This document shows, one piece after another, positions 1-64,000 of a stretch of DNA of 64,000 nt (the first letter of the stretch is position 1; each line of letters begins with the position of its first letter). The stretch is from contig CM023535.1 in NCBI GenBank assembly GCA_013350335.1, positions 33,202,991 through 33,266,990 of the forward strand, given 5' to 3'. Both the position numbers and the translations under genes were made by a program. The notes beneath the pieces were generated by a model. The model was not told the DNA's origin, did not search any database, and saw nothing but the letters and a program-made list of their open reading frames with translations. Source of the DNA: Chimonanthus salicifolius. Its lineage: Eukaryota; Streptophyta; Magnoliopsida; Laurales; Calycanthaceae.

Positions 1-847
1 CCTATGGTGATGAATGTGGAATGATGATGGATGTAAAATAATGGAAAAAATAAATGGGGAATGTTGGTGGTGTTGATGGACAAAATGAACTTAATGTGGA
101 TAGTTGTAATGGACTTCAATGTAGTTAAGGATGATGATTTTAAAGTGTGATTTAAACCTCCTCATGGGAGGACTTATTATGGATCTAAATATGGTGAAAT
201 AGACCCAAGGAAAAATAGGAGAAGACATCATGGGTTCGGCAATGGTGTATGGCCGAACCCATGACTCATTTGAGAGTCATTTTGGGCCAAGAATCAAGGT
301 ATGTGCATGTGTTTAAAATTAATGGGGTTTAGATTAAATTAAGGACTGATTTTAATGTGTCCATGTTATGGTTGGTGGGTCACTAATTGATCTAAGTTAT
401 GGATCAAGTTTAGACTTAAGTGTGCATGGGTAAATGAGTAATTAATCATGGGAAAGAGTAGTGGCAAAATCGTAAATAATGGCCAAATTCAAGAACTCCA
501 TGGGAAATGATCATGGACTTAAGTGCAATTATGGTAACCTTAAGTATGTGATTAATAAAGCCTAGGTGGCTGATTTTTAAGACTCATGGGATTAAAAGGT
601 TTAATGGATTAAATGGGACCCACAAAACTACATAGTGAGGTTCGGCCATGGTGTATGGCCGAACCCCACTAAGGCATGAGTTAGGGACTTAATAATGGTT
701 AAAAATAGGGACTGATTATTCATATATAATAAGGTATCGGGACATCGCAATCGGTGAGCGATCGGCGACCGGATTCGTGAACGAAAGCGTAAAGGGACGC
801 TAGTCGGTATTCGGTAGGATTCCTACCTTTTTGTAAGCCATGGATTA
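1..847 (+). repeat. LTR fragment, left edge of window
   Basis: Non-coding LTR sequence in plus orientation. It is collinear with about 35.0-36.3 kb of solo LTR E: both contain the CCTCATGGGAGG stretch, the line about a reddish block of GTGGCAAAA-CGTAAATAATGG, and both end in the conserved box GGTAGGATTCCTACC (here 813-827). Two GGTTCGGCC hairpins lie at about 232-260 and 638-667. Another LTR starts at 848, so this piece is the host of that insertion. It probably belongs to the 5' LTR of element 1 or to an LTR nested in it; its start is outside the window. Confidence 0.75.
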
Positions 848-3170
848 TGTAATAACCCAAATTTTTTATAAATATATATATTTGGCATTTATCGATTTTA
901 ATTTGAATTTTAACATGATGGAATACCAAATGGATCAAAAGTTGGGACAAGGGTCCAAGAATGGTCCAATGGGCCATGGATTGGATGAAATCCATTTAAT
1001 GAGTCAATGAGGACCAAGCGGGTCAATGATGGTCAAAGGGGATCCGATAGCCAAATGGGGCCCACCTCCACCTCACCCATTGAGGTGGCGTGTGGACCCA
1101 AGAGTAGTGGGGCCGACCACCATGGTTGACTTGGTCAACCATGGGTGGATCATGGAGGGAAATTAATGGGATTAAATTAAATAGAAAGTGATTAATTAAA
1201 TTAATCAAGGGATCAAGGTGATCTAAGTTAATCAACCTAAGATTAAAATGGTCAAATGGTTAGATGGTCATAACCACTCCAACAAACACAAACCACCTCA
1301 AGAAAACACAAATTAAAACCATGGGCTTGAATGGTGGTTGGGTCTCAACCACCACCACCAAAGTCAAGCCAACCCATGCTTGGTTGGTGAAGAAACTAAT
1401 GTTGGAGTGAAGACCACTCCAACCACCTCCATTCCATTGCAAGCCAACCCATTTCACTCTAGCATTCCTCATACACCAGGAAAAAACTGGCACCCACCTT
1501 GCAAGAGAGGAGAAAGAACTTAGAAGAAAAACTTAGAAGGAAAAGAAAAGAAAAGAGGTGAAACCTTGGATTCACCATTGGAAGATCAAGAGCTACTATC
1601 TTCATCACCTTCCCTTTTTCCCCTCTCTCAACCTAACCCTATCTTAGCAGATCCAAACATGTCTCACCATTGATCAAGCACATCTAGCCGATTAAAGATC
1701 AAGAAGAAGGAGAAAAGAGGCCAAGGAAGTTGACGGGAGCAACAAAGACCGGAGGAGTCGTCGGATAGTAAGTATGTTCTAAACAAGAAATTTATTATTT
1801 AAGGTTTTTAATTTTGAAATCCATCCTTGCCATATGATGGTGGCCAAATTATTTTAGGCTATGGAATGGATCTAAAATCCATCAAATGGAAGGCAAAGAA
1901 ATGGAAGAGATGGTCTAAGGAAAAAATGAAATGAATGGATTAAGCATCGAAAAGATGGAAGTTTTAATGGATTGAATGGACCTTAGGGTTCGGCCATGTA
2001 GCATGGCCGAACCCCATGGCCAATGTGGGATGATTTTTAATTAAGGTTTGAAGGTTTGAAATGGTGGAGAATGATGTATGATAATTAGTTTTCAAGTGAT
2101 TTTAATAGTGATTTTAAAGAGGATTTAAAGGCATAGAATGGAATGGATGAATGATCATAGGGTTCGGCCATGTAGCATGGCCGAACCCCATGATGAATAA
2201 TGAGTGATTTATTAAGATTATTAGGTTTAAAGATAATGAAGAAATTAGGTTAAGTTAATGATGAAATTTAAATGGATTTACAAAGTGAATGATATATTTT
2301 AGAGGGCCAAAATGAATGAGGATTATTGATTTAAAAAAAAAGGATTTCTTTTGGACAAAAACATTGGTCTAAGGATGGCATCAATGGATGATGAGCCATG
2401 AACCATGGGTTCGGCCATGGTGTATGGCCGAACCCTTGGTAGTATTTAATAATTCTCTTTATGATGGAAAAGTATAGAAAATGGTTAAGAAAAATGGATG
2501 GATTGTATGGATGTTTCAATTATGATATGTGATGTTGGTGATTTAAATGGATGATTCAATTAGAGGTATGTTTAAAAGGGTAAATGAAACCAAGAAAAAT
2601 GGGGAAAGAAACATCATGGGTTCGGCAATGGTGTATGGCCGAACCCATGACCCAAATTTTGATCAATTTTAGGCTAAGATTAAATGCATGTATCAATGCT
2701 TAGGAGTTTGATTTAAAGGGCCAAAATGATTAAAGTTTTGTGATTTTAAATTGGATTATTTTGGGACAAAACTTAGTCTTTGAAAATGGTATCCATAAAG
2801 GTGAACCTTAGGGTAGTGATTAGTGGATTTAATAAATGGAAAATAATGTAGAAGAATGCTAGATTTTAATGGATTTATAAAAATGATATGTGAGGGTTTA
2901 AATGGAATGAAAATGGGGACTTGAATGGATAATTTAAAATTCATTGGAGATTGGATTGAAGGGAGTAATATGGACCCAAGGGAATGGAAAATAAGCATCA
3001 TGGGTTCGGCCATGGTGTATGGCCGAACCCATGACCCATTTGGAGGTCATGATTGTGGGCCACCTTTAGGGCCAAATGTGAAAGGTTATATGGGGTTAAA
3101 TGTTTTTCAAAAATTAAGTAATGGGTGGCTGAATTTAAATAGGTCTAAGTTAGGGATGAAATCTAGACTT
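848..3170 (+). mobile_element. Truncated LTR of the E/F/G subfamily
   Basis: Starts TGTAATAACCC, the same start as solo LTRs F and G read on the minus strand, followed by the shared run of ATATAT and TTTGGCATTTAT. It then shows the usual LTR modules in order: GGGTCAA/TTGACCC-rich start, the dyad with arms ATGGTTGAC and GTCAACCAT (1122-1142), a purine/CT-rich leader (about 1500-1740), a GTAAGTA step at 1769, and five GGTTCGGCC hairpins. Around 3170-3177 it changes to sequence collinear with the 3' LTR of element 1, without reaching its own conserved 3' block. The 3' part is therefore missing or replaced by recombination. Confidence 0.7.
1981..3031. repeat. Five-copy GGTTCGGCC hairpin cluster
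   Basis: Inverted repeats near 1986, 2160, 2408, 2618 and 3001. Each has arms GGTTCGGCCAT and ATGGCCGAACC around a 5-base centre (GTAGC or GGTGT). Spacing is irregular, about 170-370 bp, and the sequence between copies is not itself repeated. Confidence 0.9.
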
Positions 3171-3954
3171 AAAATATCCACGATCCATTCGGTGGGACCG
3201 ATAAGGCATTCGTGGGGAGGCATGACAGAAATACTTGATGTGGCTTGTTCATCAAGGAGGCTACTAATGTGATTTGTGATATGGAAGAATTTTGTTATGA
3301 GTATCATGCACTATTATGGTTTTATCAGCATGATTATGATTCTAGTATCATGCTCTGTTTTTAGGTATTATGTTTTACAAGTACAGTATGATGTTTTGTA
3401 TGTTGACTTTATACTTATTCTATGTGTATAACCCTACATGGAATTCCTACTGGCTGCGTTGACTAACGCCCTACTTCTACCTTTGATGATGATACAGGGA
3501 ATGGACGGACGATGGACGCGAAAGGAGCCAAGCTTAGGAGCTTGGGCAGCTTATTGCTTATTTTTAAGTTTTAGTTTGGGCAGTGTGGTTGAGTTAATTA
3601 CATTTTGGGATTGTAATAACTTAGATATTATTCTGCTAGGGTTTGACGTTACCTTCGGATATTAAGTTCAATTAAGTTTTGAGTGATTGACTTCCTTGCT
3701 AAGTAAAGGTTATGGTTGGTTTATGTGATCAAACATTAATTCCGCAATGGGTTTATTTTGCAAGTGTAACTTTAATGCGTATGAACTGCTTTACTGGACT
3801 CGGTCCACGCACACATATGGTTGGCCAGTTAAGGGCCGAGCTTAAGAAGCTCGGACTTAGCTTGCGTCATGGTGTCCCGCTCTCTCTCATTCTTTATTTC
3901 AAAAAAATAATAGACTCTGATTTTCGGCGAGTGAAAAAGGGAGGGGCCCTCACA
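3171..3954 (+). mobile_element. 3' part of element 1 5' LTR
   Basis: From about 3177 the sequence follows the 3' LTR of element 1 (compare 10150-10460 and 17126-17651): a CCATTCGGTGGGACCGATAA unit, CTTGATG/CATCAAG hairpin, the CCAAGCT/AGCTTGG hairpin (3528-3545), then the stem CCGAGCTT (3836-3843) with AAGCTCGG (3847-3854). It ends CCCTCACA, a decayed form of the family end CGTTACA, directly before a recognisable primer binding site. This is the only part of the 5' LTR of element 1 that is secure. Confidence 0.8.
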
Positions 3955-3956
3955 GT

Positions 3957-3968
3957 TGCTATAAGAGC
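3957..3968 (+). other. Decayed primer binding site of element 1
   Basis: TGCTATAAGAGC differs at two positions from TGGTATCAGAGC, the initiator tRNA-Met complement seen intact in element H. A 2-bp GT spacer separates it from the LTR end, exactly as in H. The match fixes both the end of the 5' LTR and the strand of element 1. Confidence 0.8.
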
Positions 3969-4390
3969 GAAATCTGAAGTATGAATCTTTCAAAGTAAGA
4001 TTTAGACGGTGTCATGTCTCACTGACAAGATAAGAATCCTAACTGACCGACTCTTCGGAGTCTGCTGCAAGGGAGCCGGATTAATTTACTTTGTTAAGAA
4101 TCAGACTGAAGCATTCAAACTGAGAACAACACTATAACAGTAAGGGAAGGACAATCACTATAAACACGAATTTATCAAACATAGCAAAGTAGGACATATT
4201 TCCCAGAAACAAAAAAGATCAATATTTCTCCAAACAAGAGACATTGTGTGATACATAGAAAAGTTCCCCAAACAAGAGACATTATGTGATACATAGGAAA
4301 GTTCCCCAAACAAAAGACATTACGTGATACATAGGAAAACTCCCCAAACCAAGAAATATAAGATGATGATTAGGCAATTTCCCCAAGTAT
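3969..4390 (+). other. Element 1 untranslated leader with 38-bp repeats
   Basis: The leader between PBS and gag. From about 4222 to 4352 a unit of about 38 bp containing CCCCAAACAAGAGACATT and GTGATACATAGGAAA is repeated three to four times with few changes. The leader of H (51989-52379) has similar TTGGGGAG-type runs on its coding strand but no clean tandem array, so this is a local expansion. No coding sequence seen. Confidence 0.65.
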
Positions 4391-5172
4391 GTGAACATAG
4401 ATTCTGATGAGAAACTATGTCGATCAATGTGTCGATGGCATAGGAAAATGCCTCTGAAAAGAAGACATACAAGACAGAACCAGCATCAGGAAGAAGAACA
4501 TAAAGGAGAGGGTGGAGGCAATGTAAACATTCCTGAAGTACCTCCTGAACTACAGAACCTATTACAAGCAGTAGTCACTTCCGTTCTACAGTAACTCTTG
4601 AACGGAAATGGAGACACAACCTCCAATGAAACACAGGACCGAAGAGGTCAGGGTGTGGGAAATAATTTTCGCCCTCACAAGAGATTCAAACCCAACATTG
4701 GGAGACCTTTAGCCTCTACTGGTTCCACTGGAAATTTTCATTCCAATCATCCCTCCACATTAGGATCCGTCTCTTAGATTCCTCGAGGTGTGAGCACCTG
4801 TTTTCAGTGTGACCAATAGGGCCATTTCAAAAGAAAGTGTCCATTGAACGATAGATCTTCTCACTTCAGGGGTTCTTTCCGTCGTCCAGCTCGACCAACT
4901 CAGTTACAAGGATCTAGAGCACATGACCAGACAGGACGGACACCTATTCCTATAGGATTTGGACGACTGAATACTTTGGCTTCTCCTCCAGAAACAGTGG
5001 ATCATTCGGTGATTCAAGGTAGGGCAGTAGTTTGTAGTTCGTACGCTTATGCGTTATTTGATTTGGGAGCATCCCACTCTTTTGTATCTACTGCTTTCAT
5101 ATCTGTTACTAGCACTTTAGTACAACAAATGTCCACTGCACTTACTATAGAATTCCTTATTGGTAGACGATG
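4391..5172 (+). pseudogene. Broken gag and protease of element 1
   Basis: Translation resembles the N-terminal third of the H polyprotein. [19 protein letters not shown] segment (about 4541-4591) matches H residues near 95-112, but the following capsid-like region (about 200 residues in H) is missing. After a stop at 4592 the reading resumes in a nucleocapsid-like tract. The zinc knuckle near 4800-4845 carries an in-frame stop (CFQCDQ-stop-GHFKRKC). Protease follows to 5172, with the aspartic site reading DLGAS instead of DSGAS. The element cannot make Gag or an active protease. Confidence 0.85.
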
Positions 5173-5476
5173 ACGACAATTGGTGGGTATATCGATCCCA
5201 CGATAGATACAGTGGTCCCATGGTAGATATGACGGTTCTATGGATAGATATTATCTTCCCATGGATGAGGGTTTCCATGGTGGTTTGGATTGATGCCGGA
5301 TATTGGCATTAGGGTAGACGTATTGGTAGTGTGAAGGACATTTTGGCCCCCATAGTTGACATATTGGTCTTATGATAGACATTTTGATTCCATAATCGAC
5401 GTATTGGTCGTATGTTAGACCTGTTAATCCTATGATAGACATATTGGTTCTACGAAGGTATTAGTTGTGCCCATGA
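5173..5476 (+). repeat. Degenerate repeat block replacing protease end and RT start
   Basis: About 300 bp with no similarity that I can see to the polyprotein of H. It consists of diverged units of roughly 18-40 bp built on ATGATAGACATATTGG-like words, with frequent CCCATGG and CCATGATAG variants. In H the corresponding coding stretch spans the protease C-terminus and the first half of RT. Pol homology returns near 5500. Whether it is filler DNA, an inserted minisatellite or an unrelated element is not decidable here. Confidence 0.6.
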
Positions 5477-6316
5477 ATGGATTATACCCATGGAGGGGTT
5501 ATATTCATGGATCTGATGAACAAAATCTTTCGTCCTTGTTTGGACAAGTTTGTAATTGTCTTCATTAACGATATCCTGATTTATTCCAACAATCGGGAGG
5601 AGAATGCAGAACATCTAAGGACAGTCTTGGACACCCTGAAGAAAAATCAGTTATATGCCAAAGCAAACAAGTGCAAATTCTGGCTATCTGAGGTTAACTT
5701 CTTAGGTCATGTCATATCAGCGGAAGGAATAGCCGTGGACTCGGCTAAAGTGGCGGCAGTTAGAGACTGGAAAGCTCCAAGGAATGTGACCGAAATTCTC
5801 AACTTTCTGGGATTGGCTGGTTATTATAAGAAGTTTATTATGGACTTCTCCAAGATTGCATCTCCACTTACTCGACTCACTCAGAAAGGAGTCAAATTTG
5901 AATGGTCTGTTGTATGCAACCGAAGATTCGAAGAACTGAAGGAGAGGTTTATGACTGAACCTATCCTGATTTTGCCGGAAAGAGGAAAGGGCTATGAAGT
6001 ATATTGTGAGGCTTTAGGTGAAGGACTTGGGTGTTCTCTTACCCAAGGTCATCACGTAGTGACTTATGGTTCAAGGCAGTTGAAAATTCATGAATGCCAC
6101 TATCCCACACATGATCTGGAGTTAGCCACAGTGGTCTTCGCTCTTAAAAACTGGAGACACTATCTCTATGGCGAGAAGTTTGAGGTATTTTTAGATCACT
6201 GAAGTTTGAAATATTTGTTTGATCAGAAGGAACTTAATATGAGGCAGCGCAAATGGATGGAATATCTGTAAGACTATGGGTTTACGCTTCGATATCATCC
6301 TGGCAAGGTAAACAAA
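5477..6316 (+). pseudogene. RT-RNase H remnant of element 1
   Basis: Covers the RT palm from the [15 protein letters not shown] segment through the connection domain into RNase H. The RT active site reads FINDILIYS where H has FIDDILIYS, so one catalytic aspartate is replaced by asparagine. The RNase H motif reads CEALGEG instead of CDASGEG, changing another metal-binding aspartate. Stops occur after FLDH (about 6200) and after MEYL (about 6270). The fingers and N-terminal RT are missing upstream. Clearly inactive. Confidence 0.9.
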
Positions 6317-7150
6317 GTGGCGGATGCCCTCAGTCGCATGTCACATGCAACAATGGCCAGTTTGATTATGAAGGAATGGGAAATGCTGAATACCATTCGA
6401 GAGTCCAATTTGTACATCAAGAATCATGGGAATATGTATAATTTGATCGTACAATCCAACATGGCTTCCAAGATTGAACAGGAACAACGGACAGATCCGA
6501 AAGTGGAAGAGATATGGGCTAAAATGTCTACTGGTGAGGTTGTACCGGAATGGGAATTACGACCGGGACAAGGTCTTTTATTCCGAGACAGGACATATGT
6601 GCCTCAGAGTTGTAGAAAAGACTTATTGATCGAGGCACACCAAACCAAACCCTTTATTCATCCGGGTAGCACCAAGATGTATCATGAGAGGAAGAGAAGT
6701 ATGACGTTGTATGGTAGACCCTATAGATCACCAGTGTATTCGACAGAGGCTTGTGAGCCTGCACTTATTGGATCCGAGCTAGTTGCAGAGACCACGGAAC
6801 GAATTAAGTTAATACGGCAACATCTGCTCACTGCTCAGAGTCGTCAGAAGAGCTATACGGACAAGAAAAGAAGGTTCCTTGAGTTTCAAGTGGGAGACTT
6901 AGTATTTTTAAAGGTCTCACCACGAAATGGACGTATGAGATTTGGAAAGAAAGGAAAGTTGCAGCCTAGATTTGTGGGACCGTTTCCAATCCAAAAGAGG
7001 GTGGGGGAAATGGCTTATCAATTGGCACTTCCTCTACAGATGTCATCTTTGCACGATGTGTTTCACATTTCTATGTTGAAGAAATACAATCCTGATAGTT
7101 CGCACGTGCTGAATGTACAAGATGTTGACCTGCAAAGCGACATGACTTAA
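6317..7150 (+). pseudogene. RNase H end, integrase and linker remnant, core deleted
   Basis: Open for 277 codons from the KVADALSRM end of RNase H. The integrase zinc-binding start (HPGSTKMYH) is present, then the frame jumps to LYGRPYRSP, which in H lies after the catalytic glutamate. About 200 residues with the rest of the HHCC finger and the whole DDE core are therefore deleted in frame. The GPY/F-like module (VGPFPIQKRVGEMAYQL) is kept. No active integrase is possible. Confidence 0.9.
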
Positions 7151-7315
7151 GCTGAAAGGTCGGTCAGAGTGATCGAGAAAGAACAGAGAGTGCTACTGAA
7201 CCGAGCCATTCAGTTCGTCAAGGTGGTATGGGATCGACATGGTAATGAGGAAGCCACCTAGGAACTTGAATCAGAAACGAGAGCAGCTCACCCTGAGCTT
7301 TCGTATAGTTGTTCG
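7151..7315 (+). pseudogene. Chromodomain remnant of element 1
   Basis: After a stop at 7148-7150 the reading continues in the same frame with [18 protein letters not shown] and ends near HPELS, matching the chromodomain-like C-terminus of H. The conserved tryptophan of ATWELE is TAG here. Chromodomains of this type guide integration to methylated histone H3 in related chromoviruses; that role is family knowledge and not shown here. Confidence 0.8.
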
Positions 7316-7352
7316 AAACCCTACTTCGCTCAATTTTCAGGACGAAAAATTC

Positions 7353-7361
7353 AAAAGAGGG
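7353..7361 (+). other. Polypurine tract of element 1
   Basis: AAAAGAGGG followed by TAATAT, directly upstream of the 3' LTR start at 7368. The same tract and spacer precede the 3' LTR of C (about 42210-42226), and a variant precedes that of H. It marks plus-strand priming and fixes the LTR boundary. Confidence 0.8.
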
Positions 7362-7778
7362 TAATATTGTAACCTCCCGGGTTTTCAAATGCATAATTAT
7401 ATTGGGTATTATCTATTTTAATTGTTAAATTTAAGATTTATAGATGGAATGAAGGTTAGATGGGTAAGAATTGGGGCAATGGCCCGATCATGATCCAACG
7501 GATCATGGACAGAGTTTGATTCTAATTAATAGGGTAAATGTAGTTAATTGGGTCAAATACCCAATTGGGACCCAATGGGTCATGATGAATTGATGTTTAA
7601 GGTAAATGGGTAAGGAATTTACTTAATTGGGTCATGTACCCAATTAAGACCCAAGACATGGGATCCACCTAATCAAGGGAGGTGGCATGTGTATGAGGTG
7701 GCATGTGAGTGACATGGCCAAGTGGGACCCAAATCCACCTCATCAAGTGAGGTGGCAAATGATTTAATGCGTATGCAT

Positions 7779-8225
7779 ATTCTTGGTTGACCAAGGGACA
7801 AGTGTAAGCCATGTGAAAGACAAGCCCCAAGTGTAAGCCATGCATATTCTTGGTTGACCAAGGGACAAGTGTAAGCCATTTGAAAGACAAAGCCCCAAGT
7901 GTAAGCCATGCATATTCTTGGTTGGGACACATGGGAAAGACAAAGCCCCAAGTGTAAGCCATGCATATTCTTGGTTGACCAAGGGACAAGTGTAAGCCAT
8001 GGGAAAGACAAAGCCCCAAGTGTAAGCCATGCATATTCTTGGTTGACCAAGGGACAAGTGTGTGCCATGTGAAAGACAAAGCCCCAAATGTAAGCCATGC
8101 ATATTCTTGGTTGACCAGGGGACAAGTGTAAGCCATGTAAAAAAAAAGCCCCAAGTGTAAGCCATGTGTCTCCTTAGATGGGACACATGGGAAAGACAAA
8201 GCCCCAAGTGTAAGCCATGCATCTT
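7779..8225 (+). repeat. 68/53-bp tandem array in element 1 3' LTR
   Basis: About seven units starting near 7831, 7899, 7952, 8020, 8088, 8155 and 8208, so periods are 68 or 53 bp. Each full unit holds GTGTAAGCCATGCATATTC, the dyad CTTGGTTGACCAAG, and GAAAGACAAAGCCCCAA. Short units lack the dyad part. The long minus-strand reading frames seen here follow from the repeat and are not genes. Confidence 0.9.
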
Positions 8226-9117
8226 CTTGGTTGGGAGGCTAGGGCTAGACAAAAGACACACTCACACCAAAACACCTTAGCTGATCCTCTGTTGGAGAGA
8301 AAAGAGATAGAGTTTCATCTCATCCTCTCCCTCCCTCTTGAGCAAAAGAAATCTCATCTCCACTCCCATATCTCTCTCTCCCACGCTCTCCCACATTTGG
8401 TCTTAACACTTAGAGGGCTAGCAAAGCATCAAGGAAAAAGAGGAATTAGCAAAGAAAGGAAGGAGTTTGGGAGCTGATTTCAGAGAGATCTCCTTGGCCG
8501 AACCCTCCTATAGGAGATTTTCATCTCAATCTCTCTCCATCTCTCATCATCCTTGGCCGGATTCTCAAGGTAGAACAAGAGGTTGCATTGCCTCTTTTCA
8601 TCTCTCTCTCTCTCACACACTTTCGGTTCTAGACTTAGAAAAACCGAAGAACATAGGATGAAGAAGAAATCACTAAGGAAGGAGAAGGCGGAGGAGCAAA
8701 ATCTGACCTAAAGAAATGGAGGAGACGCGGAATAGGTACGTAATGCTTAATGAGGGTTTGTTGGTTAAAAGAAGCTAAGAGAAACATTGTTTCAGCTATG
8801 GAATTGTCGAAACCATGGAGTCCCATATTTGATGGATATGATTGGCTAAACCGTTGCAAGCCACGAGGGTGGATATCCATTTGAAGATGGAATACATTTT
8901 GGAATAAATGATCAAAGAGTCGGTATCCATTTAAGGAATGGGTAGGTGTTGAGGACCAACAACCAAGGGATGGAATGAAGAAATATGGATGATGTTTAAA
9001 ATGCTTTTAAAGAATAAGGAAACAAATTTGAAAGAGGAAGGATTAAGTCTAACGTCAAACAAATGAGGACTGATTTCGGGTTTTATCATCCGCCGGATGG
9101 GTGGCGGACGGGAACCC

Positions 9118-9201
9118 CATGAATGATTTTATGAGCCCATGAATGATTTTATGAGTCCAAGAATGATTTTATGAGTCCATGAATGATTGTATGAGTCCAT
9201 G
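9118..9201 (+). repeat. 20-bp tandem repeat, four copies
   Basis: CATGAATGATTTTATGAGTC repeated four times with single-base changes, followed by a truncated fifth copy. It lies in the LTR segment between the leader and the hairpins. Confidence 0.9.
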
Positions 9202-9331
9202 GATATTTAAAAGTTAATTGATTAACTATGGATTATCAAGTTATGAAATGAAAAGAAAGGAATGATGGTGGACCCGCGGTATTTAAAATAAAACAAGGAT
9301 TAAAGAAAAGGGGTCAAAAACAAAGGAGTGA

Positions 9332-9418
9332 GGTTCGGCCATGTTGTATGGCCGAACCCCATTGATGGGTCTTGGTGAACATGAACACATCATAGCCAAG
9401 TCGTATGGCCGTACCCCG
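9332..9418. repeat. Two GGTTCGGCC hairpins in element 1 3' LTR
   Basis: One intact copy at about 9332-9360 (centre GTTGT) and one decayed copy near 9390-9418. This LTR has far fewer copies than D, H, I, J or K. Confidence 0.85.
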
Positions 9419-9783
9419 TTGAGGGTCTTAACTGGTTTAAGGGTTATGATGCGTAGATGCGACTGAAATGAAAGGTTGATTTTAAATTGATATATGTGTA
9501 TCATTTATATTGATAAGGTAAAGAGACATGATTCGCTTTCACGTGACGGTTAGCGACTGTTCGTGCAAAACAAGATAAGGACAGTAGATCGGACGTGGGT
9601 AGGATTCCTACCTTGTTGAAACACTTGGATTATGTACATGCAAAGGTTTTTATTTCCATGATTGATAATCTAGTTTTGGTATAAAAAATTCTCATGTTTT
9701 AAGAATGGATTTCAAGGCTATTATGAAACTTACTATGAAATAGCATGTTTGCACTAACATCTCATGCATGGCATGGGAGGGAA

Positions 9784-10200
9784 CATATGAAAGGATTCCA
9801 CGCTCAATTCGGGGTTTTCGATAAACAACCGTGGGGAGGAATCCACACTGATTCCAATGGACATATGGGAAGAGATGTATGATGTTGAATTGTGAGAGGA
9901 GTCCATGTTCCATTCGGGGTTTTCGATAAACAACTGTGGGGAGGAATCCACACTGATTCCAAGTGACATACAGGAAGAGATATATGATGTTCAATTGTAA
10001 GAGGAGTCCACGCTCCATTCGGTGGGATTGATAAGGCATTCGTAGGGAGAGATATATTATGTTTGCAATGTAAGAGGAGTCCACGCTCCATTCGGTGGGA
10101 CCGATAAGGCAATCGTGGGGAGAGATATATTATGTTTGAAATGTAAAAGTAATCCATGCTCCATTTGGTGGGACCGATAAGGTATTCGTGGGGAAGCATG
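9784..10200 (+). repeat. Array of GGAGTCC-CTCCATTCGG units
   Basis: Five diverged units start near 9784, 9900, 10000, 10073 and 10148. Each carries GGAGTCCACGCTCCATTCGG and CGTGGGGAG, with 70-115 bp spacing. Other LTR subfamilies have their own arrays in the same place, after the RY box and before the conserved 3' block. It ends in a CTTGATG/CATCAAG hairpin near 10212-10234. Confidence 0.8.
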
Positions 10201-11942
10201 ATAGAAATACTTGATGTGGCTTGTTCATCAAGGGGACTACTATTGTGATTTGTGATATGGATGTTGGGGGGGGTGATCATTGGCATATGACCCCATGACA
10301 TGGTACTACATTGGCATGATTTTGTTATTAGTATCATGCACTGTTTTGGTTTTATCAGTATGATTATGATCTCTATTATGATGCTCTGTTTTTAGGTATT
10401 ATGTTTTACAAGTACATTATGATGTTTTGTATCTTGATTTTATACTAATCCTATGTGTATTGTGACGCACCGCCCTTTTCACTATGCTTTCCATAAATCA
10501 GAGTCTATTTTTTTTAAAAAAATAACATAGTGAGCAATAGCGGGACGACACGACGTGAGCTAATTCCGAACTTCTAAAGTCCGACCCTTAACTGGCCAAC
10601 CCTATGTTTGCATGGACTAAGTCCATGAAAACGGTTCACACATAACAATATAAACCTGCGGAATCAAAATCATAACTGCGGAATTATAATAGAACCTAGT
10701 TCTATTCCATTTTAGATAGCAAAGTACGTCAAGTCCTTAATCATAATTAACATAACTTAATTATCCAAATAAACATCCAACCATAGCAAATCATTTAAAT
10801 TATTACATACCCGAAGTCTAGTTACTCAAATACAAGTCCATAAGTAACTTAATCAAAATAAAAACTAAAAGCATCCAAGCTCCTATGCTTGGCCCTTTTC
10901 GCGTTCATCGTTCTCCTCGTTTCCTGTATCATCCACTAGGGTAGAAATAGGGCATTAGAACAACGCGCCCAGTAGGTATTCTAATTAGGACTAACACATG
11001 GTTAGTACAAAACATGCATAATAATATCATAATGTCAAAAACCATATAAACTGTGCCATGTCATGATGTCAAATGCAATGAGTCCCACCCATCACATGTA
11101 CATATAAGTACCCCCACATAGATCTTTCGGACGCCCCGAAGGAGTGTGGCCCCTCCGGTTTCTTCTTGATGGAAAAGCACATCAAGGTATCCCACATAGG
11201 TTTTTCGGACGCCCCGGCAGAGTGTGGCCCCTCCGGTTACATATCCTTCACCCCATGCCATGCATGAGATGCTAATGAATCACATGCTATTTTATCATAT
11301 AAACATAGAATTAAAGCTCACATTTTGAAATAATATCTTTTGCAACATAATTCATCAAAATAAAATAAAAATATTGTATATTAAACCCATGGTTTCAAAG
11401 AGGTGGAATCCTACCGAAGACCACTAACGTGTCCTTGCGCTTTCGTCCGGTAACCGCTCACGATCGTACACACTTTATGAGGTCCCGTTACTTTATAATA
11501 TATCAATCAAGTAAAACCGCGTCCCATTTGATTTAACATTAGGTCTAAGTCCATAAACACAACCTTGTGGGGTTCAGCCATACACCATGGCCGAACCTCA
11601 CCCTTTTTCTTTTAGTTTCCTTTTTTGCTCATTTAACTTAAGTACAAGAACATATCACTTCCCATTCATTTAATCCAACATACATAACCCTAGGTCCACC
11701 AAACATTCCCCAACATTCCCCATGGGGTTTGGCCATACACCATGGCCGAACCCATGGTCCATTAATTTTACTTATTTACAATATTGCCATCCATGGCTAT
11801 CATTTTATTATTCTAACCCTTCATACATTAAAACCATATATCATTCCCCACGTGGTTCGGCCACACACCATGGCCGAACCCATGGTCTATCATTTTCACA
11901 CTTATTTACATCCTTGCCATTGTTTCCATCACCTCATGTTTA

Positions 11943-14900
11943 TGTAACGCCCCGCCCTCTCTGAGAAATCAGAGTCTAATTTTTTTTATAATAATAATAA
12001 AACATCGAAAGAGAGCAGGCGGCGTCACGACGCGAGTTAAGTTCAGACTACTCAAGTCTGAACCTTAACTGGCCACCCATGTATACATGGACTAGACCAT
12101 GATAATAAATCACACATGGAACTAACAACAACTTGCGGAATAAACTAGACTAATTGTGGAATAGAATGACTAGATAGTAAGTAACAGTCTCAAATATTAA
12201 TTAACATAAATAACCATCCATAGTTAGTAACCTAATCAAACCATAGCAAATTAATAACTTATTACATGTCCTCAAATTATAAATTCAAATGACAGTAATA
12301 AAGAAGTCTAGTGCAACATTCAAGCACTTAGGCTTGGCTCCCCTCCCGGTCATCGACCTTCTCTTTCCCTTTCCTTGTACCTGTATTCTCCTCTGAGGAT
12401 AGAATTAGGGCGTTAGATCAACGCGCCCAGTAGGTTCCCGAATCAGGGCTACCACATGGTTAGCATATAAAACATGCATATATATATCATAGTACATGAT
12501 TATCAAAAAATATAAAACCATGCTATGTATGTATGCAAATGTAATGAGCCCCACCCCATCACACATACATAGCCATCACTTGACGGGACTCTCAGCGTCA
12601 AGGTAAATCATAGTACACTTTCATCTGGGTCTCACATGATAAGTTAATCCACAGTAATCATCGTTACCTGTGGAAAGACACTTCATCATTGAGTTGTTTC
12701 ATTTCACATATTAGTCCTCCTGGCGGGACTCTCATCGCCTAAGGAGACCAATTGTGACTCTTCTTATCATGTTACTCCTCCTGGCGGGACTCTCATCGCC
12801 TAAGGAAGACGGTCACTCATAATTGCAACACTGTATAACTTCAGTCAACATCCCATGTCGATGCATGAGATGCCAATGCTTTGTATGCCATTTGTAAATG
12901 CATAACATATCATTCGAAACCACATAAAAATAAACAAGAGTCTCCTAAAGAAAACTAGGGTAAAACTGTGGTTATAAGTAGGTAGGAAACCTACTGAAGA
13001 TTCCCTTCAGTAATTGATCTTTCTTTAGCGTCACCAGGTCACGACTCGCACGTCGTCAACTTCCGGTACCTTGTCCATACAATAATCAGTAAATCATATT
13101 ATCACTTACTTGTTCATTCATATCTAAGACCCAACCACATCATGTGGGGTTCGGCCATGCCCATGGCCGAACATCATCAACTTAGAATTTGTCATTTTAT
13201 GGGGTTCAGCCCTATACTTGGCCGAACCTTGTATTCCCACTCTTCCATCATCAAATGATTCTCCATTACAATACTTTAAACCTTTTATAAAATCATAGGA
13301 ATAATATCAAACACAACCCATGAACTTAATCCATTTATTCCAAAAACAACCCATGGGGTTCGGCCATGCACATGGCCGAACCCAATGGTTCTCTTGATTT
13401 ATTTTGTCCATCATCTACTCATGATTTGAATCAATAACTTAACCCTAACATTGATATGGTTGAGCCCTATACCAGCCAGCCAAAAACAGTAACCAAATCC
13501 TCGTTTAATTCCCATAAAACATCATACTCTTACATACAAAATCATTTAATATTTTCCTGGGGTTCGGCCATCCAAAGTGGCCGAACCCTATGTCGATGTT
13601 TTGGTCCTCTTAAATATGTTTTAGATCTCATTTAGACAAGTAATAAACAGCATCACATTATTGTATTTTTTTCCCTCTTAAAACATCCAAATAAATTCAT
13701 CAACTTGTCCAAATGACCATATTACTTCATGGGATTTGGCCATCCAAGATGGCCGATCCCCATGGTCCATTTCATCAATTTTAATCCACTGTTTTAGACC
13801 CATGCTAACTTCAGTCCTTATGTCATTCAAATCCATGTTTTTAACCCTCTTTAAAACATGCATTTGAATCACAAAGAAACTCAAAAACAGTCCACAAAAA
13901 CTCCATGGTTTCTATGTTTCAAAACATCAAAACCAACCTATCTTTTACATGGGGTTCGGCCCTCCATGGTGGCCGAACCCAATGATCATTTTTACCATTT
14001 TAAAACCTCTATTACTCAAGGTTAAAACCTTGGTGCATTCGGCCATAACCATGGCCCAATACATATGTGCATAACACACCATGGTTTGACATGGTTTTCG
14101 ACCTTTAAGATCATCAAATCAAATCCACATTTTTCATGGGGTTTGGCCAACCAAGATGGCCGAACCCAATGGCATATTTTCTTATCCTTTTAAGCCATTT
14201 AATCCAAGGTCTAGACCTATGACAAATTCGGCCATACATGACCAAATTATGTCATCCAAATTTATAATTTCAAGCTCTTTAATAAACCAAGCACTTATGT
14301 AAAAACTTACCAAAGTTCCTTGTTTTAATCTTTACTTCCGATCCTTCTTTGCCTTCTTTCCTTTGCTGTTTTGTGCTTGATCTACTGGTGCAAACGCCTC
14401 TGTTGTTCCAGCTAGGAAAAACGAATTGGAAAGAGGGAGAGAGAGATGGAAATTCTTGGATTTCCAATGTGAAAAACGGCCAACCTTGGTGGTCATTCCC
14501 TTTAGTACTTCAGCCCCCAAGACCCCTCCATTCCCTCATCAATTCTTATAAAAAACGATGGGTCTTGGGTGTTATCCAATGCACCCCTTGGCACCTGCCA
14601 ATGCAGCCTCCCAACTCCCCAAGCATCACCTCCCATTTCCCATGTATTTCATTTAAAAACCCATCATGAAAATCACCCCAACAAGTCCCCAACGTGTGGG
14701 ACTTGTTTTGGTGGTTATGACTGAGCTAACCTATTCATATTCCCTCTAAACTCACTGATTTACAGTCCCATTGTTTTCCATTTTGACTCACCCAACTCAC
14801 ATGTCCAACTCACCTCATTAATTGACAATCATTTAATGAATTTGAGTCAACTCATTTTTAATTCAAATTAAATAAAATCGGTTCCACTTAACCTGATTTA

Positions 14901-15375
14901 ACTCACCATTGAACTCATTTGTGGGCCCACACGGTCGGCTGTGGTCAACAAAGTCAACCCGACCCGTTGGGTCCCCCTTTAGCTCCTTGACCCGTTTTTG
15001 ACTCCATGACCCAATTATGGGTATTTTGGTCAATCGTAATTGGTTTTTACATGTGCATCAGGCCTACCCATTTTTACTCCACTTGATTTCCAATCAAATC
15101 AGCTTAACCCCATTTAATTTAAGTTCACACAACGGTCAAATAATCCATTAAGACCCGTTGGGTCCCATTTGGGCCCTTTGACCCATTTAGCCATTTTTGA
15201 CCCAATTGATGCACATTACCTATCCAATCAAATTTGACATTTATAATATGCTCATAGGATCTTAACTTGAACAATGGGCCCCACCATTTCCTTATTTAAC
15301 ATCATAATTAATAAATTTACCAATCCAGGGGCATTTTTGTAATTATCCATCTCATTGAGAAATTGGGGTGTCACA
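11943..15375 (-). mobile_element. Solo LTR J inside I
   Basis: Perfect target duplication GTTTA (11938-11942 and 15376-15380). Left end TGTAACGCCCCGCC, right end TTGGGGTGTCACA, length 3433 bp, read on the minus strand. Its start (minus strand TGTGACACCCCAATTTCTC) matches solo LTR A, so J and A are one subfamily. It carries the variable stem GTTCAGACT (12041-12049) with AGTCTGAAC (12055-12063), two GGCGGGACTCTCATCGCC units (12720-12810), and seven hairpins at 13146-14166. No internal region. Confidence 0.95.
13146..14166. repeat. Seven GGTTCGGCC hairpins in J
   Basis: Copies begin near 13146, 13200, 13356, 13558, 13735, 13952 and 14142. Several have longer centres, such as CATCCAAAGT, and the arms extend outward with CATGG or CCATG, giving arms of up to about 16 bp. 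Confidence 0.88.
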
Positions 15376-15525
15376 GTTTAGGTCCAAAACTGATCCATAA
15401 CATGGATTCATGATTGATTCATAAATCATAAAATAAAGCCCTTATAATTCCCTTCATCCCTTGGCTTGGTAAACCATTCATTTAAATTATACAAAGGCCC
15501 ACAAATGGCCCATTGACAAGTTCAT

Positions 15526-16231
15526 GGGGTTCGGCCATACACCATGGCCAAACCCATGATCTTTCATTTTTAGCCGATATTACAAAATTGCCATTACCTC
15601 TATCATCTTATGTTTAGGTTCCAAAACATAAGTCCATTCATTTATTTACTCATATTAAATCCATAATATTATCCATAAATCAAGGTTCCTTCCTTTTTTA
15701 TTCAAAAGTCCATCATTAGATCCTTTCTAAATTAATAACCATTTTCCATGGGGTTCAGCCATACACCATGGCCGAACCCTATGGTTCATAATCTTCTCTT
15801 TAAAAATCATTACACCCATAAAATTCCTTAACCACTCAAGTCCATAAAAGAGACCTCATGGGGTTCGGCCATACACCATGGCCGAACCCATGATCTTTCA
15901 CTTTCAGCTATATTTACAACTTTGCCATCACTTCCATGATCTTACTATATGAATATAATTCCATGATTCCTTATGGGGTTCGGCCATACCCCTTGGCCGA
16001 ACCCATGGTCTAAGGTTCTTTACCAACAACCTTCCATTTAAACCCTTTTAAAACATACATAATATTCCATGGTTTTCATCATTCAAATCCATTAAAATAT
16101 AACCAATCTCTTTCCATGGTGTTCGGCCATACAACATGGCCTAACCCTATGGTTCATCCCTTTCATTAAACCTCAACATTCATCCCTTAATTTTTCTTCC
16201 ATGGGGTTTGGCCATACACCATGGCCGAACC
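15526..16231. repeat. Six GGTTCGGCC hairpins in I
   Basis: Copies near 15526, 15750, 15860, 15973, 16117 and 16202, with centre mostly ACACC. Three more copies of the same LTR lie left of J (11570, 11722, 11852). Confidence 0.9.
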
Positions 16232-16464
16232 CTATGGTTCCTTATTTTAAACAAAATTATCAAACTACTTACCGGTTCCGCGACTCCTCCTGTTTTCTTT
16301 CGCTCCGACTCGTTCTTCCAATTCTTTTCTTCCTTCTACTTGATCTTTCACACTTGCTGGCTGCCTTCTCTTCCTTTGAATAATGCCGAGAACACCTTCT
16401 TGCTTGTATATGCCGTGCGCCCCTTGCTTGTCTCTCTTTTATCAACTTCCAATTGGTCCTAAAT

Positions 16465-16655
16465 TAGAAGGTGCCATGCGCCCCTTCTTCCTTCTATAAA
16501 ACTTCCATTCGGTGCTAACCTCAGAAGGTGCCATACGCCCCTTCTTCCTTCTATAAAACTTCCATTTGGTGATAACCTTAGAAGGTGCCATTTGCCCCTT
16601 CTTCCTTCTATAAAACTTCCATTCGGTGCTAACCTTAGAAGGTGCCATGCACCCC
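16465..16655 (-). repeat. About 60-bp tandem array in I
   Basis: Three to four units containing GAAGGTGCCATGCGCCCC and CTTCTATAAAACTTCCATT. Lies between the leader and the left part of the LTR, where element 1 has its 68-bp array. Confidence 0.85.
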
Positions 16656-17651
16656 TTGCAATTTAGCAATTGCCTAGATACCGCTCTTAATCAAGGAAAG
16701 GACCCCTTTTCTAAATGATCTTATGTGCATCCTCATGGATGTGCAAATCCCACACACATGGCCAAGCATCTTTTATTTAATCTTAGACATCTTCTAAAGA
16801 TACACTAGCGCATAATCATGGATTGCATATCTCATGCACGGCCATGCACAATATCCCATTCCTAATCCCTACAACCATATGCAATCTTCCAAATTCCCTT
16901 TATGCACATGCCTCTTAATCTAGATCCCTTATTTATAGATATTGCATTACCATTTTAATTAAGCCCCATTTAATTCTATTGAAACCATTTCCACAATCCG
17001 TTGGTTCTTAATTGGGCAATGACCCAATACTTTACCCATCTACGGTCCATATCTAATAATTCACAAATTAAATGGGTAATTTTCATATATATTAATAACT
17101 TGAAAATCCAGGGTGTTACATGTATAACCCTACTTGGAATTCCTACTGGGCCCGTTGACTATCGCCCTACTTCTACCTTAGATGATGATACAGGGAATGG
17201 ACGGACGATGGACGCGAAAGAAGCTAAGCTTAGGAGCTTGGGCAGCTTATTGCTTATTTTTAAGTTATAGTTTTGGGCAGTGTGTTTGAGTTAATTACAT
17301 TTTGGGATTGTAATAACTTAGATATTATTCTGCTAAGTTTTGACGTTACCTTCGGATATTAAGTTCAGTTAAGTTTTGAGTGATTGACTTCCTTGCTAAG
17401 TAAAGGTTATCGTTGGTTTATGTGATCAAATATTAATTCCGTAATGGGTTTATTCCGTAAGTATAACTTTAATGCGTGTGAACTGCTTTAGTGGACTCGG
17501 TCAACGCACATGTATGGTTGGCCAGTTAAGGGTCGGGCTTTGGAAGCTCGGACTTAGCTCCCTTCGTGGCATCCCGCTCTGACTCACTCTTTATTTCAAA
17601 AAGAAAATAGACTCTGATTTTCAGCGAGTGAAAAAGGGCGGGGCCGTCACA

Positions 17652-18036
17652 GATATTCTGGTTTATTGTACCAGTCGGGAGGAGCATGCTGAGCATCTGA
17701 GGATAGTCCTGAACATACTGAAGAAGAATCAGTTATATGCCAAAGCAAGCAAGTGCAAGTTCTAGCTATCTGAGGTCAACTTCTTGGGATACGTCATATC
17801 AGTAGGAGGAATAGCCGTGGACCTGGCTAAAGTGGCAGTGGTTAGAGACTGGAAAACTCTGAAGAATGTGACCGAAATCTACAGCTTTTTGGAACTGGCT
17901 GGCTATTATCAGAAATTTATTATGGCCTTCTCTAAGATTGCGGCTCCACTCACCCGACTAGCTCAGAAAGGAGTCAAATTTGAATGGTCTGACGTGTGCA
18001 ATCGAAGGTTTGAGGATCTGAAACAGAAGCTTACCA
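17652..18036 (+). pseudogene. RT fragment of element C, first piece
   Basis: Translation begins at DILVYC of the RT active-site motif and runs through the [27 protein letters not shown] and AGYYQKFIMAFSKIA segments to the end of the connection. A TAG follows KCKF (about 17763). The upstream part of C is beyond element 1, which interrupts C exactly here (17651/17652). The last five bases, TACCA (18032-18036), are duplicated after LTR B, and the coding sequence resumes at 28942. Confidence 0.9.
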
Positions 18037-19269
18037 TGTTGTAACACCCCAATTTTTCAATGAAATGGAAAATTACGAAAATGCCCCTGAGTTATTAAAT
18101 TAATTATTTTGTGATGTCAAAATAAGAAATGTTGGGGCCCATTGCTCAAATTAAGGTCATATGAGCACATTATAAATATCAAGTTTGAATGGATGGGTTA
18201 TGTACATCAATTGGGTTGGAAATGGCTAAATGGGTCAAAGGGCCCAATTGGACCCAATGGGACAAAATGGATGATTTGACCATTGTGTAAGCTTAAATTA
18301 AATGGGGTTAAGCCTATTTGATTGGAAATCAAGTGGAGAAGAAATGGGTAGGCATGATCCATATGTGAAAACCATTTACAAATGACCAAAATACCATAAT
18401 TGGGTCATGGAGTCAAAAAACAGGTCAAGGAGCTAAAGGGGGACCCAATGGGTCGGGTTGACTAGTTTGACCACGGATGACCATGTGGGCCCTCAATTGA
18501 ACTCAAGTGTGAGCTAATTCAGCTTGAGTTAGGTTGATTTGAAATGAGTTAGATTTAAGAAATGAGTTGACTCAAACTTGGTGCATTAAAGATGATGAGT
18601 TGGATGAGTTGGTTTAGAATAAAAATATCATGAGTTAAATGAGTCAAGAGGAGGTAGAAACGAGTTGTAATCTCACTCAACACCTGATCAAACTCATCAC
18701 AGCCGTTGAGTGTGAAGGGGTGCTTTGGCAAAGCCAAAAGACACCAAGGTTGGCGGCACCTTTTCATGAATGGTTGCAATGGTTCATTCCCAAGTAATGC
18801 AATGTTTGGCACCAAGGGGTGCAACGTTTGGCACCAAGGGGTGTCTTGGTTGACACCCAACATCCCTTCTTTTTTAGCAAGAGTAAAGAGGGAAATAAAT
18901 GGGTGTTGGGGGCTGAAACTACAAAAGGCAAAGGTTGCCTTTCTTGGCCGTTTTTGTCAAAGGAAACCCAAGTGTTCCCATCTCTTTCTCCCTCTTTTCA
19001 ATCGGTGTTCTTGGCTGGAACAGCAGAGGATTTTGGTACCAAATATTCAAGCTTAAACCAGCAAGGAATTGAGGAAGAAAGGAAGAAATAAAAGATAGGA
19101 AACAAGGATCAAAAGTCAAGAAGAAAGGCTTGGGAAAATTGGTAAGTATTTCATTGAGTTTTGTTGAAAAACATGGAACAAATAGGGTGTGGATTGGGCC
19201 ATGATCATGGCCGATTACACCAATGATTAGCCTTGATTAATGGAGGTTTAGAAATGATTAAGATGACCA

Positions 19270-20103
19270 TTGGGTTCGGCCACCATAGAGGGCCGAACCC
19301 CATGTAAAGAGATGGCTTGGTTTTCATGTTTTGAAACATGAAAACCATGGATTTTGTGGACTGTTTTGGGTTGTACTTAAAGATTCAAATGCATGTTTTA
19401 AAAAGGGTTAAAAACATGGATTTGAATGACATAAGGACTGAAGTTAATATGGGTTTAAACATTAGATTTAAATTGATATTTTGGACCATTTGGATCGGCC
19501 ATCTTGGATGGCCGAATCCCATGAAATGTTGTAGCCATTTGGACAAAGTGATTAACTTATTTCGATTGTTTTGAGAGGTAAAAATGCAGTAGTAATATAC
19601 TGATTAATACTTGTCTAAATGAGGTTTAAAACATATACATAAGGACCAAGACATGGACATAGGGTTCGGCCACTTTGGATGGCCGAACCCCATGTTAGTT
19701 TTGATGATGTTGGTGAGTTTAAAACCATATAAAATATGGTGTTTGATGTGATTTGTGGAAGTTTAACTTGCTGTTATTGGTTGGCCAACATAGGGCTGAA
19801 CCATGTCATTATTAGGGTTAAGTTATGGATTCAAATCAGGGGTAAATCATGGACTAGTTGAACCAAGAAAACCATTGGGTTCGGCCATGTTTATGGCCGA
19901 ACCCCATGGACTGTTTTTGGATGCCATGTTTGGATTGAATCCTATTGGAAATTATGATTTGTTTCATGCTTTTGATCTAAGAATTACCTAGGTTGAGTTA
20001 TGGATTTAATACTAAGTTGACCAACCATGATATAAGATGGAAAGTGGAGACAAAAAAAAAAATCAGATTGATGAGGTTCGGCCATGTGTATGGCCGAACC
20101 CCA
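19270..20103. repeat. GGTTCGGCC hairpin cluster in A
   Basis: Clear copies near 19273, 19493, 19661, 19876 and 20072, with decayed ones near 19200, 19785 and 20289. Several centres are long (ACCATAGAG), as in J of the same subfamily. Confidence 0.88.
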
Positions 20104-21284
20104 CTAAGGGTCTTTGGTAACCCTATTGTGTAGCCGACTTTGTGATTGAAATTATGGGAAAAAGTGATTATTGATCAAAGGTGGAATAATCATGTGTATG
20201 GTTGTATGAACCTTAGCAAGACATGTTTAAAAGGGTTAAGTGTTTAAGAGTTGATTAAATAAAGTAGGAAGTTAAATCCTAAGTTGGTGATGTTCGGCCA
20301 AGGGCATGGTCGAAGCTCACATGATGTGGTTGGGTTTTAGATATGAATGACCAAGTAAGTAATAGTATGATTCGCTGATTGTTATATGGACAAGGTACCG
20401 GAAGTTGACGACGTGCGAGTCGTGACCGGGTGACGCAAAAGAAAGATCAGTTACTGAAGTAAATCTTCAGTAGGTTTCCTACCTACTTGTAACCACAGTT
20501 TTACCCTAGTTTTTCTTATGATACTCTTGTTGATTTTATGTGGTTTCAAATGATATATTATGCATTAACAAATGGCATACTGTAACGCCCTGCCCTTTTT
20601 TCACCCATTTTCCGAAAATCAGAGTCTATTTTTTTTTTTTTGAAATAGAAGAGTAAGAGAGGGCGCAGACGCCACGACGCGAGTTAAGTCCGAGCTTCTA
20701 AAGCCCGGCCCTTAACTGGCCAACCCCACGCCTGCGCGGAACTAAGTCCACGAGAATGTTTCACGCGTAGGAAGTAAGCTCGCGGATTATAATCATTGCG
20801 GAACATGATAATAGAGTCTATCCTACAGGTTTTTAGATAGAAGGGAAGATACAACATTGAATTTACCAAAATGCCCCTATGTTCATGATTACATCACAAA
20901 ATGTATCGTCCATAAGTAACGTCCAAACCATCGCAGAAATGTAAATTTATACAACCCGACAAGCTAAGTTACTTTTAAAATTACATCCCCAAAATGTAAA
21001 CATAATATAAACTAGGACTGCGCATTCCAAGCTCCTAAGCTTGGCCTCCGGTATTTCCACCGCTTCCTGCCTCTCCTGCGTCATCAGCTAGGGTAGAAGT
21101 AGGGCGTTAGTCAACGCGCCCAGTAGGACTCCGAGTAGGGCTAGCACATGGACTAGTGATACGCACATACCGATAACATAAAATACAACAAAATAAGTAT
21201 GTGATGAATGCTATGTCATGGGTGCTTATGTCATGTGTCCCACCCATTATCCGTATGATCATACAATATCCTGTTCCCCATGTT

Positions 21285-21455
21285 TGCTTCTCGGTCGCCC
21301 CGACGGAGCATGGACTCCAGTTATAGCCCTCAGGCTATCCCCATGTCTGACTCTCGGTCGCCCCGACGAAGCATGGACTCCGGTTATAGCCCTCAGGCAA
21401 TCCCCATGTCTGATTCTCGGTCGCCCTGACGGAGCATGGACTCCGGTTTGTTTAT
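21285..21455 (-). repeat. 62-bp tandem units in G
   Basis: Three units with TCTCGGTCGCCCCGACGGAG, CATGGACTCCGGTTATAG and CCCTCAGGC. The same array occurs in F at about 37460-37620, so it predates the split of the two copies. Confidence 0.9.
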
Positions 21456-22030
21456 TTTTTTCTGCCCATGCCATGCATGAGATGTAGGTGCATTATGCTA
21501 TGTAGTATATAGATAGACCATATTCGATATACCATACATAGTCATATGATGCATAATATTAAAATATAATCCATGATACCATCATGTAATTCGTAAGTTA
21601 AAACCCATCATAGTGCAAGTCCCATAAATCATAAATTATAATCATAAATCCATAATAAGCAAAGTCAAAATAATTTAAAACATCATCACATATCCATCGT
21701 TTACAAAAAGGTAGGAATCCTACCGAATACCGTGTCGCGTTCCGTTACGCTTCCCGTTCGATAATCCGGTCGCCTATCGCGTACCGTTTGCGACGTCCAA
21801 TACCTTATTACATTTACCGAATTAGTCCATACATCATCCATGATTAAGTTACCCCTTTTATCCATGCATATTTAAGTCCATATTTGACCCATAAACTTGG
21901 ACCCATTTATAATTTCTTAATCATGACATAACATCATAAAATCAGTCATCTAGTTTAATTAAATTTGTAAATATTTAATCCCATAAATAATTCCATACCT
22001 AGCCCATAATATGGCTCCCAAAAGGGGTCA

Positions 22031-23291
22031 TGGGTTCGGCCATACACCATGGCCGAACCCATGATGTCCATTTCCTAATTTCTTGGTTCATTTTACCTTC
22101 ACCAAATGAATTTAAGTCATTCATTTAAAACCCCATTTTTCATCTCATATAAAACATCAACTACCATGCTTACCAATCCATTTAATATTTTCATTTCTCT
22201 CCATTGTTTTCCATTCATAAAAGTCCCAAAATATTACCATAGGGTTCATGGTTCACTTTTATTGGTGCCATTTTCAAAGACTCATATTTTGTCCCAAAAA
22301 TAGTCCATTTCAAAAATCACAAATCTTCATTCATTTTGGCCCTTTAAAACAACCTCCTAGGCATTGATACATGCATTAACCTTAGCTTAAAATTGATCAA
22401 AATTTGGGTCATGGGTTCGGCCATACATCATGGCCGAACCCATGATGTTTCTTTCCCCATCCTTCTTGGTTTCAATTACCCATTTAAACATACCTCCAAT
22501 AAAACTTAAATCATCCATTTCAATCACTATCTTTATTCCATTTAACATCACATATCATACTTGTAACATCCATTTAAATTTCATCATTAACTTAACTTAA
22601 TTTCCATTTCATTTAAGCACATATATAAACCATACTTAGCCCATGAATGACCTAAAACATGGGTCATGGGTTCGGCCATACACCATGGCCGAACCCATGA
22701 TGCCTTTCCCTCATTTTTAACTTGGGTCCTTTAATCACATTTAACGTCCATTAAAACCACCAACATTTCCTCATGATTTTCTCATTTTAACAATCCTTTA
22801 GAAACACCCATTTTTAATCATTTGAAAACTAATTTTCATTAACCATTCTCCATACTTCTAATCTTATAAAAATTCTAAAATATCATCCATGGATTCCATC
22901 ATAAAACTTTTTTCCAAAAATTGCCTACATTTAACCCTTTAAATCCTTGGAACCCTAAACCATTCTCCAACTTTTTATTTTTTATAAAAACCCTAATTAA
23001 AATGCATAATATTAAAATATAATCCAAATTAAAATCATCCTCATTTACCATGGGGTTCGGCCATGCTACATGGCCGAACCCTATGGTCCATCCATTCATT
23101 AAAAAAAATTCTATATTCTCCATGCTTTAATACAACCTTAGAATTCCAAAAATTTGAAATCATAAATCACTAATGTTTACTCATTTAAAAACCTAAATCT
23201 CATTAGCCATTCTCCAAAATTTTAAACCTTAACATCTTAATAAATTCATCCCACATTGGCCATGGGGTTCGGCCACACTACATGGCCGAAC
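22031..23291. repeat. Five GGTTCGGCC hairpins in G
   Basis: Copies near 22033, 22413, 22669, 23052 and 23264. The last two have arms extended by CATGG and centre CTA or ACTAC, giving up to 17 paired bases. Confidence 0.9.
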
Positions 23292-26200
23292 CCTAAGGTC
23301 CATTCAATCCATTAAAACTTCCATCTTTTCCATACTTAATCCATTCATTTCATTTTTTCCTTAGACCATCTCTTCCATTTCTTTGCCTTCCATTTGATGG
23401 ATTTTAGGTCCATTCCATAGCCTAAAGTAATTTTGGCCACCATCATATGGCAAGGATGGATTTCAAAATTAAAAACCCTAAATAATAAATTTCTTGTTTA
23501 GAACATACTTACTATCCGATGACTCCTCCGGTCTTTGTTGCTCCCGTCAACTTCCTTGGCCTCTTTTCCCTTTCCTCTCCTTGTTTGAAAGGCTAGATGT
23601 GCTTGATCAATGGTGGGACACGTTTGGATCGGCTAAGGTAAATGGGGTTAGGTTAAGAGATAAAGAGAGTATGGAGATGAGGGAGAGATTTTCAAAGGTC
23701 TTGGTGGCCCAAAGCTTGCCTTCTCTTCTCTTTTCTTCTCTTCTCTTTCTAAGTTTTATCTTCTAAGTTTTGTTTTCTTTTCCTTAGTGCATGGGACGTT
23801 TCTTGAGAGTGGAGACGATGGAGATAGTGAAATGAGATGAGATATCATCTTTTGGTTAGTTTAGGTCATGCTCTACATTAATTCCCCCACCAACCACCAT
23901 TGCATTAATGGTGGTGGTTGGGATAAAACCACCATTCAAGCCCATGTTTTTATTTTTGTGTTTCTTAGGAGTGGTTTGTGTTTGTTGGAGTGGTTTTGAC
24001 TCCCTTTTGACTAATCCTTGGATTAGATTAATTAACTTAATTAATTTGATTATTAGGTTAAGTTAATTAATTCCTATCTAATCTAATTCTATTAATTTCC
24101 CTCTATAAGATCCACCCATGGTTGACTAAGTCAACCATGGTGGTCGGCCCCACTATCCTGGGGTCCACACGCCACCTCCATGGGTGAGGTGGAGGTGGGC
24201 CCCATTTGGTCATACCATTTAATCTTGATACATCTTAACTTAGATAATTTTATAATTATCTAATCCATTTAATTTATTTTAATTGGATTACCATTGGGTC
24301 TATGACCCAATTATATTCTTATCTTACCCATTTATCTTAGGGCTTATCTACTTTGGCCCATTGGGTCCCCTATGGCCCTTTGACCCAAATTGACTATCTT
24401 GACCCAATTACTTACCATTGACCAATTAAATGAATTAATTCTAATTCATGGTCTATTGGGTAATCATTGGGCCCATGGCCCAATTAGATTCCCTCTTTGC
24501 CCACTTACGTTAGGGTTGGAACCGATTATTTTAATCCATTGGGCCCCACATGGCTATCGGGCCCCCTTTGACCATCATTGACCCGCTTGGTCCTCATTGA
24601 CTCATTAAATGGATTTCATCCAATCCATGGCCCATTGGACCATTCTTGGACCCTTGTCCCAACTTTTGATTCATTTGGTATTCCATCATGTTAAAATTCA
24701 AATTAAAATCAATAAATGCCAAATATATATTGATTCGAAAATTCGGGCTATTACACATACAGGCATTGGCATCTCATGCATGGTCATGGGATGATGAATG
24801 AGGTTCTACAGTGTTACAATTATGAGTTACGTCCTCTTTAGGCGATGAGAGTCCCGCCAGGAAGAGTAACATGATGATCATAGTCACAATGGTCTCCTTA
24901 GGCGAAGAGAGTCCCGCCAGGAGGACTAATACGTGATATGAATCAGTCAGTGATGAAGAGATGGAAGTGGTATTGTGATTTACCTTATCGGTGCATGGCA
25001 CGACAAGTGATGGCTATGGATGTACATGATGGGGGAGGCTCATTGCATGTGCATACTTCATAGCATTGTTTTACCTGTTTTTATTGATCATGTACTATGA
25101 TTTATATATGCATGTTTTATGTGCTAGTCATGTGGTAGTCCTGATTCGGGAACCTACTGGGCGCGTTGATCTAACGCCCTAATTCTATCCTCAGAGGAGA
25201 TTGCAGGTACAAGTAAAGGGAAAAAGAAGGTCGATGACCGGGAGGGGAGCCAAGCCTAAACGCTTGATTGATGAATTGAATTACCTTATATTACTGTCAT
25301 TTGAATACTTTTGTTGGACATGTAATAATTCATTACTTGTTATGGTTTGATTAGGTTAATAACCTTTGGATTGTTGATTAATCTTAATTAATGGTTGAGA
25401 CTGTTACTTGCTATCTAGTCTATTATTCTGCATGTTAATCTAGGTTATTCCGCATGATGAAGTTAGTTCCATGTGTGATTTATAATCATGGTCTAGTCCA
25501 TGTACACATGGGTGGCCAGTTAAGGTTCAGACTTGGGTAGTCTGAACTTAACTCGCGTCATGACGCCGCTCGCTCTCTTTCGATGTTTTATTATATCTTT
25601 TTTTTAAAAAAAAAAAATTAGACTCTGAGATTCTCGGAAAGGGCGGGGCGTTACACATGTAACACCCGGAATTTTCAATGCATAAGTATATTGGATTTTG
25701 TCTATTTAAATTGTTAAACTGATTGAATTTAAAATTTATGGATGAAATGGACCTTAGATGTGTAAAGGAGTTGGGTCAATAACCCAGTTAAGATCCAATG
25801 GATCAAGGATAGAATTCGATTTGGAAATAATTGGGTAAGTGTGATTAAATGGGTCAATTACCCAATTGGGACCCAATGGGTCATAGATGAGCTGATTTGA
25901 AGTAAATGGGCAAGGATTAATTTAATTGGGTCAGCTACCCAATTAAGACCCAATGCATGAATCCACCTCATCAAGTGAAGTGGCATGTAAGTGACATGGC
26001 AGGGAGGGACCCCAAAGACCATGTGTTATGGTCGACCATGTCATGGTTGACTTGGTCAACCACCAAAAGGATTAAAGGCTGCATGAGTTCAAATGAGTTA
26101 AGGTGTTAGTTGAGTTGGCAAATGAATTCAAATAAAGTGGATTAAAATGAGTTGGATGGATTTGAGTTGAAAAGTGAGTTCAAGTAAATTAAGTGGAGAT

Positions 26201-26949
26201 AGGTCGAGTTGAGTTGAATTAAGTGAGTGGAGATGGAAAGATGGAAAGTTCCATCTCAAAGGGTATGAATCCAATGGACATGTTGGGAGTTCAAAAGGCA
26301 CCTTGGTTTAATCCAAGAGTCTTCTTGGTTTGGCCAAGAGACTCATTGGTTAGATCAAACATAAAGGAGGAAGATGAATGGGCATGGGCTGTTACAAAGG
26401 GACACTAGCCTAAGGTGCACTTCACAGCCCCTTGGCCGAAATTCATTCTTGTAAACAAGGAAATTTCTTTCCTCTTTTCTCCCTCTCTCAATTTCTACAC
26501 CTCTGGACTTAAGAGTAGTTTGCTAAAGAACCAAGGAAGGAGAAGGACTGAGGAGCAAAGACAGAGCAAAAGAAAGAAGGATACGGATAAAGGTATGTCC
26601 CATGTTTATTTAGATAGGAATGAGATTAAGGAAGTCATGGACTTGGCCATGGGTGGCCGAATCGATGAATTCCAAGAATGATGAATAAATTGTCAAACTG
26701 TCGTGTGATCATAGGAAGTTGGGAATCCATTCATGGATTGACCAATGGGTTGAAATAAGAAGGGAAGGTGATATTTGAACCCATATTATAAACCAAGGAT
26801 GGAAAATATTATGAAAAAGCTCTAGCTTTCGCTAAAGGGTGGAATAAACTCAATAAGAGTTACATGTATGATATTATGTATCTTTAAATATTGTTAGGAG
26901 TAAATTCCATGAAGAAAGGATGTACAAAATAATGAAACAAAATAGACTG

Positions 26950-27530
26950 ACAAATAGTCAGTTAACTAAATCTAGGATTTAGTCGACTGAACTGGTGTTG
27001 GACGAATCAGAATATAGTTTCTGGGAGTTTCAGCAGGCTGAATGAGGGATTCAATCGACTGAACTAATGGTGGCTGAAACAGAAACTGTTTCTAGGAGTT
27101 TTAGCCGACTGAATCTGGTGATTTAGTCGACTGAAAGGAGACGTAACAAATAAGTAAAAGGATTAGACGTGTTTCAGCCGACTAAATCTTTGATTTAGTC
27201 GACCGAATGATTACTTAGCAACACATAACTAGGTGGTTGGTGATTCAGCCGACTGAATCCTTGATTTAGTCGACTGAATGCACACTGGCCGATCACACAG
27301 TCTATCTGGTCCAAAGTCAGCCGACTAAATCTCTGATTCAGTCGACTGCAAGAAGTTTGACCAGGGATATGAAGGGTTTGACTCAGAATCAGCAGACTGA
27401 ATCTGTGATTCAGTGAACTGAAAGGTTAAGAGTCAGGGTAAGAACAGTTCCGAGTTAGAGTTCAGCCGACTGAAGTCTGCGGTAAGGTAGAACACTGCAG
27501 CAGAACGTGATTCAGTCTACTAAAATGAAA
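26950..27530. repeat. TTCAGTCGACTGAA palindrome array in B
   Basis: A run of paired motifs TTCAGCCGACTGAATC and GATTTAGTCGACTGAA, 8-15 bp apart, repeated every 60-80 bp about eight times. The core TTCAGTCGACTGAA is its own reverse complement, and neighbouring half-units can pair as longer stems. It lies between the leader and the GGTAGGATTCCTACC box, where other LTRs carry GGTTCGGCC hairpins. Confidence 0.9.
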
Positions 27531-28941
27531 AGTTGAATTCTAATTGATGTTTCCAGAAACTCAATCTAACTGGAAGGATGTAAGGGATGATTTGAATCAA
27601 ATGGATAATTAAATTGATATATGTATATGATTATATTGATAAGGTAAAGAGGTGTGATTCACTTTCACATGACAGTTAGCGATTGTTCGTGCAAAACAAG
27701 AAAAGGACAGTAAATCGGACTTGGGTAGGATTCCTACCTTGTTGAGATGCATATGGATCTTATATGTTACTGGTTTCTATTTCAGTATAATATTTATTTT
27801 GGTAAAATCAAGTGGTATAAGTTTTATGAACTGAATTTCAATATGATTTGTTATGCAATGGCATTTCTGCATTCATGATCTCATGCATGGCATGGGAGGG
27901 AGTATATGGGACAGCAAGCCGAGTTATGAGCTGTCAAGACATGACTTGGGGCTTGAGACTAGTTTATGTAAAGCTATGTGAGCCATTGATTATTGGCCTT
28001 GTCCGGGATTGCTAGATAAGGGCACGGCGTAATTTGGGCTAGAGAGCTCCGGGGTAACTAGTCCAAAAACCCTTCGCAGAGGGAGGAGTCCATGCTCCAT
28101 CGGCAATTTCGATTAACACACGTGGGGAGGTATAATAGTGACCTGGTGGTGCCGTCACAAAACACTGCGGACGTAAATGGCCAAGGGAACACCTTGATAT
28201 TGTTTCATTATACCAAGGAAAATGTTGTGATGATATCTATGATGTTTGATATGGAAATTGGGTGGGGGATCATTGGCATATGACACTCATGGCATTAACA
28301 TATACATGAGCAATATTTAGATATGATTATCATGCGCTGATTTTGATACTATGATATGTTTATAGTTTCTAATATAATACTCTTATTCTGATTTTTACAT
28401 TGATCCTATATGTGTATGACCCTGTTTAGAATTCCTACTGAGCGCGTTGACTAATGTCTTACTTCTACCGTTTAGATGATGGAGCAGGAAATGGAAAGGA
28501 CAATGGACGTGAAGAGAGCCAAGCTTAGGAGCTTGGGCAGTTTATGCTTACTTTATTTAATATTAATTTTGGAACAATGTATTTGAGATAATTAGCATTT
28601 GGGGATTGTAATAATTTAGTTTATTTTGCTATGGTTGATTGATGATTTTGGATATTTGACATTAAGTTATTTTATATGTGATTGACTTCCTTACTTACTT
28701 TTAATATCATGGTTATGAATAGTTTTCTATTCATAAGTTAATTCCGCAGTTAATTTATATAACGTGTGAACTGTTTTAGTGGACTTGGTCCACGCACACG
28801 TATTGTTGGCCAGTTAAGGTCGATTTTAAAAATCCAGACTTAGCTCGCGTCGTGACTTTCCCGCTCTCTCTCTCTTTCTTTAAAAAAAATATATATATAT
28901 ACTTTGTTTGATCGGCTAGTGAAAAAGGGCGGGGCGTTACA

Positions 28942-30243
28942 TACCACCGCTCCCATTCTGATTTTGTCGGAGAGAGGCAAGGGATATAAAGTATACTGTG
29001 ATGCTTCAGGAGAAGGACTTGGGTACTCCCTCACTCAAAGTCATCATGTGGTGGTATATGGTTCAAGGCAACTAAAAATCCATGAACACAACTATCCCAC
29101 TCATGATCTGGAACTAGCTGCAGTGGTCTTCGCTCTCAAAAGCTAGAGACACAATCTATATGTGAGAAATTTGAAGTGTTTTCAGACCATAAGAGCTTAT
29201 AATATTTGTTCGATCAAAATGAGCTCAACTTGAGACAACGCAGATGGATGGGGTACCTGCAAGGCTATGAATTTGCACTGCGATATCACCCTGACAAGGC
29301 AAACAAAGTGACAGATGCCCTCAGCCGTATTTCACATGCAACTGTGGCCAGTCTGATTATGAAAGAATGGGAAATGCTGATGACCATCCAAGAGTTCAAT
29401 TTGCACATCAAAAATCGTGGGAGCACGTATAATCTGATGGTACAGTCCGATATGGTTTCCAAGATTGAACAAGAACAGCGGACAGATCCTGAAGTGGCAG
29501 AAATTTGTACCAAGATGTCGACTGGATAGGTCATATCAGAATGGGAATTATGGCCTGGACAATGTCTCTTATTCCGAGGCAGGACATATGTACCTCAAGG
29601 CTGCAGGAGGGAATTATTGACAGAAGCTCATCAATCAAAGCTCTCCATCCACCCGGGTAGCACAAAAATGTACCATGATTTGAAAATGCATTATTGGTGG
29701 CATGGACTCAAAGAGATGTGGCTGAATTTGTCTCTCACTGCCTTACTTGTCAGCAAGTCAAGACAGAACATTAGAAGCTGTCAGGACTGCTCAAACCCCT
29801 ACCCGTACCCGAATGGAAGTGGGAACACATTGCCATGGACTTTGTGACAGGGCTGCCGAGGTCTTCAAAGGGTAATGATGCAATCTGGGTTATAGTGGAC
29901 TGTCTGACCAAGTCTGAACATTTTCTCCCTATCATGATGACAGATTCGTCTGAGACTTTGGGACGGCGGTATATCAGGGAATCATTAGACTACATGGTAC
30001 ACCCAAGACTATTGTATCCGATAGAGATAGCAGATTCACTGGCAGGGTGTGGCAGAGCATGCAGTCGGCTATGGGGACAAATTTGTTATACAACATAGCT
30101 TTTCATCCACAGACCGACGGTCAGTCAGAGCGAACAATACAAACATTGGAGGATATACTGAAAGCCTGCATGCCAGACTTCAAGGGTAGTTGGGAAGATC
30201 ACCTACCACTGGTCGAATTCTCATACAACAATAGTTACCAGGC
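28942..30243 (+). pseudogene. RNase H and integrase of element C, second piece
   Basis: Continues pol of C directly after LTR B. RNase H starts [17 protein letters not shown] with an intact CDASGEG motif, and [10 protein letters not shown] and [15 protein letters not shown] follow. A stop and frameshift occur near 29144-29190. The end of RNase H (ALRYHPDKANKV) is in a second frame, with a stop at 29527. The integrase finger [19 protein letters not shown] is present, then frameshifted. The DDE core starts [19 protein letters not shown], breaks again near 29980, and [16 protein letters not shown] appears in a third frame. It is cut at SYNNSYQA by LTR D. Confidence 0.9.
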
Positions 30244-31459
30244 TGTAACACCCCGGATTTTCAAGTTATATATATGAAATGTGCCCCTTTAATTTGTGAA
30301 TTATTGGATATGGATCTTAGATGGGTAAGTTGTTGGGTCAATTGCCCAATTAAGACCCAACGGATGGTGGTTATGTTTCAATTGAAATAAATGGGTAAGA
30401 TTTATATAATTGGGTCAAAATTTGTTAATTGGGTCAAAATGCCGAATTGGGACCCAATGGATCGTGGTGGACTTGGTTGACCACCAAGTGAGTTCAAGTT
30501 TAAATTAAGTGGGGTTGAATTAACTTGGAAATGGATTCAAATAATTGAGTTGATTTTTAAGTGAGTTAAATAGATATGAATTAAACATAAGAGTTGAGTT
30601 AAAGAGGTGAGTTGGATAGGAAGTTATTGGGACTCTCACCTTAAGTGAGTGGAGTGGGAAGTGGAAGAGTTTTTGTTGTTTAAAAATCAAACTCCAAGGG
30701 GTTACACGTTGGAAGTGTGGGAGTTTCATCTCATGGATGAAACTCCAAAGGATCATTAATGGGAGGTGGCGGTTTTGTGTTGTTACACAAGCCTACATAA
30801 GGCTACACGTTGGACATGGGAGTTTCATCTTATGGATGAAACACCCAAATGAATCATCAATGGGAGGTGGACGGTCTTGTTGTCCAAGTCAAGACAATAC
30901 CGTTGGAGACATGGCAGTTTTATCTTATGGATGAAACCCCCAAATGGAACATTAAGGAGGGAGGTAAATGGGCATGGGAGTTACAAAGGGATGACACCAA
31001 AGGACACCACCCTTGGCTGAATTTCATAAAACAAAAATAGACTAAGGGGTGGCATCTTTGACTCTCTCTCTCTCTCAAGCTCTCTCTTGGCCGAACCACA
31101 CCTCAAGACAAGGGCACTTGGAATATTTTCATCTCACTCTCTCCCTCTCACACAAGGTCGACCTATTCCAAAGACAAAAGAGGAAGGACTTAGAGCTTCA
31201 TCTTAAGATCCTCTTCCTCTCACAAGAACCTAAGGCCGACCCTCTCACAAGGATCAAGAAGGAAGGAAGAAGAGGCTAAGGAAGGAAAAAATCCAAGGAA
31301 CAAGTCGGAGCGAAGGAAAACCGGAGGAGTCGCGGAATCGGTAAGTACTGAATGAGTTTGTTATTAAGTAAGTTGGTCAAGGAACATGGTCCGGCCATTG
31401 CATGGCCAAACCCTAAATGGTATATACTAGAACCATCAAGGACCAAAAAGGGGTTGGAT

Positions 31460-32413
31460 GAGGTTCGGCCATGTTGTATGGCCGAACCCCATCAAAGGAT
31501 CAATCATGGATGTTTGATATATGTCAAGGAAATTAATGGATCATAGGGTTTAGCCATGTTGTATGGCCGAACCCCATGGAAAGGTATTAAGGAATTTATA
31601 TGGGTCTAAGTAATTTTAAGAGAAGATGATGAACCATAGGGTTCGGCCATGTTGTATGGCCGAACCCCATGGAAGGACATTGGTTATTTTTAATGGATTA
31701 TGAGGGATGAAAGTCATAGATGTATGTGTATGATTTTAAAAAGTTTTAAAGGGTTTAAATGGATGTAGGTATGGGAACCATCAAAGGACTTAATCTTGGT
31801 TGTATGATTTTTACAAGAAATTAAGGAATCATAGTGTTCGGGCATGTTGCATGGCCGAACGCCATGGAAGTGTGTTAGTAATTGTTATGGGTTTTTGAAG
31901 GATGAAAACCATGGAAGGTTATAAATGTTTTAAAAGGTTTAAAATGGAAGTCATGTTGAAGGACTTTGGGATCAAAAAGTGAGGGACCTTGGTTTATAGA
32001 CTTAAAGATGGTAATTGATTTAATGGAGAAATTGGAATTTAGACATCATGGGTTCGGTCATGGTGTATGGCCGAACCCCATGAACCAATTTTAATGGGTC
32101 ATTCATTTGTGGATCATTTTGGATTAAGGAATCATGTATGGATCATTTTTGGACTTGAAGTCATATGTAAATAAGTTAGGTAATTAACCATGGATAGAAC
32201 AATGGCAAACATGTAAATATGGCTGAAAATGATGGACCATGGGTTCGGCCATGGTGTATGGCCGAACCCCATGGAGAATGTTTTGTGGATGGAGGGCTTG
32301 CATTAATGTAGAACTAATGGAATGATCATGGACTTAATTTAAAAGATCAAGGGATTCAAAAGAGGGACCAAATTCAAGTGGGTGAGGTTCGGCCATGGTG
32401 TATGGCCGAACCC
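31460..32413. repeat. Seven GGTTCGGCC hairpins in D
   Basis: Copies near 31461, 31544, 31638, 31832, 32050, 32239 and 32385. The first four share the centre GTTGT or GTTGC and the last three share GGTGT, so adjacent copies look homogenised. Confidence 0.92.
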
Positions 32414-35317
32414 CACTAAGGTTGGTTTATGGACTTTAACATAATAGGAAATCAAATGGAACATGGATTTTGATTTATGGATATGCTATAAGGTAACGGG
32501 ACCTCACAAGTGGTGTACGATCGTGAGTGGTTTCTAGATGAAAGCGCAAGGACACTTTAGTGGTCTTTGGTAGGATTCTACCTCTTTGAAACCATGGGTT
32601 ATGTGTGATGGTTTTCATTCTTATTTTGATGGTTTATGTTGTAAAAATGATATCTTTCAAATATGAGGTTTTAATGCTATAATTATACTATTACATAGCA
32701 TGTGGACATATACATCTCATGCATGGCATGGGAGGGATGTTTGTAACCGGAGGCCGCGCTCTGTCGGGGCGTCCGTAAGGCATTCGTGGAAAGACCTTGA
32801 TGTGCATTATCCATCAAGAAGTAACAGGACAACACACTCCATCAGGGGGTCCGTAAGGCAACTGTGGGGATACCTTGATGAGGAGAATTCCATCAAGAGG
32901 ATACATGTGTTTGTGATGGGTGGGACTCATTGCATAAGACTGTAATGGCCCGGAATTTTTTTAAATCAATGAATATGTGGTTATTATTTATTTTAATGGT
33001 GGAAATTGGAAATTTGAGGGAATAAGTGGTGAATGGATCAAGATATGGGCAAAGGCCCAATTATGGCCCAATGGACTATGGAGTGGATTTAAATTCATTT
33101 AAAGGGTCAATGATGGTCAATTGGGCCAAGGATGGTCAAATTGGGCCCAATATCCAATTGGGACCCAATGGATCAAGATGATGTAAGCTTTAAGGTAAAT
33201 GGGTAAGATGAAAATGTAATTGGGCCATGGGCCCAATGGTGATCCAATTGGAATGAATTGAATGGGTTTAAATCACCTAAGTTAATTTGAAGTTGACCAA
33301 GGTGATATGGTCCAATGGGACCCACCTCCACCTCACCAAGTGAGATGGCGTGTGGACCCAAGGTTTGTTGGGGCCGACCACCATGGTTGAGTTGGTCAAC
33401 CATGGGTGGATGTATGAAGGTGATGTAAGTAAAAGGAATTAAGTTAAAGTGGGAATTAATTAAATTAACCTAATGATCTAATTAATTAGTTAATTAAGTT
33501 AAGTTAAAGGGGTGGTCAAATGGTCAAATGGGAAGATAAACTCTCCATTGTAAACAAGAAAAAACGTTGGCTAGTGGTTGGGTCAAAAAGCACGAGAAAT
33601 GTCTCATGTGGGGTTGGTGGGAGAAGTTAATGTAAAGTTGTTTTAACCAATCAAAAGGAGATGACTTCATCTCATCTCTCAAGTTCCATCCTCATTTCAC
33701 TAGTTCCATCTCTTTCACTTTCCCATTGCCGTCCCACACTAGGAGAAGAAAGAAGAAGAGAAACCATGGAGGAAAGAAGAAAAGAAAGCTAAGAAGAGAA
33801 GAAAAAATTCAAGTAAAGGCCCACCACTCCAAGATCAAAGGTTGGGATCTTATTTCTCACCATCTCCTTTTCTCTCTCTCTCAAGCAAACCCTACCTTGG
33901 CCGATCCTAAGCTTGGAGGTTTTCACCATTGATCAAACATCTTGGCCGACCAAAGATCAAGAGGAAGGAGAAAGGAGGCTAAGGAAACCGACGGGAGCAA
34001 AGAAAATCGGAGGAGACGACGGATTGTAAGTATTTTCTAAAACAAGAGATTTGGATTTTTAGGGTTTAAGATTTGGGATTCATTTTTGTTAAAAATTGGT
34101 GGTGGCTAAATGATCATAGGCGTTGGATTTTAAATCCATCAAATGGAAGGAAGGAAAGTGGACAAAACCCTAATGGAAAATTAGGGTTAAGAAAAAAAAT
34201 AAATGGATTAAGCATGGAATTATGTAATTTGGAAGGAAATTATGGGCCATAGGGTTTGGCCATGTAGTATAGCTGAACCCCATGGTGTGTGATTAGGTAA
34301 TGTGTGTTTTTGTTAGGGTTTTAAGGAGTGGAAGACATGTAAGCTAATTTGGAGATTTAATGGAATTTTAAGATTTAAAAATCATGGAAGGATAATTTGT
34401 AATTTTAGGGTTTTAATGGTTAATGTAGTAATTTTTTTTAAGGGATTGTAAATGAGGAAATTTATGGGGAATGTAAATGGTTGTTATGGCATTAAGAAGC
34501 ATGAATGAATGATTGAACCCCATGGTGTTTAAGTGATTTAATTAGGGTTTTAAATGGAGTTTTTAGGGTTAGTATCATGAAAGGATGATTAATGATGTTA
34601 GGATTTTAAATGACTAAATGTGGTAATTCTTTTAGAAGGGATCTTGAATGAAAAACATGGAAGAATGGTGGGGAAGATTGGTAAGGTTGATGAACTCCAA
34701 ATGATGAACCTAATGTTGAAAAGAAAAAGGAATTATGGCTAAGATTGATGGACCCTAAATGTATCAAATAATGATTAAGGATTGATGAATTAAGTGTATG
34801 GTTTAGATTCTCTCAATGGAGGGACTTGTGATGGAACTAAGTCATGTATGTAGACCATGACCCATTTGTAGGTCATGTTATGGGTTAAATTTGGTATCAT
34901 GCATGTGAGTAATAAATGGGGAAATGTTGGTGGTGTTGATGAACCCTATGGCAATGTACTCATAATTTTATGGATGGAATGTTTTTTTAAACCCTATGGT
35001 GGTCAAATGGTAGTTTTTAATGGTTATGAAATTATGGAAAAATAAGTGGGGAATGTTGGTGGTTTTTAGATGGGTTTAGAAGGATGGAAGAGATGGAGTA
35101 ATGCATTAATAATTTGGAGGCTTAAAAGGGTCAAGTGTTGTAAATTTTAAAGGAAGTTTAATGAAGAAAAATCATGGAAGGAATGATTAGGATTGTTAGG
35201 GTTTTTAGTGATTAACTGTAGGAAATTTTTAAAGGGACTTAAATGAGGAATGCATGGGAGGTGTGAATGGTGTTGGTAGCCTTAAAAAGGCATGAGGAAA
35301 CAATGGACTAGGAACCA

Positions 35318-36119
35318 TGGGTTCGGCCATGGTGAATGGCCGAACCCTATGGTGAGGTATTGTAAATTGTAATGGTTTATGGGTGTAAGAATGTGGAAAT
35401 TGATGGAGAAGGGTGATGGTTTTAAATGGACCATGGGATCGGCCATGGTGTATGGCCGAACCCCATGGGAAAACTTTGATGAATTAAATGTTTTGGAAAC
35501 CATGAAAAGAATGGGAAGTATGGCATGACTAAGTGAGGCATTAATGGACTCAAGAAAATGTACCAAATGGATGATCAAAATTGATGATTTGAATTGCATG
35601 ATGTAAACCTCCTCATGGGAGGGCTTATTATGGATCTAAATGTGGTGAAAAAGACCCAAGGAAAAGTGGGGATTAGGTTGAATTAAAGGGGCTGATTTTA
35701 GTAAAACCCATGACCCAATTTGTGAGCCATTTGATGGGCTAAACTTGGGTTTATGTATGTGGTTAATCAATGTAGATTAAGTTAAGGAAAAGGGTTGTTT
35801 TAATAATGTTATGGCATGATTAAATGGGTCACTAATGGACTTGAGTGTATGGATCAATTATGAACAAAAAATGTACATGGTTAGGTGAATGTTTAACCAT
35901 GGAAAAGAGGTAGTGGCAAAACCGTAAATAATGGCCAAATTCAAGAACCTCATGGGAGATGATCATGGGCTTAGGGAATCTAAGTAATTAACTTATGTAT
36001 GACTAATGAAGCCTAGGGTGGCTGGTTTGTAGACTTGTGTGATTAAAATGTTTAATGGATTAAATGGGACCCACAAAACCTAGTTAGTGAGGTTCGGTCA
36101 TGATGTATGGCCGAACCCC
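35318..36119. repeat. GGTTCGGCC hairpins in E
   Basis: Intact copies near 35318, 35427 and 36090, and a decayed one near 34254. The upstream 1 kb (34280-35280) has AT-rich GGTTTTAATGG-type sequence but no clear copy. Confidence 0.88.
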
Positions 36120-37454
36120 ACTAAGGTATGATTAATGGACTTAATAATGGTTAAAAACATGGACTAATTAATAATGTATAATAAGGTACCGGACATCGCA
36201 AGCGGTGTGTGATCGGTGACCGGATTATCGGACGGAAGCGAAAAAGGACGCTAGTCAGTATTCGGTAGGATTCCTACCTTTTTGTAAGCCATGGATTGAG
36301 TGATGGTTTCTTTGAATTATTTTGGAAATTATATGGTTTGTTCTAAGATGGGTTTTGGATGTAGTATTATGGGATGTTTTCCATTAATTTATTTTGGTAA
36401 TCATGTGGTTGTTTTTAAGATGGGTTTTGGATTTTCGTATTATGTGATGGGTTTCCTTTGATTTATTTTGATAATCATGGGATTGTTTTAAGATGGGTTT
36501 ATGACTATGATTTATATATATTACATGGCATGTGGCATATACATCTCATGCATGACATGGGAGGGATATGGTATGGGAAGGATGAAATGAAACCGGAGTC
36601 CATGCTCCATCAGGGCGACCGAGAAGCAAGCATGGGGATATCTTGATGTGTTTCATCCATCAAGAGGGATATTATGAGATATAACTGGAGTCCATGCTCC
36701 GTCGGGGCGACCGAGAAGCAAACATGGGGACACCTTAACGAGGCTTGGCCGTCAAGGGTGTAGCGCCCGCCCCTTTTTCACTCGCTTTTCGAAAAATCAG
36801 AGTCTATTTTTTTTTTTTTTTGAAATGGAGAGTGAGAGAGGGCGCGGACATCACGACGCGAGTTAAGTCCGAGCTTCTAAAGCCCGGCCCTTAATTGGCC
36901 AACTCCACGCGTGCGCGGAACTAAGTCCACGAGAACGGTTCACGCGTAGGAAGTAAGCTCGTGGATTATAATTATTGCGGAACATGATAGTAGAGTCTAT
37001 CCTACCGGTTTTTAGATAGAAGGGAAGATACAACATTGAATTACCCAAAATGCCCCTATGTTCGTATTTATATCATAAAATATAATCGTGCATAAGTAAA
37101 GTCCAAACCATCGCAAGAAATGCAAATTATACAGTCCGACGAGCTAAGTTACTCAAAATTACATTTCCAAAATATAAACTTAAATAAACTAAGAATGTGG
37201 TTCCCAAGCTCCTAAGCTAGGCTCCTGTCATGTCCACCGTTTCCGCCATCCCCTGCATCATCAGCTAGGGTAGAAGTAGGACGTTAGTCAACGGGCCCAG
37301 TAGGACTCCGAGTAGGGCTAGCACATTGATTAGTGATAACACGCATACCGATACAATAAAATATAATAAATAAGCATGTAATGAATGCTATGCCATGGGT
37401 GCCTATGTCATGTGTCCCACCCATCATCCGTATGATCATACAATGTATTATCCC

Positions 37455-37625
37455 CATGTTTGCTTCTCGGTCGCCCCGACGGAGTATGGACTCCGGTTAT
37501 AGAACTATCCCCATGTTTGATTCTCGGTCGCCCCGACGGAGCAAGGACTCCGGTTATAGCCCTCAGGCTATCCCCATGTCTGATTCTCGGTCGCCCCGAC
37601 GGAGCATGGACTCCGATTTCATTAT
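37455..37625 (-). repeat. Tandem CGGTCGCCCCGACGG units in F
   Basis: Three units of about 55-62 bp, homologous to those in G, with CCCCATGTTTGATTCTCGG and ACTCCGGTTATAG. The first unit has lost part of its CCCTCAGGC tail. Confidence 0.88.
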
Positions 37626-38159
37626 TTTCCCGCCCATGCCATGCATGAGATGTACGTGCATTATGCTATGTAGTATATAGATAAACCATAATTTTGATAT
37701 ACCATATATAGCCACATAATGCATAATGTTAAAATATAATCCATATGATTCATAACTTCAAACTCATCATAAGATAAATCATAATCATAAATCCATCATA
37801 AGTCAAATCAAAATAATCTAAAAAACCATCACATATCCGTCGCTTACAAAAAGGTAGGAATCCTATCACCAATGAATTTAATTTATTCATTTAAGTCCTC
37901 ATTCTCATCCCATTTAAAACCTCACATATCATTTTCATAAATCCATTAAAATCTAGCATTCTTCTACATCATTTTCCATTTATTAAAACCACTAATCACC
38001 ACCCTAGGTTTCACCTTTATGGATGCCATTTTCAAAGACTAATGTTTTGTCCCAAAAATAATCCATTTTAAAATCACTTACCATACTCATAATTTTCAAA
38101 CTTTAGAAAACATTAACCATTGAGCATCTAAGAGCCCTAACCTTCATAGATCACTAACC

Positions 38160-38642
38160 ATGGGGTTCGGCCACCTTGTATGGCCGAACCCTATGGTTCA
38201 TGATTTCTTTAAAACATCATACCCCCATTTGAATTAAATCATCTATTTACATCACCATTTTCATCCCATTTAAACATCACATTCTATATTCAATAAATCC
38301 ATTTAAATCTATCATTTTTCTCCATTATCTTTAAACCTTATAATCTTAATAAATTACCCATTATTTACCATGGGGTTCGGCCATGCTACATGGCCGAACC
38401 CTATGGTCATCCATTCATTCCATTCTATGCCTTTAAACCCTATTTAAAATCACCTATTTTAAGTCACTTGAAAACTAATTATCATAAATCATTCTCCAAC
38501 ATTTTAAACCTTCTAATCTTAATAAAATCATCAATTACTTTGCATTTAGGAAACCTAACCTTTTCTCCATATTTTTCCATACTTCCATCATCCATCATTT
38601 AATTTTCCACCATGGGGTTCGGCCATGCTACATGGCCGAACC
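38160..38642. repeat. Three GGTTCGGCC hairpins in F
   Basis: Copies near 38162, 38371 and 38614, with centres CTTGT and GCTAC. Two match the extended-arm type in G. Confidence 0.9.
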
Positions 38643-40082
38643 CTATGGCCCAAAGTTTCCTCACAAGTCCATAACAATTATTTTAAATACTTAACATCCC
38701 TAATCCATTACTTAATCCATTCCTCCATTTGATCCATTCCTTATCCTACCATTGGATGGATTTTTAAATTCAAAGCCTATGATGGTTTGGCCACCATCCA
38801 ATCCAAGGAAATGGATTCCAAAATTTAAAACCCTAAAAAAATTAAAGTTCTTGTTTAGAACATACTTACGATCCGACGACTCCTCCGGTCTTTGTCGCTC
38901 CCGTCGACTTCCTTGGCCTCCTTTCCTCTTCCTTTCCTTGTTTGATCGGCTAGATGTGCTTGATCAATGGTGAAATATGCTTGGATCGGCTATGGTAGAT
39001 GGGGTTAGATTGAGAGAGGGAGAGGGGACGGTGATGGAAAACAAGATCTTAGCCTTTGATCTTGAAGGGGTGGACCAACGCTTGCTCTCTCGTTCTCTTT
39101 TCTTCTCTTTTTCTTCTAAGTTTTCTTCTCTTTTTCTTTCCTCCAATGCATGGGACAGTTTTTTTTTGAGAGTGGGAGGGAGAGATAGAGTGAAAAATGT
39201 TTGTTTGAAATGAGATGGAGATGGTTGGAGTAGCCTCCACTCAAACATTAACTTCCTCACCAACCAAGCATGGGCTAGCTTGACTTTGGTGGTGGTGGTT
39301 GAGACCCAACCACCAAGCATGGCTCCCTTGTCCTCTTTGACTTGTCTATGTTGACCCTAATTAATCAACCTAATTAGTTAAGTTAAGTCCTCACTTAGGT
39401 TAATTAATTTCCATCCAATTTAATTCCATTAAATTATCTATCTAATAAATCCACCCATGGTTGACCAAGTCAACCATGGTGGACGGCCCCCACCTATACC
39501 TACCCCACCCGCCACCTCACTTGATGAGGTGGAGGTGGGCCCCACTTGGCCATGTTATTTTAATTCCATTGATTTTAACTTAGATAATTTTACAATAATT
39601 TTAATCAATTTAATTTACCTTAATCCACCTTAGTCTTCTTAAATTTATCCATGGTTGACCAAGTCAACCATGATGGTTGGCCCCACTTTTTCGTTGGTCC
39701 ACACGCCACCTCAATGGGTGAGGTGGAGGTGGGCCCCATTTGGCCATATTACTTAATCTTGATACATCTTAACTTAGATAGTTTTATAATTATCTAATCT
39801 ATTTAATTTATCTTAATTGGATCACCATTGGGTCCATGGCCCAATTATATTTTGTCTTTCCCATTTATTTTAGGGCTTACCTACTTTGGCCCAAATTGAC
39901 TATCTTGACCCAATTACTTACCATTGACCCATTAATTGTATTAATTCCAATTCATGGTTCATTGGACCATTCTTGGACCCTTGTCCCAACTTTTGATCCA
40001 TTTGGTATTCCATCATGGTAAAATTCAAATTAAAATTAATAAATGCCAAATATATATTGATTCAAAAATTCGGGCTATTACA

Positions 40083-40290
40083 AAGGGGGATGATGTGTGA
40101 CTGTTTATATCTTGACGAGGTTTTTGCCGTCAAGGGGATGATTTGTGACTGTTTATATCTTAACGAGGTTTTTGCCGTCAAGGGGATGATTTGTGACTGT
40201 TTATATCTTGACGAGGTTTTTACCGTCAAGGGGATGATTTGTGACTGGTTATATCTTGACGAGGTTTTTCCATCAAGGGGGATATGGCAT
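40083..40290 (+). repeat. 49-bp tandem hairpin units in E
   Basis: Four units of GGGGATGATTTGTGACTG followed by TTATATCTTGACGAGG and GCCGTCAAG. Each unit contains one stem CTTGACG with CGTCAAG (first at 40111-40117 and 40128-40134), so the array multiplies a hairpin that is single or double in other LTRs. The last copy changes to CCATCAAG. Confidence 0.9.
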
Positions 40291-41529
40291 CATGATAGTA
40301 AAGATGATGGGTGGGATTCATAACACAGACACCCATGGCGTGACATTCATCTTATAGTTTTCCTTATATGATTTCATATGTGGTTGTTATTACTAATCCA
40401 TGTGCTAGCCCTATTCGGAGTCCTACTGGGCGCGTTGTCTAACGCCTTACTTCTACCCTAGCTGATGACATAGAAGACGGCGGAGCAGAATGACGAAATG
40501 GGAGCAAAGCTTAGGAGCTTGGGAAAGCGAGCTGTTTAGTTTATTTAAGTTTTAATTTGGAAATGTATTTGATAGCTTAGCTCGTCGGAATGTAATATTT
40601 TAGATTAATTGCTATGTTTTGGATTTTATTTTGGATATTATGTTGTTGAGGTATTTTGGTAATTAAATGAATGTATCTTCCCTGCTATCTCAAATTTGTA
40701 GGACAGTCTTTATTGTAATTCCGCACGTAGTTTAATATTCCGCGAGCTACTTCTACATGTGAATCATTCTCCGTGGACTTCGTTCTACGCACACGTAGGG
40801 CTGGCCAGTTAAGGGCGGGGCTTTAGAAGCTCGGACTTAACTCGCGTCGTGACGTCCGCGCCCTTTGTCACTTTTATAAAAAAAATAGACTCTGATATTT
40901 CGGTGAAAAAGGGCGGGCGTTACAAAGACATCAAGGCATGGCATTGTTTTACATGGTTTTGTTATTATATTATCTATGTGATTTTTGGTACTAACCCATG
41001 TGTTAGCCCTACTTGGAATACCTACTGGGCGCGTTGTCTAACGCCTTACTTCTACCCTAGTGGATGACACAGGAAATGAAGGGAATGATGAGCGTGATCG
41101 GAGCCAAGCATAGGAGCTTGGATATCTTTAATTATATTTTATTTAAGTTACTCATGGACTATCTAATTTGAGTAGCTAGAATTCGGGCATGTAATAACTT
41201 AGATATTTTGCTATGGTTTGAATGGTTTACTTTGGATATTTAAGTTAAGATAATTTTGGTTAAGACTTGGACTACTTTGCTATCTAAAAATGGAATAGAA
41301 TTAGGTTCTATTATAATTCCGCAGTTATGTTTAATTCCGCAAGTTAACTTGTGCGTGTGAACCGTATTCATGGACTTAGTCCATGCACACGTATGGTTGG
41401 CTAGTTAAGGGTCGAGCTTTGGAAGCTCGGACTTAGCTCGCGTTGTGACGTCCTGCTCTTTTTCGCTTTTTTGAAAAAAAAATAGACTCTGATTTTCGGA
41501 AAGCGAGTGAAAAAGGGCAGGGCGTTACA

Positions 41530-42226
41530 CAGGCAAGCCTTAAGATGACTCCATTTGAGGCATTGTATGGTAAACCCTATAGATCCCCAGTGTGTTGGAC
41601 AGAGGCAGGGGAGCCTGCTCTTATTGGACCTGATCTGGTTGCAGAGACCACGGAACAGATCAAGGTGATACGACAGCATCTACTCACGGCACAGAGTCGT
41701 CAGAAGAGCTACGCTGACAAATGAAGAAGATCTCTTGAATTTGAAATGGGAGACCTAATTTTCTTGAAGGTCTCGCCACGAAAGGGACACATGAGGTTTG
41801 GAAACAAAGGAAAGCTGTCACCCAGATTTGTGGGACCCTTACCAATCCATGAGAAGGTGGGGGAAGTGGTTTATCATCTGATACTCCCTCCACAGCTGTT
41901 AGGACTACACGATATATTCCATGTTTCCATGTTGAGGAAATACAACCCTGACCCATCACACATGCTGAATGTGCAAGACATAGAAATGCAAAGTGACGTA
42001 TCTTACGTCGAGAGGCATGTCCGAATAATTGAGACAGAAGAAAGGGTATTACGGAATGGAGTGATTCTGTTCGTCAAAGTGGTATGAGATCGACACGGTA
42101 ATGTGGAAGCCAGTTGGGAACTGGAGTCAGAAATGAAAGCAACTCATCCTAAGCTATTTGTAAGATTTATTTGAAAACCTATTTCACCAGATTTTCAAGA
42201 CGAAAATTTCAAAAAGAGGGTAATAT
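41530..42226 (+). pseudogene. Integrase end and chromodomain of element C, third piece
   Basis: Resumes after LTR D with QASLKMTPFEALYGKPYRSP, as in H, then [16 protein letters not shown] and a TGA. The GPY/F-like module (RFVGPLPIHEKVGEVVYHL) and [17 protein letters not shown] follow. The C-terminal chromodomain reads RVLRNGVILFVKVV, with the expected tryptophan replaced by TGA, then NVEASWELESEMKATHPKLFV. A polypurine tract AAAAAGAGGG and TAATAT precede the 3' LTR at 42227. Confidence 0.9.
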
Positions 42227-43372
42227 TGTAACACCCCGGATTTTCCTTAGTTTATAAATTTAGTGGATTGGTCCACTTGGATTGCAATTTAATTGAATTT
42301 GAGATTTAAAAGTTGAAATGGACATTAGATGGGCAAGGAAATGGGTCAATTACCCAATTAAGATCCAATGGGTCATGGGTGACCTTGATTTAAAATAATT
42401 GGATAAATTTAGTTAAGTTAGCTGAGTTGGATAAATTAGTGCAATTAATGCATTAAAGTCTACCTCATCAAGTGAGGTGGCATGTGGGTGATGTGGCATT
42501 GTCATGTGGCATACAAGTCATCACATGGAAGTCAACTAAGCAAAGATGCCACGTTATCAAGTGACATGGCCAAAGTGGGATGAGAAGGTGAAGGGATGAG
42601 ATGGAGAGCTAGGATCTCATCTAAGGGAAGATAAAGGGTAGAGATTAAAAGATGGGGTAGTTTGTCTAAGTACATTGTACTTAGACACTTGGGAACTCAA
42701 GGGTCTCATCTCAAGAGCCATGAAGCCACCCTTGGGAAGCTAAGGGACTCTTTGGTTAAACCAGGGGTCTCCTTGGTTAGACCAAGCCATAATGAGTGGG
42801 AGGGAAGAGTTTAAGTCTTTAGCATAAAAACCCAAACCAAAGGGCATTCCAAACCCATTGGCCGACTCCTCCTCTCTTGGATAAGAGTTCCTCTCAACTC
42901 CTTTCCTCTCTCTCTCCCACCTCTACCTCCATATACTTGGAGACTTTGAACAACAAAGAAAGGAGAAGAAGAATTAAGGAAGAAGAGAAAGATCAAAAGA
43001 AAAGAAGGAAATTGAAGGAATGTATGTCTAAGACTTAATAATATGGAAATAAATCTAAGGAAAACATAGGTTAGGCCATGGTGTGGCCGAGCCCATGTAT
43101 TCCATGATTGGTTGGAATGAATGGCCAAAATTGTTATAAGGCCATGGAGTTGGAAATCCATCCAAAGGATGATTATGGGTTGAAACAAAACACCCATAAG
43201 ATTAAATTCGAACCCATGCTATGATACTATGATTGGATGGAGTATGAAAAACCCTAACCTTGGCTAGTGGGTAGGATAAATTTACTAAGTGAAGTATTGG
43301 AGATGAAATTGTTGTTTAAATATGATAAAGGATGGATTTCAAGGAGAAGGGCCTTACAATGCAAGCAAACAC

Positions 43373-46300
43373 TGTAACACCCCGCCCTTTTCACTCTAAA
43401 TTTTCAGAGTTTATTTTTTTTTTTAAATATAATAATAATCAACAAGTGATCGGGGCGGAATGTCACGACGCGAGTTAAGTTCGGATCTCTAAATCCGACC
43501 CTTAACTGGCCAAGCCCATGTGCGTATGAACTAAGTCCATAAAACTGATCCGCACATGATACATATATAACTAGCGGAATTAATTTAGTCTAAATCTAAC
43601 TGAGGTTATAATAGATCCTATGACTAATCCAACTTTCCATTCTTAGATAGCAAAGTACCTTATTTATTCTCCAAAATTATTATATAACCTTAGTCTACTA
43701 TTCATTCCAAACCATTCAAATAAATCCAACCATAGCATCTACTTAACTACTTATTACATGCCAACATCTAATTAACAAATTACATTGTTCCAAATAAATC
43801 AACTAACAAGTCCATAAATAATCCATTCATAGTCCATTTCAATCATTCAAATCGCCCAAGTTTTCGTACTTGGTCCTCTTCTCCAACCACGTTCTTTCCT
43901 TTCCCTGCATCATCCACTAAAGATATAGATAGGCCGTTAGATCAACGCGCCCAGTAGTGTTTCCGAATAGGGCTACCACATGGTTAGTCAAAAACATGCA
44001 AATAGGATAATAGTTATACATGTGTGACAAAATTCTGTAAAAATATGCTATGTATGAAATGAACATGTAATGAGTCCCACCCATCACCATTCAACATAGC
44101 CATCACTTGACGGGATTCTCATCGTCAAGGTAACCCACAGTGGTCTTTCGGACGCCCCGACGGAGTGTGGCCTCCGGATTCCTCCTGATGGGATTCTCAT
44201 CATCAGGGTACCCCACAGTGGTCTTTCGGACGTCCCGACGGAGTGTGGCCTCCGGTTACAACACCATCATCCCATGCCATGCATGAGATGTCTATGCAAA
44301 CATGCCATTTGTAAATATAACATTTGTAAATATAACATATCATGGCTCGTTCACCGTTCTAAAAATCCGAATACCCTATGTACATGGCAGCAAGTTAATC
44401 ATTTATCCACCTAATTTCCAGCAAAGCTTAATGTTCCAAGAATCACCTAGTGGGGTTCGGCCAAAGCCATAGCCGAACCTCATCCATTAAAACATTGGTC
44501 ATTCATTTATTTAATTAAAACCTATCTAATTACCCAAACTTCTAAACGAACCTTAGTAGGGTTCGGCCATACATTATGGCTGAACCTTACCACTTTGGTT
44601 TTAGCCCATTTATCCCATCATATGATCATTTTATTTTTGATCATTTCAGCCATAATTACGATTGTGCCATTGAGACCAACCTTTGCTTTAAATTAACTAA
44701 CTTTCATCACCAAACATAAAACCATCTTTAGTGGGGTTCGGCCATACACACGGCTGAACCTCACCACTTAATTTGATCCTTCTTAAACCTTCCATATCTT
44801 CATATACACCAACCATTATGTCCCATAATTACCATTAGTGGGGTTCGGCCATACACATGGCCGAACCTCACCAATGTGATTTTATGCTCAATTTCCATCA
44901 TTCATATTGGCCAATTACTTACCCATACTAACTCCATAAACAACATATATTATTCTTAAATCAAAGCATATAAATAATACCTAATGTTCATCATAAACTT
45001 AACCCAATTATTCCACAAAACAGTCCATGGGTTTTCATGGTTTCCATGGTTTCCATGGGATTCTCAACATGAAAACCAACATCATTTTACATGGGGTTCG
45101 GCCCTCTATCATGGCTGAACCCAATGATTACGTTTACTGTTTTTAAACCTCAATTAACCATGTAATAACTGTATATCTAAATCAGGTTTTTAACCTTCAA
45201 ACAACCATCCAAAATTAGCCCAATTTCATAGGGTTCGGCCATGCTTATTGGCCGAACACCATGAGATTAATTTTGAACATTTAGTCCTTCATCTTTGGTC
45301 TGAAACCAGCACCCAAATCCATGTTTTTTTTAACCATTCTAAAACATGTATTTACATCTTAAAATAATAACCCAAAACAGTCCACCAACTTCATGGTTTA
45401 TTTGTTCCAAATACATCAAAACAAACCATTATTTGCATGGGGTTCGGCCCTCCATGGTGGCCGAACCCTATGACCTTTGGTTTTGAATTTCTTCATCATT
45501 CATCTATGTCCAAAACAAACTTCCTTATTTATGTTTTAACCTTTTTAAAACACACACTTAAAATCATCTAAAAACAGTCCCAAATTTGTATGGTTTTAAT
45601 TTCCAAAAACCATCCAAATAAATCAATTATTTCCATGGGGTTTGGCCATCCAATGGGGCCGAACCCTATGGTCCCTCTTTTGATCTCATACATGTACTTC
45701 TAACCAATATTTAACCCTTGTTAGATTCAGCCATCCAATAGCCGGATCATAATTCTTAATTAAAAACAGTTTATCGAACACCTACCGTTTCCGCGACTCC
45801 TCCACTTGATCTTTACTCCCACTTGTTCCTTCCCTTTTTGCTGAACTTGTCTTGATGAAAAGGGATCAAACCAAGGACTGATTAACAACCAGCTACTGCT
45901 CTTAGTGTTTGGGAAAACAGAGAACGGCTAAGAGAAAGGGAGAGAGAGAGAAATGGGCACCCTTTGTTTAATCAAAACCAGCCCAAGATTAACCTTGTGT
46001 AACTCTCATTGCCTTTACCCTAAACTTTATGTTACTTGGGGGTTTCATCATGAGATGAAACCTCCCCATGTTCCCAACGTCCCTTGTTGATTGGACTTGT
46101 GTAACCCCCACTTCCTAACTCCTTTTCTCATTACCTTTGCATGTGAGAGTTTCATTTAAAAAATGAAACTCTCCTAGGCTCCAACGGTTTTAGCCCTAGC
46201 TTAATTTGTATCACCTTCATCTTCCATTAGTGCACCGTTTGGGAGTTTCCATCCTTGAGATGAAACCCCATGTCCATTCATTTCTCATGCTTGATTTGAA

Positions 46301-47294
46301 TATTTGAAATAAGTAACTCCTCACCCTTGATGCAGCCCATGTGTAACCACCACTTCTTAATGCTCATCAACGTCCCATATGATTCTATTTCATCTTTGAG
46401 ATGAAACTCTTGCCCTACCTTCAACATGTAAACCAAGAGTTGAATTTGAAATGCCATTATCTCTTTGTGTAACTTCATAAATAGCAGCTCCAACTTTGGG
46501 GTTTATTTGCATGAAAATAATGATCCAATCTACACCAACGTCTTCCATGTATAATTTTGTGATTATTTGCATTCTCTACTTTATTGATCTCTCATTATCC
46601 TTGCATTTGTACCTCTCAAACATCCATCCCACTAACTCCATTGTAGCTGTTACATGCATGCAATATTCTCATGCATCCAACGTCCCTATGCATTCTATGT
46701 AATTTCAAAGTGTAACTCCCATTCAAAATGTAACTCCCATTTTATTCATCATCTAAATGGGGGTTACATGCATGGTAATGTCTCCCATGCACCAACGTTT
46801 TTCCTTGCTCAAAATTTGGAATTAAAACACTTCCCCTCTCATTCACACACTTCACTCACTTACATTAAAAATACATATTCATCCAACTCATTTATTCAAC
46901 TCACCCAACCTAAGTCATTCATTTAATTTAACTTAACTAATAAATTCAACTCAACTTAACCCATCATTCATTTCAACTCAAACCAAACTCAAGCAATTAA
47001 TAAACTTAATTTAACTAAGCTTGAACTCAATCCATGGTTAATCATGCCATTCACGACCCATTGGGTCCCATCTAGCCATTTTGACCCATTTATCAAAATT
47101 TGACCCAAATATGATTCTTGACCCGTTTAAATTCATCTTATCCATTTATTTGTTTTGTAAACAAACTACCATCCTTTGGGTCTTGATTGAGCCATCGACC
47201 CATTTAAATTCAAATCAATTTTATCACAATGGCAATTCCGTAAATATGAATATTTTCATATAAAATGATAACTTTGAAATTCCAGGGTGTTACA
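43373..47294 (-). mobile_element. 3' LTR of H
   Basis: 3922 bp from TGTAACACCCCGCCC to CCAGGGTGTTACA (plus-strand reading). It lacks about 120 bp present in the 5' LTR (right copy about 53346-53465), including the GGTAGGAAACCTAC box. At the junction (44307-44340) TTTGTAAATATAACA is duplicated. It contains perfect stems CTTGACG/CGTCAAG (44106-44129) and CCTGATG/CATCAGG (44184-44207), RY box 44278-44285, eight GGTTCGGCC hairpins, and GTTTCAT/ATGAAAC hairpins near 46025, 46147 and 46385. Confidence 0.95.
44454..45665. repeat. Eight GGTTCGGCC hairpins in H 3' LTR
   Basis: Copies near 44455, 44562, 44733, 44842, 45089, 45231, 45438 and 45639. Some are decayed in one arm only (CGGCTGAACC, TGGCTGAACC). 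In the H 5' LTR the same copies stand at 53576-54245 and 58375-58812. Confidence 0.92.
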
Positions 47295-47302
47295 ATACAA
47301 TA

Positions 47303-47310
47303 CTCTTTTT
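47303..47310 (-). other. Polypurine tract of H
   Basis: On the minus strand AAAAAGAG, eight bases from the 3' LTR start. Elements 1 and C have AAAAGAGGG with a six-base TAATAT spacer, so the H tract is slightly changed. Confidence 0.7.
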
Positions 47311-47356
47311 ATAATTTTCGTCCCGAAAATCGAACGAAGTAGGATTTCAAAGTAAT

Positions 47357-50300
47357 TCACACAAACAATTCAGGGTGAGATGTTCTCATCTCCGATTCCA
47401 ATTCCCAAGTGGCCTCCTCAACACCATGTCGATCCCAAACCACCTTGACGAACTGAATCGCTCGGTTACGCAACACCCTTTGCTCACTCTCCAATATTCT
47501 GACCGGCTTCTCGACATAAGTGACATCGCTTTGCACATCTATATCTTGCACATTCAAAACATGAGACGGATCAGGGTTGTACTTCCTCAGCATCGACACA
47601 TGGAACACATCATGTAGAGACGCCAATTGCGAAGGAAGTGCCAACTGATAGGCTACATCTCCTATCCTTCTGATAATTGAAAACGGTCCCACATATCTTG
47701 GCGACAATTTTCCTTTCTTCCCAAATCTCATGTGCCCTTTTCGTGGCGAGACCTTCAAGAATACCATGTCTCCCACTTCAAATTCGAGAAACCTCCTCCT
47801 CTTATCAGCATAGCTCTTTTGCCGACTCTGTGCGGTCAACAAATGTTGACGTATCAACTGGATCTGTGCAGTAGTTTCTGCAACCATCTCGGGTCCTATC
47901 AGTGCATGTTCGCCAACCTCGGTCCAGCACACTGGTGACCTGCATGGTCTACCATACAAAGCTTCGAATGGTGCCATCTGGAGGCTTGCCTGGTAGCTAT
48001 TGTTATAAGAAAATTCCACCAATGGCAAATGATCCTCCCATCCACCTTTGAAGTCTAGCATGCACACCCTCAACATATCCTCCAACGTTTGTATTGTTCT
48101 TTCCGATTGTCCATCGGTCTGTGGATGGAATGCTGTGCTAATAAGTAGATCGGTTCCCATGGCCGACTGCATGCTCTGCCATACCCTGCCGGTGAATCGG
48201 CCATCTCTATCAGACACTATAGTCTGTGGGATACCATGTAATCTGATGATGTCTTTGATATATCTCCGACCCAATGTCTCTGATGAATCCGTCATCTTGA
48301 TAGGAATAAACTGCGCGGACTTGGTCAATCGGTCTACCACAACCCATATAGCGTCATTGCCCTTCGAGGACCTCGGCAACCCCGTCACAAAGTCCATGGA
48401 AATGTGCTCCCATTTCCATTCCGGCACTACTAAGGGTTTGAGTAACCCTGGTGGCTTCTGATGTTCTGTCTTAACCTGCTGACAAGTTAAACAATGAGCC
48501 ACGAACTCTGCAACATCCTTCTTGAGTCCATGCCACCAATAATGTCTTTTTAAGTCATGATACATTTTTGTGCTACCCGGATGAATGGACAACTTGCTCT
48601 GATGTGCCTCTATCAATAATTCTTTTCTACAGCTTCTTGGCACATAAATTCTACCCCGGAATATAAGACCCTGTCCTGGTCGTAATTCCCAATCCGGTAC
48701 AACCTCGCCAATGGACATTTTGGCCCATGTCTCTGCCATTTCCGGATCTGTTCGTTGCTCCTGTTCAATCTTTGTAACCATGTTGGATCGTATGATCAAA
48801 TTGTACATACTCCCATGGTTTGTGATGTATAGATTAAACTCACGAATGGAATTCAACATCTCCCATTCAGTCCTGATCAAACATGCCACTGATGCATGAG
48901 ACATGCGGCTGAGAGCATCCGCCACTTTGTTGGCCTTTCCCGGATGATATCGGAGCGCAAATTCATAATCCGCCAGATATTCCATCCATCTGCGCTGCCT
49001 CAGGTTGAGCTCTTTCTGATCAAATAAATACTTCAAGCTCTTGTGATCTGAAAATACTTCAAACTTCTCCCCATATAGATAGTGTCTCCAGCTTTTGAGA
49101 GCGAAGACCACCGCAGCTAATTCCAGATCATGTGTGGGGTAGAGGCGTTCATGTATCTTTAGTTGTCTTGAACCATATGCCACCACCCGATCACGTTGCA
49201 TGAGTGAACATCCCAGTCCTTCTCCTGATGCATCACATTGTACTTCATAACCTTTGCCCCTTTCCGGCAAAACTAGAATAGGAGCAGTTGTAAGTCTCTC
49301 TTTCAGCTCCTCAAATCTCTGATTGCACAACTCTGACCATTCATATTTGACTCCTTTCTGCGTGAGTCGAGTCAATGGAGATGCTATTTTAGAGAAATCC
49401 ATGATGAACTTCCTATAATATCCAGCCAAACCCAGAAAACTACGGATTTCAGTGACATTCTTTGGTGCTTTCCACTCACTTACTGCTGCCACCTTAGCCG
49501 GATCAACAGCTATACCATCTGCTGTTATAACATGCCCTAAGAATTTGACCTCAGGTAGCCAAAATTCGCATTTGCTTGCTTTGGCATACAGCTGGTTCTG
49601 TCTCAAGGTGTTCAATACTATTCGAAGATGCTCAGCATGATCTTCCTGACTCTTGGAATAGATCAGGATATCGTCAATGAACACTATAACAAACCGATCC
49701 AGATATGGACGGAATATTCTGTTCATTAAGTCCATGAACACAGCCGGTGCATTGGTAAGCCCAAATGGCATGACTACAAATTCAAATAGTCCATACCGTG
49801 TTCTGAAAGCTGTCTTCTCGATATCTTCCTCCCTGACCCGGATTTGATGATAACCGGACATCAGGTCAATCTTGGAAAAATGACTGGATCCCCTCAACTG
49901 ATCGAATAAATCATCGATCCTGGGTAGAGGATACTTGTTCCGGACAGTTAGTTGATTCAACTTCCGGTAGTCCACACACATTCTGAGTGAACCATCCTTC
50001 TTTTTCACGAACAACACTGGAGCTCCCCATGACGATGTGCTGTTCTGAATGCAACCCAGTCTGAGTAATTCATCAAGCTGCTTCTTCAACTCAGACATTT
50101 CTGCTGGTGCCATTCGATAATGGGGTAGAGACACTGGTGAGGTACCAGGATATAGCTTGATCTCAAAATTGAGCTCCCTCATAGGCGGTATACCAGGAAG
50201 TTCTTTTGGAAAGACATCAACAAATTCTTTCACAATTGCTGGAAGTTCAGTAACTGGTGCTTTGTTGATGACAATATTGTTCAACACCAAATGATGCAAC

Positions 50301-51988
50301 CCTTCCTGCAATCTGCTTTGCTTGTCGGCACGAACTATATACTGTTTTCCCTCGGGTGACCAAAATGTCACTCTTCGGCGATAACAATCAATATTGGCTT
50401 CATAACTAGCCAACCAGTCCATGCCAAATATAATATCGTACTCAGTCATGTCGAGTACCAAATAATTGAACTCAAATCTGAGTCCAGCGAGTTCTGTATT
50501 TATGGCCGTGCATATGAGTCCCAAAGACGTGTCTCCGACAGGGGATACTACTGTGAGTGTGGTGGACAGCTTTTGAACTAGTGTCCCAGTAGCAGTTATA
50601 AAGGATGCAGATATAAAAGAGTGCGATGCTCCAGAATCAAACAATGCATAAGCATAAGAACTATTGACAACAGCCATACCTTGAATCACAGAATGATCCA
50701 CATCCTCAGGAGGTTCCAGAGCAAATAGTCGTCCAGATCCGGTAGGATTAGGCGCCCGTCCCGCCTGATTATATGTCCTGCCTCCTCGGGAGTTAGCTGG
50801 CCTAGCTGGTGGACGGAAAGATCCTCTGGAATATGAGAGCCTATTGAGCTTTGGACAGTCTCTCTTGAAGTGACCCGGCTGATTACAGTGGAAACAGTTG
50901 TTCACCCCTTTGAATGACTGGGTGACTGATGCAGATGGGGAGGGCTGGTTGGGACGAAAGCTCCCCGCGGACCCAGTAGATGGTGAGGGTCTACTGAAGT
51001 TCGGACGGAACCTCTTGTTGGGCTGAAACCCACCCCTCCCACTTGGAGCTCGACGATTGTCAAACCGTACTATTGCATTCAACTCCTGTTCTGCTATTGT
51101 GGCCTTGCTGACCACCTCAGCCAATGTGGTGCACTTAAATATGGTCACTTTGGCCCTGATGTTTGGCCGTAGACCCCTCTCAAACTTTCTTGCCTTGCGA
51201 AGTTCTGTGTCCACCATATAAAATGCATAAATGGATAAACTGAGAAATTCACGGTGATACTCTGCCACCGTCATAGAGCCCTGCACCAAGGACAGAAAAA
51301 GTTCCGTTTGTCGCTCCTTCTCCTCCTCCGGAAAGTAATGTTCCAGAAAGGTTGCTGAAAACTCATTCCATGTCATGGCCGTCCTCTCCCTAACTGGTAT
51401 GAGTTCCCTCTGCTTCTCCACCACCTCCCACCATTTACCGGCATCTTCTATCAATTGTGAAGTAGCCAGTAAAATCCTGTCAGCATGACTCGAGATCTTA
51501 AGTAATTTTAAGATCTGAGTGATCTTCTTCAGCCAGTGCTCGGCTCCGACAGCCCCTTCCTTCCCTTTAAAGTAGGGAGGACGCTGTTGTTGAAATTCTC
51601 GTGCCATACTCCGGTCACTGGCATCCCTGGAACTTTCACTCCCATTCATATGTTGCTGGAGTACTGAGGTTACCACTGCTTGGACTAATCCCTGAAGCTC
51701 AGGCGGCACATGTGGTATATGTACACCACTGTTTCCTTCTCCCTCCTTCTGTGATGCATTCTCACTCCCCTTTTCTTCCCTCCATGGGTGCTGTGATTCT
51801 TCCCCATTGTGAGACTTTTCATGAACAGGTTGCTCCTCATCAGGTTGGGTTACCTCTTTCTCATGTATAGACGGCTCCTTCTCATGCACAGATTTTTCGT
51901 GTTGTGGTAACACTTTCTCATGTTGCGTGATTTGCAACACCTTTTCCTTCCCTTTTTGGTTCTGAGGGATCCTTCTCTTTGGAGCCAT
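47357..51988 (-). CDS. Gag-Pol polyprotein of a Tekay/Del-type chromovirus
   Basis: One open frame of 1543 residues makes all element proteins, cleaved by its own protease. Visible order: charged N-terminus with repeated HEK words (about 20-60); retrotransposon Gag with AEHWLKKI and FLEHYFPEE (about 145-280); zinc knuckle [14 protein letters not shown] (about 364-377); protease FDSGASHS (about 448-455); RT with [11 protein letters not shown] and active site FIDDILIYS (near 770); RNase H CDASGEG (near 918); integrase HHCC finger (about 1133-1169) and DDE core with D near 1198, D near 1259 (SDRDGRF) and E near 1295 (GQSERT), the last two 35 residues apart as expected; GPY/F module [12 protein letters not shown]; and a C-terminal chromodomain ([19 protein letters not shown]). 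I see no stop or frameshift and every catalytic motif is kept. The start is the first ATG after the leader and encodes MAPKRR. Clade assignment comes from the chromodomain and motif wording; no tree was made. Confidence 0.97.
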
Positions 51989-52379
51989 TTCCCTAAGTCA
52001 TAAAAACATTATTGACTTAGTTTCCTCGTACAGTTTGTATTTTTCACAATTTGGGGAGATTTCCAAATAAGCACACTTGGTTTTCTATTTGTTTTTTGAG
52101 GGGAGAGTCTCTAAATTTCCTATGTTTGTTTTTCTCAATTGGGGAGTATTGGGGAATGTATATCCTATTTTTCTACGTTTGACAGATCAATTATAATAAT
52201 GTACTTTTGCTATCTTTCATTGTTGTTCTCAGTTTGATTTGTTCAGTCCGAGTCCACGAAGTAAATTAATCCGGCCCCCAGTCAGCGGACTCCGAAGAGT
52301 CGGTCAGTTGGGATTCTTATCCGTCAGTGAGACATGAAACCGTCTTAATCTTACTTCGGAAGATTCAACTTCCCGTTTC
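51989..52379 (-). other. Untranslated leader of H
   Basis: 391 bp between PBS and the gag start. The coding strand has several AATTGTGAAAAATAC and CCCCAATTGAGAAAAAC-like tracts and no long frame. Packaging and dimerisation signals would be expected here in this class, but I cannot point to one. Confidence 0.7.
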
Positions 52380-52391
52380 GCTCTGATACCA
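52380..52391 (-). other. Primer binding site of H
   Basis: Minus strand TGGTATCAGAGC, complementary to the 3' end of plant initiator tRNA-Met, separated from the 5' LTR end (52394) by two bases, GT. It sets the internal boundary of the 5' LTR and the element orientation. Confidence 0.95.
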
Positions 52392-55300
52392 ACTGTAACA
52401 CCCCGCCCTTTTCACTCTAAATTTTCAGAGTTTATTTTTTTTTTTAAATATAATAATAATCAACAAGTGATCGGGGCGGAATGTCACGACGCGAGTTAAG
52501 TTCGGATCTCTAAATCCGACCCTTAACTGGCCAAGCCCATATGCGTATGAACTAAGTCCATAAAACTGATCCGCACATGATACATATATAACTAGCGGAA
52601 TTAATTTAGTCTAAATCTAACTGAGGTTATAATAGATCCTATGACTAATCCAACTTTCCATTCTTAGATAGCAAAGTACCTTATTTATTCTCCAAAATTA
52701 TTATATAACCTTAGTCTACTATTCATTCCAAACCATTCAAATAAATCCAACCATAGCATCTACTTAACTACTTATTACATGCCAACATCTAATTAACAAA
52801 TTACATTGTTCCAAATAAATCAACTAACAAGTCCATAAATAATCCATTCATAGTCCATTTCAATCATTCAAATCGCCCAAGTTTTCGTACTTGGTCCTCT
52901 TCTCCAACCACGTTCTTTCCTTTCCCTGCATCATCCACTAAAGATATAGATAGGCCGTTAGATCAACGCGCCCAGTAGTGTTTCCGAATAGGGCTACCAC
53001 ATGGTTAGTCAAAAACATGCAAATAGGATAATAGTTATACATGTGTGACAAAATTCTGTAAAAATATGCTATGTATGAAATGAACATGTAATGAGTCCCA
53101 CCCATCACCATTCAACATAGCCATCACTTGACGGGATTCTCATCGTCAAGGTAACCCACAGTGGTCTTTCGGACGCCCCGACGGAGTGTGGCCTTCGGAT
53201 TCCTCCTGATGGGATTCTCATCATCAGGGTACCCCACAGTGGTCTTCCGGGCGCCCCGACGGAGTGTGGCCTCCGGTTACAACACCATCATCCCATGCCA
53301 TGCATGAGATGTCTATGCAAACATGCCATTTGTAAATATAACATTTGATTCAAATAACTTATTCAAATAAACATAAAACAGCAAATAAGTTATGTGGTTA
53401 CAACAAGGTAGGAAACCTACAATAGTTTACTTTGTTCGATCCTTCCTTTGGACCGTCTTCCGATCACGGCTCGCTCACCGTTCTAAAAATCCGAATACCC
53501 TATGTACATGGCAGCAAGTTAATCATTTATCCACCTAATTTCCAGCAAAGCTTAATGTTCCAAGAATCACCTAGTGGGGTTCGGCCAAAGCCATAGCCGA
53601 ACCTCATCCATTAAAACATTGGTCATTCATTTATTTAATTAAAACCTATCTAATTACCCAAACTTCTAAACGAACCTTAGTAGGGTTCGGCCATACATTA
53701 TGGCTGAACCTTACCACTTTGGTTTTAGCCCATTTATCCCATCATATGATCATTTTATTTTTGATCATTTCAGCCATAATTACGATTGTGCCATTGAGAC
53801 CAACCTTTGCTTTAAATTAACTAACTTTCATCACCAAACATAAAACCATCTTTAGTGGGGTTCGGCCATACACACGGCTGAACCTCACCACTTAATTTGA
53901 TCCTTCTTAAACCTTCCATATCTTCATATACACCAACCATTATGTCCCATAATTACCATTAGTGGGGTTCGGCCATACACATGGCCGAACCTCACCAATG
54001 TGATTTTATGCTCAATTTCCATCATTCATATTGGCCAATTACTTACCCATACTAACTCCATAAACAACATATATTATTCTTAAATCAAAGCATATAAATA
54101 ATACCTAATGTTCATCATAAACTTAACCCAATTATTCCACAAAACAGTCCATGGGTTTTCATGGTTTCCATGGTTTCCATGGGATTCTCAACATGAAAAC
54201 CAACATCATTTTACATGGGGTTCGGCCCTCTATCATGGCTGAACCCAATGATTACGTTTACTGTTTTTAAACCTCAATTAACCATGTAATAACTGTATAT
54301 CTAAATCAGGTTTTTAACCTTCAAACAACCTGTAACACCCTGGAATTTCAAAGTTATCATTTTATATGAAAATATTCATATTTACGGAATTGCCATTGTG
54401 ATAAAATTGATTTGAATTTAAATGGGTCAATGGCTCAATCAAGACCCAAAGGATGGTAGTTGGTTTACAAAACAAATAAATGGATAAGATGAATTTAAAC
54501 GGGTCAAGAATCATATTTGGGTCAAATTGTGATAAATGGGTCAAAATGGATAGATGGGACCCAATGGGTCGTGAATAGCATGATTAGCCATGGATTGAGT
54601 TCAAGCTTAGTTAATTTAAGTTTATTAATTTCTTGAGTTTGGTTTGAGTTGAAATGAATGATGGGTTTAGTTGAGTTGAATTTATTAGTTAAGTTAAATT
54701 AAATGAATGAGTTAGGTTGGGTGAGTTGAATAAATGAGTTGAATGAATATGTATTTTTAAATGAGTAAGATGTAGAGATAGAAGGATTGTAGGCTGTTTC
54801 AAATTCAAACACTAAGAATTATTGGCTGCATGGGAAACTTATATGCATGTAACTCCCACCCAAGTTAAGAATGAAAATGACGTTACATGGAGTTACTTGG
54901 GTGAGAGTTGAGGTTTTCAAATCATTAAGCACGTTGGAGTTGGTATAGGGTTTATGCCATGCTTGGGTCTTCAAAAGACAGCCCATATATGGATTGATGG
55001 TTCATGCATGTAACTCCAAGGTTGGAGAATAAAATAGGTATCTGATTGGAGGAGTTACACACAATAGATTATGGCATTCCAAATTCAAATTAGATGTTAA
55101 ACCAATGGGAGTTACAAAGTGTGTTCACACTTGGAGGAGGGGAGTTTTATTCCCATGATAGAACTCCCACATGGGACGTTGATGAGGGCCAAATGGGGCT
55201 GATTGGAGCTGCTGTTGGTGGAGTTACACTTGAGAGTAGTGGCTGTTACATAAGCCAAAATTGAGAGGCAGCTAACAAAGGGACGGTGCAGCACATGGGG

Positions 55301-55669
55301 GTTACATTTCAAAGTGAAACTCCCATGTGAGAACCTAAGAAAAAGGGGGGTTACACTAGTTCAACCACAAGGGACGTTGGTTGCTTGGGGTGTTTCATTT
55401 CATAGATGAAACCCCCAAGTAACATAAAGAACCTTGATTGAGGAGAGGGAGTTACACAAGGATTAACCTTGGGCTGTTTTTGGTCAAGCAAAGGATTTTC
55501 ATTGTTACTCTCTCTATCTCTCTATCTCTCTTGGACGTCCTCTATCTGTCTAAACCAAGAGCAGCAGCTGGTTGCTCATTTCAATTAGTTTTGGGTAATC
55601 CTTTCATCAAGACAAAAAATCAGCAAAAGGGTTTTGGCAACAAGGTTAGCAATTTCATTCAAGACCAAA

Positions 55670-55700
55670 GTTCCCTTTCTCTCTCTCTCTCTCTCTTAAG
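55670..55700 (+). repeat. CT microsatellite in K leader
   Basis: An almost pure run of CT dinucleotides. Similar CT runs stand at the same module position in B (28867), D (31056) and H, next to the GGAGGAG/GTAAGT step. Confidence 0.9.
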
Positions 55701-55819
55701 TCCTTGTCACCTGGCTGAATTATCTCAAGGAGCTTGCATCAAGATCAGTCTCAGCCCAAAGAACAGTAAGAGAGAAGGAGAGGTCAAGGAGATAAAGGGT
55801 CAAAGAAGGAGTCAAAAGA

Positions 55820-55850
55820 ACCGAAGGAGACGCGGTATTAGTAAGTGCAT
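55820..55850 (+). promoter_or_regulatory. Conserved GTAAGT step after leader (possible splice donor)
   Basis: Reads GGAGACGCGGTATTAGTAAGTG. Equivalent sites: CGGATAGTAAGTA (about 1763), GGAATCGGTAAGTA (about 31336), GGATTGTAAGTA (about 34021), AAATTGGTAAGTA (about 19137). They follow a purine-rich GAAGGAG stretch and fit the plant 5' splice consensus AG/GTAAGT. Splicing is an inference. Confidence 0.4.
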
Positions 55851-55966
55851 TTTGAACCCTTGTTTAATAGATTGGTTAAGAAAATGAGATTTGGCCATTG
55901 TATGGCCAGATCCATCAATGGTTTAGACCTAGAATTATGATGTTTAAAATAATAAAATATGGACCA

Positions 55967-57173
55967 TAGGGTTCGGCCCCATTGGATGGCCGAACCCCAT
56001 GGAAAAACTTGGTGGATTCTATGGTATTTGAAAGTCAAAATCCATATTTTGGAGTGAGGATTTTAAAAGATTTTTATATGGAATTAAGCTTACTGTTTTG
56101 GAGTAGATATGACATGACTGAACCATATTTATCTTATGTTAATTTGTTGATTAATTTCATAGATAAATATGGGTGGATTTCCATTAAGAGAACCATAGGG
56201 TTCGGCCATGTGTATGGCCGAACCCCATGGACTGTTTTTAGATGATTTTAAGTATGTGTTTTAAAAAGGTTAAAACATAAATAAGGAAGTTTGTTTTGGA
56301 CAAAAATGAATGATTAAGAAGTTCAAAACCAAAGGTCATAGGGTTCGGCCACCATGGAGGGCCGAACCCCATGCAAATAATGATATGGTTTTGATGTATT
56401 TGGAACATATAAACCATGAAGTATGTGGACTGTTTTGGGTTATTATTTAAGATTCAAAGACATGTTTTGGAAAGGGTTAAAAGCATGGATCTGTATGACA
56501 AAGGACTGAAGTTAGCATGGTTTAAAACAGTGGTTCAAAACTGATGAAATGGATCATTTGGATCGGCCATTTTGGATGGCCGAATTTCATGAAATAATAT
56601 GGTCATTTGGGACAAGTAGATGAACTGATTTAGATGGTGTTTAAGAGGTATAATGGCAGCAATATTATATTGATTTTGTATGTTTAAATAACACCAAACA
56701 CATGTTTTAGAAGACCAAAACATGGACATAGGGTTCGGCCACCTTGGATGGCCGAACCCCATGTAAGTATTTGGTTGTTTGGGTTGGCTTTCAAAAAGAT
56801 GGAAATCACATCAATTATGGATTTAGTATTAAGATGATGGAAAATAGGATTAAAATCTTTAGGGTGAGGCTCTGCCATGTTATGTGGCCGAACCCCACCA
56901 ATTATCATGTGATGGACTTTGTTGTCTAAGGAAAAAAAATTAGGCAAAGGATAGTATAATGGCATTATGGTAAATAAGGATGAAAAGATGAAATGATCAA
57001 AAGAATGGACTTATGAGCCAAAACCTAAGGTGGTAAGATTCGGCCATGTAGTATGGCCGAACCCTACCAAGTGTCATTTGAAAAGTTTGGGATACTTAGA
57101 TGGTATTAAGTAAATAAAAGATTTATCAAAGTTTAAATGGGTGAGGTTCGGCCATGGGGTATGGCCGAACCCC
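55967..57173. repeat. Eight GGTTCGGCC hairpins in K
   Basis: Copies near 55967, 56199, 56340, 56561, 56729, 56869, 57038 and 57144. The number and approximate spacing match H read in reverse, but centres differ in several copies (for example CCTTGG against CAATGG). Confidence 0.92.
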
Positions 57174-57439
57174 ACAAAGTGGATTTTTGGGATTTAAATC
57201 AAATTAGAATCATATGGTCAAATGATTAACTTGCTGCCATGTATATAGGGTATTCGGATTTCTAGAACGGTGTACAAAGTCGTGATCGAAAGACGGTCCA
57301 AAGGAAGGGTCGAACAAAGTAAAATATTGTAGGTTTCCTACCTTGTTGTAACCACACAACTTATTCACTGTTTTATGTTTATTATAATAAGTTATTTGAA
57401 TCAAATGTTATATTTACAAATGGCATGTTTGCATAGACA

Positions 57440-57625
57440 TCTCATGCATAGCATGGGATGATGGGGAAGTAACCGGAGGCCACACTCCGTCGGGGCGTCC
57501 GAAAGACCATTGTGGGGTACCCTGATGATGAGTATCCCATCAGGAGGAATCCGGAGGCCACACTCCGTCGGGGCGTCCGAAAGACCACTGTGGGTTACCT
57601 TGATGATGAGAATTCCGTCTAGTGA
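57440..57625 (+). repeat. Two-unit CCGTCGGGGCGTCCGAAAG array in K
   Basis: Two units with CCGGAGGCCACACTCCGTCG, GGGCGTCCGAAAGACCA and a CTGATGATGAG...CATCAGG hairpin. The third hairpin has decayed (CTTGATGATGAG...CCGTCTAG). H carries the same block at 44100-44265 and 53120-53280. Confidence 0.85.
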
Positions 57626-57749
57626 TGGCTATGTTGAATGGTGATGGGTGGGACTCATTACATGTTCATTTCATACATAGTATATTTTATAGAATTTGTC
57701 ACACATGTATAACTATTATCCTATTTGCATGTTTTTGACTAACCATGTG

Positions 57750-58270
57750 GTAGCCCTATTCGGAAACACTACTGGGCGCGTTGATCTAACGCCCTATCTA
57801 TATCTTTAGTGGATGATGCAGGGAAAGGAAAGAACGTGGTTGGAGAAGAGGACCAAGTACGAAAACTTGGGCGATTTGAATGATTGCAATGGACTATGAA
57901 TGGATTATTTATGGATTTGTTAGTTGATTTATTTGGAACAATGTAATTTGTTAAATTAGATGTTGGCATGTAATAATGTAGTTAATTAGATGCTATGGTT
58001 TGTTTTATGTTGGATGTTTGGATTAAACGATTAGTTAAGATCGGTTAGTGATTTTGGAGAATAAATAAGGTACTTTGCTATCTAAAAATGGAAATTGGAT
58101 TAATCATAGGTTCTATTATAACCTCAGTTAGATCTAGACTAAGTTAATTCCGCTAGGTAAATATGTACCATGTGCGGATCAGTTTTATGGACTTAGTTCA
58201 TACGCACATGGGCTTGGCCAGTTAAGGGTCGGATTTAGAGATCCGAACTTAACTCGCGTCGTGACACTCT
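57750..58270 (+). promoter_or_regulatory. Structured 3' block of the LTR (K copy as example)
   Basis: About 500 bp found near the 3' end of every complete LTR here. In order: GGGCGCGTTGATCTAACGCCC, hairpin CCAAGT/ACTTGG, outer stem CATGTGCG/CGCACATG with an inner ATGGAC/GTTCAT stem, GGCCAGTTAAGG, stem TCGGAT/ATCCGA, then ACTTAACTCGCGTCGTGAC. Spacing and unpaired parts are conserved while stem sequences change between subfamilies. Its position suggests R/U5, but no transcript start can be read from sequence. Confidence 0.6.
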
Positions 58271-61200
58271 GCCCCGATCACATGATTATTAGATTTAAAA
58301 AAAAAAATAAACTCTGAATATTAGAGTGAAAAGGGCGGGGTGTTACACAACCATCCAAAATTAGCCCAATTTCATAGGGTTCGGCCATGCTTATTGGCCG
58401 AACACCACGAGATTAATTTTGAACATTTAGTCCTTCATCTTAGGTCTGAAACCAGCACCCAAATCCATGTTTTTTTTAACCATTCTAAAACATGTATTTA
58501 CATCTTAAAATAATAACCCAAAACAGTCCACCAACTTCATGGTTTATTTGTTCCAAATACATCAAAACAAACCATTATTTGCATGGGGTTCGGCCCTCCA
58601 TGGTGGCCGAACCCTATGACCTTTGGTTTTGAATTTCTTCATCATTCATCTATGTCCAAAACAAACTTCCTTATTTATGTTTTAACCTTTTTAAAACACA
58701 CACTTAAAATCATCTAAAAACAGTCCCAAATTTGTATGGTTTTAATTTCCAAAAACCATCCAAATAAATCAATTATTTCCATGGGGTTTGGCCATCCAAT
58801 GGGGCCGAACCCTATGGTCCCTCTTTTGATCTCATTCATGTACTTCTAACCAATATTTAACCCTTGTTAGATTCAGCCATCCAATAGCCGGATCATAATT
58901 CTTAATTAAAAACAGTTTATCGAACACCTACCGTTTCCGCGACTCCTCCACTTGATCTTTACTCCCGCTTGTTCCTTCCCTTTTTGCTGAACTTGTCTTG
59001 ATGAAAAGGGATCAAACCAAGGACTGATTAACAACCAGCTACTGCTCTTAGTGTTTGGGAAAACAGAGAACGGCTAAGAGAAAGGGAGAGAGAGAGAAAT
59101 GGGCACCCTTTGTTTAATCAAAACCAGCCCAAGATTAACCTTGTGTAACTCTCATTGCCTTTACCCTAAACTTTATGTTACTTGGGGGTTTCATCATGAG
59201 ATGAAACCTCCCCATGTTCCCAACGTCCCTTGTTGATTGGACTTGTGTAACCCCCACTTCCTAACTCCTTTTCTCATTACCTTTGCATGTGAGAGTTTCA
59301 TTTAAAAAATGAAACTCTCCTAGGCTCCAACGGTTTTAGCCCTAGCTTAATTTGTATCACCTTCATCTTCCATTAGTGCACCGTTTGGGAGTTTCCATCC
59401 TTGAGATGAAACCCCATGTCCATTCATTTCTCATGCTTGATTTGAATATTTGAAATAAGTAACTCCTCACCCTTGATGCAGCCCATGTGTAACCACCACT
59501 TCTTAATGCTCATCAACGTCCCATATGATTCTATTTCATCTTTGAGATGAAACTCTTGCCCTACCTTCAACATGTAAACCAAGAGTTGAATTTGAAATGC
59601 CATTATCTCTTTGTGTAACTTCATAAATAGCAGCTCCAACTTTGGGGTTTATTTGCATGAAAATAATGATCCAATCTACACCAACGTCTTCCATGTATAA
59701 TTTTGTGATTATTTGCATTCTCTACTTTATTGATCTCTCATTATCCTTGCATTTGTACCTCTCAAACAGCCATCCCACTAACTCCATTGTAGCTGTTACA
59801 TGCATGCAATATTCTCATGCATCCAACGTCCCTATGCATTCTATGTAATTTCAAAGTGTAACTCCCATTCAAAATGTAACTCCCATTTTATTCATCATCT
59901 AAATGGGGGTTACATGCATGGTAATGTCTCCCATGCACCAACGTTTTTCCTTGCTCAAAATTTGGAATTAAAACACTTCCCCTCTCATTCACACACTTCA
60001 CTCACTTACATTAAAAATACATATTCATCCAACTCATTTATTCAACTCACCCAACCTAAGTCATTCATTTAATTTAACTTAACTAATAAATTCAACTCAA
60101 CTTAACCCATCATTCATTTCAACTCAAACCAAACTCGAGCAATTAATAAACTTAATTTAACTAAGCTTGAACTCAATCCATGGTTAATCATGCCATTCAC
60201 GACCCATTGGGTCCCATCTAGCCATTTTGACCCATTTATCAAAATTTGACCCAAATATGATTCTTGACCCGTTTAAATTCATCTTATCCATTTATTTGTT
60301 TTGTAAACAAACTACCATCCTTTGGGTCTTGATTGAGCCATTGACCCATTTAAATTCAAATCAATTTTATCACAATGGCAATTCCGTAAATATGAATATT
60401 TTCATATAAAATGATAACTTTGAAATTCCAGGGTGTTACAAACACAATGACCTGACACAAAGTTGTGGATTAATGTTATTTGATATGTAAATAATTGAAT
60501 TGGACCTTAAATGGGTAAGGAGTTGGGTCAATAACCAATTTAGATCCAATGGATCATGGATAAGGTTTGATTCGAAAATAATTGGGTGAATGTAATTAAA
60601 TGGGTCAATTACCCAATTGGACCCAATGGGTCATAGGTGAACTGATGTGAAGGTAAATGGGTAGGATTAAGTTAATTGTGTCAGTTACCCAAATTAAAAT
60701 CCAATGCATAAATCCACCTCATCAAGCGAGGTGGCATGTAAGTGACATGGCCAAGGTGGGACCTAAATACCATAAGGTACATGGTCGGCTAAGCCATGGT
60801 TGACTTGGTCAACCATGGGTGAGCTCAAGTGTTGAGTTGAATTGTTTCAAGTTGGAAATTAAATTACTTGAGTTAAGTGGGAAATGAGTTCAAATAATTA
60901 AAATGAGTTGAGCTGAGTTGAAAGGGAAGTGGAAGAGGCTTCCATCTCAAGTGAGTTGAATGGGAAGATGGAGGGTTTCCATCTCATGGGAGAGGAAACC
61001 CATGCCCACGTTGGGAGATGGAAAGGCTCCTTGAGCTTAAGCCAAGTGTCCTCTTGGTTAAACCAAGGGACACCTTGGTTGGACAAATAGTAATGAAGGG
61101 AAATGAAAGGGGTTAGGCTGGTATACAAAGAGGCACACTCCACCTCTTGACTGAATTTCATCTTTTGAAGCAACGAAATCCCTCATCTTCTCCTCTATCT

Positions 61201-61669
61201 CTCTACACCACTTACACCATCGATACCCAGAGGACTTGCTGAAGAAACAAGAAAGGAAGGAAGGAGAAAGGAAAGGAATACAAAAGAAAAGAAAGGAGGA
61301 GACGGGTCAAGGTGTGTCCCATGTTTATTTAGATAGGAATGAGATTAAGGAAGTCATAGATTTGGCCATGGGTGGCCGAATCCATGGGCTCCAAGAGTGT
61401 TAGAATAAAATGGTCAAACTGTTAAATGATCATGGGGTTGGTATCCATTCAAGGAATGGATAGATATTGAAAACCAACAACCAAAGAACAGAATTTAGAA
61501 TCTTGGTTCCATGGCACAAGTTTGAAAAGATAAATGGAAAGGACTCTAGCTTTGGTTAGAGGGTAGAGTAAAACCAATTGAGAGTTGTATGGATGAGGTT
61601 TAATATGTTTTAAATTAATAAGGAATGTATTTCATGAAGAAATGTCTAGCCAGATCAAATGAAAGAGAT

Positions 61670-62250
61670 TGACAAACAGCCAGTCGATTGAATCTGGGAT
61701 TCAGTCAACTAAATTGGTGTGGCTGAAGACAGAGAACCAATTCTAGGAGTTTCAGCAGATTGAATCTTTGGATTCAGTAGACTGAACCATGTCTGGATTA
61801 AAATGTAAGGGGTATAATGATGTTTTAGCCGACTGAATATGGGATTCAGTCGACTGAAAGAAGACGTATCAAAGAAGTAAAGGGATCTGACGTGTTTCAG
61901 CCGAGTGCATCTTTGATTCAGTCAACTGAGTGATTACTTAGGAAACACGTAAACTGTTGGCTGATGATTCAGCCGACTGAATCATGGATTCAGTCAACTG
62001 AATCTGTACTGGCCGAACAAACAGTTAATCTGATCCAAAGTCAGCCGACTGAATTTGTGATTCAGTCGTCTGAAAGAAGATTGACCGAGGATACAAAGGG
62101 TTTGACTCAGAGTCAGCCGACTAAATATGTGATTCAGTCGACTGAAAGGTTAGCGAGTCAAGGAATAGTAATACTGAGTTGGATTTCAGCCGACTGAAAG
62201 TCTGCGGTGAGGCAGAGAACAGTAACTGGACGTGATTCAGTCGACTGAAT
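61670..62250. repeat. TTCAGTCGACTGAA palindrome array in C 3' LTR
   Basis: Same organisation as 26950-27530: alternating TTCAGCCGACTGAATC and GATTCAGTCGACTGAA elements, about eight to nine pairs, separated by unrelated tracts such as GACGTATCAAAGAAGTAAAG. It lies between the leader and GGTAGGATTCCTACC (62448-62462). This copy keeps more perfect palindromes than B. Confidence 0.9.
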
Positions 62251-63665
62251 TGAAAAGTTTGAACTTTTAATATTTTTCATATATATCTGTTGTTCTGGAA
62301 GGTTGTGAGGAGTAATTAAATTAAAGGAAAAATCAAATTGATATATGTAAATGATTAAATTAATAAGGTAAAGAGATGTGATTCACTTTTGTGAGACGAT
62401 TAGCGATTGATCTTGCGAAACAAGAAAAGGACAGTAAATTGGACGTGGGTAGGATTCCTACCTTATTGAAATACATGAAGATCTTATATATAATTGTGTT
62501 ACTAGTTTTGTATTTCCCAACATGATGACTTAATTTGATTTATGAAAAGTATACCTGTATGAATTGTTTTTGATGGCAATATGTAATTTGAAATGAAAAG
62601 ACATTATTTCATTGATGATCTCATGCATGGCATGGGAGGGAGAATATGGGACAGAAAACCAAGTTATGAGTTGTCCGGACATGACTTTAGGCTTGAAAAC
62701 TAGCTTGAAAGAAGCAATGTGAACCATTAATATGTTGGCCTTGTCCGAGATTGCTAGATAGGGTACGGCGTAATTAGGCCAAAGAGCTCCGGGGTAGCCA
62801 GTCCAAAAACCCTACGCAAAGGGAGGAGTCCACGCTCCATCGGTAATTTCGATTAGCACACATGGGGAGGTATAACAGTGACCTGGTGGTGCCGTCACAA
62901 AACACTGCGGACGTAAATGGCCAAGGGAACACCTTGATATGGTTTCATTATATCAATGAAAATGTTGTTATAATTTGTATGGTGTATGATATGGAGATTG
63001 GATGGGGGATCATTGGCATATGACACCCATGACATGACACATACATTCGCATGATTTGAAATGATTATCATGCGCTGTTTTTGGTACTAAGATATGTTCA
63101 CTGTTTTGATATGATGTTCTTATTCTAATTTTTATATTCATCCTATATGTGAATAACCCTATGGACTTCCTACTGGGCCCGTTCACTAACGCCCTACTTC
63201 TACCTTTAGATGATGGAACAAGAAATGGAAAGACTAATGGATGTGAGGAGAGCCACGCATAGGAGCTTGGGCAGATTATGTTTACTTTACTTAAATGATT
63301 TTTAGAACAATGTATTTGAGATAATTAGCATTTTGGGATTGTAATAACTTCGTTTAATTTACTATGGTTGGATGGTGTTTTGGATATTTAAGTTTTAGTT
63401 AATTCTATAGTGATTGGCTTCCTTGCTTATTAATATCATGGTTATAGATAGTATTCTATTCATCTAATATTTCCACAGTTGGATCTAAAACGTGTGAACT
63501 ATTTTTGTGGACTTGGTCCACGTACACGTATTGTTGGCCAGTTAAGGTCGAGTTTGGAAACCCGGACTTAGCTCGCGTCTTGATGTTCCCGCTCTCTCTC
63601 ACACTTTATTTATAAAAAAAAAAATACTCTGATTTTCATAGAATGAAAAAGAGCGGGGCGTTACA

Positions 63666-64000
63666 TCTTTGGCCCAATAAGTCATACCTTTCCTTTCAAT
63701 TGGACAAGGCCAAATCTCAACAGTTCACATAGCTTCATACGAGCTAGTCTCAAGCCCAAGTCATGTCCTGACCGCTCAGAACTTGGCTCGCTGGTCATAT
63801 ATGTTCCCTCCCATGCCATGCATGAGGTAATGTATGCAAGAATGCCATTTCATTTAAAACACATCACATCATTTGAAAATCAGTTCATAAACATGTACAA
63901 TTTGTTTAATCAAAGTAATCATCATATTTGGAATAAAAACCAGTATCATATCATATTCTATACTGTTCTCAATAAGGTAGGAATCCTACCAATGTCCAAT
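63666..64000 (-). mobile_element. Minus-strand LTR fragment hosting element C
   Basis: Begins right after the C 3' LTR end. Read on the minus strand it matches the B/C subfamily around 27.7-28.0 and 62.4-62.8 kb: GGTAGGATTCCTACC (63976-63990 here), RY box CATGCATG (63827-63834), GACATGACTTGGGCTTGAGACTAG and GGCCTTGTCC. It runs off the window. The target duplication of C cannot be tested because its left end is outside. Confidence 0.8.

Follow-up and report, generated by a model that had tools for sequence, protein, structure and literature searches.

Arrays of a conserved palindromic dyad in long LTRs of a probably Tekay-like Ty3/gypsy lineage in Chimonanthus salicifolius

Features of the locus

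The window, the whole stretch of 64,000 nucleotides of Chimonanthus salicifolius DNA that was analysed, holds an intact retrotransposon, a solo LTR lodged in its 5' LTR, and a series of arrays in which one long palindromic dyad recurs (Table 1). Two open reading frames in the window reach at least 250 amino acids, and inside the intact element gag-pol is the only one. Its domain order is that of Ty3/gypsy elements: the integrase domains follow reverse transcriptase and RNase H. A sub-threshold Chromo domain match (12.3 bits, E 0.16; cut-off 25.1) lies at the expected carboxyl-terminal place. Long LTRs and a TGGTATCAGAGC primer site are typical of the Tekay/Del chromoviruses, and both are found here. 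The dyad-bearing long LTRs probably belong to a Tekay-like lineage of Ty3/gypsy.

The intact element is the youngest, with LTRs 99.0-99.8% identical; its dyads are imperfect nonetheless, with one to three mismatches each. Downstream of the array the LTR has TATA-like words, at positions 3610 and 3727. In a sister LTR family the array consists of a different palindrome. Searches matched no tRNA or Rfam family, and the LTR had no match among plasmids and phages. The exact motif was not found in genome_contigs, and a version with each arm shortened by one base was absent from viral_contigs.

Table 1. Dyad arrays and retrotransposon features of the window
Feature	Position	Strand	Remarks
LTR fragment with 2 dyads (232, 638)	232..666	+	
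Array of 5 dyads, in LTR beginning at 848	1986..3030	+	
Lone dyad	9331..9359	+	
Array of 3 dyads	11570..11881	-	
Array of 7 dyads; weak one at 14035	13147..14167	-	
Array of 6 dyads	15527..16232	-	
Array of 5 dyads; weak one at 19191	19272..20101	+	
Array of 5 dyads	22032..23293	-	
Array of 15 copies of TTCAGYCGACTGAA, sister LTR family	26978..27524	+	
Array of 7 dyads; weak one, 3-base centre, at 31387	31461..32413	+	
Lone dyad, 3 mismatches	34252..34280	+	
3 dyads (35319, 35435, 36090)	35319..36118	+	
Lone dyad, ambiguous centre	38163..38191	.	
2 dyads	38373..38643	-	
Intact element 3' LTR, 3925 bp	43371..47295	-	8 dyads at 44453-45666, sense LTR positions 1630-2843
gag-pol ORF, 1543 aa	47357..51988	-	Ty3/gypsy domain order
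Primer-binding-site-like TGGTATCAGAGC, adjoins 5' LTR	52380..52391	-	
Intact element 5' LTR, interrupted by solo LTR	52392..60441	-	8 dyads: 53577-54246, 58377-58812
Solo LTR, target duplication CAACC	54331..58347	+	8 dyads at 55969-57172
Weak main-motif dyad, 2-base centre, beside sister-family LTR array	61358		
16 copies of TTCAGYCGACTGAA, second LTR of sister family	61679..62249	+	

The repeated dyad

An earlier note on this DNA had claimed about 70 recurring hairpin-like dyads. They are real: 77 of the form GGGTTCGGCCAT-N(2-7)-ATGGCCGAACCC occur in the window at up to five mismatches, against none in the reversed window. With the centre fixed at five bases and up to three mismatches allowed, the count is 58, whereas 100 dinucleotide shuffles average 0.00, so that a chance origin is ruled out. 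The span first given, 1981..57173, does hold dyads and proves too narrow, since they range from 232 to 58,812, with an additional weak case at 61,358. The five-base centre claimed for the dyads applies to most of them; a minority have centres of four or three bases.

A search of the 852.6-Mb genome for the arm pair returned 37,527 exact dyads with a five-base centre, and 43,348 with exact arms and centres of 0-12 bases; the control gave 0 in both cases. Dyad density was sampled at 20 arbitrary 10-kb loci (first 28 Mb, six contigs) and in 40 kb next to the window.

The dyad is the unit, because its arms almost never occur alone. An arm of at most four mismatches, at a spacing of 0-9, accompanies 119 of the 121 near-exact arms (at most one mismatch), the exceptions lying at 8494 and 9405. 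As a control, partners were sought 100 bp further on for 60 left arms, and one was found. The arms are 12-17 bp long, and the core is TTCGGCC...GGCCGAA, in which CGG and CCG are 13 bases apart with the usual centre. A conserved mismatch, A opposite C in the sense strand, adjoins this core. Outside the arms the dyad is flanked symmetrically by an A-tract (near -26) and a T-tract (near +25). Mismatches affect a single arm in 31 of 86 dyads and both arms in 10.

Arrangement and conservation of the arrays

Each LTR of the intact element has eight dyads; the other arrays of the window, which may be truncated, have two to eight. Nearly all dyads of an array share one orientation (12 groups; two ambiguous centres). 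The 49 spacings between neighbours are irregular (55-406, plus one of 655; median 187), which rejects a CRISPR array or satellite, as the earlier note had done. Helical or nucleosomal phasing was not found among 45 spacings and eight periods (p about 0.99 at 10.5 bp); the lowest value, 0.05 at 195 bp, is uncorrected for the eight periods tried.

Neighbours do tend to share a centre, as had been proposed: the exact centre is common to 14 of the 49 pairs, whereas random pairing would give 5.1; shuffling the centres within an LTR gives 10.2 on average, and 14 is reached by 2.9% of such shuffles. The sequence between copies, said to be unshared, is mostly so, with flank scores in eight arrays close to the shuffled null; the exceptions are four clear pairs of segmental duplicates (15527/15861, 22032/22668, 31546/31834, and 45440/45638).

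Dyads occupy matching positions in related LTRs. Across 125 non-independent comparisons, the arms are 0.908-0.942 identical and the flanking bins 0.723-0.835, apart from the adjoining CATGG at 0.874; arm divergence is thus about a third of that in most flanking bins. Partner gaps in the left arm (0.083-0.091) are commoner than in most flanks. CpG is almost confined to the dyads, which contain 109 of the 122 CpGs in the array spans (observed/expected 0.61, against 0.07 in the spacers, where GC is 0.29). Slow arms and retained CpG support the selection for a dyad that had been suggested, acting in the lineages that kept moving and not on each copy.

Homologous alignments reveal five unshared dyads: the partner of two has decayed, and the other three fall where the alignment is gapped and poor. 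There is no clean empty site among them, and insertion of a MITE-like or otherwise mobile palindrome is rejected. The gene conversion or short-template copying invoked earlier to spread the copies is not needed, given the matching positions, near-uniform orientation, and segmental-duplicate neighbours; retrotransposition together with local segmental duplication and purifying selection is enough to account for the dispersal.

Interpretation

A palindrome that stays nearly unchanged amid drifting surroundings suggests docking sites for a putative regulatory protein. We give an even chance to the reading that a homodimeric (or larger) DNA-binding protein recognises the dyads as a cluster of long palindromic sites in the U3 control region of the LTR; the U3 location, the binding, and the action on transcription are what we infer. 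The protein would dock on the dyads and drive or regulate transcription of the element. On this reading, copies multiplied as LTRs already holding arrays were retrotransposed, and arrays grew by local segmental duplication, after which spacers drifted while dyads stayed.

Several features argue for such sites: the paired and slowly evolving arms; matching positions and orientation; CpG retention; the 37,527 exact copies in the genome; the A- and T-tracts; the TATA-like words downstream; the different palindrome in the array of the sister family; and the published parallel of the Sirevirus LTR motifs (PMC2829016). Complementarity at the outer positions 14-17, all subtypes together, also counts in favour (0.69, 0.63, 0.78, and 0.37 within copies; 0.55, 0.37, 0.41, and 0.24 between copies). 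Against protein sites stands the length of the conserved half-site, since plant transcription-factor dimers usually recognise half-sites shorter than 12-17 bp. Centres of three, four, and five bases would be poorly tolerated by a rigid dimer. The missing helical phase, the imperfect dyads of the youngest element, and the left-arm partner gaps likewise count against it.

The dyads might instead act as RNA hairpins, either in the LTR transcript (packaging, export, or stability) or as sources of small RNAs for host silencing. Indeed, the extended dyad folds strongly, at about -28 kcal/mol in sense and -32 in antisense; centres of 3-5 bases fit a hairpin; subtype differences at positions 14-17 are symmetric; and spacers this poor in C on the sense strand (6.6%) would let the hairpins fold independently. 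Small RNAs are attracted by the palindromes of maize Sireviruses, according to passages of PMC10760457 and PMC5311732. However, the two flanks of a copy are, within subtypes, no more complementary to each other than flanks taken from different copies, which rejects copy-specific pairing, and changes that give a wobble in sense (30) or antisense (27) are equally common, which rejects a strand-specific preference. Matched mutations in the two arms, for which the earlier note had proposed a test, show no excess: the 86 dyads include two pair-restoring doubles, against 1.19 expected. None is apparent genome-wide either, in a partial arm count that took in the wild type (37,527), one of the two symmetric doubles (a CpG double, 144), and the asymmetric double (150 + 164 = 314). 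The conserved A-opposite-C mismatch also speaks against a hairpin, as does the finding of only one 110-nt window below -40 kcal/mol in the array region of the intact LTR (position 2380); a second lies at 3040, outside the array. With no support from flank pairing, wobble bias, or pair-restoring doubles, we regard an RNA role as unlikely.

Two readings dispense with function, and we hold both to be very doubtful, to the same degree. Gene conversion, template switching during reverse transcription, or quasi-palindrome correction could keep the copies alike, consistent with one sequence recurring amid unrelated spacers and with centre sharing above that of random pairs. However, dyads keep centres and subtypes specific to their position, and they correspond one to one between related LTRs, a pattern that homogenisation within an LTR would erode; and arm-by-arm correction is not effective, because single-arm mismatches are common. 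If the copies were instead passive relics, inherited with their LTRs and free of present selection, the imperfect dyads of the young element would be expected, as would CpG decay that looks uncoupled between arms, a pattern of decay after insertion. The low divergence of the arms, and their keeping of a CpG that spacers lack, speak against this.

A variant of the docking idea, rather improbable in our judgement and a little less so than the two readings just given, is modelled on the VANC proteins and their targets in VANDAL transposons, here transferred to Ty3/gypsy. The dyads would dock a putative sequence-specific anti-silencing or boundary factor that co-evolves with the lineage and keeps the sites unmethylated, while the rest of the control region has lost its CpGs; LTR families would each have a palindrome array of their own, and might switch palindromes to escape host silencing or one another. 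Since a single genome carries identical 24-base sites by the tens of thousands, a binding factor, methylation, and small RNAs are open to direct test.

Comparison with known systems

Box I of Tnt1, a Ty1/copia element, is present in few, short copies. Like the dyads, this activator is a symmetric regulatory element of a plant LTR; it is mentioned in PMC2829016. The Su(Hw) cluster of the Drosophila gypsy insulator, as outlined in PMC2374998, also has clustered sites in AT-rich surroundings of a Ty3/gypsy element. Its 12 sites, with a 12-bp non-palindromic core, lie within 340 bp of the 5' untranslated region, whereas the dyads are more widely spaced, lie in the LTR, and form a longer palindrome.

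The VANC target arrays of VANDAL elements (Hosaka et al. 2017, PMC5735166) share further traits in the passages cited: a dense motif of one orientation in non-coding parts; different motifs in related families; and growth via repeat formation. VANDALs, however, are DNA transposons that encode the binding protein, and their motif has nine bases and is non-palindromic; no such protein is seen among open reading frames of at least 250 amino acids in the element here.

Literature searches for pieces of the motif gave, by title, no transposon paper among the matches listed, and those on LTR-retrotransposon palindromes and gypsy/Sirevirus groups gave no title reporting this array among theirs. In maize Sireviruses, palindromes likewise cluster in LTR regulatory regions, can fold as hairpins, and coincide with small-RNA peaks (Martin et al. 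2023, PMC10760457; Bousios et al. 2017, PMC5311732, in the parts cited). Maize Ty3 elements, as summarised in PMC10760457, generally have no peak of hairpin-like structure.

The closest likeness is with the palindromic repeated motifs (RM boxes) of Sirevirus LTRs (Bousios et al. 2010, PMC2829016), arrays of which that paper describes, within a Ty1/copia comparison, as specific to Sireviruses. RM boxes too have many copies per LTR (at least eight per element in its table; eight per intact LTR here), dyad symmetry, a CGG...CCG core, diverged surroundings, variation between related elements, and a place before TATA-like words. In contrast to those Ty1/copia carriers, the element here has Ty3/gypsy order, and its dyad, with 12-17-bp arms and a five-base centre, exceeds the 10-20 letters given for RM boxes. 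RM clusters form a CpG island, with the TATA-like words about 37 bp after it in the same account, whereas the arrays here are CpG-poor outside the dyads and the words about 770 bp away. On our best reading, the dyad arrays would work like these Sirevirus motifs, in a Ty3/gypsy setting, at greater length, and without a CpG island. Together with the sister palindrome, they suggest that retrotransposons have arrived convergently at this design of control region.

The palindrome arrays

A long-armed palindrome (the dyad), with two arms around a centre of usually five bases, recurs in arrays within LTRs of the window. This palindrome array is real, genome-wide, and conserved. The motif GGGTTCGGCCATN5ATGGCCGAACCC matches the window 58 times at up to 3 mismatches, against 0.00 expected; if the centre may have 2-7 bases and the whole dyad as many as 5 mismatches, the total is 77 dyads, against 0 in the reversed window. 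The recurring hairpin described in an earlier note, at about 70 copies, is thus borne out. Of the 121 arms that carry no more than one mismatch, 119 are accompanied by a partner arm, and therefore the unit is the whole dyad rather than a single arm. The same note proposed counting the arm pair genome-wide: across 852,596,351 bp (591 contigs) there are 37,527 exact dyads with a 5-base centre and 43,348 with centres of 0-12 bases (control, 0 in each case). A search of the prokaryote collection genome_contigs, described as holding 257 billion bases, gave no exact dyad, and a search of viral_contigs with a version shortened by one base per arm gave none either.

Among 20 arbitrary 10-kb loci, 18 are dyad-free; one holds a single weak dyad (5 mismatches, 7-base centre); and one holds five, with adjoining sequence resembling this lineage's LTRs. 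The 40 kb beside the window holds 31 (14, 4, 4, and 9). With dyads masked, 118 of 123 in the window and these loci have a repeat-copy match at most 250 bp away; the remaining five are in the window, among other dyads.

Features in the window
Feature	Position	Strand or orientation	Remarks
gag-pol ORF of intact element	47357-51988	minus	single ORF, 1543 aa
Solo LTR	54331-58347	opposite to intact element	target duplication CAACC; nested in 5' LTR of intact element
Sister-family LTRs	25743-28942; 60496-63666		3' LTR block common with main-family LTRs
TTCAGYCGACTGAA array	26978-27524		15 copies, up to 3 mismatches, ~72-bp units
TTCAGYCGACTGAA array	61679-62249		16 copies, up to 3 mismatches, ~72-bp units
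GC-rich tandem repeats	44108-44255; 53129-53276; 21275-21448; 37449-37615		57-78-bp units
Tandem arrays of different sequence	4226-4354; 7773-8233; 9788-10194; 16444-16657; 40086-40280		38-105-bp units

The carrier element

The intact element's ORF has the Ty3/gypsy order of domains: gag, protease, reverse transcriptase, RNase H, integrase, and SH3_Tf2-1. Its match to the integrase core falls below the cut-off for that domain, and the chromodomain match at the ORF end is weak (E 0.16). A protein search returned a best full-length relative with 49% identity over 96% of the query, and its named matches are mostly plant proteins. The LTRs (3925 bp) start with TGTAACACCC and finish with GGGTGTTACA, and TGGTATCAGAGC directly follows the 5' LTR. 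Gene order, long LTRs, and TGGTATCAGAGC would fit the Tekay/Del clade. The two LTRs are 99.0-99.8% identical (three aligned pieces), so the insertion is young.

Dyad anatomy was compiled from 125 dyads, drawn from the window and the loci and counting those in each of the intact element's two LTRs; every dyad was oriented by its G/T-rich centre, in agreement with the element's coding strand. In sense, the 5' half comprises an A-tract near -26, CCAT, then GGGTTCGGCCAT; the commonest centre is GGTGT (32 of 125); and the 3' half comprises ATGGCCGAACCC, CATGG, then a T-tract near +25. Nearly all dyads of a group point in the same direction (12 groups in the window); those at 19272 and 45231, with ambiguous centres, were called in the opposite one. 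Visual inspection suggests three subtypes, distinguished by symmetrical differences beyond the core, which tend to follow an order: CCATR...YATGG on the 5' side of arrays; CATCAT...ATGACCC in the middle; and GTGAGG...CCCCAC on the 3' side. (Exceptions exist, for example 31461.) The array occupies positions 1630-2843 of the intact LTR and TATA-like words occur at 3610 and 3727, which makes a location in U3 likely.

Conservation and CpG content

Related LTRs carry dyads at corresponding positions; the five unshared in alignments lie opposite a decayed dyad (two) or in gapped stretches (three). Across 125 dyad-by-partner comparisons (alignments of 65-93% identity), identity is 0.908-0.942 in the arms, 0.814 in the centre, 0.874 in the 5 bases that adjoin the dyad on its right, and 0.723-0.835 in the remaining flanking bins. 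Three points count against arm conservation: partner gaps in the left arm (0.083-0.091) are commoner than in most flanks, the comparisons are non-independent, and their query dyads were picked for motif likeness.

Within array spans of the 12 groups, CpG occurs at 109 of 1708 dinucleotide positions in dyads and 13 of 8236 in spacers. Once the 8 bases flanking each dyad are cut away, the spacers of nine arrays contain 9 CpG in 6262 bp (o/e 0.07, versus 0.61 in dyads), and their sense strand is strongly asymmetric (6.6% C versus 22.7% G). Elsewhere in the intact element, CpG o/e is 0.35 in the LTR before the array, 0.87 in the LTR after it, and 0.56 in the coding part. The dyads have thus kept their CpGs amid nearly CpG-free surroundings, either under selection or shielded from methylation.

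The sister family, a related LTR family, has another palindrome, TTCAGYCGACTGAA. Its LTRs lack the main dyad except for a weak one at 61358, which has a decayed counterpart in the other sister LTR. Elsewhere in the window TTCAGYCGACTGAA has two more matches; the reversed window gives 5. The CpG contrast is weaker than for the main dyad: one array has 12 CpG within 210 bases of palindrome and 9 in the 591 bases around it, and the other has 10 in 210 and 8 in 361. In the Sirevirus motif table of PMC2829016 (section 9), motifs likewise differ between related elements.

By eye, the consensus units of the GC-rich tandem repeats contain CGGAG-N6-CTCCG, another gapped palindrome with the CGG...CCG signature.

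Candidate explanations: binding site, RNA hairpin, or relic

The most likely reading, held with about even confidence, is that the dyads are putative clustered protein-binding sites of an LTR control region. An RNA-hairpin or small-RNA role is unlikely. The extended dyad has a strong predicted RNA fold, and in the pool of all subtypes the outer positions 14-17 are complementary more often within one copy than from copy to copy, which leaves room for a structural role; within subtypes, however, flank pairing is no better within copies than between them, and wobble changes in sense RNA (30) and antisense RNA (27) are equally common (117 dyads). The earlier note, supposing selection for the dyad, had proposed looking for matched changes in the arms, but 86 non-redundant dyads show no excess of pair-restoring doubles (2 versus 1.19 expected; 33% of permutations reach 2). 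Genome-wide, one particular CpG change is present in the two arms alike in 144 dyads, and 314 dyads have different CpG changes in their two arms (288 expected if both rates are equal), in a test that counts one of the two symmetric doubles plus the asymmetric double only, samples mostly post-insertion decay, and says little on selection in active elements.

Spacers inside one array are mostly dissimilar, which upholds most of the earlier claim that sequence between copies is unshared; it fails for four neighbour or near-neighbour dyad pairs that are clear segmental duplicates. These pairs offer a plain route for array growth, and arrays may grow by segmental duplication. It is improbable that the copies have been homogenised, and equally so that they are passive relics.

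In its presumed mode of action, the array most closely resembles a case described from Sirevirus LTRs, their palindromic repeated motif. Shared features are many copies, dyad symmetry, a CGG...CCG core, and diverged surroundings. The array nevertheless does not belong to that class: it is carried by a Ty3/gypsy element and does not form a CpG island. In maize, according to PMC10760457, small RNAs are drawn to palindrome-rich Sirevirus LTR regions, while a structure peak is generally missing from Ty3 elements. Further functional parallels are the cluster of Su(Hw) sites in Drosophila gypsy (PMC2374998) and the VANC target arrays (PMC5735166).
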